64,000 bases of DNA, from positions 186,001 through 250,000 of the forward strand of contig NC_015957.1 in NCBI RefSeq assembly GCF_000147815.2, given 5' to 3'. Under the pieces are notes generated by a model that was not told where the DNA came from, ran no database searches, and saw only the letters and a list, made by a program, of their open reading frames with translations. The stretch is from Streptomyces violaceusniger Tu 4113. Lineage in GTDB: Bacteria; Actinomycetota; Actinomycetes; Streptomycetales; Streptomycetaceae. Within the stretch, counting starts at the first letter, position 1. Each line of letters starts with the position of its first letter. The position numbers and the translations under genes are program-made. Positions 1 to 64,000 of the stretch are shown here, piece after piece.

Positions 1-263
1 TCCGATGGGAGCAAGCGCTGGAGCTGCTGAGCCCCAAGGTTCGATGAGCGGGGAAGGAATTGCGGAAGGGCTATGAGCAGTGTGCCGCTTCATGGCACTT
101 GGTGGTCGGGTGGCGGATCCGTGCGGGTGGCCGCGTTGCGCGCAGAGAGGGCATCAACGTTCCGTAGGAAACGGGTAAGGGTCATGTAAAGTGCCGTGCG
201 GTGTGCCGGGAAGCCTGGTCGGCGGTAGGGGATTGCTCTCTCCAACGATCGGGGACGGTACTC
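1..263. other. Leader region without a supported gene
   Basis: I see no convincing gene in the first 263 bases. Short open frames lack family resemblance and a ribosome-binding site. The end of the stretch carries GGGGACGG at about 251-258, which serves as the likely ribosome-binding site of the antiporter gene starting at 264. Confidence 0.4.
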
Positions 264-2006
264 ATGGTGCTCATCGCGGTCTTCGGCGTGGCGCTTCTCA
301 TCGCGGTCCTGGTCTCGGGGCTGGCCGCCCGCTCGATTCTCTCCACCTCGCTGCTCTTCCTCGTCGCGGGCGCGCTCGTCGGCGATGGGGCCTTCGGACT
401 GATCCACATCACCGCGGACAGCCCGATCGTGGCGGTCACGGCGGATCTGGCGCTGTTCGCGGTGCTGTTCACCGACGGCATGCATGTCTCGTTCCCGGCG
501 CTGCGCGGCGCCTGGCGGAATCCGGCACGTGCGCTCGCCCTCGGCATGCCGTTGGCGTTCGTGGGGATGGCGCTGATCACCCACTTCCTGGTGGGGCTGG
601 ACTGGACGACGTCGTTCCTGGTCGGCGCGGTGCTGGCGCCGACCGATCCGGTCTTCGCGTCGGCGATCGTGGGCCGTAAGGAGGTTCCGGCTCGGCTGCG
701 GCAGCTTTTGAACGTGGAGAGCGGGATCAACGACGGGCTTGCGCTGCCGGTCGTCCTGGTGCTGATCGCGGCGGCCGGTCCGGCCTCGGGTGAGGCGGAG
801 ACGTCGTTGTCGAAGATCGCCCTGGAGCTGCTCGGCGGCCTGGCCCTGGGCATCGTGCTGCCACTGGTGGTCAATGCGCTCGTGCGGCTCCCGGTGCTCG
901 GTGCCGAGCCCAAGCTCCAGCCCCTGCTGCCGCTGGCGACCGGTGTGATTCTCTACGCCGGCTGCCATCTGACCCACGCCAACCCCTACCTGGCCGCCTT
1001 CTCGGCGGGCGCGGTGCTCGCCTCCGTCTCGCCGGAGTCCGGTCGCGCGTTCGAGCCGCTGGGTGAGGCGGTGGCGGAGCTGAGCAAGTTCGTGGCGCTG
1101 CTGGTGTTCGGCGCACTGCTGACACCACGGCTTTTCGGGGATCTGACGGTGGGCGGATACGTCACAGTGGTGCTGGCCATTGTGCTGGTCCGCCCGGCGT
1201 CGCTGCTGATCTCACTGATCGGCACCCGCTTCGCGCGGCGGGAGAAGCTGGCGGCGGCCTGGTTCGGGCCGAAGGGCTTCGCCTCCGTCGTGTACGGCCT
1301 GCTGGTGCTCCAGTCCGGCATCCCGCAGGGCGAGGAGGCGTACACCCTGATCGCGGTGTGCATCGCGTTCTCCATCGCCGCCCACAGCAGCACGGACGTG
1401 CCCGTCGCCCGTCTCTTCGAGGTCGAGGACCTCGTCGGCATCCCGGACGACGCTGACGAGGACGGCCACGATGGGGCAGGAAGAAGCAGACCGCCGGGGC
1501 AGCCCGGACGGCGTCCCGAGTGGAGGAGCACGACGATGCGCGCACGTGATCTGGCGATGGCATACGAGTCGGTCCGCGTCGATGATGACGCGCTGGAGGC
1601 GGCTCGCCTCATGGCCGAGCACCAACTGCCCGGGCTGCTGGTCCTGGACCGTGACGGGGAGCCGAAGGCGATCCTGCCCGCCTCCCAGGTGATCAAGGCG
1701 CTCGTCCCGGCCTATGTGATCGAGGACCCCGCGCTGGCGGCGGTCATCGACGAGAAACACGCCGACCGGCTGTGCGAGGCACTGCGTGGCCGCCGGGTCG
1801 GCGACCTGCTGTCCGACAAGGCGACCCGGCCGCCGATCGCCGATCCCGACGACACGGCGCTGGAGGTGGCCGCGTTGATGGCGCAGGCGCGCAGCCCGCT
1901 GGTGGCGGTGGCAAGGCGGGACAAGGCGGGCCTGCATCTGCTCGGGGTGATCACCGCCTCGCAGCTCCTCCAACGACTCCTCGGACATGCGGAGCCCCAT
2001 GAGTGA
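264..2006 (+). CDS. CPA1 cation:proton antiporter with C-terminal CBS domains
   Basis: A membrane antiporter expected to exchange Na+ or K+ for H+ across the cytoplasmic membrane. Residues 1-400 form about 12 hydrophobic segments of the CPA1/NhaP type, including the [10 protein letters not shown] and [11 protein letters not shown] motifs (ND pair) typical of the transport core. After a hydrophilic linker come two CBS motifs at about 425-578, a nucleotide-sensing regulatory unit. The frame is open upstream to 201, but the ATG at 264 begins the first membrane helix and follows GGGGACGG. An in-frame ATG at 1536, preceded by TGGAGGAG, could also produce the CBS part alone. Its stop overlaps the next gene, so the two are probably co-translated. 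Substrate ion is inferred, not visible. Confidence 0.85.
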
Positions 2007-3300
2007 CTGGCACAGTTGGGCGGCGATCGCCGTCTTCGTCGTCGCCTACGCGGCGATCATCAGCGAGCGCGTCCACCGGACGGCCGCCGCCCTGGGAGGG
2101 GCGGCCGTCATGCTCACCATCGGCGCCACCGACGACAAGGCCGCCTTCTTCGACGAGCGTTCCGGAATCGACTGGAACGTCATCTTCCTGCTGCTCGGCA
2201 TGATGGCGATCGTCGGGGTCCTGCGGCAGACGGGCCTGTTCGAGTATCTGGCGATCTGGGCGGTCAAACGCGCCCACGGCAAGCCATTCCGCGTGATGAC
2301 CATGCTGATAGTCATCACCGCGACCGCCTCCGCGCTGCTGGACAACGTCACCACGGTCCTGCTGGTCGCCCCGGTGACCCTGCTGGTGTGCGAACGTCTC
2401 GCGCTGCCGGCGGCGCCCTTCCTGATCGCGGAGGTGATGGCGTCCAACATCGGCGGCACCGCCACGCTCGTCGGTGACCCGCCGAACATCATCATCGCCA
2501 GCCGGGGCGGGCTGACCTTCAACGACTTCCTCGTCCATCTCGCCCCGATCGCCGTTGTCCTGACCGCCGTTCTGGTGGTGCTGTGCCGGGTGATGTTCCG
2601 CAAGGCGCTGGTGTACGACGAGGACCGCGCCGCCGAGGTGATGGCGCTGGAGGAACGGGAGGCCATCCGCGACCACCGGCTGCTGTACCAGGGCCTGGCC
2701 GTCCTGGCCCTGGTCGTCTTCGGGTTCGTGGCGCACCCGGTGCTGCACTACGCGCCGAGCGTGGTGGCCCTGCTCGGCGCCGGGCTGCTCATCGCCGTCT
2801 CCGAGGTGGAGACGGGTGAGGCGCTGAAGGAGGTGGAGTGGCCGACCCTGGCGTTCTTCGCCGGGCTGTTCATCATGGTCGGGTCGCTCATCGAGACCGG
2901 CGTCATCGGGGAGATCTCCCGCGCGCTGGCGGACGCCACCGGCGGCAGCGAACTCGGCGCGGTGATGCTGCTGCTGTTCGGCTCGGCAGTGCTGTCGGGG
3001 GTCGTCGACAACATTCCATACGTCGCGACCATGGCCCCCATCACCGCCGACCTGGCCCACGGCTTCGGCGGCGGCGACGGTGTCCACGTGCTGTGGTGGG
3101 CACTGGCCCTCGGCGCCGACCTGGGCGGCAACGCCACCGCCATCGGCGCCTCCGCCAACGTGGTCGTCCTGGGCATCGCCGAACGCAACCGCCAGCCCAT
3201 CTCCTTCTGGCAGTTCACCCGGTACGGCCTGGTCGTCACCGCCGTGACGGTCACGATCGCCGCCGGATACCTGTGGCTGCGGTACTTCGCCTTGAGCTGA
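1999..3300 (+). CDS. ArsB/NhaD (SLC13-like) family permease
   Basis: A 433-residue integral membrane transporter of the ion transporter superfamily that includes ArsB, NhaD and the P-protein. Signature stretches are [10 protein letters not shown] (about residue 110), [10 protein letters not shown] (about 160), [10 protein letters not shown] (about 340) and [14 protein letters not shown] (about 380), the duplicated hairpin motifs of the fold. The start at ATG 1999 follows GGAGCC and overlaps the antiporter stop by 8 bases; the upstream ATG at 1987 is less likely. Pairing with a CPA1 antiporter suggests a two-gene ion homeostasis operon, Na+/H+ exchange being the simplest reading. No ars genes are nearby, so arsenite export is not favoured. 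Confidence 0.85.
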
Positions 3301-3328
3301 CCCTACGACGATCACAGGGAGCGGACCG

Positions 3329-4441
3329 ATGAGACAGCCCCGGGTACCTGATGACTTCCTCGGCGGGTACGAGCGGATGCTCACCGACGTCGCCGAGACC
3401 GGCCGACTGCTGCTCCGTCCCGAGCTGGACGAACTGCGAGATCTGGGGGAGCGGGCGGCCGAGGCCGGATACGGGCTTGGGCCGCTCATCGGGCTGTACC
3501 TGGGCGAGACCCGCAGGCTGTGGGGGTCGCTGCCCGGCGCCGTCCGGGCGTCCGGCGCGTCGGCGTCGGCCCGTACCGCTGACGCGCTGCTGGGCGCCGT
3601 GGACACCGCCGTAGGCGCCCTCGGTGAGGGCCATGAACGGGCGCAGCGCCTGGCGGTGCGGCAGGAGGAGGCGGCGCGGCGGGAGTTCGTGGACGACCTG
3701 CTCTACGGGCGCAGCGACTTGGGGCGGTTGGCCGAGCGGGCGGAACGGTTCGGGCTGCGGCTGGCACGGAGTCACGCGGTGGCGGTCGTCGAGGGGGAGG
3801 AGCCGTACGACGATGTGCATCCGGTCGTGCGGCGGGTCGAGCGGGAGCTGATCGCCCGCTTCGGTGAGCACGATGTGCTGCTGACCACGAAGGAAGGCCG
3901 GCTGGTGTGCGTCGCGGCCGGCGAGGAGCGTGAGCGGGCGATCCTGGACGCCTTCACGAACCGGGTGCGTGAACCCGGCAGTGGGCACACGGGCGCACGG
4001 TGGGTGGCCATCGGCCGTGAGCACCCAGGGGCCGGTGGCGTGGTGAGCAGTTATGAGGAGGCCCTGGGTGCCCTGGAGCTCGCCGACCGTCTGGGTCTGC
4101 CCGGTCCTGTTCTGCGCGCCGCCGACCTGTTGGTCTTTCCGGTGCTCCGGCGCGACCGGGCCGCCATGACCGACCTGGTGCGCACGGTGCTCGGCCCGCT
4201 CACGCGGGCCCGGGGCGGGGCCGGGCCCCTTCTGGAGACGCTCAGCGCGTGCGCGGCGGCGGGGTATGTCAACGCCGAGGCGGCGCGGCGGCTGAACATC
4301 GGTGTCCGCACGCTCTCCTACCGGCTGGAGCGCATCAAGACCCTGACCGGTTACGACCCGGGCGATGCCCTGCAGCGCTTCACCTTGGAGACGGCGGCCA
4401 TGGGGGCCCGGCTGCTGGGGTGGCCGGGGAGCCCGTTGTAG
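3329..4441 (+). CDS. PucR/CdaR-type helix-turn-helix regulator
   Basis: A 370-residue cytoplasmic transcription factor. The C-terminal 60 residues (LSACAAAGYVNAEAARRLNI, then VRTLSYRLERIKTLTGYDP) are the HTH_30 domain that ends PucR and CdaR proteins. The middle resembles the GGDEF-like domain of that group, and the N-terminal 100 residues are helical. It lies 28 bases after the permease on the same strand, so it could be part of that operon or control it. Ligand and targets cannot be read from the sequence. Confidence 0.8.
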   Translation: MRQPRVPDDFLGGYERMLTDVAETGRLLLRPELDELRDLGERAAEAGYGLGPLIGLYLGETRRLWGSLPGAVRASGASASARTADALLGAVDTAVGALGEGHERAQRLAVRQEEAARREFVDDLLYGRSDLGRLAERAERFGLRLARSHAVAVVEGEEPYDDVHPVVRRVERELIARFGEHDVLLTTKEGRLVCVAAGEERERAILDAFTNRVREPGSGHTGARWVAIGREHPGAGGVVSSYEEALGALELADRLGLPGPVLRAADLLVFPVLRRDRAAMTDLVRTVLGPLTRARGGAGPLLETLSACAAAGYVNAEAARRLNIGVRTLSYRLERIKTLTGYDPGDALQRFTLETAAMGARLLGWPGSPL

Positions 4442-4580
4442 GCGTGGCCTGCCCATGCGGTTCCGGTGCTACCAGGCCGTCAGGAAGGCGTAAAGATTGC
4501 CGGGATCCGGCAATGTGCGGTTCGTGGCCTCGGTGTCACGATGTGCCCGGCACCAAGACGGGGGAATCGGGGGAGGCGCT

Positions 4581-4970
4581 GTGGCTGAGTGTCCGCGGAC
4601 CGCGCCGGAGCGTCCGGCGGTCCTGTCCGGCCTGACGCTCCTCGTCGTGGCCGGGTACCGGCTGGTGGCGCAGATCGGCGGGGCCGGCGGCGGGGCTCAC
4701 GGGGGAGACGGAGTCCGCGCCGGCACCGCCGGCACACGGCGCACCGCCGTGGCCGTGACCGGAATCGCGCTGGCTGCCTGGTGCGTGGCGCTCGCCGGGG
4801 ACGCGTTGACGGATTGGCACTGGCTGCGCGTCGCCGTGCTGCCGGCCGTGGCGGGAGCGGCCTGGGCGGGTGTCGGGCTGCAGCGTCGGCTGACCCACCG
4901 CCTCCTCCCGCCCGCCGGGCCGCTCGATCGCCCTCGGCCCGGCGTCGATCGCGTCGTGTCCCGGATGTGA
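4581..4970 (+). CDS. Small hypothetical membrane protein
   Basis: A 129-residue open frame with three hydrophobic stretches (LSGLTLLVVAGYRLVAQI, AVAVTGIALAAWCVALAG, VAVLPAVAGAAWAGVGL) and a basic tail. The GTG at 4581 follows GGGGGAGG closely; the same frame is open further upstream to 4497. I recognise no family. Amino-acid composition looks like a membrane protein rather than an antisense shadow, but expression is unproven. Confidence 0.45.
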   Translation: MAECPRTAPERPAVLSGLTLLVVAGYRLVAQIGGAGGGAHGGDGVRAGTAGTRRTAVAVTGIALAAWCVALAGDALTDWHWLRVAVLPAVAGAAWAGVGLQRRLTHRLLPPAGPLDRPRPGVDRVVSRM

Positions 4971-5138
4971 CCCGTACAACCACCCTCGTTGCGCAGGGTC
5001 AAAGGGCCTGTCCTGGCCGTGCCCTGCCCCGGTGGCAGCGGCACGGCGACGCCCTTGGGAGGGTTCATTGGCTCAAGAAAGCGATCCATCCGAGGGCGTA
5101 TCCGTAGTCCGTGGCGAGCGCGTCCAGGCCGATGCGGA

Positions 5139-5492
5139 TCAGATGGCGATGCGGCTCGTCCACTGGGCAACCGCGTTCGTGGCGCCCGGTTCGCGGAGTT
5201 CGGGAAAGCGGGCCTCGCATGCCGTCTTGACCGGGACGGGGAGGAACAGGTTGCGCCACACCTTCCGCAAGGACATCGCGTTGAGATATGCGTTGAGGTC
5301 GTCGCGCGTCTGGGCCTCGCGGATGACCCGCTCGTACATCAGCCGGAAGTCGGCCTCGTCGGCCAGGTCGTAGACGTAGCGAGGTCCCCAGTCGATGTGG
5401 CGCGGCAGCGTGCTGCCGCCGACCGTCGGCCCGCTGAGCTCGTCGAGCGACTCCGGCAGTACGTACGGCTTCGCCGCTGCATACCCGCTCAT
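5139..5492 (-). CDS. Conserved hypothetical Streptomyces protein
   Basis: A 117-residue soluble protein beginning MSGYAAAKPYVLPESLDELS. It contains LPRHIDWGPRYVYDLADEAD and YERVIREAQTRDDLNAYLN, a composition (acidic, few Arg/Pro runs) that marks a real gene. It resembles short proteins I recall from other Streptomyces genomes, sometimes beside nucleotidyltransferase toxins, but no such partner is present here and I cannot assign a function. The upstream part of the frame (to 5636) is Arg-rich and probably untranslated. It lies on the same strand as the DeoR gene, 241 bases downstream of it. Confidence 0.6.
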   Translation of the reverse strand: MSGYAAAKPYVLPESLDELSGPTVGGSTLPRHIDWGPRYVYDLADEADFRLMYERVIREAQTRDDLNAYLNAMSLRKVWRNLFLPVPVKTACEARFPELREPGATNAVAQWTSRIAI

Positions 5493-5733
5493 GGATCCAG
5501 CATTCCTGATGGGGACCGGCGAGCGCATCGGCAGTGCGGATCGGCGGACGGGGAGTGAACGTGACCGCCGGACACGCGCGACAGCTATCTGGCACGCAAC
5601 GGGCACGGTCTGACAGACAACGAACGACTGTCCCATTCTGTGACACCTCGCCGCCCTGCCTGCTTGTGCGCCCCTCGGTCATACGGTGGTTCGCACCGGA
5701 CCAGCGACCGTCGGCTACCGCGCAGCGGCTTTG

Positions 5734-6495
5734 TCAGACGGCCTTGACGACGGTGCCGGTGGCTTCGAGGGTGGCCACTTCGTCGGCAGGTGCGGTGGTG
5801 TCGGTGACGAGGGTGTGCAGGTGCGTGGAGGGGCCGACGTAGGCGTAGGCGGTGCGGCCGAGTTTGCTGCCGTCCGCCGCGACGATGATGCGGCGCGATG
5901 AGGTGATGCCCGCCTTCTTCACCGCCGCGTCGTCGAGGTCGTAGGCGGTCAGGCCTTCGGCTGCGCTCAGGCCGCAGCAGCCGACGACCGCGGTGTCGAA
6001 ACGCAGCGCCGAGAGGGAAGCGAGCGTGAGGGGGCCGGTCAGGGCTCCTTCGGCGGCGCGAGGCCGTCCACCGGGCACCATCAGCGTGGTCGGACCCGGG
6101 GGGTCGCCGAGTATCTGGATGGCCTGCAATGACAAGGGCATCACTGTGACCGGCCGTTGACGCAGCAGGCGGGCGACCTCCAGGCAGGTGGTGCCGCTGT
6201 CCAGGAGGACGGTCTCGCCGTCGGCGATGAGCGAGCAGACCTCGGCTGCGATCCGGCGCTTGGCGTCGACGGCCTCGCGGGCGCGCAGCGCGAAGGGCGG
6301 CTCCTCCCCCCTGAGTAGCAGAGTGCGTGCCCCGCCGCGGACGCGTTCGAGGACACCTTGCGCGGCCAGCGTGTCGAGGTCGCGCCGGATGGTCATCTCC
6401 GACGCGCCGGTCAGCTCAGCGAGCGCCTGGACCGTGACACTGCCCGCCTCCCTGACGGTCTGCGCGATCAGCCCGTGCCGGTCTGCGTTGCTCAT
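5734..6495 (-). CDS. DeoR/GlpR-family transcriptional repressor
   Basis: A 253-residue regulator. Residues 1-60 are the DeoR winged helix (ALAELTGASEMTIRRDLDTL is the recognition helix region). The rest is the DeoR C-terminal sensor domain of the ribose-5-phosphate isomerase-like fold, with LLDSGTTCLEVARLL and VGCCGLSAAEGLTAYDLDDA, where sugar phosphates usually bind. ATG 6495 begins MSNADRHGLIAQTVRE; an ATG at 6531 would add 12 unlikely residues. It is divergent from the MFS gene, and the 90-base gap holds two identical operator-like palindromes, so it very likely represses both itself and the transporter. Ligand unknown. Confidence 0.88.
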   Translation of the reverse strand: MSNADRHGLIAQTVREAGSVTVQALAELTGASEMTIRRDLDTLAAQGVLERVRGGARTLLLRGEEPPFALRAREAVDAKRRIAAEVCSLIADGETVLLDSGTTCLEVARLLRQRPVTVMPLSLQAIQILGDPPGPTTLMVPGGRPRAAEGALTGPLTLASLSALRFDTAVVGCCGLSAAEGLTAYDLDDAAVKKAGITSSRRIIVAADGSKLGRTAYAYVGPSTHLHTLVTDTTAPADEVATLEATGTVVKAV

Positions 6496-6520
6496 ACCGC
6501 GATTGAACACCACTTGGAAA

Positions 6521-6572
6521 CGAACAATCAAGATGTTCGCGACCGAGCCTTACGAACACAAAATATGTTCGT
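6521..6572. promoter_or_regulatory. Twin DeoR operators (CGAACA-N7-TGTTCG)
   Basis: Two palindromes with the same core, CGAACA-N7-TGTTCG, lie at 6521-6539 and 6552-6572 (the second extends to ACGAACA/TGTTCGT). Their centres are 32 bp apart, three helical turns, so two repressor dimers could sit on one face. They fill the gap between the divergent DeoR and MFS genes, and the second ends 13 bases before the MFS start. Assignment to the neighbouring DeoR protein is inference. Confidence 0.75.
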
Positions 6573-6585
6573 TATGGTGATCGGC

Positions 6586-7782
6586 ATGGACCGCTCGCTT
6601 CGATCCGCCCGTGTGGCGAACTTCGTCTACTTTGTCCTTTGCGGCACCCTGATGGGCACCTGGGTGGTGCATATCCCCGCCATCGAGGAGCGCGTGGGCA
6701 TCAGCCACGCGACGCTGGGGAGCCTGTTGGTGCTGCTGGGGCTCGGGGCCTTCACTGGTATGCAGGTGGCCGGTCGTCTGGCCGACCGCCTCGGGGCGCG
6801 CGTCGTGCTCCCTGTCGCCGGCGTTCTGTCCAGTGCGGCTGTGGTGCTGCCCGGCCTGCCCCGGGATCCCTGGATGCTGGCGGGTGCTCTGCTGGTCTTC
6901 GGCTTCTGCAATGGCTGTCTCGACGTGAGCATGAACGCCCACGCCGTGCATGTGGAGAAGGCGTACAACCGGCCCGTCATGTCGGCCTTCCACGCCATGT
7001 TCTCCGTCGGCGGTGTCATTGCCTCGCTCATCGGAGCGGGCACCGCGAGCGTCGGGATGAGCCCGGCTACGGGCATGGCCACCGTGGGAGCCGTGGGCAT
7101 CGTGACCGTACTGGTGCCGACACGCGGCTTGCTGCCGACCACGCCGGCACCCGCCGCCACCGCCGCGGAGAGTGAGGAGACACGGGCCGGAAAGCCACGC
7201 AGGGCCCCAGGGCGCATCTGGATCCTGGCCGCCCTGGCTCTGATGGTCATGCTCAGCGAGGGAGCTGCCAACGACTGGAGCGCTCTGCACCTGAAGGACG
7301 TCCTCGGTGCGCCCGCGAGCACCGCCGCCGTCGGGTACGGCACCTACGCGGCGGCGATGACCACCGGCCGACTGCTCGCCGACCGCGTCTCCGGCCGGTT
7401 CGGACCCATGGCCGTCCTGCGTTACGGCGCGGTCACGGCCGCCGTCGGAATCACGATCGTGGCCGTCTCGCCGTGGATATGGGCCGCGTTCGCGGGCTGG
7501 GCGCTGTTCGGCCTGGGACTGTCCGGCTGCGTCCCCCAGCTCTTCAGCGCGGCCGGCCGCGCCGACCCCTCCGCTGCCGGGGCCAACGTCTCCCGCGTCG
7601 CCGGGCTCGGCTACCTGGGCATGCTCTCCGGCCCCGCCGTCATCGGCTGGCTGACCCATCTTGTGGCGTTGAACCACACCTTCGTACTGCTGACCCTGCT
7701 GTGCGCCATCACCGCTACGGCCGCCGGAGTCCTGCGCACCGGATCCGACCGCACGCGCGAGCTAGCACGCAGCAGCCACTGA
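6586..7782 (+). CDS. MFS transporter
   Basis: A 398-residue, 12-helix major facilitator of the YbjJ/FucP-like type. The loop after helix 2 reads GRLADRLGARVVLP, the typical motif A. FCNGCLDVSMNAHAVHVE and FHAMFSVGGVIAS are characteristic of the sugar/drug group with conserved N and H residues. I chose ATG 6586 (MDRSLRSARVANF), preceded by GGTGA; ATGs at 6565 and 6574 lie in or beside the second operator. A strong hairpin follows the stop directly. Regulation by the divergent DeoR protein suggests the substrate is a sugar or sugar-derived compound, but that is inference. Confidence 0.85.
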   Translation: MDRSLRSARVANFVYFVLCGTLMGTWVVHIPAIEERVGISHATLGSLLVLLGLGAFTGMQVAGRLADRLGARVVLPVAGVLSSAAVVLPGLPRDPWMLAGALLVFGFCNGCLDVSMNAHAVHVEKAYNRPVMSAFHAMFSVGGVIASLIGAGTASVGMSPATGMATVGAVGIVTVLVPTRGLLPTTPAPAATAAESEETRAGKPRRAPGRIWILAALALMVMLSEGAANDWSALHLKDVLGAPASTAAVGYGTYAAAMTTGRLLADRVSGRFGPMAVLRYGAVTAAVGITIVAVSPWIWAAFAGWALFGLGLSGCVPQLFSAAGRADPSAAGANVSRVAGLGYLGMLSGPAVIGWLTHLVALNHTFVLLTLLCAITATAAGVLRTGSDRTRELARSSH

Positions 7783-7784
7783 TC

Positions 7785-7823
7785 GCCTGTGCGGCACGGC
7801 CCCTGACACCGTGCCGCACAGGC
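7785..7823 (+). terminator. Hairpin terminator after the MFS gene
   Basis: A perfect 15-bp inverted repeat (GCCTGTGCGGCACGG at 7785-7799 and its complement at 7809-7823, 9-base loop) starts three bases after the MFS stop codon. No U-run follows, which is usual for Streptomyces terminators. It suggests the flavin oxidoreductase gene downstream has its own promoter or receives only partial readthrough. Confidence 0.65.
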
Positions 7824-7892
7824 TCCTCCGCTCGCCCCGGCTGGCCGCCAGACCGGTGAGGAAAAACGAACCACCGCCAACAGAAGGAGCCG

Positions 7893-8888
7893 TTGTTGCC
7901 TCAGACAGACGCCACTCCCGCCCGCGGCCGTGTCGGTGTCCTGCTTCCTCGCGACCTGCCCGTCCGGGACGTGCTGCCCTACGCCCGGCGAGCCGAAGAG
8001 CTGGGGTTCGACCAGGTGTGGGTGGTGGAGGACCTCGGCTGGCGCGGCGGACTCGCGCAGGCCGGCCCTGTCCTCGCCAGCACCACCAGCATCACCGTCG
8101 GTATTGGCATCATGCCCGCCGGCGCCCGCAACGTGTGCTTCGCCGCGATGGAACTGGCCACCCTCGCCCAGCTCTACCCTGGCCGGCTGGTCACCGGTAT
8201 CGGCCACGGCATGCCGGACTGGATGTGCCAGGTAGGAGCCTGGCCCGCCAGCCCCCTGACGCTGATCAAGGAGTACACGACCGCGCTGCGCCTGCTCATG
8301 CGCGGCGAGCCCGGCCCGGCAGACGGCCGCTATGTGCGCTGCGAAGGCGTCGTCATCACCGAGACCCCCGACCTCGTCCCCCCGGTCATCCTCGGCGTAC
8401 GTGGCCCAAAATCGCAGGCAGCCGCGGGCGAGGTGGCCGACGGGCTCCTCCTGGCCGAGCCCGCGGCCCCCGCCTACATCGCCTCCTCACTCCGGCACCT
8501 GGGCAGCACTTCTGACGCGAGCGCGCCCGAAGTCGTCACCTACGACGCAGCCGCCGTCGACGACGACGAGGACGCCGCTCTCGCCCGCGTCCGCGACGGA
8601 CTGACCGCCATCGGCGAGTCGGACTGGGCCGCTCACATCGACCCGCTGCCGTTCGCCGCGCGGCTGCGCGCACACCGCGCCGCCTGCGCCGACGCCCGGC
8701 AGTTCGCCCAGACCATGCCCGCCGCCTGGGTCCGCCAACTGAGCGTCGCCGGCACCCCCGACCAGGCACGCGAAGCGATCACAGCCCGCCACGCAGCAGG
8801 CGCGACCAGCGTCGTCCTCACCCCCACTGGCCCCGACGCCCTGACATCCCTTGCCTCGCTCGCCCGCGCCCTGGACTCCCGCCCCTGA
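7893..8888 (+). CDS. LLM-class (luciferase-like) flavin/F420-dependent oxidoreductase
   Basis: A 331-residue cytoplasmic TIM-barrel protein of the bacterial luciferase-like superfamily. Family features are RAEELGFDQVWVVEDLG near the N terminus, STTSITVGIGIMPAG, the conserved ELATLAQLYPGRLVTGIGHG, and VPPVILGVRGPKSQAAAGEVADG. The TTG start at 7893 (or 7896) is placed by AAGGAG at 7884-7889. Whether FMNH2 or F420 is used cannot be told; Streptomyces makes F420. It is followed after 33 bases by a HAD hydrolase on the same strand, so the two probably form an operon. Confidence 0.8.
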   Translation: MLPQTDATPARGRVGVLLPRDLPVRDVLPYARRAEELGFDQVWVVEDLGWRGGLAQAGPVLASTTSITVGIGIMPAGARNVCFAAMELATLAQLYPGRLVTGIGHGMPDWMCQVGAWPASPLTLIKEYTTALRLLMRGEPGPADGRYVRCEGVVITETPDLVPPVILGVRGPKSQAAAGEVADGLLLAEPAAPAYIASSLRHLGSTSDASAPEVVTYDAAAVDDDEDAALARVRDGLTAIGESDWAAHIDPLPFAARLRAHRAACADARQFAQTMPAAWVRQLSVAGTPDQAREAITARHAAGATSVVLTPTGPDALTSLASLARALDSRP

Positions 8889-8921
8889 ACCGAAACCGCT
8901 GGGACCGGAGGAAGCCCCACC

Positions 8922-9551
8922 ATGTCCACCGACCGACGCATCGTCCTGTTCGACCTCTTCGGGGTCATCGCCCTACACCAACGCCCGGGCGCCCTGGCGG
9001 AGATGGCCGCCCGGTGCACCGCACCCGCAGACGACTTCGCCGACGCCTATTGGGCCTGCCGCCCGCCCTACGACGCCGCGCAGTGGTCCGCGCGTGAGTA
9101 CTGGACGGCCGTACTGCGATGGCTGTCACTCCCCGTGGACGGCGACACGATCGAGGAGCTGCGGCTCGCCGACATCGACAGCTGGTCACGCGTCGACAAC
9201 CGCATGGTCGCCTACATCCAGTCCCTGCGGGACGTCGCCGAGGTCGCCCTGCTGTCCAACATTCCCGCAGACCATGCGGACGCATTCCTCGCCGCACAGC
9301 CCTGGCTGCGGAACCTGGACCACGTCGCCTTCTCCGGAAAGATCCATGCGGCGAAACCGGACCCAGCGGCGTTCTGTCACTGCGTCGTCGCCATGCGGGC
9401 CGCGCCCGCCGACTTCCTCTTCGTCGACGACCGCGAAGAGAACGTGCGCGCAGCGCAGGCCACCGGCATGAACGGGCACGTCTTCACCAGACTCGACGAG
9501 CTGGCAGCAACCATCGACAGCTGGCTGCCGACCAGCAGCCCCGCCTCGTGA
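8922..9551 (+). CDS. HAD-superfamily hydrolase
   Basis: A 209-residue haloacid-dehalogenase-type phosphohydrolase. Motif I is FDLFGVIAL (nucleophile Asp11; the usual second Asp is Phe, as in some YihX-type proteins, so the acid/base residue may differ). Motif II is LLSN, motif III the Lys in KIHAAKPDP, and motif IV FVDDREEN. The helical cap lies between I and II. The ATG follows GGAGGAAG. Substrate is unknown; its neighbour is an LLM oxidoreductase. Confidence 0.8.
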   Translation: MSTDRRIVLFDLFGVIALHQRPGALAEMAARCTAPADDFADAYWACRPPYDAAQWSAREYWTAVLRWLSLPVDGDTIEELRLADIDSWSRVDNRMVAYIQSLRDVAEVALLSNIPADHADAFLAAQPWLRNLDHVAFSGKIHAAKPDPAAFCHCVVAMRAAPADFLFVDDREENVRAAQATGMNGHVFTRLDELAATIDSWLPTSSPAS

Positions 9552-10070
9552 TGACTCTGGCATGAGTGAGGTCGGCGGTGACGGCGCTCAGAGCACACGT
9601 CCTCATGCAGTCGTATTCATCACGGAAGCGCGGCAACAAGAGCGCTCACTCGCCAAACCACGGCGCCCAGCCACCCTGCCACCGGCTGCGCTCAGAGTTG
9701 ACCGAAGGGGCTGAGGGGCGGCACGCGACAACGACCCGTCCGGAGAGGCCAGACAACAAACAAGTCCCAGGTCGCTGACCTGGGCCCTTCTCCAAGAGCG
9801 CCCACGATCCCCACTCACCCAAGGAGAGAAAGTCGCAGGTTGAACAGCGGGTCGGCCTCGCGGAGCTTCCACAGTTCCCTGTACGGCATGCCGACCGCTT
9901 ATGCCGTCCTCGTACAACGTGCACCGCGGCGAGCCGCTTCCGGCGCGGTCGCCCATGCGCCGGCCCGCGAATCCGGCAGGCTCGTGGACCCACCCGTTGG
10001 TGCCGGACACACCGGCGGCGATGCAGCAGCGGCTCCCTATCCTTTCGCCTAGCACGGACGAAGGAGCACT
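9552..10070. other. Intergenic stretch with an isolated hairpin
   Basis: No gene with family support lies here. At 9766-9784 there is a perfect hairpin, CCCAGGTC-GCT-GACCTGGG, a short stem like those downstream of genes next to integrated elements. On the minus strand around 9840-9890 a short stretch reads MPYRELWKLREADPLFNLRL before a stop, which looks like the tail of a lost gene but has no intact upstream frame. I treat the stretch as non-coding with possible gene debris. Confidence 0.4.
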
Positions 10071-11273
10071 GTGGTGGGAACAATCGAAACACAGGTGGCT
10101 GTCGTCGGGGCCGGGCCCGCCGGCCTGACACTGGCAACGCTGCTGCACCAGCGGGGCGTCGCCTGCGTGGTGATCGACAAGTTCCGGCGCGACCAGCTGG
10201 TGGCCAGGTCCCGTGCCGGTTTCCTGGAACGCCGCACCGCGCGGCTCCTGGACCACCTCGGGCGTTCCAAGCGGCTACACGCTGAGGGCCTGCCACACAC
10301 GGCGTGCGAGTTCCGGTGTGACGGCGAGGTCGTGCGGCTGGACTACGCGGACCTGTGCGGAGGCACCCCGAGCTTCGTCTACCCGCAGCACGAGCTGGTG
10401 GCCGATCTGCTGGACGGGTACGTCTCGGACGGCGGAGCGGTACTGCTGGGCCGCCCCGTCGTCGGCCTCGGCACCGAGCGGGGGCTGCCGGTGGTGCGGT
10501 GCGCGGACGGCACGGTGGTGCGGTCCGAGATGGTGGTGGAGGCAGCCGGCCAGTACGGTCCCGTGCGCGCCGCCCTGCCCGCCGACGCCTTCACCCAGTA
10601 CGACATCCGGCACGGTGTGCGGCTCCTCGGCGTCCTGGCGCAGACTGCGCCCTTCGCGCCCCATACCGTCTACGGTCAGCACCGCGACGGGTTCGCGGGG
10701 CAGATGCTGCGGTCCGCGGAGGTGACGCGCCTGTACCTGGAGGTGCCCCCGGGCGAGAGCCTGGAGGACTGGCCCGAAGCACGCATCTGGCGCGAGCTGG
10801 ATGCCCGGTTGGCGCTACCGCCGGGAGCGCTGCGGCGGGGGCCGGTGCTCGAGCGGTCCCTCGTGGAGATGCGGACCTGGGTGGTGGAACCCATGCACCT
10901 CGGGCGGGTGGCGCTGGTGGGTGACGCGGCGCACATCGTGCCGCCCTCCGGTGGCAAGGGGATGAACCTGGCCATGGCCGACGCGGCCGATCTCGCGGCC
11001 GCCCTGGGCCGGCACTTCTGCGAAGACTCCGCGGGGGACCTCGGTGAGGTGCTGGCGGCCTACTCACGGCGGCGCCTCGCCGACGTGTGGCAGGTGCAGG
11101 AGTTCAGCCACTTCATGCTCCACCTCCAGCACGGACCGCTTCCCGGTACCCCGGACGCGGGGTACCTCGAAAAGCTGCGGCGGGCCCGGCTGTTCCGGCT
11201 GCGTGACGACCCGGCCTACGCGCGCGCCTTCCTGGAACGCTACATGGGGCCCGAACTCCCGCCGGGCCTGTGA
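10071..11273 (+). CDS. p-Hydroxybenzoate 3-monooxygenase-like flavoprotein
   Basis: A 400-residue class A FAD monooxygenase, closest in motifs to PobA, which hydroxylates 4-hydroxybenzoate to protocatechuate with NADPH and O2. The FAD-binding GAGPAGLTLA is near residue 12. The PobA-like RSRAGFLERRTARLL follows, and the second FAD motif GDAAHIVPPSGGKGMNLAMAD is near 283. Length matches PobA (about 390). The start is GTG 10071 or 10074, behind AAGGAG at 10061-10066. No protocatechuate ring-cleavage genes are adjacent, so substrate rests on family resemblance alone. Confidence 0.8.
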   Translation: MVGTIETQVAVVGAGPAGLTLATLLHQRGVACVVIDKFRRDQLVARSRAGFLERRTARLLDHLGRSKRLHAEGLPHTACEFRCDGEVVRLDYADLCGGTPSFVYPQHELVADLLDGYVSDGGAVLLGRPVVGLGTERGLPVVRCADGTVVRSEMVVEAAGQYGPVRAALPADAFTQYDIRHGVRLLGVLAQTAPFAPHTVYGQHRDGFAGQMLRSAEVTRLYLEVPPGESLEDWPEARIWRELDARLALPPGALRRGPVLERSLVEMRTWVVEPMHLGRVALVGDAAHIVPPSGGKGMNLAMADAADLAAALGRHFCEDSAGDLGEVLAAYSRRRLADVWQVQEFSHFMLHLQHGPLPGTPDAGYLEKLRRARLFRLRDDPAYARAFLERYMGPELPPGL

Positions 11274-11659
11274 CCCGCAGAGTCGCCCGCTCTCGCGCTG
11301 CCGGTGGCCCTCATCGTGTCCGTCCGCGTGACTACCCGCCTCGTCTGGCTCCGACGACCCAGGTACCCAACAAAGCCCCCTGCCGCCGCCAGCTCTCTCG
11401 GGCGCCGACCGAGGTCCCGGGCAGCCATGACCAGGACGAAGAACGGGATCTCGTCATCTGGGCCGAGTAAAAACCACCAGGGCCCGTCCCGTTCATCGAA
11501 ATCCTCCGCGTCGAGCCGTAGCAGGTCGTCGTAGCGGAACAGCTCGCGGTCGAGTTCGGTGGCGCGCTGCGGCAGGGTCATGCCCGTTTTCACCCGGTAG
11601 GCAGCCAGGCGACTGGTCAGAGCGCGCAGGCTGAGTCCCAGATTCTTGGCCACCTCCAT
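11240..11659 (-). CDS. Hypothetical protein, probably N-terminally truncated
   Basis: A 139-residue frame with a natural, acidic composition (RELFRYDDLLRLDAEDFDER, GPWWFLLGPDDEIPFFVLVM) and a helical stretch NLGLSLRALTSRLAAYRVK near the start. The frame continues upstream of the ATG for 16 sense codons (DLTDIFPSSFFQL) to a stop at about 11708, so the visible ATG may be internal to a broken gene. The C-terminal 30 residues overlap the end of the monooxygenase gene convergently and look like readthrough. I do not recognise a family. It could be the remnant of a regulator. Confidence 0.35.
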   Translation of the reverse strand: MEVAKNLGLSLRALTSRLAAYRVKTGMTLPQRATELDRELFRYDDLLRLDAEDFDERDGPWWFLLGPDDEIPFFVLVMAARDLGRRPRELAAAGGFVGYLGRRSQTRRVVTRTDTMRATGSARAGDSAGHRPGGSSGPM

Positions 11660-11821
11660 GAGTTGGAAGAAGCTCGAAGGGAAGATGTCCGTCAGGTCAC
11701 GGGTTGTTTATGCTGGAGCTGATGGACATGCCTTGACCTGCGCGGATGCAACGTTGGGATCTCATCGGTCGCGGTCAGGGTCCCCGTGCCCCGGAACGGT
11801 CGGTTCACGTAGTGCCATGGC

Positions 11822-12140
11822 GTGTACGGGAGTGTCAGCGAGAAATCAGCGCCCGCCCGTGGCAGCGGGCAGCACATCCTGGTCGTCGACGATGAATCGA
11901 GAATCGCCGAACTGCTCTCGACACCCTCGAGCTGGCCGGTTACCGGGTCGGCACCGCGGCCACCGGCGGAGAGGCGCTCGATCGGGTCGGGCGGGAGCGG
12001 CCCGACTTGGTGATCCTCGATGTGATGCTGCCCGATCTGGACGGCTTCACGGTGTGCCGGTGCCTGGTCGCCGCCGACGAGAACCATCCGCCGGTGCTCT
12101 TCCTCACCGCCCGCGACTCGCTGGACTCGCCAGTCACCGC
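11822..12140 (+). pseudogene. Truncated, frameshifted response-regulator receiver
   Basis: Reads as the receiver domain of a two-component regulator broken twice. HILVVDDESRIAELLS (acidic pocket DDE) runs in one frame to about 11920. After a one- or two-base loss, AGYRVGTAATGGEALDRVGR and DLVILDVMLPDLDGFTVC (phospho-acceptor Asp) continue in another frame. Homology stops at about 12135, right at a transposase fragment on the other strand. No DNA-binding domain or partner kinase remains, so it cannot work as a regulator. Confidence 0.75.
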
Positions 12141-12360
12141 TTGTCGCCGTAGTGACTCTTGCGGGATCGAGCTTGATGACATCGTCTCCACTCGGACCAG
12201 CTCAAGCGGTGAGCCGGGATGGATACGGGCTGGACGACGAGCGCGATGAACAGGTGCTGGATCTCGTTGCGGGTCAGCGGAATGAGGTCGTCGGAGGCCG
12301 GTCGGATGTGTTCGGCGGCGCGGACGACGGCGAGGAAGCGTGGGCGAGCATGGCGAGGGT
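12134..12360 (-). pseudogene. Transposase C-terminal fragment (IS701/IS4-like)
   Basis: The minus strand encodes HARPRFLAVVRAAEHIRP, LIPLTRNEIQHLF and then LSWSEWRRCHQARSRKSHY, the C-terminal tail of IS701-like transposases. The N-terminal and catalytic parts are missing. It abuts the truncated receiver gene, so an insertion followed by deletion probably destroyed both. A second fragment of the same kind lies in the opposite orientation at 13690-13838. Confidence 0.7.
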
Positions 12361-12381
12361 GACCCAGCGGGACCAGGATGG

Positions 12382-12954
12382 TCAGAAGCCGGAGGCGGAG
12401 CCGACGAAGTGCCACAAGGCGGCTGTGTACCACAACAGTGCGATGGCAGTGACCAGGGCGCCGCCGGCGGCCGGAAGCGCCCAACCAGGCAGTCGGCGGC
12501 TGTGTACCACCAGCACCTTGGCGACGAACGCGCCGTACAGGACGCACCCCGTGATGGAGTGCACCGCCACTCGGCTGCTCGTGAACTCAACTCCGTAGGC
12601 GGTGATGCAGTGGTAGGCGATGGGCAGCGAAAGCAGAAAGGCGAGGAGGCCGATGAGCCGGTGGGTGGGATGCACCCGGTGCGGCGCGGCCCCCGCTCCC
12701 GGTAGGCGCCGGTACATCCACAGCCCGAGCAGCAGTTGGACGACCGCGAGTCCCATCAGAGCGCTACCCAGGCGCGCCTTGAGATCCTTGACACCGACGC
12801 CGTGCTGCCCGAACAGGCCGCTGGTGGAGTCGGGTGTGTGCGTGCGGCCGAACGCATAGATCCCCACCGCGACGGCGACCGGCAGCAATGCAGCCAAGAA
12901 GCCCGCCACCGTTCGTGCGGGACGCCGCATCCGCGCGCCCGCGTGCCCGGTCAT
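12382..12954 (-). CDS. DUF6529-type membrane protein (b561-like)
   Basis: A 190-residue protein with about five hydrophobic helices (TVAGFLAALLPVAVAVGIYA, LGSALMGLAVVQLLLGLWMY, IGLLAFLLSLPIAYHCITAYG, ITGCVLYGAFVAKVLVVHS, ALVTAIALLWYTAALWHFV). Several His residues in helices (HPTHRLIG, YHCI, VHSITG, VVHS) look like haem ligands, as in small b-type cytochromes. The family name is from memory. Its start codon overlaps the lipoprotein stop (ATGA), so the two are translationally coupled and may form an envelope redox pair. Confidence 0.65.
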   Translation of the reverse strand: MTGHAGARMRRPARTVAGFLAALLPVAVAVGIYAFGRTHTPDSTSGLFGQHGVGVKDLKARLGSALMGLAVVQLLLGLWMYRRLPGAGAAPHRVHPTHRLIGLLAFLLSLPIAYHCITAYGVEFTSSRVAVHSITGCVLYGAFVAKVLVVHSRRLPGWALPAAGGALVTAIALLWYTAALWHFVGSASGF

Positions 12955-13505
12955 AGGTCCCCGATCAATCGGGTTGGACCTTGCTGCTGGATGCGTTTGG
13001 GACGTACCACTGTGGCGCCGGACGCGCTGGTTTCCTCGCCGCTGGTGTCACCGGCCGTCGTGTCACCCGCGGAGCAGTGCAGCGGGTGCCCGGTGTAGGT
13101 CACTTGAGTGATGCCGTTGGAGCGTTTCCAGGTGCTGATCAGGTTGCTCCTGGCATACGGGGCCGCCTTGGGCGCGCCGGAGGGGAGCGGCGGCGACCAG
13201 GCAAACGCGCATGCTCCGCCGCCCGTCGGCGTAGTCGACTTGGCGGCCTCGGGGAGGTGGAGTGTCCGCCCCTTGGCGTCATCCAGGATGGGGCCGAGCT
13301 TGCTGAAGTGCACCGTGGCCGTGCCAGTGGCGGCGGCCGCGCTGCCGGGTGCGGCCGAGCCGATGTATACGGGGATGCCCGCTGACAGCGTTCCAGCTGT
13401 GGGCCTGGCGCAGGCGGACGAGATCGTCCGGCTGGGACAGCCGCTGGCAGCAGCAAGCGCCATGGCGGAAACCGCCGGCGCTATCGCCGCGGCCATTCCT
13501 TTCAT
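12951..13505 (-). CDS. Secreted-repeat (Lipoprotein_15-like) lipoprotein
   Basis: A 184-residue exported protein. The signal peptide MKGMAAAIAPAVSAMALAAA ends in a lipobox-like ASGC, so Cys23 is probably lipidated. Two divergent copies of the secreted-repeat motif follow: LGPILDDAKGRTLHLPEAA with a CAFAWSPP ending, and QVTYTGHPLHCSAGDTTAGD. This family is common in Streptomyces, often in electron-transfer or copper contexts, but its function is unknown. ATG 13505 follows TTGGAGCG; the frame is open further upstream without a signal sequence. It is coupled to the DUF6529 gene. Confidence 0.7.
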   Translation of the reverse strand: MKGMAAAIAPAVSAMALAAASGCPSRTISSACARPTAGTLSAGIPVYIGSAAPGSAAAATGTATVHFSKLGPILDDAKGRTLHLPEAAKSTTPTGGGACAFAWSPPLPSGAPKAAPYARSNLISTWKRSNGITQVTYTGHPLHCSAGDTTAGDTSGEETSASGATVVRPKRIQQQGPTRLIGDL

Positions 13506-13689
13506 GAGCGCTCCAAGGTGTCGGACGAAACATCCAGGCAGCCGCGGGAAACGCGCCCCCAGCGGCCCTCTTCTCCCAGTTGGCCCCGGTTGATCGGGTC
13601 CTGTCCACTCCAACTGGTCCGCCTGGGCAGTCGCTGCTCCATTGATGAGGTCCCCGTTTACCTGACTTTGGCTCGTCAGGGTGACGTCG

Positions 13690-13838
13690 AGTCGTAGAGC
13701 TCGCCCACGCCTTCCTCGCCGCCGTCCGAGCCGACGAATACGTCCGGCGCCCGGCACCGGCCGACCTGGTCCCGCTTTCCTGCAACGAGATCCAGCGCCT
13801 GTTCAGCACGCTTATCGTCCGGCCGTTCCTCAATGGCG
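13690..13838 (+). pseudogene. Transposase fragment (IS701/IS4-like)
   Basis: Encodes [19 protein letters not shown] and DLVPLSCNEIQRLFSTLIV, matching the same C-terminal region as the fragment at 12134-12360 but in the opposite orientation. It is cut at about 13838 by an IS481 fragment on the other strand. The two inverted fragments bracket the lipoprotein/DUF6529 pair. Confidence 0.65.
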
Positions 13839-14150
13839 GCCGGGGTGCGTGCGGGCTGGTGGTGCGGGCGGCTGGAGCGGTCCTGCATTCCGGCGGCTCC
13901 GTGCCCGCGGTAGCGGTGTGCCCAGCGTGCGGCGGTGGTGTGGCTGACCTGGAAGCGTACCGCGGCTCGCCGCACAGGCCAGCCGTCGTCGACGACACAC
14001 TGGGCCAGACGCAGCCTGCCCGTCGGAGTCAGCGGGGCATTACGGTGGGACGACGAGGGCCTCCTGGGCCTCGGTGCAGACTTCGCAATCCACACCGAAA
14101 CCAGAGGCCCTCACCCCGTTCAAGGACCGCTCAAGGCGTGTCGCCTGTCA
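13839..14150 (-). pseudogene. IS481-family transposase N-terminal fragment
   Basis: The minus strand reads SHRNAPLTPTGRLRLAQCVV, VRRAAVRFQVSHTTAARWAH and GMQDRSSRPHHQPARTP, the N-terminal helix-turn-helix of IS481-type transposases. It ends at about 13839 where the frame runs into the other fragment. The likely terminal repeat, TGACAGGCGACACGCC, begins at about 14152. The catalytic core is absent, so the element is dead. Confidence 0.75.
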
Positions 14151-14177
14151 CCAACGTCCAGGGACAGCACACCTAGT

Positions 14178-14853
14178 AGGGCTTGGTCATGTTGGTGCGA
14201 GGTCTGGCATGTCGCGGTGACAGGTGGGGCAGGCGCCGGTCAAGATCACGAGGAGTATCTGCAGCTCGCGAACGACTCGGTAGAGGCTCAGGCCGACGCC
14301 GTCTCTTTTGGGGATCGGCGCAGTCGCTGAAGGGTGCCGAAGGCGTGGGCGTCCGAGACGAGGGTGACGTGGTGGTGCCAGCCTGGCCAGGTTCGGCCTT
14401 CGAAGTGGGCCAGGCCCAGGGCCTCTTTCATCTCGCGGTAGTCGGTCTCGATGCGCCAGCGGAGCTTTGCGGTGCGCACGAGGACGGGTAACGGGGTGGT
14501 CTCGGGCAGGTTGGAGAGCCGGAACTGCACGGGCTCGTCCTGGTCGGCGGGCCATTCGGCCAGCAGCCAGCGGACCGGCAGCCCGGTGGCGGCCGTGGCC
14601 TTGCGGATCTCACGTCCGGCGGGCCGGATCCGCAGGGCCACGAAGCGCGAGTACATGCGCTTGTGCCCGCTGCGGCCACTGCCCGGCCGCGATCCCTCCC
14701 TCCATTGCACCGGCCGCGCGGAAGTTTTGCCGGCCACGATGACCAGGCTCTTCACCCTCTGTGCCGGCTCGGGGCAGGCAGGAACCGGCCGTCGGCCCCG
14801 GCCGGGGTAGGCCGGGATGCACGGCTGTGCGTCCTCTCGTTGACCAAGCCCTA
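14178..14853. mobile_element. IS701-family deletion derivative with perfect ends
   Basis: A 676-bp element bounded by perfect 13-bp inverted repeats (TAGGGCTTGGTCA at 14178-14190 and its complement at 14841-14853) and flanked on both sides by CTAG (14174-14177, 14854-14857). CTAG is the 4-bp target duplication typical of IS701. Full members are more than twice as long; the 5' half of the transposase gene is missing. It could still move if a matching transposase acts in trans. It lies 50 bp past the stop of the multicopper oxidase gene. Confidence 0.8.
14191..14770 (-). pseudogene. IS701-type transposase, C-terminal half only
   Basis: Encodes VQWREGSRPGSGRSGHKRMY, WLLAEWPADQDEPVQFRLS and LRWRIETDYREMKEALGLAH (the third acidic catalytic residue region, E of YREMKE). 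The zero frame stops at about 14288 after SPKETASA. A -1 frame continues with GLSLYRVVRELQILLVILTG to 14187. The switch coincides with C_CCA_AAA at 14306-14312, a canonical -1 slippery heptamer. The N-terminal catalytic Asp region is deleted. Confidence 0.7.
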
Positions 14854-14906
14854 CTAGCCCCGCGAAGATCATGCCTGGGGTGACCGTGGGGCTCCCACCG
14901 GATCGG

Positions 14907-16319
14907 TCACTTGACGATGTCCAGGATGGCCATCATGCCCTCGTCTTCGTGGTTGAGGATGTGGCAGTGCAGAACGGTCTTCCCCGTGTAGTTGGTGAAG
15001 CGGATCCGGATGACGAGCTTGCCCTTGGCCGGAACGTTGGCGATGTCCTGGAGGCTGTGGCCATGGTGGGGCACGCCGTTGATGCTCATCAACTGGAAGT
15101 GGTTGGTGTGGGTGTGGAAGGAGTGCTCCTCGTTGCTGGTGTTGACGACGGTCCACTCCTCGGTGGTGTTCAGCTTCGATCTGAGGTCCACCCGGTGCGG
15201 GTCGAACTGCTTGCCGTTGATGTAGAACTTGGTCCCCGCCTTGTTCTCGGAGAACACCACGGTGCGCCGGCGTGCGAGCGGGAGGTGGCTCAGGTCCTCC
15301 GGCGGAGCGAAGGTGGTGGGCATGGCCACCCGCGCCACCGGTTTCCCCGAGGAGACCAGGGTGGCCAGCTTCGCCCGGGGGAACTGATTGCCGGCCGGGC
15401 CGGTGCTGTACGGAAGCGTTTCCAGCACGGTGCGCCCGGGCCGGCCACCGGTGACCAGTACGTCGAAGCGGGTGGCGGCCGCCAGAAGGAGGGTGTCCCT
15501 GGTGAAGGTGCGGTCGACGGGGAATCCGTCCCGTCCGATCACCCTGAACCGATACCCCCGCAGGCGCAGCTTGTAGTAGATGTTCGCGCTGATATTGGCC
15601 AGCCGCCACAGCTGGACCTCGCCGGGCCGGATGTGGATGGTGGGGTTGAGCTGGCCGTTGACGGTCCGGTGGGTGGGGGCGCCGATCTTCAGTCCCTCGG
15701 TTTTGACCGCGTCACCCTGCACCTGGAAGTCCTTGAGCGCGATGGTGTGCTCGGTGATGTGGCGCAGGGCCGACGGCAAGTACTGTTGCAGCCCGTCGAC
15801 CACGATGATGCCCGCCAGTCCCCCGGCGACCTGGGGAGCCGAGATGGGATGGGCGTGCGAGTGGTACCAGTAGGTGCCGGGCTTGAGGGCCTGGGGGAAC
15901 CGGTATCGGTAGTGGTACGTCTTGCCCGCGCCGATATGGATCAGGACGTTGTCGGCGGGGGCCTTGGGTGACACATGCAGCCCGTGCACATGGAGGTTGG
16001 TGTGGGGGCGCACCCGGTTGACAAAGTCCAGCTCCACCTTGTCACCTGGGCGGATCCGCAGCGTAGGGGGCATATAGCGGTCGTTGTAGGTGAGGGCCCA
16101 CCGCTTGCGGCCGGCCACGTCGACCTTGCGCCGCTGTACGACGAGCCGTGCCCGCAGCAGCCCGTTGTGGCTCACCAGCTCCGGCGGATCCTTCAGCCGG
16201 GCGCCCGGTGCCACCTCTCGCCGTACCGCCGGTTTCGGGGACGGTGCGGAACAGCTGGACAGCGCCGTGGCCAGGGCGAGAAGCGTCACGGCGGCACGGC
16301 AGGTCGGTCGGGATCCCAT
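14907..16319 (-). CDS. Secreted multicopper oxidase (lipoprotein)
   Basis: A 470-residue three-domain multicopper oxidase that should oxidise a reducing substrate (metal ion or phenol) and reduce O2 to water outside the membrane. All copper-binding motifs are visible: HVHGLH and YWYHSHAHP in domain 1, HSFHTHTNHF and HCHILNHEDEGMM in domain 3, the last giving a type-1 copper with axial Met. The signal peptide ends ATALSSC, a lipobox, so it is membrane-anchored. ATG 16319 is set by GGAG about 7 bases upstream; the frame is open to 16472. No copper regulator or chaperone is adjacent, so a role in copper tolerance is only possible. Confidence 0.88.
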   Translation of the reverse strand: MGSRPTCRAAVTLLALATALSSCSAPSPKPAVRREVAPGARLKDPPELVSHNGLLRARLVVQRRKVDVAGRKRWALTYNDRYMPPTLRIRPGDKVELDFVNRVRPHTNLHVHGLHVSPKAPADNVLIHIGAGKTYHYRYRFPQALKPGTYWYHSHAHPISAPQVAGGLAGIIVVDGLQQYLPSALRHITEHTIALKDFQVQGDAVKTEGLKIGAPTHRTVNGQLNPTIHIRPGEVQLWRLANISANIYYKLRLRGYRFRVIGRDGFPVDRTFTRDTLLLAAATRFDVLVTGGRPGRTVLETLPYSTGPAGNQFPRAKLATLVSSGKPVARVAMPTTFAPPEDLSHLPLARRRTVVFSENKAGTKFYINGKQFDPHRVDLRSKLNTTEEWTVVNTSNEEHSFHTHTNHFQLMSINGVPHHGHSLQDIANVPAKGKLVIRIRFTNYTGKTVLHCHILNHEDEGMMAILDIVK

Positions 16320-16591
16320 CGCTGTCTCCGGAGGTGAGCGGGGGAGGATGTGTGTCGCGGCGCCGCCGGAGCCGGAACTCGAAGCCCAGAACACCTCGGT
16401 CGGCACCGAGCCGTTGACCGTGGTGCGCCGTGCCCATCCCACCCCGCCGCCTCGGCCACCGCACCCCGACACGCTGACCGGGTCCGCTGAATGCCTCCGG
16501 AGGCCGAGGCCCTGCGGGAGGCCGCCACGCGCCCGGCAGCCGCGGCGTCAGAGAGCTGACGCCGCCCTCAACGCGCTAACACGACCGTGTC

Positions 16592-16705
16592 CTACATGAT
16601 CAGTTTGAGGAGGTGTTTGTAGCAGCAGAGGGCGGCAGCGAGGCCGAGGAAGGCCAGGTAGTTGCGGGGATGGCGCTCGTAGCGAGGTGACAGGCGGTGG
16701 TAGCC
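16592..16705 (-). pseudogene. IS5-family transposase C-terminal remnant
   Basis: The minus strand encodes YHRLSPRYERHPRNYLAFLG then LAAALCCYKHLLKLIM and a stop at 16592-16594, the tail of one IS5 subgroup's transposase. Nothing of the rest is present. Another sign that this stretch has been a repeated target for insertion. Confidence 0.7.
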
Positions 16706-16979
16706 GGGTCAGTCAAAGCCCCCCGTGGACTCGCTGGAGTCGGTTGTGCTTTGCCATTCGTTTACTCATGGTGGGAGAGACTCTTCCCGAGATCTCTCCG
16801 AACGACGAAGGCAAGCAGACCCACGATGGGCGACCCTCCCAGTACCAGCCGTGCCATGTTGACCGCCGTATCTGGTGCGCTTCTGGTGCGACGGACGCTA
16901 CGCGGTTGCTCAGGCGGCGTGGCTCACTCTGCAGTGCCAAGCAGGCCGATCGCATGCAGGCTTGCGCCGTAGCGACTGA
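16706..16979. other. Short gene-free stretch with membrane-like peptide debris
   Basis: The minus strand has two short frames, MARLISRYGASLHAIGLLGT and MARLVLGGSPIVGLLAFVV, each ending within 35 codons. They look like pieces of one small membrane protein split by a frameshift but are too short to support a gene. Confidence 0.3.
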
Positions 16980-17242
16980 TCAGCCGAGCCATGTGACGCG
17001 GGTGATCACAACCAGTTCGAGTCGCTCCACGGCCATGAACATGAAGAAGCCCCGTCCTCCGAAAATGTCCTGTGTCCGCAGACCTCCGCCGTGCGGGTTT
17101 CCGCGACCGACGTCGACCGCGTCGCGGCCCAGGACCGTCAGCTGCTCAGCCAAGCGTTCTACTTCGGCCACGACTTCGTGCGGCAGGCCGCCTACGCATG
17201 CTCGGCATCGCGGTCGTAGTCCCAGGTCCAGTTATCGCTCAC
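16980..17242 (-). pseudogene. Toxin-like partner of DUF6247, frameshifted
   Basis: Starts at GTG 17242, overlapping the DUF6247 stop (GTGA). The first frame reads VSDNWTWDYDRDAEHA and stops. One base out of frame, the sequence continues GLPHEVVAEVERLAEQLTVL and DIFGGRGFFMFMAVERLELV, then VITRVTWLG and a stop. Together these make a protein of about 87 residues resembling the small partners encoded next to DUF6247, whose beta-strand-rich end is RelE/ParE-like. The break lies at about 17192-17197 (GCATGCGTAGGC). Toxin assignment is inference. Confidence 0.55.
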
Positions 17243-17592
17243 GTGGAGATCTCGCGCTGTGCCAGGTCTGTCATCTGTCGCATCTCGGCGAGTGCGGAAC
17301 GCAGGGCCTCGCGGTCAGTTGCTTCTTCCGCTACGGCTTCCAGTTCACGCAGGCGGGCCGTGCGCGCGGGGTAGCGCTCGATGGCAACGAATTCTCCCCA
17401 CCACAGCAGGAAGGTACGCAGCGGAGCAATAGTGCTCTGAGCGGCGGCTTGTTCAACCGCGCGGTCGAGGTGCTCGACGAAGGAAGGCAACTGGGCGGGG
17501 GCGATCTGGGCAACCGCTGCGCGGAGCGCTGCCGGAGTAAGCGCCGGCATGGGGATCAGGGGCCCGTCGGGGGCAGAGGGCTGCTCGGTCAT
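17239..17592 (-). CDS. DUF6247-type antitoxin-like protein
   Basis: A 117-residue helical protein: LRAAVAQIAPAQLPSFVEHL, PLRTFLLWWGEFVAIERYP, LRELEAVAEEATDREALRSA. I recognise the pattern as DUF6247, small Streptomyces proteins usually encoded just before a short toxin-like gene. ATG 17592 follows AGGAGA at good spacing; the frame is open upstream to 17883 through the tRNA but without a site. The partner gene overlaps its stop by 4 bases but is frameshifted, so an orphan antitoxin is likely. Confidence 0.65.
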   Translation of the reverse strand: MTEQPSAPDGPLIPMPALTPAALRAAVAQIAPAQLPSFVEHLDRAVEQAAAQSTIAPLRTFLLWWGEFVAIERYPARTARLRELEAVAEEATDREALRSALAEMRQMTDLAQREIST

Positions 17593-17788
17593 CGGAACGT
17601 CTCCTGGGCGGCGGTCTGCGTGATCATCGTGCCGTTGTTGCGGACGCTGGGCTGAGCCTACGCCCGCGCCTGGTCCGCCACACAACAGCCGACGCGTCTC
17701 GATCGCTCTGGCCCAAGTGTGATCGCGTTGTGCTGGATCTTGGTGCGCCGTCGCGAGTTGCCGGAGACGCCAGCGGCCCCGGGCAACG

Positions 17789-17819
17789 AAAAGGCCCCGG
17801 GACGGTGGCCTGGGGCTTT
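17789..17819 (-). terminator. Terminator after tRNA-Gly
   Basis: On the minus strand AAAGCCCC-AGG and CCCGGGGCCTTT form a GC-rich stem followed by CCTTTTCG. It lies just past the 3' end of the tRNA gene and fits an intrinsic terminator. Confidence 0.55.
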
Positions 17820-17823
17820 GTGG

Positions 17824-17897
17824 TGGAGCGGGTGACGGGAATCGAACCCGCGCTCTGAGCTTGGGAAGCTCATGTTCTACCATTAAACTACACCCGC
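17824..17897 (-). tRNA. tRNA-Gly (anticodon CCC)
   Basis: The minus strand folds as a standard cloverleaf: acceptor GCGGGTG pairs with CACCCGC, the D-arm contains TTAATGGTAGAA, the anticodon stem TGAGC/GCTCA encloses loop TTCCCAA with anticodon CCC, and the T-arm holds GGTTCGATTCC. CCA is encoded at 17824-17826. It reads GGG glycine codons. It is 1.6 kb from the left end of the integrated element, which did not use it as its target. Confidence 0.95.
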
Positions 17898-18073
17898 GAG
17901 GGCGCCCGATTTCCGGCGCCGCATCGTCGGTTACTTTACCCCATGGCTGACCCCCGGCGCATTCGTCGTGGGGTCTTCGTGCTGTTCGGGCTGGATCGAG
18001 GTCAAGGTGGGGTCGGGCGGGGGTGAGCCCAGGGCGGGTGCAGGGTGAGGTGGTGGGGATTCCGGTGGGTTTC

Positions 18074-18113
18074 GGGGTGGTTTTGGGGTGGATTTTCGGG
18101 GTGTGGGCGGGGG
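18074..18113 (+). other. G-quadruplex-prone tract
   Basis: Five runs of three to five G lie at 18074-18077, 18085-18088, 18098-18101, 18105-18107 and 18109-18113, separated by 1-9 T-rich bases, within a gene-free 350-bp stretch between the tRNA and the zinc-ribbon gene. This fits a quadruplex motif on the + strand; nothing in the sequence shows a role. Confidence 0.4.
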
Positions 18114-18246
18114 TGGAAGCGGCTGTTGGGGTGCGGGAGTTGGGCGTACGGTGGGGGTGCGGAGTGCCGCGTGGAGCGGTGCGTGGTTGATCCCCTAATG
18201 TGGCTTTTGTCGTCCACGCCGTCCACGTTCTTGGGGAAGGGACTCA

Positions 18247-18411
18247 ATGGAGCGCACCGTCGTCCGTTGTGCTGAAGGACACGTATTCAGCACCGCCTCG
18301 TTCCCGATGCAGCACCTCACCGTCGACCGCATTGGTCCCGGCCGGTTGCTGCGGTGTCCGCGTTGCGCCCGGCTCCGGCACGCTGTGCCGGTGGGTGCCG
18401 AGAAGCGGTAA
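18247..18411 (+). CDS. Small zinc-ribbon-like protein
   Basis: A 54-residue protein, MERTVVRCAEGHVFSTASF and so on to GRLLRCPRCARLRHAVPVG. Cys8/His12 and a CPRC pair could bind one zinc ion, as in small ribbon proteins. ATG 18247 follows GGGAAGGGA. Composition and spacing of Cys residues make it a real gene although it is short. It precedes dcd on the same strand. Function unknown. Confidence 0.6.
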   Translation: MERTVVRCAEGHVFSTASFPMQHLTVDRIGPGRLLRCPRCARLRHAVPVGAEKR

Positions 18412-18503
18412 GCGGTAGCCGATGAAGCCGCAGGGTGCGGGCCCGGTCCGGTGGGACCGGGCCTGTGCCGTGGGGGTGGGTCCGATGTGCGTATCCTCGT
18501 CGG

Positions 18504-19079
18504 GTGCTTCTCTCAGACAAGGACATCCGGGCCGAGATCGACGCCGGACGGGTGCGGATTGATCCGTACGACCCGGCGATGGTGCAGCCGTCGAGTATCG
18601 ATGTACGGCTGGACCGGTTCTTCCGGGTGTTCGAGAACCACCGCTATCCCCATATCGACCCGGCGGTGGAGCAGCCCGATCTGACGCGGCTCGTGGAGCC
18701 CGAGGGCGAGGACGCGTTCATCCTGCATCCCGGGGAGTTCGTGCTCGCCTCGACGTACGAGGTCGTATCGCTGCCCGATGACCTCGCCTCGCGGCTCGAG
18801 GGGAAGTCGAGTCTGGGGCGGCTGGGGCTGCTGACGCACTCCACGGCGGGCTTCATCGACCCGGGGTTCTCCGGGCATGTCACGCTCGAGCTGTCGAATG
18901 TCGCGACGCTGCCGATCAAGCTGTGGCCGGGGATGAAGATCGGGCAGCTGTGCATGTTCCGGCTGACCTCGCCCGCCGAGCATCCTTACGGCTCCGCTCA
19001 TTACGGCTCCCGCTATCAGGGGCAGCGCGGGCCGACGCCCTCGCGGTCGTTCCAGCGGTTCCACCGGACGAAGGTATGA
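18504..19079 (+). CDS. dcd: dCTP deaminase
   Basis: A 191-residue enzyme converting dCTP to dUTP for thymidylate synthesis; active as a trimer in the cytoplasm. It shows the family hallmarks: [48 protein letters not shown] with the catalytic Glu, and the C-terminal [15 protein letters not shown]. Length is exactly the usual one when started at GTG 18504. Its stop overlaps the ATG of the phosphoribosyltransferase gene, a conserved-looking pair. Confidence 0.95.
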
Positions 19080-19594
19080 GCGGTATGGGTGAGCAGCGCG
19101 AGAACCTTACGTACGAGCGGTTCGGGGTCGCGGTCCGCGAACTGGCGGAGAAGATCGCCGAGGATGGGTACGAGCCCGACATCGTGCTCTCCATAGCCCG
19201 TGGCGGGGTCTTCGTGGCCGGTGGGCTGGCGTACGCGCTCGACTGCAAGAACATCCACCTGGTGAACGTGGAGTTCTACACGGGCGTGGGGACCACCCTC
19301 GACATGCCCGTGATGCTCGCGCCCATGCCCAACGCGATCGACTTCTCCGACAAGAAGGTGCTGATCGCCGATGACGTGGCGGACACCGGCAAGACGCTGA
19401 AGCTGGTCCGTGACTTCTGCCTCGGCTCGGTCGCCGAGGTGCGCAGCGCGGTGATCTACGAGAAGCCCCAGTCGCTGGTGAAGTGCGAGTACATCTGGAA
19501 GCGCACCGATCAGTGGATCAACTTCCCGTGGTCTGTCTTGCCTCCATGTCGTAAGTCTGGCACACCGATTACTCCGTCGCGCGAGGCTCTGTAA
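19076..19594 (+). CDS. Phosphoribosyltransferase with an element-supplied C-terminus
   Basis: A PRPP-dependent purine/xanthine-type phosphoribosyltransferase. The PRPP loop is [13 protein letters not shown], and [17 protein letters not shown] is the first conserved motif. ATG 19076 overlaps the dcd stop. The native sequence runs to the Trp codon at 19529-19531 (INFPW). After it an integrated element supplies [20 protein letters not shown] and a stop. The displaced native tail lies at 45291-45344. The substitute keeps W-S-V-x-P-P, so the enzyme probably still works. A hairpin at 19611-19645 follows the new stop. Confidence 0.85.
19529..19531. other. attL core (TGG)
   Basis: Left junction of the element. 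Chromosomal sequence up to AACTTCCCG-TGG matches the coding frame of the phosphoribosyltransferase. From 19532 on the sequence is element-derived. The only bases shared with the right junction are TGG, as expected for a serine integrase, whose crossover core is 2-3 bases. Confidence 0.75.
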
Positions 19595-19610
19595 AAGTGC
19601 GTCTGACCTG

Positions 19611-19645
19611 CCGGTTCCTCCTGCTCGGAGCGTAGGGGGAACCGG
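19611..19645 (+). terminator. Hairpin after the chimeric phosphoribosyltransferase
   Basis: CCGGTTCC at 19611-19618 pairs with GGAACCGG at 19638-19645, with further pairing inside. It lies within the element, 17 bases after the new stop, so the element brings both a stop and a terminator-like hairpin to the host gene. Confidence 0.5.
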
Positions 19646-19778
19646 TCTTGTCGTCTGTTCGGGTGATCTTCGAGCGGCGGGGCGACGCCTGGCACACGCC
19701 CGGGGACGCTCCTGCTATCTGCTCGTCAGTGCGGCCCATTACGGTTGGCTGAGGTAGTCATCGTGGAGGGCTGGAGCA

Positions 19779-20093
19779 GTGCAGCACTGGTGGATCAAGT
19801 ACAACGTTCATGACCCCTTTCAGTGGGTTGCCTGCGACCCAGATAAGGGCGAATACCCGGACCCGATCCAGCGGCGTCAGGAGCTGTTCGAATTTGATTC
19901 GAACGTTGAGCCGGTTACTCCTCTGCTCGGTGGCGAACCGATGGGGTACGGGCCGACGCGCCAGGAAATACTCGAAAAGCTCCGTCGTCATGTCGGGCAC
20001 GATGCCGTGGTCATTCTGTCCTGTCGGCACGTGGACGACCCGGACGCTCCCGCGGCTCCTGAGATCACGGATTTCACATCCGGAAGGGGCTAG
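19779..20093 (+). CDS. Hypothetical AICE protein
   Basis: A 104-residue acidic soluble protein (MQHWWIKYNVHDPFQWVACD, YPDPIQRRQELFEFDSNVEP, RHVGHDAVVILSCRHVDD). No family recognised. GTG 19779 follows GGCTGGAGC. Its last codons are GGA AGG GGC TAG, and that TAG is part of the CTAG used as an insertion target. The convergent XRE gene also ends GGA AGG GGC TAG on the other strand, so this gene ends naturally in a shared palindrome and is not truncated by the insertion. Confidence 0.55.
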   Translation: MQHWWIKYNVHDPFQWVACDPDKGEYPDPIQRRQELFEFDSNVEPVTPLLGGEPMGYGPTRQEILEKLRRHVGHDAVVILSCRHVDDPDAPAAPEITDFTSGRG

Positions 20094-20232
20094 TACTCCA
20101 GCAGGATTTCGCTGTCTGACCTGCGAGGTTCGCTGGGCGGCTGGAGTGTAGCGGGCCGTGGCCTGGTCAGGGACGGTCTTATGGAGGCCGCCCCTCGATC
20201 GTGCGACAACGTCGCAGGTAATGACAGCGGCG
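20094..20232 (+). repeat. Left 139-bp terminal inverted repeat of the IS701-type element
   Basis: Reverse complement of 33617-33755 with one mismatch (GGGACGG here, GGGGCGG there). Identity ends at GACAGCGGCG. Because the right copy contains the last codons of the transposase gene, this left copy carries those codons in antisense. Confidence 0.85.
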
Positions 20233-20248
20233 AGGGAAGTCATCCCGT

Positions 20249-20617
20249 GTGATCACCGAGCATGCTGCCGGGCAGTGGGACCGTGAGCTGGACGACCTCT
20301 TCGTCGCTATCGGACATCGCTTCGGGCGAGTGGAACTTCGCCGCAGGATGCGTGATTACGTGCGCGGGCTGCTCGCACCGGTGGCCCGGAAGAACAGCTG
20401 GCAGCTGGCCGAGCAGGCGGGCCACGCCACCCCTAACGGTCTGCAGCACCTGCTTGCCGGCGCGAAGTGGGAACCCGACGACATTCGCGACGACCTGCAG
20501 GAATACCTCGCCACCCACCTCGGCGAGAACGGCGGGGTCCTGATCATCGACGACACCGGATTCCTCAAGAAGGGAACCACCTCCGCCGGGGTCCAGCGCC
20601 AGTACTCCGGCACCGCT
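20249..20617 (+). pseudogene. IS701-type transposase, 5' part (split)
   Basis: N-terminal 123 residues of an IS701 transposase: FGRVELRRRMRDYVRGLLAP, KNSWQLAEQAGHATPNGLQH and the first catalytic motif GVLIIDDTGFLKKG, ending GVQRQYSGTAG. The ISAzo13 insertion follows. The rest of the gene starts at 32695. GTG 20249 starts shortly after the terminal repeat. Confidence 0.85.
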
Positions 20618-20672
20618 GGGGCCCGTATTTCAATAAGTGCTCGGTAGAGGGGTGTTGGTGGGAGCCTGAGAT

Positions 20673-21632
20673 ATGACCTCGTGTCTGTCAGGCCGCGTTG
20701 CCGCTCGTGCTCTGCGGGCCAAGTTCGATCAGATCCTGCCGCACCTTGATGAGCGTCGCCGTCGGTTGTACCTGGCCAGTGAGGCGACGGCCCTCGGCCG
20801 CGGCGGGATCGTCCGGGTCGCCGCCGCCTCCGGCACCAGCACTGCCACCATCGCGCGAGGCATGGCCGAGTTGGCCTCTTGCCCCTCACCGACCCTGCGG
20901 GTCCGGGCTCCAGGTGCGGGCCGCAAGCGGCTGACAGACACCGACCCTGGTCTGCTGCCCGCGCTGGAGTCGCTGATCGAGCCGCATACCCGAGGCGACC
21001 CCGTCTCCCCGCTGCGGTGGACCACGTTGTCGTTACGGGCCCTGGCCTCGACCCTCACCACACAGGGCCACCCGGTCAGCGCTTCAACCGTCGGACACCT
21101 GCTGCATACCCTGGGCTACAGCCTGCAGGGAACCGCGAAGACGACAGAGGGCATCAGCCATCCGGACCGCGATGCCCAGTTCACCCACCTGAATGCCACC
21201 GCTGCCGAGTTCCTCAACGATGCCCAGCCGGTGATCAGCGTCGACACCAAGGCCAAGGAATGGCTCGGCAACCGGGACCGTCCCGGTCGCACCTGGCGCC
21301 CGGGCAAGAGCGCGATCAAGGTGGACTGCCACACGTTCACCACCAACGACCAGCCCATGGCGATCCCCTACGGGATCTACGACATTGCCAACAACAGCGG
21401 ATGGGTCAACGTCGGCACCGACCACGACACCGCCCAGTTCGCGGTGGAGTCCATCCGACGCTGGTGGCAACACCGCGGACGGGCGGACCACCCGAATGCC
21501 ACCCGGCTCCTGATCACCGCAGACTCCGGTGGCTCCAACGACCCCCGCCGCTGGACCTGGAAAAGCAACCTTGCCACCTTCGCACGAGAGAGCGGCCTGG
21601 AGATCACGGTCTGTCACCTACCGCCGGGGACT
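20673..21632 (+). pseudogene. ISAzo13 transposase, N-terminal part
   Basis: Starts MTSCLSGRVAARALRAKFDQ. Carries the N-terminal helix-turn-helix (GGIVRVAAASGTSTATIARG), the catalytic PVISVDTKAKEWLGN (first Asp), the PGRTWRPGKS motif, and LLITADSGGSNDPRRW (second Asp). The IS4 element cuts it after HLPPGT. The frame resumes exactly at 23088 with SKWNKIEHRMF, which holds the final catalytic Glu, so it was intact before the insertion. Confidence 0.85.
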
Positions 21633-23077
21633 CAATGCCGTTGCTTAAGTCAGTGAACTATCGTCGGCTGTAAGGTGATGACCTTGGGGGCAACGCGCCG
21701 TGTCGGCTGCCGGTCCCGGGTGTTGATCCGGTAGGACAGCTTGGAGGAGTACTTCGAGTCCGGCCGTTTGAGGTGCCGGTCCGCCTCGCGCAGGCGCCTG
21801 GCGCCGTTGTCGAGTTTCCGGTGCACCTTCGCCGCCAGCATGGCCAGGAACTTCTTGATCCTCTTGGGTGTGTCCGCACACTGACGGACCACACTGCGCC
21901 GCGTGTGCTTGAGGACTTTGACGAACGAGACCCGGTCCGGATCGATGCCGTTGTCCTCGGCCAGGGACATGATGATCCGCGTGAGGCAGTGGTGTACGAC
22001 CAGGTGCGCCCAGACCTCCTGCCGCACCAGATCCGGGTCTCCCGAGCGCAGAACCTCGGCCGGCCCGCGCTGGAAGGTCTTGATCTGCCGGAACGCCGAC
22101 TCCGCCTCCCACCTCGCATGGTAGAGCCGAGCCAACTCCGCCGCCGGAAAGTCAACCGGGTCGAGCAGGTCGGTAAGTAACCTGACCACCTCGCCGCCGT
22201 CGACGCGGTACTCGATCACCCGGACCAGCACCCCAGCGTGGTGTGCGCCCTTCTGCCCGGCCAGGTTCATCCTGGCCAAGTAGGTACCGTCGGGAAGATG
22301 CTCGACCGGCCGATGTGCCACCGGCGAACGGGCCCGGATCAGCAAGTGCGCCCCGGCTCCGAGGTACGCCTTCCACAAAGCGACCCCGGGAAAGTTCCGG
22401 TCCATGATGACCAGCATTCCGCTCGCCGAGCCAGCCAGAGCCATTGCCAGTTCCCGCTCACCTCCGCTGAATCCGCCCACCGCCGCGTCGACCTGCGCAT
22501 GTGTGCCGCACTCGGTCAGTGTCACCACCCGGACCTGCGGGAAACCCGCGGGCTGCCCGTTCTTGGCCGGGCCGCCGAACGCAGCCCGGTTGGCCGTCGT
22601 ATCCGGTGCGTCCAGCACGAACCCGTCTACCGCGGCCAGCCGCATCCCGCGATAGAAGGAGCCCTCCAGATCGATGGGGGCCAACGGGCTGGCCAGCTCG
22701 CGGAAAACGGTCTCCAGGACAAGCGGTCCCAGACGCTTGCGCGCCCGCGTGAACGAGGACTTGTTCGGGATTCTCCCGCTCAACTCCCTAATAGCCCCCA
22801 CCAGTTGCTCCGCCACATCGTCATGGGAATCCTGCTGGAACAACGCCAGGGCAAGCGTGAAGTAGACCATGAACCCGGCCGGCAGTGCACCGGGCTTCTT
22901 GTCCCGGACTCCGCACTTCTCCAGCACCCCGGCGACCAGTTCCGGGGTCACCCATCGGGTCACCACACCCAGTCGCACATGATCGGACAACCCCACCCAA
23001 GGATGCATGCCGAGCCCAACGACCCCGCTCCTCCAACGTCACTGGGAACTGCTTGACGAGTTCAAGCAACGGCATTG
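21633..23077. mobile_element. Complete IS4-family element
   Basis: 1,445 bp with inverted ends CAATGCCGTTGCTT (left at 21633, right ending 23077), flanked by a perfect 10-bp duplication GCCGGGGACT (21623-21632 and 23078-23087). Ten-base duplications are usual for IS4 groups. The undamaged ends and intact transposase mark it as the most recent insertion in this nest. Confidence 0.92.
21650..23008 (-). CDS. IS4-family transposase (intact)
   Basis: A 452-residue DDE transposase. The first Asp lies in AAVDGFVLDAPDT, the second in LVIMDRNFPG. The IS4 signature Y-(2)-R-(3)-E-(6)-K is present as YHARWEAESAFRQIK. It fills the element from 25 bp inside one end to 69 bp inside the other. Probably active. 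It lies antisense to the interrupted ISAzo13 gene. Confidence 0.93.
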   Translation of the reverse strand: MHPWVGLSDHVRLGVVTRWVTPELVAGVLEKCGVRDKKPGALPAGFMVYFTLALALFQQDSHDDVAEQLVGAIRELSGRIPNKSSFTRARKRLGPLVLETVFRELASPLAPIDLEGSFYRGMRLAAVDGFVLDAPDTTANRAAFGGPAKNGQPAGFPQVRVVTLTECGTHAQVDAAVGGFSGGERELAMALAGSASGMLVIMDRNFPGVALWKAYLGAGAHLLIRARSPVAHRPVEHLPDGTYLARMNLAGQKGAHHAGVLVRVIEYRVDGGEVVRLLTDLLDPVDFPAAELARLYHARWEAESAFRQIKTFQRGPAEVLRSGDPDLVRQEVWAHLVVHHCLTRIIMSLAEDNGIDPDRVSFVKVLKHTRRSVVRQCADTPKRIKKFLAMLAAKVHRKLDNGARRLREADRHLKRPDSKYSSKLSYRINTRDRQPTRRVAPKVITLQPTIVH

Positions 23078-23087
23078 GCCGGGGACT

Positions 23088-23799
23088 TCGAAGTGGAACA
23101 AGATAGAGCACAGGATGTTCTGTCACATCACCGCGAACTGGCGGGGGCGGCCGCTGACCAGCTACCAGGTCGTCCTCGAGACCATCGCCGCCACAACCAC
23201 CAGGACCGGCCTGACCATCGGGGCCGAACTGGACACAGGCAGCTACGACCTCGGCATCAGCGTCACACCCGCCGAGTTCCACGCCCTTCCGATCACACCC
23301 AACACCTTCCACGGTGACTGGAACTACACACTGTCTCCCGTTCCACCGCGAGCGCCAGACGCGCCGGCAACGACACACCGGACCGACCCGGCCCTGACCG
23401 CGATGCTCACCGACCCGGCCCTGACCGGCATGTCACGAACCGCCTTCGAGCATCTGGTGGCGGTCTCGGAGCCTTTTCTGGGACGCCTTGGCCGAGGCAG
23501 CATTCCAGCGACGCTTCCACCGCCCACGCAGCTACCGCCACCCCCAGACCAGCAGCGTGGACCACACCCACCGGCTCCTGGCAGCCATCCTCCGCCGCCG
23601 CAGAGCGGTGACCATGACGTTCCTGGCCCAACTACTGGGCGTCAACCGCACCAACCTGTCCATCCAGTACCAGGACGCAAAACGGCTCCTGGACCTGCAC
23701 CGGATCCTCATCACGCCGATACCCGGGACACCCGCCCGCACATTGGAACAGCTACACGCCCGAATAACCCCCGAGGAACCCGTCGTTGACAGTTATTGA
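23088..23799 (+). pseudogene. ISAzo13 transposase, C-terminal part
   Basis: Continues the transposase with SKWNKIEHRMFCHITANWRG, VVLETIAATTTRTGLTIGAE and FHALPITPNTFHGDWNYTL. After about 23475 the natural coding sense moves to another frame (AEAAFQRRFHRPRSYRHPQ, then LLAAILRRRRAVTMTFLAQL with a helix-turn-helix look), ending 23799. A frameshift, or a second overlapping reading frame, is therefore present near 23475. Confidence 0.7.
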
Positions 23800-23810
23800 A
23801 ATACGGGCCC

Positions 23811-24172
23811 AGAGCGCACAACTCGATGAGCTGATACCAGTCCTTCCCCGATCGTGCCAGGCGGGACATCTCGACGCCCAGCACCAGGCCGACATGGTCC
23901 AGCCCGATCTCGGTGACCAGACGCTGGAACCCCGAGCGTCCGACCGCACTCGCCCCGGAACGGCCCAGGTCCTCATCGATCACCACCACCCGCGAGGCGG
24001 GCCAGCCCAGCGAGACGGCCCGATCCACCAGCGCGTACTGCAACCGAGTCGACTCCTGGTGATCCGAGACCTGCTGCATGCTCGACTGCCGCACGTACAC
24101 GACCGCGAGCCTGGTCAGCTGCCAGTCAGTCACCTTGCTCCCCGACCGCTCCCACGGCATCAGCGCCGTCAT
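23811..24172 (-). pseudogene. Serine recombinase, truncated by ISAzo13
   Basis: N-terminal 120 residues of a resolvase-type recombinase. The catalytic Ser lies in VVYVRQSSMQQVSDHQEST. ASRVVVIDEDLGRSGASAVG and GLVLGVEMSRLARSGKDW are the other active-site regions. It ends abruptly in the ISAzo13 terminal repeat at 23810. ATG 24172 overlaps the stop of the small gene upstream. The remnant belongs to whichever transposon or plasmid donated the cargo. Confidence 0.8.
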
Positions 24173-24375
24173 GACCGGCCCGCCTCACCGCTCATCGACG
24201 GCGCGGCTGCCGCCTCCGGCAGAGCCCGGCCCGCCAACACCGCCAGCCACCGCACCGCCAGCAGCCGGTTCACCTCCGGCAGCCCCGCCCACACCTCCTC
24301 GCCCAGGCCCTGACGGGCCAGGCTCTGGGGCAGCCGCCCCCTGCGTCGTCCACGACGACTCGCTCTCCTCTTCAC
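24169..24375 (-). CDS. Small accessory protein upstream of the recombinase
   Basis: A 68-residue basic protein (MKRRASRRGRRRGRLPQSLA, LPEVNRLLAVRWLAVLAGRA) whose stop overlaps the recombinase ATG (ATGA). Short Arg-rich proteins of this type often precede serine recombinases in transposons. No function is assigned. Confidence 0.45.
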   Translation of the reverse strand: MKRRASRRGRRRGRLPQSLARQGLGEEVWAGLPEVNRLLAVRWLAVLAGRALPEAAAAPSMSGEAGRS

Positions 24376-24471
24376 CCTGCCGAGCCCGCAGCCGCTCGAT
24401 CACCACGACGAGCCTGAGCAGTCCCTCACGCCCGATTACCGGCACATCACCTACTTGATACCCATTCATAG

Positions 24472-24916
24472 GTGCAGTGTGCTTGGCAGATTGAGGAGGC
24501 ATTCCAAGCCGCGAAGAACGAGTGCGGCCTGGATCAATACGAGGTCCGCCGGTATCCGGGCTGGTACCGCCACATCACCCTGGCCATGCTCGCCCACGCT
24601 TTCCTCGCCGCGATGACCGCCGCCGCGGGGACCGAAAGGGGGGCGGCAGAAACGGTTCCGACGCCCTCGCACCGCTCACCGTGGCGGAAATCCGGCGACT
24701 CCTGGCAACTGGCCGCCCCACGCCCACGCACCTGCGGCACACCGGCCACGCACTGAACTGGTCCCGCTGGCGCCGCCGTCACCAGGCCACCGCCCGCCGC
24801 TGCCACTACCACCGCCGCACCCGAGGTCACGAACTCCCGCCACCTGACGGGGTATCAGCCGAGTACACTCCAAAACAGGGCTCTGACCAGCAGCGATAGC
24901 GAACTGCGACTGGAGT
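24472..24916 (+). pseudogene. IS701-type transposase, C-terminal remnant with right end
   Basis: Encodes [20 protein letters not shown] and [19 protein letters not shown], close to the split IS701 transposase. The zero frame ends at about 24756. The -1 frame carries the conserved tail [15 protein letters not shown] and WSRWRRRHQATARRCHY. The switch lies in GAAAGGGGGGCGG at 24634-24646. The remnant ends GGAGTA-TTAG at about 24920, the right end of such an element. The first half is missing. Confidence 0.75.
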
Positions 24917-24920
24917 ATTA

Positions 24921-25301
24921 GTCCTTGCAGCGCGGGGTGCCCGGCAATGACTTTGAGTGTCGGGACAGTACGGTTGCGCGGCGAAGTGGCGTTCCACTCG
25001 TTAAACGCCTGTGCGCGTCGGTATGGCGGAGGGGGGCGTGCTGTGCTGCTGGTGCCGGGTTGTGCGGGTACTGTACGTCGCCGCCCCGTCCCAGCGTTTC
25101 CTCACGCAGGAACGCCGGGGCGAATTCCGGGCCCGGCGATTGCAGCCGCCCTGGAGGCAAGCCCCCCTCATACGGGTCATACTGTGACTGGTCATACGGG
25201 TCATACTGGCTGGGCTCGGGCACGCCACTCTCCTGGTCTCTGGTAACAGCGGATCCCTGTTCCGGCTGTACTACGTACATACCCACGGCCCGGTTCACTC
25301 G
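24921..25301 (-). other. Unassigned stretch with QYDPY repeats
   Basis: A minus-strand frame of 126 codons from 25298 contains the tandem repeat SQYDPYDQ-SQYDPYEG (DNA repeat GGTCATACGGGTCATACT at 25180-25212). The first 70 residues look natural; the rest is Arg/His/Pro-rich like a shadow. It may be a fragment of a plasmid gene. No family recognised. Confidence 0.3.
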
Positions 25302-25520
25302 TCACGGCCGTGACGACCCCCTTAGAAAGCCGCCCGCTTCCGCGTGGCCGCCGTAGCACAGCCAGGTGCGGACCCCGCGGGAGCGGTGGGCGGAGCGGCC
25401 GTCCACGACGAGGCGCACCTTGTGGTCGAAGTGGCCTGCGAGCCCGTCCAGGAAGCGGCGCATGACGCGGGGGCCATGAAGCTTCCCCGTGCCACGTCGT
25501 ACCACGTGGCTGGACGCCGT
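25302..25520 (-). pseudogene. IS630-type transposase fragment
   Basis: Encodes MRRFLDGLAGHFDHKVRLVV then DGRSAHRSRGVRTWL, matching the second catalytic Asp region of IS630 transposases. Everything before and after is lost. Confidence 0.6.
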
Positions 25521-25656
25521 GGCAGGATCTGCGGGTTCCGGTGAACCCAATGCCTCGCGCGCGCGTTGTGATGCCCGGACAAGATCCCGCCCCCCGCTCA
25601 TCACTTCGTTGACAACCGTCTGAGACAACCCTCACCGCGCATCAGGAAGGAACACG

Positions 25657-26166
25657 ATGACGGCCGACAATCCTGACGTCGAGCAAGAGGCCCGAAAGCC
25701 CGCGGAGCCCTCCTCCAAGACACCTCCTCCACGGCCCGCCGCCCCGCGATTCATCCTTTATATGGAGGGGCCCGCGTACGCACAGACCCTACGGGGATTG
25801 ACCTTGTGGACCCACCACGTGCTGCTGCCGGTCTACGGCAGGGAGGTCACGTCCACGGCCCCCTGGTGCTCCCGCTGGTGGGAGCACCAGGAAGCGGTCG
25901 CCCAGCTTCACGGCCTGTGGCTCGCCTGGAGCGAGCTGACCGGTCCCGGTTCCGGGGTGTGCGGGCCCGCCAACTGGCACCGCGACTACCTGTTCCCCGT
26001 GATGAGCTCATTGCGGGACCCGGACGGCCCCTTCGCCGGCTGCAAGGTGGGCGCCCACCGTGCAAAAAAGGCTCCTCCCATCGACGACGTCGACCCGTTC
26101 GGCCCGCCGCCCGAACCTCCGTCCCCGACCCTACAAGGAACACACCAAGATCAGCAGGTCGGGTGA
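25657..26166 (+). CDS. DUF4913-family plasmid-type protein
   Basis: A 169-residue protein with the DUF4913 core: LTLWTHHVLLPVYGREVTST, PWCSRWWEHQEAVAQLHGLW and GPANWHRDYLFPVMSSLRDP, rich in conserved Trp and His. Such proteins are typical of Streptomyces plasmids and AICEs; the role is unknown. ATG 25657 follows AGGAAGG. Its presence between IS remnants suggests the cargo passed through another conjugative replicon before landing here. Confidence 0.75.
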   Translation: MTADNPDVEQEARKPAEPSSKTPPPRPAAPRFILYMEGPAYAQTLRGLTLWTHHVLLPVYGREVTSTAPWCSRWWEHQEAVAQLHGLWLAWSELTGPGSGVCGPANWHRDYLFPVMSSLRDPDGPFAGCKVGAHRAKKAPPIDDVDPFGPPPEPPSPTLQGTHQDQQVG

Positions 26167-26433
26167 CCAGCGAGCTTAAAAATCAAGCTCAGCCAGGGGA
26201 CCGGCTCGGTCGGCCCCCGTCGTACCGCCGGCCCCCTTGCGGCCACCAGTCCTTGCGACTTTCTGTGTGGCCCGAACCCGCGGCCGAGGTGGATCCGGAT
26301 CCGCTCAACGTCGAAGGCAGCGTCGGGGCTGCACGACGGTGCAACCCCGACGCTGAATTGGACCGCACCAGGATCAGTTTTAGGAAGCCGCCGAGCAGCG
26401 CGATGAGGCGGTGAGGCGGTGAGGCCGACTGCA
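26167..26433. other. Spacer between plasmid-type gene and catabolic operon
   Basis: I see no gene. The FAH-family gene ends at 26434 and points into this spacer, so a terminator may lie here, but no strong stem is obvious. Confidence 0.35.
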
Positions 26434-27318
26434 TCATGCGGTCACCTGTCGCTCTCCCGTCTCGGCAAAGGCGACGCAGACCTGGCGGAGTTCACCGATG
26501 CCGCCGATACTCGTCTCGACGACGTCGCCCTCCAGGAGGAAGCGGGCGGGCTTCCGCGCTCCGCCGATCCCGGCCGGGGTGCCGGTGAAGACGATGTCAC
26601 CCGGCATGAGGGGCAGGACCGCCGAGAGATGCTCCACCAGCTGGGGCACCGAGAAGATCAGCTGCTTGGTGGAGCTCCGCTGCATCGTCTCGCCGTTGAT
26701 ACGGCACTCGATCGGGAGGTCGTCGGGGTCGGCGACCTCATCGAGCGTGACCAGCCAGGGTCCTTGTGGCGCGAACCCGGGGAACGACTTGCCCAGCGAG
26801 AACTGAGGTGCGGGGCCGGCGAGTTGCAGGGCACGCTCCGAATAGTCCTGCCCTACGGTCAGACCGGCTACATAGGACCATGCTTCGGCGGCGGTCACCC
26901 GCTCGGCCCGGCGGCTCACCACGACCACCAGTTCGGCTTCCCAGTCGACCGTCGCCGTCGGCAGCGGCAGTGCGCCGACCGGTCCGGTGAAGCTGCTGGC
27001 GAACTTCGTGAACGTCGGCGGTGACGTCGGGTAGTCGAATCCCGACTCATCAGCATGGTCGCGGTAGTTGAGCCCGATGGCGAAGACCTGCCGTGGGTCT
27101 GGCGAGGGCGCGCCGAGTTCCGCGAGGATCAACGGGATGCCCTTCATGGCGAAATCGATTGATGCGTGCTCTGCCCAGTCGACGAACTCGTCCCACGCGT
27201 CGTAGACGCTCCTTGGCCCGGGGCCGAAGCGCCCCTGGCTTGCTTCCGCGACGTCGACGAGGGACGTAGCGTCAGGCGAGATCAAAACCGAACGGCCATG
27301 ACGTGTAGCGATGCGCAT
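26434..27318 (-). CDS. Fumarylacetoacetate hydrolase-family enzyme
   Basis: A 294-residue FAH-superfamily protein, a divalent-metal enzyme acting on 2-oxo acids; family members include 2-hydroxypentadienoate hydratase, oxalocrotonate decarboxylase and acylpyruvate hydrolase. Family marks are FAIGLNYRDHADE, DWEAELVVVVSRRAER (metal-binding Glu), AGLTVGQDYSERALQ, FSLGKSFPGFAPQGPWLV and DIVFTGTPAGIGGARKP. ATG 27318 begins MRIATRHGRSVLISP. It is the last gene of the four-gene operon, after ring cleavage and C-C hydrolysis, and fits a lower meta-cleavage step. The exact reaction cannot be read. Confidence 0.88.
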   Translation of the reverse strand: MRIATRHGRSVLISPDATSLVDVAEASQGRFGPGPRSVYDAWDEFVDWAEHASIDFAMKGIPLILAELGAPSPDPRQVFAIGLNYRDHADESGFDYPTSPPTFTKFASSFTGPVGALPLPTATVDWEAELVVVVSRRAERVTAAEAWSYVAGLTVGQDYSERALQLAGPAPQFSLGKSFPGFAPQGPWLVTLDEVADPDDLPIECRINGETMQRSSTKQLIFSVPQLVEHLSAVLPLMPGDIVFTGTPAGIGGARKPARFLLEGDVVETSIGGIGELRQVCVAFAETGERQVTA

Positions 27319-27427
27319 GCGTACGTGTCTTTCTGGCTGACAATGGTGGATGGGGGCACGCCCGTGAGAGCGTCGTGGTCGGCTGCACAGGCCGGCAGTG
27401 GACAACACGAGCCGACGGCGGTACCGA

Positions 27428-28354
27428 TCACGCCGCCAGCGTGGCCGCCCACTGTGTGAAGATCTCGACGTACCGAGGCGGGTCGAACTGGTGCATCATG
27501 TGCAACGCGTCCGGCACCGACGCATAGTCGACCTTCACCCCGGCGGACTCCATCAACAGCCTGGCCCGGGCGGCCTGCTCGTCGGAGAGCGCTCCGACCA
27601 GGTGGCCGGTGTCCGGGTCGATGTCGCGCATGTGGTGTGTGAGAAGTACCGGCGTTTTGACTTGGGTCAGCAACTGCTCGTGCGGACAGTGCAATGCGAC
27701 GGTCCCCTCCCAGAAGGCCCGTGCCCATTCCGGGTCGTACTCCCGCATGTGCTGCGGGATCTCGTCCGCCACGAAGTACCGCGCCATCGGCGACGACGAG
27801 GCGTCGGCCGCGCGGCAGTAGCCCGTCCAGTCGCCGACGCTCCACTGGTCGCCGAGGTAGGTGCGGAAGAGCTCGAACATGGGCCCCGCCGCCTGACGGA
27901 TCGAGTGACCGCACGTGGTGACGAGCTCGGACGCGAAGAACGGGGCGTCCTCGCACAGCGCCCCCCGCACCTGCCCGGGCATGGAGTAGGCCGACAGCCA
28001 GGCCGCGAGGACGCCACCAGAGGAGTTGCCCGCGACGATGACGGGGCGTTTCACCACCAGGGCGATGAACCGGACCAGGTCGTTGCCGAAGTTGTCGAGG
28101 CTGTACCGCTTCGGGGCCCAGCTGCTGCGCCCCTGGCCCCGCAGGTCGACGGCGTAGACATGGAAGTTCTCGGCAAGCAGGCCCATCGCTTCCTCGTACC
28201 CCCACCATGAGCCAGTCTGCTCGGGGATCAGCAGCACGGCGGGCATGTCCGGCTCGCCGGCCTCGGCGTAGTTCATGGTGATCTCGCCGAGATCGGCCTG
28301 CTTCTCGGGATAGGCGTGCGGGACGTAGACGTCGCGCTGTGCGGGATCAGCCAC
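27428..28354 (-). CDS. Alpha/beta hydrolase, probable meta-cleavage product hydrolase
   Basis: A 308-residue alpha/beta-hydrolase. The nucleophile elbow is AGNSSGGVLAAW, the oxyanion region LLIPEQTGSWWGYEEAM, and the catalytic His is in VPDALHMMHQFDP. GTG 28354 is chosen because GAAGGAGA lies 9 bases upstream; the open frame reaching 28648 runs through the dioxygenase gene and is not real. It sits between an extradiol dioxygenase and a FAH-family gene, the place of MhpC/BphD-type C-C hydrolases that cut the ring-opened product. An esterase role is the main alternative. Confidence 0.8.
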   Translation of the reverse strand: MADPAQRDVYVPHAYPEKQADLGEITMNYAEAGEPDMPAVLLIPEQTGSWWGYEEAMGLLAENFHVYAVDLRGQGRSSWAPKRYSLDNFGNDLVRFIALVVKRPVIVAGNSSGGVLAAWLSAYSMPGQVRGALCEDAPFFASELVTTCGHSIRQAAGPMFELFRTYLGDQWSVGDWTGYCRAADASSSPMARYFVADEIPQHMREYDPEWARAFWEGTVALHCPHEQLLTQVKTPVLLTHHMRDIDPDTGHLVGALSDEQAARARLLMESAGVKVDYASVPDALHMMHQFDPPRYVEIFTQWAATLAA

Positions 28355-28413
28355 CGTTATCGTCTCCTTCTCTTTGGTCTGCGATGCCCGAGTCGTTGGA
28401 CAACGGGTAGTGG

Positions 28414-29349
28414 TCACGAGGAGTGGGCTCCGGTCATCAGTGCGGCGAGGTCGTCGGGGGCGAGAAACGATGGCGGCGGGGGCGGTCCCCACTGATACAG
28501 GGAGCGCGTGCCCTCCCACACACCCGGCGTCCACAGGGCGTCGTCGACGATGCAGTCGATGTCGGAGTAGTACTCGGAGAAGTTCCCGGCCGGGTCCTTG
28601 AGGTACCAGAAGAAGTTGGAGCCGATAGCGTGCCTGCCCAGTCCCCACACGTGCCGTTCCGGGTCGGCCTCGAGCATGGCTGTGGCGCCGCGCCCCACCT
28701 CGTCGACGTCGTCGACCTGCCAGGAGGTGTGGTGCAGGAAGCCGACCGGAGCGCTCTGGACCAGCACGTTGTGGTGGTCAGTGGAGCACCGGAGGAACGC
28801 GGCGATCCCGGGCACGATGTCGCTGATCTTGAGTCCAATGCCCTCGGTGAAGAAGCGCTGCGAGGTCTCCTGGTCCGTGGAGCCCAGCACGACGTGGCCC
28901 AGCTTCCGGGGGCGCACCGGCCTGTCCCTCAGGACGGCATCCGCCCGCGAACCCAGCCGCGTCATCTCCCCCGGGCGGTTGTACACCGGAGAGGGGCTCG
29001 GCTCGGAGGCGATGCGCGAGGCGATCTCGACGTGAACCCGCACGCCGGTGCCGGGATCGTTGGCCTCCACCGAAGCCGCGGACCGCTCGACCTCGACCCC
29101 CAGCCTGCGCAGGCTGCCGGCGACACGGTCGAGGTCGTCCGGGTCGTCGACACCGATGCCGAGGTCAAGCAGTTGCCGGCGCGCCGCCTGCCTGAGCGTG
29201 AGCTGCTCGCCGCCGTCGACGGTGCTGAAGAGGGACATGTCCTTGCCGCTGCCGGGGAGCGGTGTCAGGCCGAAGTCGGTGTAGTACGCGGCTGTGGCCG
29301 TAACGTCGGGTACGCCGAGCGTGATTGCGGTCAGTCGGTGCATGGGCAC
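28414..29349 (-). CDS. Type I extradiol (catechol) dioxygenase
   Basis: A 311-residue two-domain vicinal-oxygen-chelate dioxygenase that opens a catechol ring beside the two hydroxyls using Fe(II) and O2. Only the C-terminal domain binds iron: His152 (GHVVLG), His206 or 207 (FLHHTSW) and Glu259 (GNFSEYYSD), with His240 as the likely catalytic base. The N-terminal domain has lost its ligands, as in BphC. GTG 29349 follows AAGGAG with 7-base spacing and overlaps the monooxygenase stop by 19 bases. Substrate is presumably the catechol made by that monooxygenase. Confidence 0.9.
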   Translation of the reverse strand: MPMHRLTAITLGVPDVTATAAYYTDFGLTPLPGSGKDMSLFSTVDGGEQLTLRQAARRQLLDLGIGVDDPDDLDRVAGSLRRLGVEVERSAASVEANDPGTGVRVHVEIASRIASEPSPSPVYNRPGEMTRLGSRADAVLRDRPVRPRKLGHVVLGSTDQETSQRFFTEGIGLKISDIVPGIAAFLRCSTDHHNVLVQSAPVGFLHHTSWQVDDVDEVGRGATAMLEADPERHVWGLGRHAIGSNFFWYLKDPAGNFSEYYSDIDCIVDDALWTPGVWEGTRSLYQWGPPPPPSFLAPDDLAALMTGAHSS

Positions 29350-30965
29350 AGGTGTACTCCTTCCTGCGTTTTCTCGCTGCTAGCTGTGGGTGACCCGTCG
29401 CTGCACCGCGAAGTGCCACAGAGGCGGCTCAGGTCAGCATCTTCGAGGTGGCGGCCGCGCCAGGCGATGTGCTGGTCGGGCCGCACGAGGAGGTAGTCCT
29501 GAGTCCAGTGCGTCCCCGTGGGGAACTCAAGCAGGGACAACGGGATGCCCAGAACAGCGGCTCGATCGGCGAAGGCGGCGACCACCTCCGCATCGGAGTC
29601 CGGCGGTTGCAGCAGAGTCATTCCGAGGCCGAGATCGTCGTACAGGGCATGCCCCAGGGAGACCCACGCATGCGGAAGGCGTGCCCCCGGCACCGTCGTA
29701 GGGACATAGCTCTCCACGCCGAGCTGGGGAGAGTCGTCCTCGCCGGCACCGGTGATCACCGGCGAGCCCGCGTAGGAGTAGCCCAGCACCAGCCCCAGCG
29801 AATAGAACTCCTCCGCCTTGGTTTCCTGGATCCTTTCGGCGGTGATTGCCCGTTCCGGTCCAGAAGCCCGCAGATTGCGGACGGCTGAGGCGAGGGTGAG
29901 CTCGGCGACGCCCCGACGCTCGACCTCGTAGGACGCCAGCAACCCGGCACCGGCCCACCCCTGAAGCACCGCGGCGATCTTCCACCCGATGTTGACAGCA
30001 TCCCCGACACAGGTGTTGAACCCGTGCCCGCCCATGGGCGGATTGACGTGAGCGCTCTCACCGACCAAGAAGACTCGCTCAGTGGCGAACCGGTCGGCCA
30101 GCAGCATCCGCGGTGTCCACGGGTCGGTCGAAAGCACTTCGATCCCGAGTTCCGCGACGGATCGGCCTGCAAGCCGCGCGATCAGCTCCAAGGCTCTTTC
30201 GGTTCCGACCGACTCACCGACCTCCCCGAGGCTGACCCACCACGTTCCGTCGTGGTCCAGCGGGCCGACGACACCGGGCACGTCCGTCCCGACCACCCAG
30301 TAGTGGAGGGCCGCACCCGCCGCGGGACGCAGACCGGGTGCCCGGATGACCGCGTTGAGGTTGGCGCGTGGGGCGGAGCTGCCGTGCAGCGTGGCACCGA
30401 TGCCGTCCCGCACCGTGCTTCGGCTGCCGTCGCAGCCGAGCAGGTACTCCGAGACCAGCCGGTAGGTCGATCCGTCGGCGCGGATGATCTCGCAGCTCAC
30501 GCCGCCCGGCTGCTCCGTGAAGCCGCGCAGGCGCTCGCCGAGACGGAGCTCGGCGAGGCCGGTGCGTGCCAGGTGCTCGCGCAGGACGTCCTCGACGACC
30601 GGCTGCACCACCTGCTGCCCCGACTCGGCAGCCAGTCCGTGCTCCGCGGCGCTGAGGCCGAAGACGTCCTGGAACTCGGTGATCGCCTCGCAGGAGAGAT
30701 CGTCGCAGAACACGACACGTCGGCACCACTCACGTGAAAGCGGTGCCGCGCGGCGTACCGCATCCGCGACCCCCCAGCGGCGGAACAGCTCCATCGTCCT
30801 CGCGCTCGTGGTCTTCGCGCGGGGCCTGATGTAGGAGATCTCGCGGCGCGGCTCGACCACGATGGATCGGATGCCGTGATGGGCAAGCTCGCTGGCGGCG
30901 GCCAGCCCAGCCGGGCCTGCGCCAGCGATCAACACCGGCCTCTGCACGTCGTGCGGGTGAGTCAT
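29331..30965 (-). CDS. FAD-dependent aromatic hydroxylase
   Basis: A 544-residue class A flavoprotein monooxygenase of the MhpA/PheA/TfdB type, adding one oxygen from O2 to a phenolic ring with NAD(P)H. LIAGAGPAGLAAASEL near residue 12 binds FAD, YLLGCDGSRSTVRDGIG is the DG motif, and FLVGESAHVNPPMGGHGFN contacts the flavin. The thioredoxin-like C-terminal domain follows from about 390. First gene of the operon, divergent from the IclR regulator by 47 bases. Likely converts a monohydroxylated aromatic to the catechol for ring cleavage; which one is unknown. Confidence 0.9.
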   Translation of the reverse strand: MTHPHDVQRPVLIAGAGPAGLAAASELAHHGIRSIVVEPRREISYIRPRAKTTSARTMELFRRWGVADAVRRAAPLSREWCRRVVFCDDLSCEAITEFQDVFGLSAAEHGLAAESGQQVVQPVVEDVLREHLARTGLAELRLGERLRGFTEQPGGVSCEIIRADGSTYRLVSEYLLGCDGSRSTVRDGIGATLHGSSAPRANLNAVIRAPGLRPAAGAALHYWVVGTDVPGVVGPLDHDGTWWVSLGEVGESVGTERALELIARLAGRSVAELGIEVLSTDPWTPRMLLADRFATERVFLVGESAHVNPPMGGHGFNTCVGDAVNIGWKIAAVLQGWAGAGLLASYEVERRGVAELTLASAVRNLRASGPERAITAERIQETKAEEFYSLGLVLGYSYAGSPVITGAGEDDSPQLGVESYVPTTVPGARLPHAWVSLGHALYDDLGLGMTLLQPPDSDAEVVAAFADRAAVLGIPLSLLEFPTGTHWTQDYLLVRPDQHIAWRGRHLEDADLSRLCGTSRCSDGSPTASSEKTQEGVHLCPCTD

Positions 30966-31012
30966 GGCACTACTATTCGAGCTGTGACCAGCGAGACGCC
31001 CCGGCGATTTCG

Positions 31013-31780
31013 ATGAGTGGAACGCCAGTGCCTAATCGTCACTCAGGACGGCCGTTGCACGGTGAGCCGATCCTGGAGCGGGCGTTCCGGATCCTGGGTG
31101 CCTTCACAGAAACCGGGGAAAGCCTGCCGCTCCACAGGCTCGCGGCTCGAGCGGGTCTCCCCAAGAGCACCACGTCGCGGATCGCGAACCAGCTGATGGG
31201 TGTGGGTGCCCTCGAACGCCTCGATGACGGCGAATTCATCGTTGGCCTGCAGCTGCTCGAAATCGCGTCGTTGGCTCCCCGCGGTCACGGACTGCGCGCC
31301 GCTGCGCTCCCGTTCATGGAGGACTTGCACCAGGTCACCCGCCAGCACATCCTCCTCGCCGTACGCGACGGCCACGAGGCCGTACTCGTCGAACGCCTAT
31401 CGGCCCGGGACGCGGCAGCGGTCAAGTACCGGGTCGGCGGCCGCCTCCCCCTCACCGAGACCGGCATCGGTATCGCCCTGCTGACCCACGCCCCCGATCA
31501 GGTGCGGGACGAGGCACTGTCCGGTGTGCCCGACGCGAGTCACCTCCGTCGACTGATGGCCACCGTTCGTATGGAAGGCGTCTGTGCCATGACGGGGCCC
31601 AATCCGCTACGTACCGGGCCCACTACGATGTCGACGGTCGCCGCCCCGATCTTGAACCATCGCGGTGACTTGTTGGGCGCGCTGTCAATAGTCGCGCCTG
31701 ATGAGGGCGGAACCCAGGCCGCCGTTCGAATTGCGCTGCGAACGGCGAGCCTGGCGGTCTCTCGGACGATCGGGCTCTGA
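31013..31780 (+). CDS. IclR-family regulator of the catabolic operon
   Basis: A 255-residue IclR protein. The N-terminal winged helix reads ILERAFRILGAFTETGESLP, then RLAARAGLPKSTTSRIANQL. The effector domain follows from about 85 (HGLRAAALPFMEDLHQVTRQ, DGHEAVLVERLSARD, GRLPLTETGIGIALL). IclR proteins commonly control aromatic catabolic operons with the substrate or an intermediate as effector. It is divergent from the monooxygenase with overlapping promoters in a 47-base gap. It ends 23 bases before an IS701 remnant. Confidence 0.9.
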   Translation: MSGTPVPNRHSGRPLHGEPILERAFRILGAFTETGESLPLHRLAARAGLPKSTTSRIANQLMGVGALERLDDGEFIVGLQLLEIASLAPRGHGLRAAALPFMEDLHQVTRQHILLAVRDGHEAVLVERLSARDAAAVKYRVGGRLPLTETGIGIALLTHAPDQVRDEALSGVPDASHLRRLMATVRMEGVCAMTGPNPLRTGPTTMSTVAAPILNHRGDLLGALSIVAPDEGGTQAAVRIALRTASLAVSRTIGL

Positions 31781-31802
31781 TCTGGCCGCAGGCCATAGCG
31801 TA

Positions 31803-32011
31803 GACCCTGCCCGCTGGCGGGAGATGTTCGACCAGGTCATGGCCCGGATCGCGGGGCGGTTTGGGCGGGTGGAACCCCGGACAACCGCCCGCGCCTACCT
31901 GCTTGGACTGCTCTCGGGTGCCGAACGCAAGAACTGCTGGCGGCTGGCCGAACAGACCGGTCGCGCCCGGCCCGGACCGATGCAGCGCCTGCTGCGCTAC
32001 GCCCGCTGGGA
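31803..32011 (+). pseudogene. IS701-type transposase, N-terminal remnant
   Basis: Encodes DPARWREMFDQVMARIAGRF, RAYLLGLLSGAERKNCWRLA and RPGPMQRLLRYARWD, the N-terminal 70 residues of another IS701 transposase, not identical to the split one. It stops exactly where the truncated ISAzo13 copy begins (32012). The complementary C-terminal remnant sits at the other side of the cargo (24472). Confidence 0.75.
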
Positions 32012-32691
32012 CGCCAGGTGCGACCGGGACGGTCCCGGTTGCCGAGCCATTCCTTGGCCTTGGTGTCGACGCTGATCACCGGCTGGGCATCGTTGAGGAA
32101 CTCGGCAGCGGTGGCATTCAGGTGGGTGAACTGGGCATCGCGGTCCGGATGGCTGATGCCCTCTGTCGTCTTCGCGGTTCCCTGCAGGCTGTAGCCCAGG
32201 GTATGCAGCAGGTGTCCGACGGTTGAAGCGCTGACCGGGTGGCCCTGTGTGGTGAGGGTCGAGGCCAGGGCCCGTAACGACAACGTGGTCCACCGCAGCG
32301 GGGAGACGGGGTCGCCTCGGGTATGCGGCTCGATCAGCGACTCCAGCGCGGGCAGCAGACCAGGGTCGGTGTCTGTCAGCCGCTTGCGGCCCGCACCTGG
32401 AGCCCGGACCCGCAGGGTCGGTGAGGGGCAACCGGCCAACTCGGCCATGCCTCGCGCGATGGTGGCAGTGCTGGTGCCGGAGGCGGCGGCGACCCGGACG
32501 ATCCCGCCGCGGCCGAGGGCCGTCGCCTCACTGGCCAGGTACAACCGACGGCGACGCTCATCAAGGTGCGGCAGGATCTGATCGAACTTGGCCCGCAGAG
32601 CACGAGCGGCAACGCGGCCTGACAGACACGAGGTCATATCTCAGGCTCCCACCAACACCCCTCTACCGAACACTTATTGAAATACGGGCCC
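32012..32691 (-). mobile_element. ISAzo13 (right copy, truncated)
   Basis: The outer 680 bp of the same ISAzo13 element as at 20619, in inverted orientation and almost identical. Its transposase gene begins at 32637 and is read through PVISVDTKAKEWLGNRDRPG to TWR, then is cut at 32012. Only the outer terminal repeat is kept, which is all that is needed to bound a composite transposon. Confidence 0.85.
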
Positions 32692-32694
32692 CTG

Positions 32695-33670
32695 GCCGCA
32701 CAGAGAACTGCCAGATCGGCGTCTTCGCCGCCTACGCCACCACATCCGGACGCGCCCTGGCCGACCGGGAGCTGTATCTGCCCAAGACCTGGGCCGAGGA
32801 CCGGACGCGCTGCCGCGCGGCCAGAGTCCCCGACGACCGGGTCTTCGCCACCAAGGGCGAACTGGCCCGGCGCATGGTGCTGCGGGCCCTCGCCTCCCCA
32901 CTGCCCATCGCCTGGGTCACAGCGGATTCCGCCTACGGACACGAGAGCCGTTTCCGTCGGCTGCTGGAACAATCGGGCGTCGGCTATGTGCTGGCCGTGC
33001 CCAAGTCCCAGTTCACCGTGGGCTGTCCTCGCATCGAGGACCTGTTCGCGCAGGCTCCCGCCGAGGCGTGGGAGAAGATGTCCTGCGGCGACGGGGCGAA
33101 GGGACCGCGTGTCTACCACTGGGCGGCGGTGCGGCTGCCGGCCGTCGCCGAGTTCGACTACCAGGGCGAAGTCCCCCACCGGATGCGGTGGGCGCTGGCC
33201 CGCCGCAGCATCAGCAAGCCCGACGAGATCGCCTACTACCTTGCTTACGCCCCCTTGGCGACCACTGTGACGGAGCTGGTGCGGGTCGCCGGGATGCGCT
33301 GGGCGATCGAGGAGTGCTTCCAGGCTGCGAAGAACGAGTGCGGCCTGGACCAGTACGAAGTCCGCCGCTACGTGGGCTGGTACCGGCACATCACCCTCGC
33401 CATGCTCGCGCACGCCTTCCTGGCCGTCACAGCCCACCAGGCCCGGGAAAAGGGGGCGGAACCGGTGAGACGGCTGGGACAGTCGAGCTCACAGTGGCGG
33501 AGGTTCGGCGACTCCTGGCAGCTTGTCGTCCCCGACCCCCGCACCTGCGCGGACACCGAGGCCGACACCACGCGGTGAACTGGTCGAACTGGCGCCGACG
33601 ACACCAAGCAGTGGCCCGCCGCTGTCATTACCTGCGACGTTGTCGCACGATCGAGGGGCGGCCTCCATAA
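32695..33670 (+). pseudogene. IS701-type transposase, 3' part with -1 frameshift site
   Basis: Continues the gene begun at 20249: RTENCQIGVFAAYATTSGRA, IAWVTADSAYGHESRFR (second catalytic Asp) and [20 protein letters not shown] (catalytic Glu). The zero frame stops at 33578. The -1 frame from 33449-33455 (A_AAG_GGG) carries the conserved tail LTVAEVRRLLAACRP and WSNWRRRHQAVARRCHY, ending at 33670 inside the terminal repeat. Confidence 0.8.
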
Positions 33671-33755
33671 GACCGCCCCTGACCAGGCCACGGCCCGCTA
33701 CACTCCAGCCGCCCAGCGAACCTCGCAGGTCAGACAGCGAAATCCTGCTGGAGTA
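33617..33755 (-). repeat. Right 139-bp terminal inverted repeat of the IS701-type element
   Basis: Near-perfect reverse complement of 20094-20232. It contains the last 17 codons of the transposase in the -1 frame, so coding sequence and transposon end overlap. Confidence 0.85.
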
Positions 33756-33851
33756 CTAGGGCCTGTCCGGAGTCGTGATCAATGTTGGCTCTGCGGCGTA
33801 AGAAGTTGATCTGGCTCTACGCGGTCATGGAGATCGTGAAAGGCTCGTCGG

Positions 33852-34700
33852 ATGGACTATGCGTCGGATGCGCCTCCCATCGACCGGGAGCTTCTGGACT
33901 TCGCTGTGCGCCTGGCCGGTCGTGCTGGGCAGATGTCTACGGAAGGGTTCTTTGGCGGTGGCTGGCACAGCCGTCGTAAGGAGGACGGCACTGAGGTCAT
34001 CGAGATTGACGTGAACGTTGAGGAGTTCCTCCGGGCCGAGCTGAGTCGACGGACGCCGGATGACGGAATCTTCGGTGAGGAGGGAGGCGTGACCAGCGGG
34101 TCATCGGGACGGCGATGGATTATCGACCCCATCAACGGCACCACCTACTTCACCCACCGGGTGCCCCTGTTCACGAACGATCTCGCCTACGAGGACGAGT
34201 ACGGTCCGGCCATCGGCGTGATCAACATGCCGCTGAGGCAGCAGATGGTGGTGGCGGGTCGCGGTCTGGGCTGCTGGGTGCTGCCGGGTCCGGACCCGGA
34301 TCTTCGGTCGGGCCGCCGTGCTCACGTCTCGGAGCGGACCGCCCTGGGCGGGGCGAGGACGCTTATGCACAACCCGGCGGGCTGGCCGGAGGAACTCCTT
34401 TCCGCTCTCCACCGTCGGGTCTTCCTCATGCCTTCGACGGGCATGATCGCGGCCCTGGTGACGGGATGGGCCGATGCCGGGGTGATTGCCGGTCCGCCGA
34501 TGGGTTACGAGGACGTGGCTCCGATGCCGGTCATCGTCGCGGAGGCAGGCGGTCGGGTGACCGACCTGGGCGGGGCGTCCGTGCTGCAGGGTGACATGTC
34601 GGTGCTGGTCACGAACGGGCAGTTGCATGAGCAGTTTCTGCAGCTGGTGAAGGATCTGCCGCGCAGTCGCGACTGGCAGGCCCTCGCTGATGAGGATTAG
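33852..34700 (+). CDS. Inositol-monophosphatase-like protein with altered metal motif
   Basis: A 282-residue protein of the IMPase/HisN/FBPase fold. FGEEGG supplies the first metal Glu pair. The central motif reads WIIDPINGTTYF, with Asn in place of the second Asp of DPIDGT, normally a Mg2+ ligand. The last motif is YEDVAPMPVIVAEAGG. Length is normal. Reduced or altered activity is likely, but the fold is intact. Its stop codon TAG (34698-34700) touches the internal IS5 end. Flanked by IS5 ends, so it is a passenger gene. Confidence 0.75.
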   Translation: MDYASDAPPIDRELLDFAVRLAGRAGQMSTEGFFGGGWHSRRKEDGTEVIEIDVNVEEFLRAELSRRTPDDGIFGEEGGVTSGSSGRRWIIDPINGTTYFTHRVPLFTNDLAYEDEYGPAIGVINMPLRQQMVVAGRGLGCWVLPGPDPDLRSGRRAHVSERTALGGARTLMHNPAGWPEELLSALHRRVFLMPSTGMIAALVTGWADAGVIAGPPMGYEDVAPMPVIVAEAGGRVTDLGGASVLQGDMSVLVTNGQLHEQFLQLVKDLPRSRDWQALADED

Positions 34701-34719
34701 GGCCTGCTCAAGGCCGTGA

Positions 34720-35720
34720 TCATTCGTAGGAGCGGAGGCTGCGGAGCCAGATGACCGCGCCGCGCAGGTGGAGCGCCGCGAGATAGCTCTCGGGGGTCTT
34801 GTCGTACCGGGTGGCGATCCCGCGCCACGCCTTCAACTTGTTGATCAGACGTTCCACCGTGTTGCGCTCCCGGTAGAGCTCGGCGTCGTGGGCTACAGGC
34901 CGACCGCCACGGCGCCCCTTCTTCTTGCGGTTGGCCACCTGGTCAGCTTTCTCCGGGATGACCCCCTTGATCCCACGGCTGCGCAGGTAGGTGCGGTTGC
35001 GGCGGGAGGCGTACGCCCTGTCGCCAGCGACGGCGTCGGGCCGGGTGCGCGGCCGGCCCACCGGGCCGCGGACCTTAATGCCCCGCAGGACGGGGATGAA
35101 CTGCGGGCTGTCGGCGGCTTGCCCGGGGGTGAGCACGAAGGACAGCGGACGGCAGCGACGCTCGGCCGCCAGGTGCACCTTGCTGGTCAACCCGCCCCGC
35201 GAGCGCCCCAGGGCGGCCGCCTTCAGCCGTGTGCGGCGCCGTCGGCGAACCCTGCGCCGCTCGGCACGGACAGCGTCGACCGCCGCCGCTTCTTCCGTAC
35301 CGTCTTGATCCTTTTGTCCCTTCTCGCGGTCCCCTTTGGCGGCTCGATGGCCTCCTCCAGGGCGGCCAGCACGTCCTCACTCACCCGTGCGCCCGCCGCG
35401 TCGTGATGCGCACGGGCGGTCGTGGAGTCCACGCTGACCAGCGACAGATCCACCTGCCCGAGTCGCGCGGCCTCGGCGATCAGCGCCTCCATCAGGGCCT
35501 GGAACACCCCGGCATCGCGCCACTGACGGAACCGGTCGTAGACCGTCGACCAGGCCCCGAACTCCTCCGGTATCTCGCGCCATTGGCTCCCGGTACGGAA
35601 CCTCCAGACCACACCCTCGAACTGGTCCCGCAACCGATGCGGATACGGCCCGTACTCGCCAATCGGCAGCAAAGGTTCAACCAACGCCCAGTCGTCATCG
35701 CTCAGTTCGCGTCTCGCCAC
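34720..35720 (-). CDS. IS5-family transposase (two frames, -1 frameshift)
   Basis: The first frame (35720 down to 35223) holds the N-terminal domain ELSDDDWALVEPLLP, GVVWRFRTGSQWREIPEEFG and the catalytic VSVDSTTARAHHDAAG. The second ends at 34720 and holds GGLTSKVHLAAERRCRPLSF, DAVAGDRAYASRRNR (second Asp) and ERNTVERLINKLKAWRGIAT (Glu). The frames join by a -1 shift at A_AAG_GGG, 35331-35337 on the minus strand. Read that way the protein is continuous (KGDREKGQKDQDGTEEAAAV), so a programmed frameshift is likely, as in several IS5 groups. Confidence 0.85.
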
Positions 35721-35763
35721 ACGAATGTTCTACCGCCACGTTGATCACGACTCCGCACAGGCC

Positions 35764-36822
35764 CTAGCCCCTTCCCTCTGCGTCCTGGAGGCGTCCGGCG
35801 TAGTAAGCGTGGTCCTTGGGGAAGTCGGTCAGATCTCGTAGCGCGTCGCGGTACCCGTCTGCCGCTGTTCGCCAATCCCGGGCGGCATAGGCCACGTCCG
35901 CGCGGTTCAGCTTCGCGCGCACTGGATCGAGCCAGTACAGCCATCCGGGCCGCTCCTCGGCGTCGGGCACCCGCACGGCTAGGTCGTAGGCCCGGTCGGC
36001 GAGCCGTTGCGCGCGGTCCCGCTCTCCGACGGAGGCCGCAGCCATAGACGTTTCATGAAGCGCGATTGCCTCGGCTGCTGGGGAGAGACCACGACCGTGG
36101 GCGGCGGCCTCCGCAGTCCTGAGCGCTCGGATCGGGTCACGCGCGTACTGCAAGGTGTAGTACGACCGGACGCGTGTGATCCACGACGTCAGATCCGGCG
36201 ATCCGGCGTCGATTGCCCAGCCTCCGGCGAGATCCAACCATGCCGCTGCCGCTCCATGCTTGCCTTGCCGCGCGGCGACCCAGGAAAGCCAATGTGCGTG
36301 TTCGGCTGCCAATATCAGGATTCCGTCTGCGGTGGCTCCGGAAGCCAGGGGCAAGAGGCGGGTCACCTGGTCGAGTTGCGCCCGTACAACGGGCCACAGA
36401 TCGGCCCCATCGATCATGTCTTCCGCCTTGCGGTGCTCCGTCAGCACCTTGGCGATCCAGTCCGCTGTACGCAGATCCGCCTTCCCCGTTACGTGCGCGT
36501 GAGCGATGCGTTCTCGGAGCTGTGGGTCCGGGTTCCATGCATCGCCGAGATTCGAACGATCCGGCAACCCGCGTAGCTCGTCCGGCACTTGTAGCCCCTC
36601 CGTGATCCTGTCCATGACCTCGGCGGCGAGTACCTTCCGCTTTCCGCGCACGATCAGCGACACGTGAGACTGCGGCATCCCGATCAGCTCTCCCAGCTTC
36701 ATCTGAGAGATCCCTGCTGCGCGCTTGTACTCGCCCAGCAGTGCAGCCCAGTCCTTGCGCGCCCAGGCGGCTCGCAACCGAACGTCAGCCCATAGTTGCC
36801 GATTGCTCATGCCGAAGACCAT
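35764..36822 (-). CDS. XRE-type regulator with C-terminal TPR-like region
   Basis: A 352-residue regulator: a Cro/C1 helix-turn-helix near residues 30-75 (LLGEYKRAAGISQMKLGELI, GMPQSHVSLIVRGKR), then a helical repeat region like the TPR domains of Streptomyces plasmid regulators. The start is ATG 36822 or 36810; a palindrome overlaps this region. The stop TAG lies in the CTAG where invaders inserted. Before invasion it met the convergent gene at 19779-20093 there. Divergent from the DUF6415 gene, so it probably controls AICE functions. Confidence 0.75.
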   Translation of the reverse strand: MVFGMSNRQLWADVRLRAAWARKDWAALLGEYKRAAGISQMKLGELIGMPQSHVSLIVRGKRKVLAAEVMDRITEGLQVPDELRGLPDRSNLGDAWNPDPQLRERIAHAHVTGKADLRTADWIAKVLTEHRKAEDMIDGADLWPVVRAQLDQVTRLLPLASGATADGILILAAEHAHWLSWVAARQGKHGAAAAWLDLAGGWAIDAGSPDLTSWITRVRSYYTLQYARDPIRALRTAEAAAHGRGLSPAAEAIALHETSMAAASVGERDRAQRLADRAYDLAVRVPDAEERPGWLYWLDPVRAKLNRADVAYAARDWRTAADGYRDALRDLTDFPKDHAYYAGRLQDAEGRG

Positions 36823-36848
36823 ACGCCCCTGCCATACGCCGGGCGTAT
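36821..36848. promoter_or_regulatory. Palindromic operator in the XRE/DUF6415 gap
   Basis: ATACGCC-G-GGCGTAT at 36834-36848 is a perfect palindrome. A third half-site ATACGCC lies 13 bases upstream at 36821-36827, overlapping the XRE start region. The position suggests autoregulation by the XRE protein and control of the divergent genes. Confidence 0.6.
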
Positions 36849-36915
36849 CGGATTGACCTTGGCCTCCCTCCAAGATGTGACCACGAGACCAGCCTGGCAG
36901 GCAGGAGGGATTGCA

Positions 36916-37302
36916 GTGGTGGCCACGGGTTCACAAGACCAGGACCGCACGGCCGTGACGGGTCCTCAGGAGGTGGACGTTGAACAGGTCAAGGGGGCCA
37001 TCGTCCGAGCTTTGGTGGAGAGTTCGACCGTGCCCCGATACGAGGATCTGTGCGAGCTGAGGGAAGTACTGATTGGGCACATCAAGACATTGACACCGCT
37101 GGCAACGAAGCAGATCGATCGCCTTAACCACGGCACGGTGGAGTGGTATGGCAAGGCGAGCAAACTGCGCTCGATTTCCTATGAAGTAGCGGCAGGGCTC
37201 GGTCACGGGCTGCTGTCGGCTAAGGCGCATGTGCAGGGGTTGGGCTACACCTGTCGTTTCCTCCTCGAAAACTCCGGTCTGCAAGGGGAGCGCAAGGGGT
37301 GA
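36916..37302 (+). CDS. DUF6415-type protein
   Basis: A 128-residue soluble helical protein: VKGAIVRALVESSTVPRYED, LIGHIKTLTPLATKQIDRLN and GLGHGLLSAKAHVQGLGYTC. The pattern is that of DUF6415, found beside regulators in Streptomyces; function unknown. GTG 36916 (or 36919) follows AGGAGGGA. Its stop overlaps the start of the next gene. Confidence 0.65.
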   Translation: MVATGSQDQDRTAVTGPQEVDVEQVKGAIVRALVESSTVPRYEDLCELREVLIGHIKTLTPLATKQIDRLNHGTVEWYGKASKLRSISYEVAAGLGHGLLSAKAHVQGLGYTCRFLLENSGLQGERKG

Positions 37303-37520
37303 CGGCAGCGTGCCGCGTACCGGCGAAATGGAAGCCGAAGAAAAGACAAATCCTGAAGGCGTACGGCGACGGTTTGAAAGTGGCCGTGATACGCGAGAAG
37401 TTCGGCCTCTCCTACTACATGCTGTATCGAATTCTGGAGGCGGAAGGTGTCGCACTCCGCTCGGACGAAATGAGCCGTAGAAGGACGGGGGCGCTGCCGT
37501 GCCCAAGGAGACCCCGGTAG
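37299..37520 (+). CDS. Small helix-turn-helix protein
   Basis: A 73-residue basic protein with a helix-turn-helix stretch (KRQILKAYGDGLKVAVIREK, FGLSYYMLYRILEAEG), similar to transposase or recombinase DNA-binding domains but standing alone. GTG 37299 overlaps the DUF6415 stop (GTGA). It may be a small DNA-binding factor of the element. Confidence 0.55.
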   Translation: MTAACRVPAKWKPKKRQILKAYGDGLKVAVIREKFGLSYYMLYRILEAEGVALRSDEMSRRRTGALPCPRRPR

Positions 37521-38638
37521 CTCCTGCCTTTGCTCCCTCAGGCGTTGTGGCTGTGAGGTGGGCGTGCGTCCCATCAACCCCCTGCCTCACCCACTCCGCC
37601 CCAGGGTGACGGCGGACCTGCACCGTCCGCCGTCTGCGGTCCGGCTCCCGCGCTCGTGCCCCACAAATATCCGCGAGAGGGGGCCGGGCCGCGCACAACA
37701 ACCACATACGCAAAACCGGGCCACCCCTCGAAACCCTGGCAGGCGGACGGGTGGCCCGGCGGAGAGTCCCCTTTCAGGAACCCCGGTGCCGATGGTACCG
37801 GGGTGGTTGTCGTGCTCGCTTCGACGTCGCCCATTTTCAGGTGAGTTCAGGTGAGGCATAGGGGTGGTGACGAGTGCAAGGCAGGTTTGGGGCGGTGGGC
37901 TCGGTGGTGGCGGATGCCAGAGCGCTTACGACACGCTTGTCGGCCACCGCGATACGGAAACCGACGCGGAGCGACCACGGCGGCCTGGGCCACTGCGCGG
38001 TAGCAGTTGCTCCCCGCCCGCCACGGCTGGGCGGTTCGGTCTGCTCATGCATCCGCATCCGTGACGGCGGCAGTACGGCGGCCGGCCACATCGGGCCGGG
38101 GCTGACGATCGACATGCCCCCGGCCGGGCACCCCTCCCCTCCCCGCTGGCCGTTGCTACGCGCACAACGGCGATGGCCGCAGTCGGCGGACGGCTGGCCA
38201 TGTAAACCGCTCTGCGTGTCCGCCCCTCGGTGGCTGGCAGGTTGGGCCCGTGGTCCTGGCCGTGCTGCTGCGTCGGCGCATCCGCTGCGGTCGGCAGGCG
38301 CTCCGTGGGAGCTGCTCCAGGTGCTGACTGCGTCTGGTGGTGTGCTGGTGCGGGGTGGCGCGCTGAGTGGCACGGGGGCGCCGCTGAGCGGGGCGGAGAC
38401 AGGAGCGGGCGGCGGCCACGGGCCGCCAGCGCGCGCGGCCCGCGCAAGCGGGCCGCCTTGATCCAGTAAAGAAACTTTGAACAGCAACCTCTGTGCTCCT
38501 TGGCCTCCGCTGCGGCTGCGCGGATCGGCGAGCAAGGGGCGAGTGTGATCGGGGTCACCGACTCGGGTGTCCCATCGGGGTCTCGACATCAGGCTTGGGA
38601 TGGGTGAAGAGGGCATCAGCAACGCGAACGGGGTAGCA
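37521..38638. other. 1.1-kb gene-poor stretch of the AICE with strong inverted repeats
   Basis: Open frames here are Arg/Pro-rich and mirror each other on both strands; none has a family signature. There are two strong inverted repeats: CCGGGCCACCC (37716-37726) with GGGTGGCCCGG (37749-37759), and ACCCCGGTGCC-GAT-GGTACCGGGGT (37780-37804). AICEs need a cis transfer locus (clt) and sometimes an origin outside rep, and this is the best place for one. That is inference. Confidence 0.45.
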
Positions 38639-38770
38639 ATGAACGAGCAAGAGTCGGCGGAAATCCGGGCTCGCCTCGCTGAACTCGAAGAGAAAATTGC
38701 CCGGTTGGAGGAGTTGGCAAGTCGGGTCGCTGAGGGCCTGGCCGCTAGCTCTTCTTCTGACGCTCGGTGA
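38639..38770 (+). CDS. Small coiled-coil protein
   Basis: A 43-residue protein, MNEQESAEIRARLAELEEKI, then ARLEELASRVAEGLA, with clear heptads of Leu/Ile. ATG 38639 follows GGGGTAG. Its last 26 bases overlap convergently with the end of the GntR gene, whose own C-terminus also has a coiled-coil stretch (ERLDALTAKVDELLGVFQQL). A partner role is possible. Confidence 0.45.
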   Translation: MNEQESAEIRARLAELEEKIARLEELASRVAEGLAASSSSDAR

Positions 38771-39155
38771 AGCTGGCGAGTTGCTGGAAGACCCCCAGCA
38801 GCTCGTCAACCTTGGCCGTTAGGGCGTCTAGGCGTTCGGATAGCTCCAGATACTCGGCGCTGGGCATCTGCCGCCGCCCTTCGGTCTCGCCTGCCCCCGG
38901 GGGTTCCTCGGACTCCGGGGGCAGAGGGTCAACAACGAAGTTGCCCCGGCCCGGTGTGGAGTAGATCAATCCTTCGTCGCGCAGGACACGCAGCGCGGAC
39001 CGGGCCGTCATGTTCGCGATGTCGTACTTGGCTTCGAGGTCGCGTGAGGACGGGACCCGTTCGCCCGGCTTGATACGGCCGGAGCGGATTAGCTGGCGAA
39101 GTTCGTCGGCGACCAGCCGATAAGGCGGAGTGTGGGTGTCCCTCGGCAGGCTCAT
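38745..39155 (-). CDS. GntR-family regulator (KorSA-like)
   Basis: A 136-residue regulator. The GntR winged helix fills residues 8-75 (YRLVADELRQLIRSGRIKPG, VPSSRDLEAKYDIANMTARS, ALRVLRDEGLIYSTPGRG). It has no large effector domain, only a short coiled-coil tail, like KorSA of pSAM2, which represses transfer functions. ATG 39155 starts MSLPRDTHTPPY. It is divergent from the transfer operon, with an inverted repeat over that operon's promoter. Confidence 0.8.
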   Translation of the reverse strand: MSLPRDTHTPPYRLVADELRQLIRSGRIKPGERVPSSRDLEAKYDIANMTARSALRVLRDEGLIYSTPGRGNFVVDPLPPESEEPPGAGETEGRRQMPSAEYLELSERLDALTAKVDELLGVFQQLASFTERQKKS

Positions 39156-39247
39156 AGCCCGAGGGTAGCCCGCTAAGCCCACCCATCGCACTAGAACGCA
39201 TGTTGCCTCTCCGTGAAGCCTGCTGGGCTAGCTGGCTCATGCTCATG

Positions 39248-39277
39248 GTGCGCTATGTGCTTGACGCGCTAGCGCAC
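39248..39277 (+). promoter_or_regulatory. Transfer-operon promoter with an 8-bp inverted repeat
   Basis: GTGCGCTA (39248-39255) and TAGCGCAC (39270-39277) form a perfect inverted repeat enclosing TTGACG (39261-39266), a -35-like box. It lies between the divergent GntR gene and the first transfer-operon gene, so it is the likely operator. Confidence 0.6.
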
Positions 39278-39336
39278 GTAGTGCACTGTTGGTCGTGCCG
39301 CAACGAGCGGCTACCGACCGAACAGGAGCAAGAAGC

Positions 39337-39675
39337 ATGGCTATGACGCGTATTCGCGTGGGGCTGCTGCCTTCCACCCAGTTCATCGCTGGCACCCTCC
39401 CGGTGCCGAAGGTGAAGGACCCCAACACGGGTGAGGTCGCCACCGACCGTGACACCGGGGAGACCCTGCACACCCTGACCGTCTTCCTCATGGAAGAGGG
39501 CCGCGCCGAGCAGATGAAGATCACCGTTCCTGAGAGCGGCCTGCCGGGTGGTCTCCAGCCGGGGATGCCGGTGCGGGTGGCGGAGCTGTTCGCCACTCCG
39601 TGGGCGCGGCTCTTCAACGGCCAGCTCTCCGATGGCGTGGCCTACCGGGCGGCGGCGTTGGAGCTGGTCAAGTGA
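39337..39675 (+). CDS. SCO3933-family AICE protein
   Basis: A 112-residue protein: GTLPVPKVKDPNTGEVATDR, DTGETLHTLTVFLMEEGRAE and KITVPESGLPGGLQPGMPVR. The conserved KDxxTGEVATDRDTGET motif marks the SCO3933-type family found upstream of tra genes in Streptomyces integrative elements. Called regulatory, function unproven. ATG 39337 lies 8 bases after AGGAG. First gene of a tightly overlapping operon. Confidence 0.75.
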   Translation: MAMTRIRVGLLPSTQFIAGTLPVPKVKDPNTGEVATDRDTGETLHTLTVFLMEEGRAEQMKITVPESGLPGGLQPGMPVRVAELFATPWARLFNGQLSDGVAYRAAALELVK

Positions 39676-39878
39676 CGTCCCCGACCGGACCGGACCCGGT
39701 CTATCCGGTGGCGCCGGAGAGCGGGGATGACGACTCGCGGTTCACGAACGGCCTGCTCTTCGATGTGGTCAAGGTGATCGAGTCGCACGGCTACCCGAAG
39801 CTCGCATCCGGCCGTGACCTGCTGGAACTGCGGATATCCCTCTACCGATTCCTCTACATGGACAAGGACGCGCTGTGA
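39672..39878 (+). CDS. Small AICE protein upstream of traB
   Basis: A 68-residue acidic protein ending SGRDLLELRISLYRFLYMDK. GTG 39672 overlaps the previous stop and its own stop overlaps the TraB-like start, so it is translationally coupled on both sides. Family not recognised. Confidence 0.6.
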   Translation: MTSPTGPDPVYPVAPESGDDDSRFTNGLLFDVVKVIESHGYPKLASGRDLLELRISLYRFLYMDKDAL

Positions 39879-41266
39879 CTGTGGGAGAGGTCATCGGGTC
39901 TGCCCCGGCTGTTGCCGGGGCGGCCCTGGCCCTGATCGGCATATGGGCCCTGTGGTGGCTGGTGCGCTATGTGCGTGCCGACACGATGACGCGGGCGAGC
40001 ATGCGGCAGGCGATCGGTGTACGGCGTCGCTGGCGTCGGCTGGCCCCGATGGTCGGACTGTCGGTGACTGACAAGACCCCTCCGGCCGTGATCGTGGCGC
40101 CGGACGGGAAGGTCCCCAAGCCACGGGTCCTGATCCCGAAGATCAAGGTGGCCGCCGACCGGTACGGGGTGCTGGTGCACGCGGTGTGCCTGCCCAAGGT
40201 GGGGCTGGCGGAGTTCCAGCGGGCGGCGCCGTATCTGGCTGACGCGTGGCGGTGCACGCGGGTTTCGGTCCTGCCGGACAAGCCGGGACAGCTCGTGATC
40301 CGTGGCGTGCGGGTTGATCCGCTGATCGTCCCCACCGAGCACACCCCGACCGGGACTGTGCCGGAGGATCTGGCGGTGTGGGATCTGGGCCTGGACGAGT
40401 ACGCCTTGCCGGTGAGCGTGAGCCTGGCCAACGTGCCGGGCGTCACCGTGGCCGGGCTGCCGGGCTTCGGTAAGACGTCTCTGGTCAACCGGTTCATGTG
40501 CGATACGGCGCCGTCCGATGCGGTGCAGTACGCGGTGGCCGACGGGAAGGTGACCTCCTCCCATGAGGGCGACTACGCCGACCTGACAGACCGGATCTTC
40601 GCGTTCGTCGGTGACGATCTCGAAGAGGCGAACGCGCTGTTCACGCGGCTGGTGAAGCTGCGGCGGGACCGGTCGGCGTCCATCCGTGCCCTGCTGGGCG
40701 TGAAGAACATGTGGCACGTCGGGCCCTCGGCGGCCTGGCCGCTCACCGTGCTCATCGTGGACGAGGCACACACCTACTTCCGCGACTACAAGGGGTCGGA
40801 CACGCGGACGAAGAAGCTCGCCGCGCTGGCTGCCGAGAATGCGCGGCTGGTGGAGGACCTGGTGAAGAAGGGCCGTAACGTCGGCATCCTGGTGATCATC
40901 GCGACGCAGAAGGCGACCGGGGACGCCATCCCCACCTTCATCCGGGACGTGTGCCCGGTGGGCCTGTCCTTCGCCCAGAAGACCGCTGAAGCGGCCGTGG
41001 TCGCGCTGGGGGAGGACATCCGGAACTGGCCGGACGCCAGCCCGACCGCGCTCCAGGACCCGGCCTATGTCGGCGTGGCTGCCATGGCGCACCAGGGGCG
41101 TCCCGGCTTCGCCCGCATCCGCACCCCGTACGTCGCCGACGCGGACGCTGCCCGCATCGCCACCGACACCGCCCACCTGACCCGCGACCCCGCCGAGCTG
41201 CTGGAGGAACTGGCGGTCTCCGCGATGCGGATGGACGACCCGTTCACCAAGCGGGAGGCAGCCTGA
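39875..41266 (+). CDS. FtsK/SpoIIIE-type DNA translocase (TraB/TraSA-like)
   Basis: A 463-residue conjugation motor that moves double-stranded DNA between mycelia. One N-terminal membrane helix (VAGAALALIGIWALWWLV), a middle domain, then the ATPase: Walker A GLPGFGKTS, Walker B LTVLIVDEAH, and VGILVIIATQKATGDAIP. AICEs use this single protein for transfer instead of a relaxase system. GTG 39875 overlaps the preceding stop. Confidence 0.9.
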   Translation: MTVGEVIGSAPAVAGAALALIGIWALWWLVRYVRADTMTRASMRQAIGVRRRWRRLAPMVGLSVTDKTPPAVIVAPDGKVPKPRVLIPKIKVAADRYGVLVHAVCLPKVGLAEFQRAAPYLADAWRCTRVSVLPDKPGQLVIRGVRVDPLIVPTEHTPTGTVPEDLAVWDLGLDEYALPVSVSLANVPGVTVAGLPGFGKTSLVNRFMCDTAPSDAVQYAVADGKVTSSHEGDYADLTDRIFAFVGDDLEEANALFTRLVKLRRDRSASIRALLGVKNMWHVGPSAAWPLTVLIVDEAHTYFRDYKGSDTRTKKLAALAAENARLVEDLVKKGRNVGILVIIATQKATGDAIPTFIRDVCPVGLSFAQKTAEAAVVALGEDIRNWPDASPTALQDPAYVGVAAMAHQGRPGFARIRTPYVADADAARIATDTAHLTRDPAELLEELAVSAMRMDDPFTKREAA

Positions 41267-41315
41267 CCCGTCCCCGGCCCGCTCGTCACGAGACCTGGAA
41301 GGAGGTGAATCCCTC

Positions 41316-41996
41316 ATGTCTGAGGACCGGATCACTCAGCGCACCGTGACCGTGATCATGGGCATCATCGCGGCCCTGGCCTTCGTCTTCTCCTTCGGCA
41401 ACGTCTGGGCCCTGGCCCTGCGCCTCGGTGTCCCCGCCCCGGTCGCACCGCTGATCGCCCCGATGGTCGACCTGTCCGTCGTCGGCCTCCTGGTCGCCCT
41501 GCGCTACCTGTCCCTGCGCGGCGTCCCGGCCGAACAGATCAAGGGCGCCACCCGGCTGATGCACTTGTCCGGGCTGCTGACCCTGGCCCTCAACGTCGCC
41601 GAACCGATCGTCGCCGGGCACTACGGCCGGGCCGCCGTGGACGCGGTTGCCCCGCTCCTTCTCCTGGGCTGGGGAGCCGTCGGCCCGCAACTCCTGCGCC
41701 ACTTCCACACCGTCGCCCACGCCGCCCCGGCTTCAGCCTCGTCGCCCGCTCCGGTGGAGAAGGCACCGGCCCCCGCGCCGGAGCCTGCCCCGGCCCCCGA
41801 ACCGGTCTCGCCACCAGCCACGCCGAAGCGAGAGTCTTCCCCGGTGGTCACGGTGCCCGTGCCGCTGCTGAACGCGGCGCGCACCATCGCCGACACCTAC
41901 CGGGCTGAACACGGCGAGCCCATCACCCCGGCTCAGCTCCGGACTCGCCTCGGCGTCGCACTGCCGTTGGCTACCGCCGCGCACGCCCAGCTCTGA
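41316..41996 (+). CDS. DUF2637 Spd-like membrane protein
   Basis: A 226-residue protein with four membrane helices (TVIMGIIAALAFVFSFGNVW, LIAPMVDLSVVGLLVALRYL, LSGLLTLALNVAEPIVAGH, AVAPLLLLGWGAVGPQLLR), a Pro/Ala-rich linker and a C-terminal helical DNA-binding-like segment (PITPAQLRTRLGVALPLAT). DUF2637 proteins act in intramycelial spread. A very strong ribosome site, GGAAGGAGGTGA, precedes ATG 41316. Confidence 0.8.
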   Translation: MSEDRITQRTVTVIMGIIAALAFVFSFGNVWALALRLGVPAPVAPLIAPMVDLSVVGLLVALRYLSLRGVPAEQIKGATRLMHLSGLLTLALNVAEPIVAGHYGRAAVDAVAPLLLLGWGAVGPQLLRHFHTVAHAAPASASSPAPVEKAPAPAPEPAPAPEPVSPPATPKRESSPVVTVPVPLLNAARTIADTYRAEHGEPITPAQLRTRLGVALPLATAAHAQL

Positions 41997-42128
41997 CCCC
42001 GTGCCGGCCGTTCCGGCAATCCAGAAACCCCGCCCCGACCGGGCCCGGATTCGTCATGCCCCGAGCAGCACCCGCAGCCCTGGCCCAGTGCTGCCCGGGG
42101 CCCTCTTCCTCGAAAGGATGCGTCACCC

Positions 42129-43580
42129 GTGAAAGCCCCCCTGGACCTGCGCCACGTGGCGAGCCTGGCCCTGCGGGACCTCGTCCACCTCGCCCATCTC
42201 CCCGACTTCGACCGCATCCAAGACCAGATCAGCCGAATCCGCGGTTGCACCCGGCCGGTTCAGCTCGTCGGCTCCACCGAAACGCGCGACATGGCGACGG
42301 ACACCGTTGTCCGCGCGTACAGCACTGCTGACGAGCCCACTGGGCGGCTGCTGACCACTTGCGGCAACCGCCGTTCCTCCCGCTGCCCGTCCTGCTCGCG
42401 CCTGTACGCCGCCGACACCTACCACCTGATCAAGGCCGGGCTCTCGGGCGGCAAGAGCGTGCCGGAGACCGTGCGCACGCACCCGCGCCTGTTCGTCACG
42501 CTCACGGCCCCGTCGTTCGGGCCGGTGCACAACCGTCGCACCACCGACGCGGGCAAGACCTTGGCCTGCCGTTGCGGCGAACGCCACCCGGCCGACGACT
42601 CCGCCTTGGGCACGCCGCTGTCCCCGGCTACCTACGACTACACCGGCGCCGTGCTCTGGAACGCCCACGCCGGAGCCCTGTGGGCACGCTTCACCACCTA
42701 CCTGCGCCGTGAGCTGGCCGCGCACCTCGGCATGACGCAGAAGGCGCTGAACGCGGCGCTGCGCGTCTCCTTCGCGAAGGTCGCCGAGTACCAGCGGCGC
42801 GGCCTGGTCCACTTCCATGCCGTGATCCGCCTCGACGGTCCCGAGGGCAGCAACGAGCCCCCGCCCCGGTGGGCCACCGCCGATGCCCTCACCCACGCGG
42901 TCACTGAGGCGGCCGAACGCGCCGTGCTCACGGTCGCCTCCGACGCCATCGGCGAACGCCGACTCACCTGGGGCTCCCAGCTCGACATCCGCGAGATCGC
43001 GGCCCTGGGCGACGGTGAACTGACCGATCAGAAGGTCGCCGCCTACGTCGCGAAGTACGCCACGAAGAGCGCCGAGGACTCCGGAACAGTAGATCGCTCC
43101 CTGCGCTGTACCCACTGCACTGGACGCGGCTACCAGCGCGGCCCTGACGGCTTCCGGGACCTGTGCGACGAGTGCGAGGGCACTGGCCAGTCCGAACCCA
43201 TCGCGGATCTGCCCGTGCACAGCCACGTCCGCCAGATGATCCGCACCGCCTGGAGCCTCGGCCACCTGCCCGAGTTCGCCGAACTCAAGCTCTGGAAGTG
43301 GGCCCACATGCTCGGCTTCCGGGGCCACTTCTCCAGCAAATCCCGCCGCTACTCCACCACCCTCGGCGCCCTGCGCGACATCCGCCGCACCTGGCGCACC
43401 GAGCAAGCACGCACCGCAGACGACCGGCCCGAGGTGGACGAGGAAACGACCCTCGTCGTCTCCCACTGGCAATACCTGGCCTCCGGCTACAGCCCCGGTG
43501 AGGAACTGCTAGCCGCACAGGTACGCCACGACATCGCCCAAGCCGAACGCCTCAGGACGGAAGGAGCCCCGTGGCTGTGA
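42129..43580 (+). CDS. RepSA-like replication initiator
   Basis: A 483-residue rolling-circle type initiator of the RepSA group. Marks are TTCGNRRSSRCPSCSRLYAA (zinc-binding Cys cluster), HPRLFVTLTAPSFGPVH, GLVHFHAVIRLDG (HxH metal motif), VAAYVAKYATKSAED (active Tyr with Lys), and a second Cys cluster CTHCTGRGY/CDECEGTG. It would replicate the element after excision. GTG 42129 follows GAAAGGATG. The origin usually lies in or near this gene. Confidence 0.9.
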   Translation: MKAPLDLRHVASLALRDLVHLAHLPDFDRIQDQISRIRGCTRPVQLVGSTETRDMATDTVVRAYSTADEPTGRLLTTCGNRRSSRCPSCSRLYAADTYHLIKAGLSGGKSVPETVRTHPRLFVTLTAPSFGPVHNRRTTDAGKTLACRCGERHPADDSALGTPLSPATYDYTGAVLWNAHAGALWARFTTYLRRELAAHLGMTQKALNAALRVSFAKVAEYQRRGLVHFHAVIRLDGPEGSNEPPPRWATADALTHAVTEAAERAVLTVASDAIGERRLTWGSQLDIREIAALGDGELTDQKVAAYVAKYATKSAEDSGTVDRSLRCTHCTGRGYQRGPDGFRDLCDECEGTGQSEPIADLPVHSHVRQMIRTAWSLGHLPEFAELKLWKWAHMLGFRGHFSSKSRRYSTTLGALRDIRRTWRTEQARTADDRPEVDEETTLVVSHWQYLASGYSPGEELLAAQVRHDIAQAERLRTEGAPWL

Positions 43581-43732
43581 CCACCGCGACTGAATCCCGC
43601 GCTCGACGAGGGGGCACGCATGAGGACGGCGCTGCCCGTGAGGCGGAGTGGTTGAGGAAGCACCTGGCCCGTGCGCCTGAGCGGGATGAGGAGTGGATAC
43701 GGCGTGCCCGTCTGCTCCACGGCAGGACATAG
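43571..43732 (+). CDS. Small protein in the excisionase position
   Basis: A 53-residue charged protein (MAVTTATESRARRGGTHEDG, AEWLRKHLARAPERDEEWIR) overlapping the end of rep by 10 bases and preceded by AAGGAG at 43561. In AICEs the excisionase gene lies between rep and int, exactly here. It lacks a clear MerR-type helix-turn-helix, so an Xis or recombination directionality role is only a hypothesis. Confidence 0.5.
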   Translation: MAVTTATESRARRGGTHEDGAAREAEWLRKHLARAPERDEEWIRRARLLHGRT

Positions 43733-43743
43733 GGACAGAGAAC

Positions 43744-43779
43744 ACGAGGGAGCCCCGGCCGAAACCGGGGCTCCCTCGT
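43744..43779. terminator. Bidirectional terminator between rep and int
   Basis: A perfect 15-bp stem ACGAGGGAGCCCCGG / CCGGGGCTCCCTCGT with a 6-base loop (CCGAAA) fills the gap between the convergent small gene and the integrase. Confidence 0.8.
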
Positions 43780-45213
43780 TCAGCGCCAAATCGGATCGAT
43801 CAAGTCGGGATCGAACTTGCGCTTGCCCCGGCCTGCGGGATGGATGACCACAGCAGTGAGACTGTGCAATACGATCTCGCGCTGGCGCTCGATCGGGAGA
43901 GCGAAGAACTCCTCTTCAGTCAGGTCGCCAGCATTTCCTTTGGCCTCCGCCTGCTTCCGCTCCTTGTAGAAACGGGCTCGCTCCAACCTCAGCGCGTCCC
44001 GCTCCTGTTCCTTGGCGGGCAGCAGTTGGAGGAGGGTGGACACGGTGATGGTCTTTGCCTTCTCCGCCTCGATGAGCTGGGCAATGTCCTGGAGCAAGTC
44101 CTCCAGCTCACGTTCCCTGGGCCATCGCGCCTCAACCGGTACGCCTGTGGTGGTGGCCTTCTCGCGCTGCTCCTTGAGTACGAGCCGGGCTATCAGCTTG
44201 TCCACGGGTTCGCCGACGCGGCCGACCTTGCCGCACCCGCCGTTGACCTTCGAGCACTGATACTTGTACTGCGCTCCCTTGGAGCCGGGCTTCCACTTGT
44301 GGTTCACCTGGCCCCGGATCTTGTTCTTGCACAGGCCACAGCGTGCGATGCCCGAGAGCAGGTACCTACGGGCGAGCATCTGTCCAGCCTTCGTCTGCTT
44401 GCGCTCGGCGATGGCTGCGCAGACCGCCTCCCACTCCTCGACGATGTTGATCGGGTCCCACTCGCCCATGACGGGCTGCCCGTCGTCGCCGTGCAGAATC
44501 TCACCGTGGTAGGTGCGGTACCCCACCAATCGAGGGTTGGTGAGGATGTGCTCGACGTGGTGGTGGGCCATCCGCTTGGTGCCCTGGCGGGGGTTCCCTA
44601 GGCCCTGTTCCTGCCATCGGGTCCGGATGGTGCCGATACGGACCCCGGCGAGAACTTCCTTCTGCGCCTCGCGGATGTGCTTCGCCGCTTCCGGATCGAC
44701 CTTGTTCCGGTCGTCCTTCAGCCACCCGTAGGGCGCCGGACCGCCGTTGGCCTTTCCTTGCTGGGCCAGCTCAAGGTGCTTGCGCTTGATCCGCCGCGAC
44801 GTGTCGTGTGACGACTTGTTGGCAAAAGCCACCATGATGCGCGCCATGGTCCGTCCGTCCGCCGTGCCGAGGTTGACGTCATTGGTGACGGTCGCGAACT
44901 CCAGTCGCGGGCGCTCGTCGAAGATCTCGATCAGTCGTTCAAGGTCTCGGGGCTGGCGCGCTAGCCGGTCGAGGTCGTACGCCACGACGCCATCGATCAG
45001 CCCGGCGCGGAGATCCTTGAGCATGAGCTCGAACTCGTCGCGCACGACGTTGCGTTTGAACGCGGATACGTCGTTGTCCTCGTAGATCTTCACAGGCTGC
45101 CATGTGCGGAGATCCGCCAGCCGCTCGCAGTCGGTACGCTGGCGAGCCACGCCGAGCGCATCGCCCTCATCGTCCCGTGAGATGCGGGTGTAGATCCCCA
45201 CCTTCCGCGCCAC
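43780..45213 (-). CDS. Large serine integrase
   Basis: A 477-residue large serine recombinase. The N-terminal catalytic domain shows VGIYTRISRDDEGDALGVAR (catalytic Ser in TRIS), DLDRLARQPRDLERLIEIF and MARIMVAFANKSSHDTSRRI. The recombinase domain begins GPAPYGWLKDDRNK. The zinc-ribbon domain has CGLCKNKIRG with a later CSKVNGGCGKVG. A coiled-coil stretch lies near 390-430. GTG 45213 follows GGGGGAG. It points into the element with its start 78 bp from attR, as usual. It should recombine attP with TGG in the phosphoribosyltransferase gene. Confidence 0.92.
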   Translation of the reverse strand: MARKVGIYTRISRDDEGDALGVARQRTDCERLADLRTWQPVKIYEDNDVSAFKRNVVRDEFELMLKDLRAGLIDGVVAYDLDRLARQPRDLERLIEIFDERPRLEFATVTNDVNLGTADGRTMARIMVAFANKSSHDTSRRIKRKHLELAQQGKANGGPAPYGWLKDDRNKVDPEAAKHIREAQKEVLAGVRIGTIRTRWQEQGLGNPRQGTKRMAHHHVEHILTNPRLVGYRTYHGEILHGDDGQPVMGEWDPINIVEEWEAVCAAIAERKQTKAGQMLARRYLLSGIARCGLCKNKIRGQVNHKWKPGSKGAQYKYQCSKVNGGCGKVGRVGEPVDKLIARLVLKEQREKATTTGVPVEARWPRERELEDLLQDIAQLIEAEKAKTITVSTLLQLLPAKEQERDALRLERARFYKERKQAEAKGNAGDLTEEEFFALPIERQREIVLHSLTAVVIHPAGRGKRKFDPDLIDPIWR

Positions 45214-45290
45214 GAATGCACGCTCCCCCTGCTCTGACCTGCTTCGACGGTGCAGGAAGAGATTACTACGATCATTCAGTTCACTTGCCC

Positions 45291-45293
45291 TGG
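45291..45293. other. attR core (TGG)
   Basis: Right junction. CACTTGCCC lies on the element side, and on the chromosomal side AGCGTCGAACCG continues the interrupted gene in frame. Joining the outer halves gives attB CTTCCCG-TGG-AGCGTCG; joining the inner halves gives attP CTTGCCC-TGG-TCTGTCT. Confidence 0.75.
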
Positions 45294-45344
45294 AGCGTCG
45301 AACCGCCCGTCGTGCGGCGGGAGGGGCAGGTACGGGACGCGTGA
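45294..45344 (+). pseudogene. Displaced 3' end of the phosphoribosyltransferase gene
   Basis: Encodes SVEPPVVRREGQVRDA and a stop in the same codon phase as the TGG core, the native tail of the gene at 19076. It now has no start and is not translated as part of the enzyme. Its presence fixes the right boundary of the element. Confidence 0.85.
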
Positions 45345-45420
45345 TGGGTGCGGGGGGACGCCTGATGGGTGGTGGACGCCTTACGGGTGTCAAACCCGTG
45401 AGGTGGCGCAGGAGATGAGG

Positions 45421-45445
45421 AAGGGGCCCGCGGTGCGGGCCCCTT
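45421..45445. terminator. Terminator between the phosphoribosyltransferase tail and yip1
   Basis: AAGGGGCCCGC (45421-45431) and GCGGGCCCCTT (45435-45445) form a perfect stem with a 3-base loop between convergent genes, probably the original terminator of the dcd-phosphoribosyltransferase unit. Confidence 0.75.
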
Positions 45446-45470
45446 GGTCGTGCGGGATGCGGTGGCTGCC

Positions 45471-46424
45471 TTACAGCGTCCCCAGCTTCAGCAGGCTCAG
45501 CAGGGCGATCAGCTGAAGCGCCGACGCGCCCAGCGCCTTCTGCCACGGCAGGTCGTGCGACTTGCTCACCATCGTGGTGAAGAGCGCGCCCGCGGCCAGC
45601 CAGGTCAGCCAGCCCACCACCTTCACCAGCGAGCTGTCGCCGCCCAGGAAGAGCGCGAACACCAGCCGCGGCGCGTCCGTGATCGACATGATCAGCATTG
45701 ACAGGCCGATGGTCGGTGCCCAGGTGCCGTCGCCGCCCAACTGGCGGGCGAGGGTGTGGGTGACGGCGCCCAGGATCAGCGCGCTGATCACCATGGCGAC
45801 GCCCGCGGTGAGCACCCACGGGATGCTGTTGCCCATAGAAGCGTTGAGGACGTCCTTACGGGCGTCGTCGAAGCCGAAGACCGCCAGCAGACCGTAGACG
45901 AAGGTCACGATCAGCGCCGGGCCCCACACCGCGTAGTCCCGCATCTGCCAGAAGGTGGCCGACGGGCGCAGCACGATGCCGCTCAGCAACTGCTGCCAGT
46001 GCAGCCGGGGGCCGGCGGGCGGGGCGGTGGAGGAGCCGGCGCGGTACGTCTGCCCGCCGTAGCCGTCGTCGTACGAGCCGGGTGCCTGGCCGTACGGGTC
46101 GTACGCGTCGGGCGCCTCGCCGACGCTGAACTGCTGTGTATGGCCCGCGTTGTTGTCGGCGTACCCGCCGCCCTGTCCGTACGGTCTCTGCCCCTGGCCA
46201 TGGCCTCCGTGCCCGGGACCAGGGCCGTGCCCGGGGCCGTAGTGCGGGTCCTGGCCGCCGAAGTACTCCGGCTCTCCCTGTGAGGAGGGCTGCTGCCACT
46301 GCGGCGGCTGCTGACCGCCGTACGGCTCCTGCTGTCCGTACGGCGACTGCGGCGGCCGCTGCTGCTGCCCTTGTTGCGCGGAGTGGGAGTCCCGTCCGCG
46401 TCCGATCCTGAATCCAGCCACCAT
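45471..46424 (-). CDS. Yip1-family membrane protein
   Basis: A 317-residue protein. The first 140 residues are Gln/Gly/Pro/Tyr-rich and disordered. The rest holds five helices of the Yip1 domain (ALIVTFVYGLLAVFGF, WVLTAGVAMVISALILGAV, TIGLSMLIMSITDAPRLVF, GWLTWLAAGALFTTMV, LGASALQLIALLSLLKLGTL). Function in actinobacteria is unknown. Confidence 0.8.
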   Translation of the reverse strand: MVAGFRIGRGRDSHSAQQGQQQRPPQSPYGQQEPYGGQQPPQWQQPSSQGEPEYFGGQDPHYGPGHGPGPGHGGHGQGQRPYGQGGGYADNNAGHTQQFSVGEAPDAYDPYGQAPGSYDDGYGGQTYRAGSSTAPPAGPRLHWQQLLSGIVLRPSATFWQMRDYAVWGPALIVTFVYGLLAVFGFDDARKDVLNASMGNSIPWVLTAGVAMVISALILGAVTHTLARQLGGDGTWAPTIGLSMLIMSITDAPRLVFALFLGGDSSLVKVVGWLTWLAAGALFTTMVSKSHDLPWQKALGASALQLIALLSLLKLGTL

Positions 46425-46640
46425 TCGAACGTACCCGGTCGTAGCGGGCCGGGTGCGGGAGCTGTGTGGCGGACCAGGCTTTGCGGCCGAGCTGTGACAT
46501 CCCTTAGGGGGTCCCTTATGGGTTTTCCCCCGGCGGTTCCTGAGGGTATCTGGTGTACCCGCCCGGCGTTCCCCCGGCGTTCGACCGCCCTCGCTCCCTC
46601 GCTCCCTCGGCCCGCCGCCCTGGTCCGCGTCCGCCTAGTT

Positions 46641-48269
46641 CTAGTCCGCGTCCGACCCGAACGGCTTGCTGCTGAAGGCCGTCCTGTCCGCCTTACCGTC
46701 CGTGATCCACCACCACTCGGGACGTTCGCCGTACCGCGAGAAGGCCAGGCCGGGGCCCCACGCCAGGACGACCTCGTCCTTACCGTCATGATCGAAGTCG
46801 GCGACGTCGTAGAGCCGGGCCGCGCGCTCGCCCTTACGGATCGTCTTGCCGTCCACGACGGAAGGTGCCGCGCGGGTCAGGAGGTGACGCCCGGCGACGC
46901 GGGGTGTGGCGGTGTGGGAGGCCCGGCGCAGGGTGAGCAGCTCGACGCCGCCCCGGCCGAGCGAGACGGCCAGCTCATCGGTGCCGTCACCGTCGGTATC
47001 GGCGGCGGCCAGCTTGCCCGACATCCCCGGCATCTTGAGGGGGCGTGGTTCGAGAGGGCGCGGATCGGCACGCCCCGGCTGCGCCGTCCGCTTGTAGTAG
47101 ACGCTCACCGTCTTACCGATGTCCGGCCGCTCCGTCTCGACGCCCGGCTCGTCGTTGCGGGTGCCGCTGTCGCCGACCGCGACATCGCGGCGGCCGTCGC
47201 CGTCGAAGTCGCCGAACGTGATCGCGTTGCCCTCGCGCAGACTGCGGCCCTCTGCGCTGAGGCCGTGGGAGCCGGCGGCGAGGAGGGTGGAGCCGGACTG
47301 GTCGTTGTCGTTGACCGCGTGCACCACCAGATCGGTGGCGCGGTGGCCGTCGGCGGAGCGGTGGCCGTCGGTGGCGCGGTGGCCGTCGGCGGTGCCATCC
47401 GCGGAGTGGCTGTCCGCGATGGTGTCGGCGATGAGATCGCCGATCTCGCCGTGGCCGTCCAGCGGGCTCGCGTACGGAACGGTCCGGGCGGCCTTGCCCG
47501 CCCGGTTGAACGGCCCGTACAGCACCAGCAGCGAATGGCGATCCTCGCGGATCAGGGCCAGGTCGTGGTGACCGTCGCCGTCGAAGTCGCCGACGGTCGG
47601 GCGCTGGGCGTCCACACCGTCGTCCGGGCCGGTCAGCTGGACGCGGGCGGCCGAGCGGGTCCTCTGGGGGCCGCCTGGGCCGCCCCAGGAGATGTAGGGG
47701 ACCGTCCGGACGGTGGCCCGGGTGCGCTCCGTCTCGCGTTCGCCGAGGGCCTCGCCCGCAGTGGTGGTGACGTCGGCGTAGCCGTCGCCGTCGAGGTCGG
47801 CCGTGGCCACCTCGGTCGCGCCCGCGACGGTGACGTCCTGGGACGGCAGGCCGAGGTCGCGGTGGCGCAGCACGGTGCGGGTGGCGGGATTCAGGCCGTG
47901 GGACGAGCCGTGGACGAAGGCGATCCGGCTGGGCAGGCCCCCTTTGCCGGACGGGACGGGGAGCCGCAGATCGGGATAGCCGTCGCCGTTGACGTCATCC
48001 GGCAGCCGGCTGCCCTTGCCGTGGGGGACGGGCGTGGTGGCGGTGGGGGTGATGACGGACCCGCTGGCGGAGGAGGAGCCGTCGCGCCCACCCCGTGCGC
48101 CGCCGTCGCCGGGGCCGCAGGCGGCCAGCAGCAGCGCCAGGCAGGCCGTACCTGCGGCGATGGAGGCGGTGGAGGCGGTGGGGACGCGGAGGAGGGTGCG
48201 GAGGAGGGCGCGGCGTCGGGGGCCCGGGACGCGGCCGGGTGGTGCGGTGGGGGGAGGTGCGGGCGTCAT
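46641..48269 (-). CDS. FG-GAP/VCBS repeat lipoprotein
   Basis: A 542-residue exported protein. A basic N-terminus and hydrophobic ACLALLLAAC give a lipoprotein signal. At least five calcium-binding FG-GAP repeats follow (DVNGDGYPDLRL, DLDGDGYADVTT, DFDGDGHHDLAL, DFDGDGRRDVAV, DTDGDGTDELAV, DFDHDGKDEVVL), indicating a surface beta-propeller of the integrin-alpha type. A local tandem repeat, ADGHRATDGHRSADGHRATD, lies between blades. Role unknown. Confidence 0.8.
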   Translation of the reverse strand: MTPAPPPTAPPGRVPGPRRRALLRTLLRVPTASTASIAAGTACLALLLAACGPGDGGARGGRDGSSSASGSVITPTATTPVPHGKGSRLPDDVNGDGYPDLRLPVPSGKGGLPSRIAFVHGSSHGLNPATRTVLRHRDLGLPSQDVTVAGATEVATADLDGDGYADVTTTAGEALGERETERTRATVRTVPYISWGGPGGPQRTRSAARVQLTGPDDGVDAQRPTVGDFDGDGHHDLALIREDRHSLLVLYGPFNRAGKAARTVPYASPLDGHGEIGDLIADTIADSHSADGTADGHRATDGHRSADGHRATDLVVHAVNDNDQSGSTLLAAGSHGLSAEGRSLREGNAITFGDFDGDGRRDVAVGDSGTRNDEPGVETERPDIGKTVSVYYKRTAQPGRADPRPLEPRPLKMPGMSGKLAAADTDGDGTDELAVSLGRGGVELLTLRRASHTATPRVAGRHLLTRAAPSVVDGKTIRKGERAARLYDVADFDHDGKDEVVLAWGPGLAFSRYGERPEWWWITDGKADRTAFSSKPFGSDAD

Positions 48270-48572
48270 CGGGCCACCTCAACCCATCAGGGCGGCTGAG
48301 GCCAAGGGGCGCGGCACTTCGTTACGAGGGTGATGCCTGGCGTTTCGTCCTCGTCCGCTCGATGGTTGTAGGCGCGAGGACGCGGGACCGATCAGTCCGC
48401 TTGGCTGTAAAGATGACCTTTAGGGCACAAGGTCTGTCCAGGACATTTACCTATGCGCCGTCGGGCATGATCCTGTAGGGAATTCGTAACGTCGTTGTGA
48501 GAAGGGATACTTCACGGCCAGTATCGGTAGTCGGTCGACGCGGAACTTCAACGCGGAAAAACGGGGGCAGTC

Positions 48573-48647
48573 ATGTGCTTAACGCACGGTGTGCGGGTGA
48601 CGGGTGAAGCGGCGAGACCGGCGAAAGAGGGCTCGGGCGGGGTGTAG
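48573..48647 (+). CDS. 24-residue leader peptide with a TTA codon
   Basis: ATG 48573 follows ACGGGGGCAG. The frame reads MCLTHGVRVTGEAARPAKEG and ends TAG 48645-48647, five bases before the ATG of the phosphatase gene. Codon three is TTA, the rare Leu codon read by the bldA tRNA. It may couple translation of the phosphatase to bldA, but nothing beyond position and codon supports this. The rest of 48270-48572 shows no gene. Confidence 0.45.
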   Translation: MCLTHGVRVTGEAARPAKEGSGGV

Positions 48648-48652
48648 CCGCG

Positions 48653-51600
48653 ATGTCGGACGGGAGCGCTCGGCGCCCGGCGGCGGATGCCGCTCGCCCG
48701 CCGCTGAGCGAGGGTGCTAGAAATAACGACATGGCCGGACTTTTCGGTCGCCCACGAGTTCCGCTGGCCCGCACGATGAACGACTGGCGCCCACGGGGTC
48801 GGCGTGAGGGGCCCCGCTCGGCGTGGGAGCGACGTGGGCGGCGCGTTCAGCAGGACCAGCAGGGTCAGCGAGATCAGCGCGATCAATCCGATCCGCAGGT
48901 CTCGCCGGATTCCCATGACCACTGGGATCCGCAGAGTCGGCAGGGCGCGTACGCCCAGCGGGGCCCGCAGGAGCGGTCGCCGGTGCGCATCGGCCGGACC
49001 GGCGGCGGATCCGGTCCCGGCTCCGGCCACGGCACCGCTCACGGCCGCGGCTACGGGCAGCCCCGCCGGAACCCGGTGCGCGGTGTGCGCACCGTGGCCG
49101 GCCAGGTCTTCGTCCTGCAGGTGGGGGTCGTGCTGCTGCTGGTCGTCGCCGCCGTGGTGGCGCTCGTCCTGCAGTCCCGCTACGACAGCGAGCGGGAGGC
49201 CCGTAACCGCTCCATGGCGGTCGCCGAGAGCTTCGCGAGCGCGCCGGGCATGGTGAGCGCGATCCGCGGCCCCGATCCGAGCGCCGTGCTGCAGCCGCTC
49301 GCCGAGCGTGCCCGTCAGGGCTCCCACGTCGACTTCGTCGTCGTCATGACGCCCCAGGGGATCCGCTTCACCCACCCCGACCCCGCCCGGATCGGCAAGC
49401 ACTTCATGGGCAGCATCCGCCCGGCGGCGGAGGGCCGGACGGTTCAGGAGACCTTCACCGGCACGCTCGGCCTGTCCGTGCGGTCCGTGGTGCCCGTCAA
49501 GGACAGCCACGGGAAGGTCGTCGGCCTGGTCGCGGCCGGTATCACGATCAAGAAGGTCAGCGGTGCGGCCGACCATCAGCTTCCGCTGCTGTTCGGCGCG
49601 GCCGCGGCCGCGATGGCGCTCGCCACGGCGGGCACGGCCCTGGTCAGCAGGCGGCTGCGGCGCCAGACCCACGGGCTGGACCCGGCCGAGATGACGCGGA
49701 TGTACGAGCACCATGACGCGGTGCTGCACTCGGTGCGCGAGGGCGTGCTGATCGTCGGCGGCGACAGGCGGCTGGTGCTCGCCAACGACGAGGCGCGCCG
49801 GCTCTTCGATCTCCCGCCTGACGCCGAGGGCCGGCTGGTGTCCGAGCTCGGCTTCGATCCGCACACCGCCGCCCTGCTGGTGTCCGGGCGCCCCGCCACC
49901 GACGAGGTCCATACGGCCGGTGAGCGGCTGCTGTCCGTCAGCCACCGCCCCACCGACCGCGACGGCGGCCCGCCCGGCAGCGTCGCCACCCTGCGCGACA
50001 CCACGGAGCTGCGCGCGCTGTCCGGCAAGGTCGACCTCGCGCGCAACCGGCTCAAGCTGCTGTACGACGCGGGCGTCTCCATCGGCACCACGCTGGACGT
50101 GGTGCGCACCGCCCAGGAGCTGGCGGAGTACGCGGTGGCCCGGTTCGCCGACTACGTCTCGGTGGACCTCGCGGACTCGGTGCTGCGCGGCGAGGAGCCC
50201 CCGGACGGAGCGGCGGGCTTCGGCGCCCCGGACTCGGGCCCGTGGGGCGCTGTGGCGGTCGCCGACGGCGGCCGTACCGTCCTGCGCCGTACGGCCCTCA
50301 GCGGCATCCGCGACGACGGCCCGCTCTACCCCCTCGGCATGCTGATCGACTTCGGCCCGAGCGCGCCCCAGGCCCGCGGTTTCCGCAGCGGAGCGGTGAC
50401 GGTCGAGCCGGTCCTGAGCGACTTCGCCGGCTGGCAGGACCAGGACCCCGAGCACGCCCGGCGGATCGTCGACTACGGCATCCACTCGATGATCACGGTC
50501 CCGCTGCGGGCCCGGGGCGTCGTCCTGGGCGTGGCCAGCTTCATGCGCGCGGAGAAGCCGGAGCCCTTCGAGGAGGACGACATCTCCCTCGCCGAGGAGC
50601 TGGTCACCCGGGCCGCCGTCAGCATCGACAACGCCCGGCGCTACACCCGCGAGCACACCATGGCGGTCACCCTCCAGCGCAGCCTGCTGCCCCGGATGCT
50701 GCCGGAGCAGAACGCGCTGGATGTGGCGTACCGCTATCTGCCGGCCGAGTCGGGGGTCGGGGGCGACTGGTTCGACGTCATCCCGTTGCCCGGAGCGCGG
50801 GTGGCGCTGGTGGTGGGCGATGTGGTGGGGCATGGTCTCCATGCGGCGGCGACGATGGGGCGGCTGCGGACGGCGGTGCACAACTTCTCCACGCTCGATC
50901 TCCCGCCCGATGAGATCCTGTCCCACCTCGATGACCTGATCGCCCGGATCGACCAGGACGAGGGCCCTGGCGGACTGGACGGTGACGGCGGTGGGAGTGA
51001 GGGGATCACCGGGGCGACGTGTCTGTACGCGATCTACGATCCGGTGACGCGGCGGTGCACGATGGCGCGGGCCGGTCATCCGCCGCCCGCGCTGGTGCGT
51101 CCGGACGGCTCCGTGGAGTTCCTCGATCTCCCGGCCGGGCCGCCGCTGGGCCTGGGCGGGCTGCCTTTCGAGACGTCGGAGCTGGACCTGCCCGAGGGCA
51201 GCCATCTGGTGCTCTACACGGACGGGCTGATCGAGAAGCGCGACCGGGACATCGACACCGGTCTTGAGATGCTGCGCGATGCCCTGTCCCACCCCGGCCG
51301 GACGCCCGAGGACGCCTGTACGGCCGTGCTGGACGCGCTGCTGCCCGACCGCCCGAGCGATGACATCGCGCTGATCGTGGCCCGTACGAGGGTGCTGGAG
51401 CCCGGTCTGACGGCCGACTGGGAGGTGGCTTCCGACCCGTCGCAGGTGGCCGCGGTGCGGGCCGCGGTGGCGCGGAAGCTGGCGGAGTGGGATCTGGGCG
51501 ATGTCGCGTTCACGACCGAGCTCATCCTCAGCGAGCTGATCACCAACGCGATCCGCTATGCGACCGGCCCGATCCGGGTCCGGCTGCTCTGCGACCGCAG

Positions 51601-51799
51601 CCTGATCTGCGAGGTCTTCGACACCAGCAGCACCTCCCCGCATCTGCGGTACGCGGGGACGACGGACGAGGGCGGCCGGGGGCTCTTCCTGGTCTCGCAG
51701 TTCGCCGACCGCTGGGGCACCCGCTACACCTCGGACGGCAAGGTCATCTGGACCGAGCAGGCGCTGCCGCTGTCGAAGAGCGTCAAGCCGCGGTCCTAA
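48653..51799 (+). CDS. Membrane PAS-GAF-SpoIIE phosphatase with HATPase domain
   Basis: A 1,048-residue regulator probably controlling anti-sigma factor antagonists. In order: a disordered N-terminus; a membrane helix near 150-170 (VFVLQVGVVLLLVVAAVVAL); an extracytoplasmic sensor; a second helix near 310 (LLFGAAAAAMALATAG); a PAS domain (DAVLHSVREGVLIVGGD); a GAF domain (ARNRLKLLYDAGVSIGTTLD); a SpoIIE/PP2C phosphatase (GGDWFDVIPLPGARVALVVG, VLYTDGLIEKRDRDID); and an RsbW-like HATPase at the end (ELILSELITNAIRYATGPI, EGGRGLFLVSQFADRWGTRY). The start could also be ATG 48731. Confidence 0.88.
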   Translation: MSDGSARRPAADAARPPLSEGARNNDMAGLFGRPRVPLARTMNDWRPRGRREGPRSAWERRGRRVQQDQQGQRDQRDQSDPQVSPDSHDHWDPQSRQGAYAQRGPQERSPVRIGRTGGGSGPGSGHGTAHGRGYGQPRRNPVRGVRTVAGQVFVLQVGVVLLLVVAAVVALVLQSRYDSEREARNRSMAVAESFASAPGMVSAIRGPDPSAVLQPLAERARQGSHVDFVVVMTPQGIRFTHPDPARIGKHFMGSIRPAAEGRTVQETFTGTLGLSVRSVVPVKDSHGKVVGLVAAGITIKKVSGAADHQLPLLFGAAAAAMALATAGTALVSRRLRRQTHGLDPAEMTRMYEHHDAVLHSVREGVLIVGGDRRLVLANDEARRLFDLPPDAEGRLVSELGFDPHTAALLVSGRPATDEVHTAGERLLSVSHRPTDRDGGPPGSVATLRDTTELRALSGKVDLARNRLKLLYDAGVSIGTTLDVVRTAQELAEYAVARFADYVSVDLADSVLRGEEPPDGAAGFGAPDSGPWGAVAVADGGRTVLRRTALSGIRDDGPLYPLGMLIDFGPSAPQARGFRSGAVTVEPVLSDFAGWQDQDPEHARRIVDYGIHSMITVPLRARGVVLGVASFMRAEKPEPFEEDDISLAEELVTRAAVSIDNARRYTREHTMAVTLQRSLLPRMLPEQNALDVAYRYLPAESGVGGDWFDVIPLPGARVALVVGDVVGHGLHAAATMGRLRTAVHNFSTLDLPPDEILSHLDDLIARIDQDEGPGGLDGDGGGSEGITGATCLYAIYDPVTRRCTMARAGHPPPALVRPDGSVEFLDLPAGPPLGLGGLPFETSELDLPEGSHLVLYTDGLIEKRDRDIDTGLEMLRDALSHPGRTPEDACTAVLDALLPDRPSDDIALIVARTRVLEPGLTADWEVASDPSQVAAVRAAVARKLAEWDLGDVAFTTELILSELITNAIRYATGPIRVRLLCDRSLICEVFDTSSTSPHLRYAGTTDEGGRGLFLVSQFADRWGTRYTSDGKVIWTEQALPLSKSVKPRS

Positions 51800-51954
51800 G
51801 GGCCTCAGGGCCTCAGGGCGCTCCAGGGCTCGCATAGGGCTCGCATGAAAGCCGTAAGGCGCTCACGGGGCCGTAGGCGCTCCTGAGGGCCGGCAAAGGG
51901 CAACGTGGCCGCCTTACAACTGTCAGGGCCGCCTTACGGCCCTCAGTACAGCCA

Positions 51955-51987
51955 GAAGCCCGCCCACGGACCCCGTGGGCGGGCTTC
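51955..51987. terminator. Bidirectional terminator
   Basis: A perfect 15-bp stem GAAGCCCGCCCACGG / CCGTGGGCGGGCTTC with a 3-base loop between the convergent phosphatase and Fe-S reductase genes. Confidence 0.8.
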
Positions 51988-52005
51988 AGCGCATCCGTTG
52001 CGGCG

Positions 52006-54333
52006 TTACTTGGCCGGGGCCGGCTCCGGCTCCTCGGCGTTCTTGCCGCCGTCCTCCGGCGCCGCCGGGGTCCTCACCGAGTCGAGGAGGAGCTGCGCCA
52101 CGTCCACGACCTGCAGCTCTTCCTTCGCCTTCCCGCCCGCGGCGGAGCCGCTGTCAGACGCGGCCTTCTTGCCGTTGACGGAGTCGGTCAGCATCACCAG
52201 GCAGAACGGGCAGGCGGTGGAGATGATGTCCGGGTTGAGGGACAGTGCCTCGTCCACGCGCTCGTTGTTGATGCGCTTGCCGATCCGCTCCTCCATCCAC
52301 ATCCGGGCGCCGCCCGCGCCGCAGCAGAAGCCGCGCTCCTTGTGGCGGTGCATCTCCTCGTTCCGCAGCCCCGGCACCTTGGCGATGATCTCGCGCGGCG
52401 GGGTGTAGACCTTGTTGTGGCGGCCCAGGTAGCAGGGGTCGTGGTAGGTGATCAGACCCTCGACCGGGGTGACCGGGACCAGCTTGCCCTCGTCGATGAG
52501 GTGCTGCAGCAACTGGGTGTGGTGGATGACCTCGAACTCGCCGCCAAGCTGCGGGTACTCGTTCGCGATGGTGTTGAAACAGTGCGGGCAGGTCGCGACG
52601 ATCTTCTTCGCCGACTTCGGCTTCTTCGACGACTCGTCCTCGTCGTCCTCGCCGAAGGCCATGTTCAGCATCTCGACGTTCTGCTGGCCGAGCTGCTGGA
52701 AGAGGAACTCATTGCCCAGGCGGCGGGCGGAATCACCGGTGCACGCCTCGTCGCCGCCCATGATCGCGAACTTGACGCCCGCGATGTGCAGCAGCTCCGC
52801 GAAGGCCTTGGTGGTCTTCTTCGCCCGGTCCTCCAGGGCGCCCGCGCAGCCGACCCAGTACAGGTAGTCGACCTCGGTGAGGTCCTCGATGTCCTTGCCG
52901 ACGACCGGCACCTCGAAGCCTGTGTCCGCTGCGAGCTCCTTGGTCCACGCGAGGCGCTGCTTCTTGGCCAGCCCCCAGGGGTTGCCCTTCTTCTCCAGAT
53001 TCTTGAGCATCGTGCCCGCCTCGGAAGGGAACGAGGACTCGATCATCACCTGGTAGCGGCGCATGTCCACGATGTGGTCGACGTGCTCGATGTCCACCGG
53101 GCACTGCTCGACGCACGCACCGCAGGTGGTGCAGGACCACAGCACGTCGGGGTCGATGACGCCATTCTCTTCCAGCGTGCCGATCAGCGGGCGCTCGGCC
53201 TCGGCCAGCGCGGACGCGGGCACGTCCGCGAGCTGCCCCTCGCTCGCCTTCTCCTCGCCCTCCATGCCCGCGGCGCCAGCCGCTGATGTCACAGCGCCGC
53301 CACCGGCCAGCAGATACGGCGCCTTGGCGTGCGAATGGTCGCGCAGCGCCATGATCAGCAGCTTGGGCGACAGCGGCTTGCCGGTGTTCCAGGCGGGGCA
53401 CTGCGACTGGCAGCGGCCGCATTCGGTGCAGGTGGAGAAGTCGAGGATGCCCTTCCAGGAGAAGTGCTCGATCTGCGAGACGCCGAACTGGGCGTCCTCG
53501 TCCGGGTCCTCGAAGTCGATCGGCTTGCCCTCGCTCACCATCGGCTGCAGCGCGCCGAGCGCCACGTCGCCGTCCGCGTTGCGCTTGAACCAGATGTTGG
53601 GGAAGGCCAGGAAGCGGTGCCAGGCGATGCTCATGTCGAGGTTGGTGCTGACCGTGATCATCCAGATCATGGTCGTACCGAGCTTGATCATCGCGAACAG
53701 GTAGGTCAGGTTCTGCACCGTGTCCACGCTGAGCCCGTCGAAGAGCTGGACCAGCGGATACGAGGCGAAGTACGCGGGCTCGTAAGTGTCGACGTGGTGC
53801 AGCGCGCCCTCGGTGCCGCGCAGCGCCATGATCGCGACGCCGATGATGAGGATGACGTACTCGACGAAGTACGCCTGCCAGGCGGTGGAGCCCGCGAACC
53901 GGGACTTGCGGCCGGCCCGGCTGGGCAGGTTGAGCAGCCGGATCGCCATGAGCGTCAGGATGCCCAGGGTGGTCATCGTGCCGATGAACTCGATGTACAG
54001 CTCGTAGGGGAGGAAGCCGCCGAGGATCGGCAGCGTCCAGTCCGCCTGGAAGAGCTGGCCGTAGGCGTTGATGATGGTCGGCGGCAGGGTCAGGAAGCCG
54101 ATCGCCACGAACCAGTGGGCGACGCCGATCACGCCCCACTTGTTCATGCGGGTGTGCGCGAGGAACTCCCGGGCCAGGGTCACGCTGCGCTGGTAGGGGT
54201 TGTCGGTCCTGGCCCCCGCTGGGACCGGTGCGCCGAGCTTGAAGAAGCGCACGAACTGCGCGACGGCCCGGCCGAGCAGGGCAACGCCGACCGCGGTGAG
54301 GACCAGCGACACGATGATCGCGGCGAGTTGCAT
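52006..54333 (-). CDS. Membrane Fe-S reductase (heterodisulfide-reductase-like)
   Basis: A 775-residue fusion. The N-terminal 270 residues have about five membrane helices like a NarI-type haem b domain. Then two 4Fe-4S motifs (CTECGRCQSQCP and CTTCGACVEQCP) are followed by two CCG domains (GCAGALEDRAK, CPHCFNTIANEYPQLGG, DPCYLGRHN, RGFCCGAGGARMWMEERIGK, STACPFCLVMLTD), the HdrB/GlpC-type cysteine cluster. It probably passes electrons between quinones and a soluble partner. Upstream 270 bases hold the divergent dnaK promoter. Confidence 0.88.
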   Translation of the reverse strand: MQLAAIIVSLVLTAVGVALLGRAVAQFVRFFKLGAPVPAGARTDNPYQRSVTLAREFLAHTRMNKWGVIGVAHWFVAIGFLTLPPTIINAYGQLFQADWTLPILGGFLPYELYIEFIGTMTTLGILTLMAIRLLNLPSRAGRKSRFAGSTAWQAYFVEYVILIIGVAIMALRGTEGALHHVDTYEPAYFASYPLVQLFDGLSVDTVQNLTYLFAMIKLGTTMIWMITVSTNLDMSIAWHRFLAFPNIWFKRNADGDVALGALQPMVSEGKPIDFEDPDEDAQFGVSQIEHFSWKGILDFSTCTECGRCQSQCPAWNTGKPLSPKLLIMALRDHSHAKAPYLLAGGGAVTSAAGAAGMEGEEKASEGQLADVPASALAEAERPLIGTLEENGVIDPDVLWSCTTCGACVEQCPVDIEHVDHIVDMRRYQVMIESSFPSEAGTMLKNLEKKGNPWGLAKKQRLAWTKELAADTGFEVPVVGKDIEDLTEVDYLYWVGCAGALEDRAKKTTKAFAELLHIAGVKFAIMGGDEACTGDSARRLGNEFLFQQLGQQNVEMLNMAFGEDDEDESSKKPKSAKKIVATCPHCFNTIANEYPQLGGEFEVIHHTQLLQHLIDEGKLVPVTPVEGLITYHDPCYLGRHNKVYTPPREIIAKVPGLRNEEMHRHKERGFCCGAGGARMWMEERIGKRINNERVDEALSLNPDIISTACPFCLVMLTDSVNGKKAASDSGSAAGGKAKEELQVVDVAQLLLDSVRTPAAPEDGGKNAEEPEPAPAK

Positions 54334-54507
54334 ATGGGGCTCCTCGAACCTGCGAGCTGGATTACTAAGCAGTAACTTAATATGGCCTGACCGAGATTAC
54401 CCGCCCGGACGGGGGCGTATGTAGTCGACGAGCCGGTGATCTGTGTCGCTCACTTGGCCCCTTCTCCCTCTCATCCGTGCTTGGTTGGGCATAAGCCTCA
54501 TATAAAA

Positions 54508-54528
54508 CTTGAGCCCATGCGACTCAGG
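54508..54528 (+). promoter_or_regulatory. HAIR operator 1 (HspR site) of dnaK
   Basis: CTTGAGC-N7-ACTCAGG, one mismatch per arm from the consensus CTTGAGT-N7-ACTCAAG bound by HspR. A -35-like TTGACA follows at 54533-54538. Confidence 0.8.
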
Positions 54529-54560
54529 TCTGTTGACAGCGGCGATCGGGCTGATGCACG

Positions 54561-54581
54561 CTTGAGCCTGTTCCACTCAAT
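54561..54581 (+). promoter_or_regulatory. HAIR operator 2 (HspR site) of dnaK
   Basis: CTTGAGC-N7-ACTCAAT, 53 bp downstream of the first site (five helical turns) and 22 bases before the dnaK start. HspR, encoded at the end of the operon, would bind both with DnaK as co-repressor, as known in Streptomyces. Confidence 0.82.
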
Positions 54582-54588
54582 GCTGTAG

Positions 54589-57137
<2,549 letters not shown>

Positions 57138-57182
57138 CGTGACGGTGATCGCGGGAGCAGCAGGAGAGGAGGGACGTCGAGG

Positions 57183-58373
57183 ATGAGCACCAAGGACTTC
57201 GTGGAGAAGGACTACTACAAAGTCCTCGGCGTCCCCAAGGACGCGACCGAGGCGGAGATCAAGAAGGCGTACCGGAAGCTCGCTCGCGAGTACCACCCGG
57301 ACGCCAACAAGGGCGACGCCAAGGCGGAGGACCGCTTCAAGGAGATCTCCGAGGCCAATGACATCCTCGGCGACCCCAAGCGGCGCAAGGAGTACGACGA
57401 GGCCCGCTCGCTCTTCGGGAACGGCGGATTCCGCCCCGGTCCCGGCGGTCCGGGCGGCACCGGGAACTTCAACTTCGACCTGGGCGACCTCTTCGGCGGC
57501 GCCCAGGGCGGCGGCGGTGCCGGTGGCGGTGGCGCCGGCGGCTTCGGCGGCGGGCTCGGGGATGTCTTCGGCGGGCTGTTCGGCCGCGGCGGCGCCACCC
57601 GTGCCCAGCCCCGCCGGGGCCAGGACATCGAGTCCGAGGTGACGCTCAGCTTCACCGAGGCCGTCGAGGGGGCCACGGTCCCGCTGCGGATGTCCAGCCA
57701 GGCCCCGTGCAAGGCGTGCTCGGGCACCGGCGACCGGGACGGCACCCCGCGGGTCTGCCCGACCTGTGTCGGCACCGGCCAGGTCAGCCGGGGCGGCGGG
57801 GGCGGCTTCTCGCTCACCGACCCGTGCGTGGAGTGCCGCGGCCGCGGCCTGATCGCGCAGAACCCGTGCGAGACCTGCAAGGGCAGCGGACGGGCCCGTT
57901 CCGCCCGCACCATGCAGGTCCGGATCCCCGCGGGTGTCAGCGACAGCCAGCGGATCCGGCTGCGCGGCAAGGGCGCCCCGGGCGAGACCGGCGGCCCGGC
58001 CGGCGATCTGTATGTGGTCGTGCACGTGGACGCGCATCCGGTCTTCGGCCGTAAGGGCGACAACCTGACCGTCACCGTGCCCGTCACCCTTCCGGAGGCG
58101 GCGCTCGGCGGCGAGATCAAGGTCCCGACCCTGGGCGGCCCGCCGGTCACCCTGAAGCTGCCGCCCGGCACGCCCAACGGACGGACGATGCGCGCCCGTG
58201 GCAAGGGCGCGGTCCGTAAGGACGGCACGCGCGGAGACCTGCTGGTCACCGTCGAGGTCACGGTGCCGCAGGAGCTGAGCGACACGGCGCGGGGCGCGCT
58301 GGAGTCGTATCGCGAAGCGACCGTGGGAGAGGACCCACGGGCGGAGCTGTTCAAGGCCGCGAAGGGAGCGTGA
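57183..58373 (+). CDS. dnaJ: Co-chaperone DnaJ (type I)
   Basis: A 396-residue DnaJ. J domain residues 9-75 with HPD (LAREYHPDANKG), a Gly/Phe-rich linker 85-140, four zinc-binding repeats (CKACSGTG, CPTCVGTG, CVECRGRG, CETCKGSG), then the C-terminal substrate-binding domains (RIRLRGKGAPGETGGPAGDL). It stimulates DnaK ATPase. GGAGG-type site upstream of ATG 57183, 45 bases after grpE. Confidence 0.97.
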   Translation: MSTKDFVEKDYYKVLGVPKDATEAEIKKAYRKLAREYHPDANKGDAKAEDRFKEISEANDILGDPKRRKEYDEARSLFGNGGFRPGPGGPGGTGNFNFDLGDLFGGAQGGGGAGGGGAGGFGGGLGDVFGGLFGRGGATRAQPRRGQDIESEVTLSFTEAVEGATVPLRMSSQAPCKACSGTGDRDGTPRVCPTCVGTGQVSRGGGGGFSLTDPCVECRGRGLIAQNPCETCKGSGRARSARTMQVRIPAGVSDSQRIRLRGKGAPGETGGPAGDLYVVVHVDAHPVFGRKGDNLTVTVPVTLPEAALGGEIKVPTLGGPPVTLKLPPGTPNGRTMRARGKGAVRKDGTRGDLLVTVEVTVPQELSDTARGALESYREATVGEDPRAELFKAAKGA

Positions 58374-58858
58374 CCCCAATGGAGTCGCACGGCCGAGGAG
58401 GCATCGGAGGCACGGGCGCCGGCCGGCCCCGTAACCCTTATGAGCTGACCGAGGATTCGCCGGTGTACGTCATCTCGGTGGCGGCTCAGCTCTCCGGGCT
58501 GCACCCGCAGACCCTGCGTCAGTACGACCGCCTCGGCCTGGTTTCCCCCGACCGTACCGCCGGCCGTGGCCGGCGGTACTCCGCGCGCGACATCCAGCTG
58601 CTCCGCCAGGTGCAGCAGCTGTCCCAGGACGAGGGCATCAACCTTGCCGGGATCAAGCGCATCATCGAACTGGAGAACCAGGTCGCGGCTCTCCAGGCCC
58701 ATGTCGCCGAGCTCCAGGCCGCGGTCGAGGGCGCCGCGACCGCCATGCAGCAGCGCGAGGCCCAGGTCCACGCCTCCTACCGCCGCGACCTGGTCCGCTA
58801 CCAGGACGTCCAGCAGAGCAGCGCTCTGGTGGTCTGGCGCCCCAGGCGCCCGGAGTAG
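58370..58858 (+). CDS. hspR: Heat-shock repressor HspR (MerR family)
   Basis: A 162-residue MerR-type repressor: VISVAAQLSGLHPQTLRQYD, LGLVSPDRTAGRGRRYSARD and GINLAGIKRIIELENQVAAL, then a long coiled coil and a hydrophobic end (QSSALVVWRPRRPE) needed in this family for DnaK contact. GTG 58370 overlaps the dnaJ stop; ATG 58380 is an alternative. It represses its own operon and clpB through the HAIR sites seen at 54508, 54561 and 61594. Confidence 0.95.
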   Translation: MTPMESHGRGGIGGTGAGRPRNPYELTEDSPVYVISVAAQLSGLHPQTLRQYDRLGLVSPDRTAGRGRRYSARDIQLLRQVQQLSQDEGINLAGIKRIIELENQVAALQAHVAELQAAVEGAATAMQQREAQVHASYRRDLVRYQDVQQSSALVVWRPRRPE

Positions 58859-58883
58859 CACCCCGGCGCGCCGCTGATCGCAG

Positions 58884-58916
58884 GCCCGGTGACCGTCCTT
58901 ACGGCCACCGGGCTTT
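58884..58916 (+). terminator. Terminator of the dnaK operon
   Basis: GCCCGGTG (58884-58891) pairs with CACCGGGC (58906-58913), with further inner pairing CCGT/ACGG and a short TTT after it. Confidence 0.65.
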
Positions 58917-59032
58917 CGCGTGCCCGGAGCCTTGCTCCGCGCCTGCCCAGTGCCTGCCCGCTGGGGCCGTCGGCCGGGCGCGCCGATGCGGCGTCCCGGG
59001 CGCACCATGGAGATATGGGAGGAGGTATCGCC

Positions 59033-59404
59033 ATGGTGGAAGTCAAGACGATCGAGAAGCCGGATGAACGGCGTGACTTTCCCGGAGGCCATATCGAAGC
59101 CCTGCATCTGACCGGGCTGGATTTCGCCGTGGGCACCTTCGAGCCCGGATGGCGCTGGCGGGAGTCGGTGCGGCCGATCGTGGGGACCGATCTGTGCGAG
59201 GTCCACCACAGCGGGATCGTGGTCCAGGGCCGGATGCGGCTGCGCACGGCCGATGGCGCGGAGACCGAGGTGGGGCCCGGGGACGTGTATGTGGTGGCGC
59301 CCGGCCATGACGCCTGGGTCGTCGGCGATGAGCAGGTCGTGGTGTACGACGTCGCCGGGCAGATGGCGTTGACGTATGCGAAGTCGAGTGAGGCCGGGGC
59401 CTGA
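59033..59404 (+). CDS. Cupin-domain protein
   Basis: A 123-residue small beta-barrel protein. FEPGWRWRESVRPIVGTDLC and GPGDVYVVAPGHDAWVVGDE are the two cupin motifs, with His residues (EVHHSGIV) suited to metal binding. ATG 59033 follows GGAGGAGG. No catalytic role can be deduced. Confidence 0.75.
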   Translation: MVEVKTIEKPDERRDFPGGHIEALHLTGLDFAVGTFEPGWRWRESVRPIVGTDLCEVHHSGIVVQGRMRLRTADGAETEVGPGDVYVVAPGHDAWVVGDEQVVVYDVAGQMALTYAKSSEAGA

Positions 59405-59458
59405 CGCGGGGGGCGGCAGCGGCCTCTTGCAGCGGTTCAGCCGTCGGCAGGGGACGAG

Positions 59459-61069
59459 ATGAGTACCGGTCGGACACCACCGCGTGGATCCCGCAGAGGG
59501 TGGCCGCACCGGAGTGCCCGTACCGACCAGCTCATCCGGACGTTGCTGCGGCGCCGCAAGGAGCCGCTGGCCATCGAGGAAGTCACCGTTGTCGACAAGC
59601 CGGGGATGCGCCGTGCGGTCGCGGCGACCGCGGTCGGCAACACCATGGAGTGGTTCGACTTCGGTGTCTACGCCTATGTCGCGGTCACCCTCGGCAAGGT
59701 CTTCTTCCCCGGCGACGACCCCGCCACCCAGGTGGTCTCCACGTTCGCCACCTTCGCCGTGGCGTTCCTGGTGCGGCCGCTGGGCGGGCTGGTGTTCGGG
59801 CCGCTGGGCGACCGGATCGGGCGGCGGCGGGTGCTGTCCACCACCATGATCATGATGGCGATCGGCACCTTCGCGGTGGGTCTGCTGCCCGGCTATTCCC
59901 AGATCGGCTTCGCCGCCCCGCTGCTGCTCCTGGCCTGCCGGGTGGTGCAGGGCTTCTCGACCGGCGGTGAGTACGCGGGGGCGACCACGTACATCGCCGA
60001 GTTCGCGCCCGATCAGCGCCGTGGCTTCCTCGGTAGCTGGCTCGACTTCGGCACCTTCATCGGCTATTCGCTGGGCTCCGGTCTGGTCACCGTGCTCACC
60101 GCCACCATCGGTGAGACCGGGATGGTGGAGTGGGGCTGGCGGGTGCCGTTCCTGGTGGCGGGGCCGCTGGGGCTGATCGGTCTGTATATGCGGCTGCGGC
60201 TGGAGGAGACCCCGGCGTTCCAGCAGGAGGCCGAGCGGGCGGCCGAGGCGGCGGAGGCGGCGGAGGCGCACGGCGACACCGTGCCGATCGAGGAGGCCCG
60301 CCAGTCCGGGAGGGGGCGGCTGAGGGAGATCTTCACCCGGCACTGGGAGGCGATGCTGATCTGCATGGGCCTGGTGCTGCTGTACAACGTCACCAACTAC
60401 ATGGTGACGTCGTATCTGCCGACGTACATGACCTCCACGCTCGGCCAGGACGCCACCACGGCCCAGGTGCTGGTGCTGGGCACCATGCTGTTCGTGGTGC
60501 TGGCGATCACGGTGGTCGGGCGCGGTTCCGACCGCTGGGGGCGGCGGCCGCTGTTCCTGGTCGGCAGCCTGGGCCTGGTGGCGCTGGCCATTCCGGCGGT
60601 CCTGCTGATCCGGGCGGGCGGCGTGCTGATGCCCGCGATCGGCTGTCTGATCCTGGGCGCGATGCTGGTCACCTTCGCGGGGACGAGCGCCGCCACGCTT
60701 CCCGCGCTGTTCCCGACCCGGCTGCGCTACGGCGCGCTGTCGATCTCGTACAACCTCTCCGTGTCGCTGTTCGGCGGGACGACGCCGCTGCTGGCCTCGT
60801 GGCTGGTGGCCACCACGCACAACACGCTGGTGCCCGCCTTCTACCTGATGGCGGCGGGGGTGATCGGGCTGATCGCCACGCTGTTCCTGCATGAGACGGC
60901 GGGGAAGCCGCTGCGCGGTTCGGGGCCCATGGTGGAGACCGAGGAGGAGGCGCGTACGGCGGTGGCCGAGAGCCGTACGGAGGCCGGGCGGCACGCCCGC
61001 GACGTCTGGATCCGGCTGCGCCACCCCTGGGCGGGGGCGGGCCACCGGGAGGAGGAGGACGAGGAGTGA
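59459..61069 (+). CDS. MHS-family (ProP-like) metabolite:H+ symporter
   Basis: A 536-residue, 12-helix major facilitator of the metabolite:H+ symporter group. NTMEWFDFGVYAYVAVTLGK at the first helix, GPLGDRIGRRRVLSTTMIMM (motif A), RVVQGFSTGGEYAGATTYIA and WGWRVPFLVAGPLGLIGLYM are all typical. An unusually long acidic/basic tail follows residue 490. Likely imports a compatible solute or carboxylate; substrate not deducible. Confidence 0.88.
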   Translation: MSTGRTPPRGSRRGWPHRSARTDQLIRTLLRRRKEPLAIEEVTVVDKPGMRRAVAATAVGNTMEWFDFGVYAYVAVTLGKVFFPGDDPATQVVSTFATFAVAFLVRPLGGLVFGPLGDRIGRRRVLSTTMIMMAIGTFAVGLLPGYSQIGFAAPLLLLACRVVQGFSTGGEYAGATTYIAEFAPDQRRGFLGSWLDFGTFIGYSLGSGLVTVLTATIGETGMVEWGWRVPFLVAGPLGLIGLYMRLRLEETPAFQQEAERAAEAAEAAEAHGDTVPIEEARQSGRGRLREIFTRHWEAMLICMGLVLLYNVTNYMVTSYLPTYMTSTLGQDATTAQVLVLGTMLFVVLAITVVGRGSDRWGRRPLFLVGSLGLVALAIPAVLLIRAGGVLMPAIGCLILGAMLVTFAGTSAATLPALFPTRLRYGALSISYNLSVSLFGGTTPLLASWLVATTHNTLVPAFYLMAAGVIGLIATLFLHETAGKPLRGSGPMVETEEEARTAVAESRTEAGRHARDVWIRLRHPWAGAGHREEEDEE

Positions 61070-61080
61070 CGCGGCCCGCG

Positions 61081-61152
61081 CCTCAGCCCTTGCCCGTGGC
61101 GTGGCCTCAGCCCTTGCCCGTGGCGTGGACTCAGCCCTTGCCCATGGCGCGG
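61081..61152. repeat. Three tandem 24-bp repeats at a gene end
   Basis: Copies at 61081-61104 and 61105-61128 are identical; the third (61129-61152) differs at three bases and contains the last codons and stop of the minus-strand PPOX gene. Each copy contains the same stop, so the gene end has been duplicated downstream. Confidence 0.85.
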
Positions 61153-61535
61153 GTGAGGGTGATTTCGATGAGGACGCGGTCGGGGTTGGGGCGCGGGGTG
61201 CGTTCGTAGCGCTCGGCGTAGCGGCGTACCGCCTCCGCGATCAGCTCGGGCTCCTCGCGTACGACCGCGAGCCCCTCCAGCGTGGCCCACCGCCTGCCCG
61301 CCATCTGGCAGACCGCGACCCGCGCACCGCCCTCGCCCGCCGCCCGGACATGGGCGACCTTACGGCTGTGGCGGTTCGCGATGACGCGGGCGAGCCCGGC
61401 CTCGGGGTCGTAGGTGACGCCGACCGGGACGACATGCGGGGTGCCGTCCGGGCGGGGGGTGGTCAGGGTGCACACATGGCGTTCGCGCCAGAAATCGAGG
61501 TACCCGGGCTCGGGGTTGCGGGGATCGACAGACAT
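61131..61535 (-). CDS. PPOX-class (F420-type) oxidoreductase
   Basis: A 134-residue split-barrel flavin-binding protein: [40 protein letters not shown] and [20 protein letters not shown], as in F420-dependent members of the PNPOx-like fold. ATG 61535 begins [13 protein letters not shown]. An 18-bp near-direct repeat (GACATGGCCCAGAACCT / GACATGGCCCGGAACCT, 61531 and 61551) lies just upstream. Divergent from clpB. Confidence 0.8.
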
Positions 61536-61593
61536 GGCCCAGAACCTACCGACATGGCCCGGAACCTCAGGCCAGGGGAGTGGCGTCAGCGAG

Positions 61594-61614
61594 ATTGAGT
61601 GGACTAGACTCAAC
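61594..61614 (+). promoter_or_regulatory. HAIR operator (HspR site) of clpB
   Basis: ATTGAGT-N7-ACTCAAC: the inner TTGAGT/ACTCAA halves are perfect. It lies 59 bases before the clpB start, linking clpB to the HspR regulon encoded 3 kb away. Confidence 0.85.
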
Positions 61615-61672
61615 TTTGCGGAGGTTGGGTAGGGCAGGATGGGAAGATCGCAGCGAGGAGGAGCACAGGGAC

Positions 61673-64000
<2,328 letters not shown>

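Follow-up and report, generated by a model that had tools for sequence, protein, structure and literature searches.

The window (the whole stretch of DNA that was analysed, 64,000 nucleotides) raises the question of how a set of catabolic genes came to be enclosed in several mobile elements lying one inside another, and whether the points at which these elements entered each other were accidental. On the comparisons presented below, the stack was very likely built up by insertions in a definite order, the two innermost of which would be site-specific transpositions into transposase genes of other elements, at conserved codons of the catalytic region.

The outer element and its attachment site

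The outermost layer is an AICE, which carries the following features together with its host gene:

19085..19531, + strand: phosphoribosyltransferase gene up to attL (PF00156; start approximate)
19529..45293: AICE of the serine-integrase type, splitting the phosphoribosyltransferase gene
19779..20093, + strand: 104-aa AICE ORF (from the ORF list), ending on a TAG stop formed by the last three bases of the left CTAG
35764..36873, - strand: helix-turn-helix regulator (PF13560), whose stop codon lies inside the CTAG palindrome
39875..41266, + strand: FtsK/SpoIIIE-type transfer protein, TraB-like (PF01580, just above cut-off)
41316..41996, + strand: DUF2637 membrane protein in a Spd-like position (PF10935)
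42129..43580, + strand: RepSA-type replication initiator (PF20199, 522.8 bits)
43780..45216, - strand: large serine recombinase, the AICE integrase, open frame (PF00239, PF07508, PF13408)
45291..45344, + strand: attR with the displaced 3' end of the native phosphoribosyltransferase gene, which rejoins in frame

The core of the attachment site, TGG, is present in two copies, at 19529-19531 (attL) and 45291-45293 (attR), and the AICE gives the phosphoribosyltransferase a substitute C-terminus with a stop at 19594. Once the AICE is removed in silico, the gene reads in frame as INFPW followed by SVEPPVVRREGQVRDA and a stop, and this rejoined tail is that of the native gene in another genome (L305). 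The substitute tail at attL (W-S-V/T-L-P...) occurs in 13 of the 16 fetched relatives, and in 14/16 a native-type tail, searched with a loose pattern, lies near the integrase, in a locus of 2.8-4.4 kb. Most related integrases among those read share this site. The attB pattern was found in 181/199 genomes; 30 of its loci were read, of which 26 have the native attB and 4 an AICE-type tail, so that the empty attB which the initial annotation proposed to look for does occur in relatives. Matches to the integrase at 70% identity or more, some of them partial, were obtained in 17/294 other genomes of the genus.

This element belongs to the AICEs, since the integrase (PF00239/PF07508), Rep (PF20199) and FtsK-type Tra are carried together, between att flanks in a chromosomal gene for which relatives offer empty sites. 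The replication initiator scores 572.9 bits against NF041486, under the cut-off of 700, and the transfer protein scores far under the cut-off of NF041214; the counterpart of the latter in L153 is 74% identical and the gene order is the same. Minus its insertions, the AICE measures about 10 kb by coordinates, and it may still be mobile through the open integrase and the RepSA-type and transfer genes that it carries. As in pSAM2 and the RepSA-type AICEs, Int, RepSA and an FtsK-type Tra form one chromosomal element between att sites. Ghinet et al. 2011 (PMC3218068) give serine recombinases for 19 of 144 AICEs, some of which lie within protein-coding genes. The present AICE differs in entering a phosphoribosyltransferase gene, in supplying a substitute 3' end and in bearing a 12-kb unit.

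Insertions within the AICE

Inside the AICE, the successive layers are arranged as follows:

20090..20093: CTAG duplication, left copy (IS701)
20094..33755, + strand: IS701 element, interrupted by the ISAzo13-bounded unit at codon 124 of its transposase
20616..20618: CTG target duplication, left
20619..32691: ISAzo13-bounded unit, 12,073 bp, inside the IS701 transposase
20619..23810, + strand: left ISAzo13, 1,737 bp without the IS4; C-terminal part of the transposase frameshifted
21623..21632: IS4 target duplication, left, GCCGGGGACT
21633..23077, - strand: IS4-family element, 1,445 bp, open 452-aa transposase (PF13006, PF01609)
23078..23087: IS4 target duplication, right, GCCGGGGACT
23811..24172, - strand: serine-recombinase fragment (PF00239), truncated where the left ISAzo13 has its inner end
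24484..24920, + strand: remains of another IS701 (C-terminal fragment and right end), with TTAG as the end point
26434..31780: cargo, i.e., FAH-family hydrolase, alpha/beta hydrolase, extradiol-type dioxygenase, class A flavin monooxygenase (-), IclR regulator (+)
31783..32008, + strand: piece of a third IS701 (N-terminal part), 85% to the ISAzo13-bearing IS701 at C3:7317180
32009..32691, - strand: right ISAzo13 remnant, 684 bp, inverted, giving the outer end of the unit
32692..32694: CTG target duplication, right
33756..33759: CTAG between the IS701 and the IS5-type unit
33760..35763: IS5-type unit, directly adjoining the IS701
35764..35767: third CTAG copy

The IS701 family duplicates a 4-bp YTAR target, and CTAG or CTAA duplications were observed in the window and in 8 of 19 other loci. 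The element matches PF13546, which assigns it to this family; it reaches 137 bits against NF033540 (cut-off 150) with the N-terminal part alone as query. Its inverted end repeats are about 139 bp long, the computed arms (148 nt, 98%) overrunning the element by a few bases. The transposase frame rejoins exactly once the ISAzo13-bounded unit is removed, and IS701 copies free of the 12-kb unit, which the initial annotation had proposed to search for, were found in relatives (L277 and L279, 84-86% amino acid identity). The adjoining IS5-type unit is made of an end repeat, an inositol-monophosphatase-family gene (33852-34700, + strand), a second, internal end-like sequence (34701), a two-frame DDE transposase on the - strand and a final end repeat. 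The 20-bp palindrome GGAAGGGGCTAGCCCCTTCC is restored only when the IS701 and the IS5-type unit are removed together.

The ISAzo13 family is defined by terminal inverted repeats and a short target duplication. The ISAzo13 elements studied here have terminal inverted repeats GGGCCC... and 3-bp duplications, and the transposase of the other copy in this genome (L040) reaches 545 bits against NF033519 (cut-off 200) and 436 bits against PF07592, all of which places them in this family. The C-terminal frameshift is common to the left ISAzo13 and this other copy; intact copies elsewhere encode 554 aa. A second ORF in ISAzo13 was considered and rejected: several relatives (e.g., L043, L046, L049, L209, L241) have a single 554-aa frame, and the resident copies are therefore frameshifted.

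IS4 elements generate target duplications of about 9-12 bp. The innermost element duplicates 10 bp and scores 185 bits against NF033592 (cut-off 115), as a member of this family. It sits in the left ISAzo13 between the PPGT and SKWNK codons, and its removal rejoins the ISAzo13 frame as PPGTSKWNKIEH. A natural empty site exists in the same genome, where an ISAzo13 without IS4 (C3:7317555-7319295) contains the 10-bp sequence once.

The 12-kb unit had been described as an ISAzo13 composite loaded with a catabolic operon. Its outer ends and CTG duplications fit a composite transposon, but one of its two IS copies is a 684-bp remnant (99% identical to the left copy over 684 nt, the computed arm ending at 32692, one base inside the duplication), and a single location of the unit was seen. 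Moreover, the inner fragments had been overlooked: the inner end of the left ISAzo13 lies in the serine-recombinase fragment and not in an IS701, and this fragment and two more IS701 fragments separate ISAzo13 from the cargo. The cargo genes are of aromatic-catabolism type by their protein families, with which a catabolic operon agrees. None of 41 plasmid records covers 80% of the cargo, the nearest being a partial match in Streptomyces antimycoticus (90% identity, 35% covered); pieces of its 28400-31780 part are present in 32/294 other genomes of the genus. The unit would have transposed a single time, by means of the two inverted ISAzo13 ends on its outside, taking the catabolic cargo into an IS701 already resident on the AICE, and it is probably no longer able to move alone.

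The unit could also have been assembled in place, one ISAzo13 entering the IS701 and a second copy being joined with the cargo later by recombination and deletion, without composite transposition. We consider this unlikely. The right remnant lies beside an IS701 N-terminal fragment in the arrangement seen in L040, which shows that rearrangement occurred, and no second location of the whole unit was found in the 41 plasmid records and 294 other genus genomes. However, CTG flanks the unit on either side and its removal restores the IS701 frame exactly, and recombination of a circle through a single copy would leave direct repeats, whereas the ISAzo13 ends are here inverted.

Returning to ordered insertion, all four boundaries read in the initial annotation (the AICE at a TGG codon, the IS701 with its CTAG duplication in the AICE, the 12.07-kb unit with its CTG duplication in the IS701 transposase, and a complete IS4 with a 10-bp duplication in the left ISAzo13) are present in the sequence, and the interrupted phosphoribosyltransferase, IS701 and ISAzo13 frames rejoin on removal. 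Duplications, frame rejoining and natural empty sites support the order that it had proposed, i.e., AICE, IS701, ISAzo13 unit, IS4. This order covers these four layers, which are all real, but the IS5-type unit that shares the CTAG palindrome had been missed, and its order relative to the IS701 is not readable from the sequence.

Recurrent target sites in transposase genes

The layers had been treated as unconnected events. Their nesting and order stand, but the ISAzo13 and IS4 insertion points recur in many other insertions. We observed that a clade of ISAzo13 elements recurs in IS701-family transposase genes at codon 124, between GTA and G, with 3-bp duplications. Close relatives occupy this position in 50 loci, i.e., 41 clusters by flank identity, and lie off target in 6 loci, while none of 63 more distant ISAzo13 loci is inserted there. 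The second ISAzo13 of this genome interrupts the same codon of a different IS701, with a CAG duplication. The interrupted IS701 genes share 25-85% identity with that of the window, and the insertions are found in both orientations, with CTG, CAG, CGG and CCG duplications.

The pattern was first noticed in this genome and in a scan of named genomes (the best 80 of at least 524 loci: 14 on target, 63 distant, L063 without readable flank, L091 and L099 unclassed), and then in further draws, for which the query was the IS rather than its target. On target were 8 of 9 new sites in the genus draw (places of at least 79% identity fetched), 11 of 12 new ISAzo13 loci in the family draw, and 9 of 13 loci on plasmids (the other four being off target; some of the 13 share flanks). 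The plasmid regions come from 84 records with ISAzo13 matches; H4 (97%) and H14 (80%) were left out and most others were distant. L236 is the window itself and L237 has no readable flank. The on-target list used for clustering was compiled by hand. Under a strict rule (a break within one codon of 124/134 near the element end) 46 of the 50 loci pass; L045, L225, L050 and L205 fail and were kept, their IS701 match breaking within a few codons and their flanks reading as the motif. In a tree of 106 rows (35 on target), 8 changes account for the on-target label, compared with a mean of 28.8 for shuffled labels; the six off-target rows need six changes, equal to shuffled labels.

The IS4 layer behaves in a similar way. 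Relatives of the window IS4 recur between PPGT and SKWNK of ISAzo13 transposases (22 of 28 loci, counted unmerged for shared flanks), mostly with 10-bp duplications, and a sister clade recurs in IS5-type transposases between DNG and (I/N)KWR (3 loci). Two IS4 loci lie elsewhere, one of which (L212) is 99.9% identical to the IS4 of the window. On plasmids, 16 of 17 matching records were read, at the best place per record; labels were assigned by hand, L214, L217, L222 and L265 being read from one side, L219 being rearranged and L220 unreadable. Group II introns also enter the same ISAzo13 motif. Since six ISAzo13 and two IS4 loci lie elsewhere, the specificity is a strong preference. A further point against site-specific targeting is the position of the inner end of the left ISAzo13 of the window, in a serine-recombinase fragment.

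At the DNA level, the ISAzo13 target is an imperfect palindrome, and most sites, on and off target, carry TGNC 15-18 bases outward from the duplication. At offset 15, which was spotted by eye before being tested, TGNC is present in 26/30 on-target halves and in 10/12 off-target halves (six insertions), for a background of 0.0196, and at any other offset in at most 2/12 off-target halves. The shared protein motif forces part of the on-target similarity, thus only the off-target sites test the palindrome independently. For two of these six the rank is weak (fractions 0.011 and 0.033) when the whole matrix is used, which was built from 15 of 23 on-target rows, leaving out duplicates (L207, L208, L210) and rearranged or imperfect rows (L048, L206, L235, L250, L265). 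At least one ISAzo13 terminal repeat carries ACTGYC, as do the target half-sites, a likeness with a rough chance of about 1 in 10 for one end. This shared ACTGYC would suggest, and no more than suggest, that the domain by which the transposase recognises its own ends may also serve it in locating the target.

It is very improbable that the repeated positions reflect a few old insertions, copied by ISAzo13-carrying IS701 elements or by homologous recombination without repeated targeting. Some flanks are common to several records (nine pairs, merged in the clustering), three more pairs of half-elements (L097 with L064 or L065, L199/L200, L231/L239) may each be one event, as halves of one insertion or recombination products, and L048, L206 and L250 look rearranged. 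Against this, the interrupted IS701 genes are widely divergent, both orientations occur, the duplications differ, and the off-target sites show the same half-site signature with duplications of their own. As for ordinary nesting of independent random layers, in which mobile-element genes accumulate insertions as dispensable sequence, nesting is common in mobile-element-rich regions and the same elements are broken elsewhere (ISAzo13 nt ~735, 1405, 1515), but dispensability picks no single codon, and we rejected this reading, which has almost no chance of being right, on the 41 on-target clusters in such diverse IS701 genes against six off-target loci, on the absence of distant ISAzo13 loci from the target, and on the 22 IS4 loci at one ISAzo13 codon. 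Survivorship could enrich insertions in dispensable transposase genes, but not at one codon.

Under site-specific transposition, a symmetric transposase assembly would read a palindrome that happens to be present in the DNA of the conserved codons, and each parasite would thus find its target wherever the host family lives. Each insertion would break the transposase of the host element.

Possible significance and comparison with known systems

We would tentatively go further, to a picture that we find possible but somewhat doubtful, of a standing food chain in Streptomyces and kin, in which ISAzo13-type and IS4-type elements and group II introns have each come to use palindromes or motifs in the DNA that code for the catalytic region of another transposase family, and the host transposon is switched off at each insertion. 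If such chains exist, bursts of transposition would be held back by a brake of the elements' own making, and cargo like the catabolic genes of the window would be directed to whatever element bears the host IS, giving a simple reason why cargo genes land in conjugative elements at repeatable places. DDE insertion sequences could then be precise parasites of other insertion sequences, on a target that the host transposase can hardly change as it encodes the catalytic region. This would define a concrete target motif and a natural example of transposons limiting transposons.

IS4321/IS5075, of the IS110/IS1111 group, are site-specific ISs that parasitise Tn21-type transposons; their target is the terminal repeat of these elements, and their recombinase uses a guide RNA. 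The recombinase of this group is of the DEDD type. The present case resembles theirs in that a site-specific IS parasitises another transposon family, and differs in that the ISs are of the DDE type and insert into the coding sequence of a transposase. Homing elements (group II introns, inteins and homing endonuclease genes) occupy strongly conserved positions within genes, those for transposases among them. The likeness lies in the conserved coding position, as for the group II introns in the same ISAzo13 motif; however, ISAzo13 and IS4 use DDE transposases, leave target duplications and do not splice, and the host gene is broken.

In the open-access PubMed Central literature, as far as its texts were available, no report was found of ISAzo13 in IS701, or of IS4 in ISAzo13, at a fixed site. 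Bacterial ISs with sequence-specific targets include ISAjo2 and the IS1202 family at dif/pdif sites and ISs that target REP sequences (PMC10132070, PMC1525189). The elements described here share with them a sequence-specific choice of target, which for ISAjo2 lies near a recombinase binding site. Their targets are dif sites or extragenic repeats, whereas here the target consists of the catalytic-region codons of a second transposon.

The integrative element and its CTAG junctions

We inspected positions 18,500-46,600 of the window, which covers 186,001-250,000 of contig C3 in a genome of 11.1 Mb, as sequence; every boundary was tested by script, and empty sites were sought in the strain's own and in related genomes. 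The nested elements are the following:

19529-45293, AICE
20094-33755, IS701, in the AICE
20619-32691, unit of 12,073 bp bounded by ISAzo13, in the IS701
21633-23077, IS4, in the left ISAzo13

TGG at 19529-19531 and 45291-45293 limits the AICE, among whose products are a large serine recombinase, an initiator of the RepSA type, a transfer protein of the FtsK type and a DUF2637 protein. Serine-recombinase AICEs have been described before (PMC3218068). The initial annotation had placed the element at a TGG of a phosphoribosyltransferase gene, and this holds, as in silico excision restores the C-terminus of this gene, with a tail identical to that of the native gene at another locus, L305. The integrase has matches of at least 70% identity in 17 of 294 other genomes of the genus. 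Using a loose pattern, a native-type tail was found near the integrase in 14 of the 16 loci L124-L139, and 13 of 16 fetched stretches present, as in the window, an attL with a substitute C-terminus supplied by the element. The empty attB that the annotation had suggested seeking was recovered in relatives: the attB pattern is present in 181 of 199 genomes and, among 30 inspected loci, 26 carry the native tail and 4 the AICE-type tail. In one relative (locus L153), gene order is the same as in the AICE, and blastn against this locus gave no match for IS701, ISAzo13 or the cargo stretch.

An IS701 with a CTAG duplication had also been proposed in the AICE. CTAG does stand at both its ends, but a third CTAG and an adjoining IS5-type unit had been missed. 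CTAG occurs at 20090, 33756 and 35764; IS701 lies between the first and the second, and the IS5-type unit (33760-35763), with an inositol-monophosphatase-family gene, between the second and the third. When both are excised, a 20-bp palindrome is left, in whose CTAG two convergent genes of the AICE have their stop codons. The sequence would fit either order of these two insertions. The passenger gene of the IS5-type unit is enclosed on one side by the unit's outer end and on the other by a further, internal sequence at 34701 that resembles an end; it has a chromosomal relative at C3:2685916 (81% nucleotide identity).

Duplications of CTAG or CTAA were found in 8 of 19 other IS701 loci, and at least 5 of these 8 adjoin, as judged by eye, the end of another IS701 or an end of IS5 type; junctions of earlier insertions therefore seem to be favoured. 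At L281, L284, L290 and L293, IS701 adjoins another IS701 end at a common CTAG or CTAA, like in the window, and at L295 it adjoins an apparent IS5-type end in the same way.

The target of ISAzo13

Close relatives of this ISAzo13, in the own and named genomes, are flanked by the halves of an IS701 transposase gene, broken at one codon (codon 124, GTA|G). Further draws were queried with the IS and not with its target. On target were 8 of 9 new sites in the genus, 11 of 12 new loci in the family and 9 of 13 plasmid loci, some of the latter with common flanks. In total, 50 loci are on target (41 clusters after merging), 46 of which pass a strict one-codon rule, and six are off target (L209, L228, L242, L246, L248 and L249). 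The interrupted IS701 genes are 25-85% identical to that of the window, and both orientations are found. Among 63 ISAzo13 loci of more distant relationship, there is no case of an IS701 broken at this position. When mapped on a quick 106-row tree, the on-target label takes 8 changes, where shuffled labels take 28.8 on average, and the six off-target rows take six changes, no fewer than after shuffling. At L048, L206 and L250 the same IS701 half lies on both sides of ISAzo13, which suggests inversions or recombination between copies.

On-target sites display a half-site like GAGAACTGCC on both sides, reading outward from the 3-bp duplication. Because this half-site could there be merely a common protein motif, the six off-target sites served as an independent check. 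Of their 12 half-sites, 10 carry T15 G16 C18, versus 1.96% of background positions (binomial 5e-16, offset 15 having been spotted by eye before being tested), and the T-G-C pattern occurs at any other offset in at most 2 of the 12; on target, it is present in 26 of 30 half-sites. Scored with a matrix derived from 15 on-target sites, the six off-target ones fall within the top 0, 0.033, 0.045, 0.11, 1.1 and 3.3% of 87,320 background positions. These results suggest that ISAzo13 recognises a symmetric site in the DNA, which happens to be what the IS701 codons spell.

Insertions in the catalytic motif of ISAzo13

We examined 28 IS4 loci, 12 from one search (window included) and 16 from plasmid regions. 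In 22 of them, IS4 lies in the catalytic-region motif of ISAzo13-family transposases, at PPGT|SKWNK, some of these hosts being only about 50-60% identical to that of the window. For three others (L218, L219 and L221), which group together with an SH-aLRT of 100, the host gene is an IS5-type transposase gene and the insertion point DNG|(I/N)KWR; Pfam confirms this target type for L218 and L221. Two are elsewhere (L212 and L263), and L220 is unreadable. The duplications are mostly of 10 bp, and AAGTGG or close variants follow the site in both kinds of target. The IS4 at L212 is 99.9% identical to that of the window; it is flanked by a 10-bp duplication of its own, and no ISAzo13 match surrounds it. 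Its genome, G095, is also the one that possesses the native attB of L305.

The same motif is occupied at L248 and L249 by group II introns with LtrA-type proteins (ISAzo13 nt 1022/1023), and a second intron-like insertion is found a few codons on, at nt 1037/1038, in L199/L200 and L234, called from end sequences and, for L234, also a weak LtrA match. At least one type of group II intron, and probably two, is present in the catalytic-motif codons. Both intron sites are less than 30 bases from the IS4 site, and at L252 IS4 and the apparent start of the same group II intron are directly adjacent in one motif.

The 12-kb unit, its mobility and known site-specific ISs

Both outer ends of the 12-kb unit are ISAzo13 left ends. 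As annotated, CTG flanks the whole unit and the IS701 frame rejoins exactly upon its removal, but the ISAzo13 copies are unequal: the left one is complete (1,737 bp without IS4), and the right one is an inverted remnant of 684 bp, 99% identical to the left. The interior contains a serine-recombinase fragment, an IS701 C-terminal fragment, the cargo and, directly before the remnant, an IS701 N-terminal fragment. This last fragment and the remnant are arranged as in L040, an uninterrupted ISAzo13 in a different IS701 of the own genome, so the remnant too was probably once inside an IS701. On its inner side, the left ISAzo13 ends within the serine-recombinase fragment (23811-24172), with no IS701 target there.

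The catabolic role attributed to the cargo is retained in outline: its families (FAH, alpha/beta hydrolase, extradiol-type dioxygenase, class A flavin monooxygenase and IclR) would suit the degradation of an aromatic compound by meta-cleavage. Among the NCBIfam matches listed, no equivalog cut-off was reached. The only cut-off reached among these is that of a subfamily model named 'hypothetical protein', by the monooxygenase.

The IS701 transposase is split; that of the left ISAzo13 is both split by IS4 and frameshifted, so that the 12-kb unit is probably not mobile alone. This frameshift is common to the left copy and the other copy of the own genome, and intact copies exist in other genomes. 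The integrase, RepSA-type and IS4 transposase frames are open and, given the first two, the AICE may still move as a whole.

IS4321 and IS5075 are site-specific ISs found in Tn21-type ends. A search of open-access papers gave no account of IS701 as a homing target of ISAzo13, or of ISAzo13 as one of IS4. Site-specific ISs as such are already described (PMC10132070 and PMC1525189).
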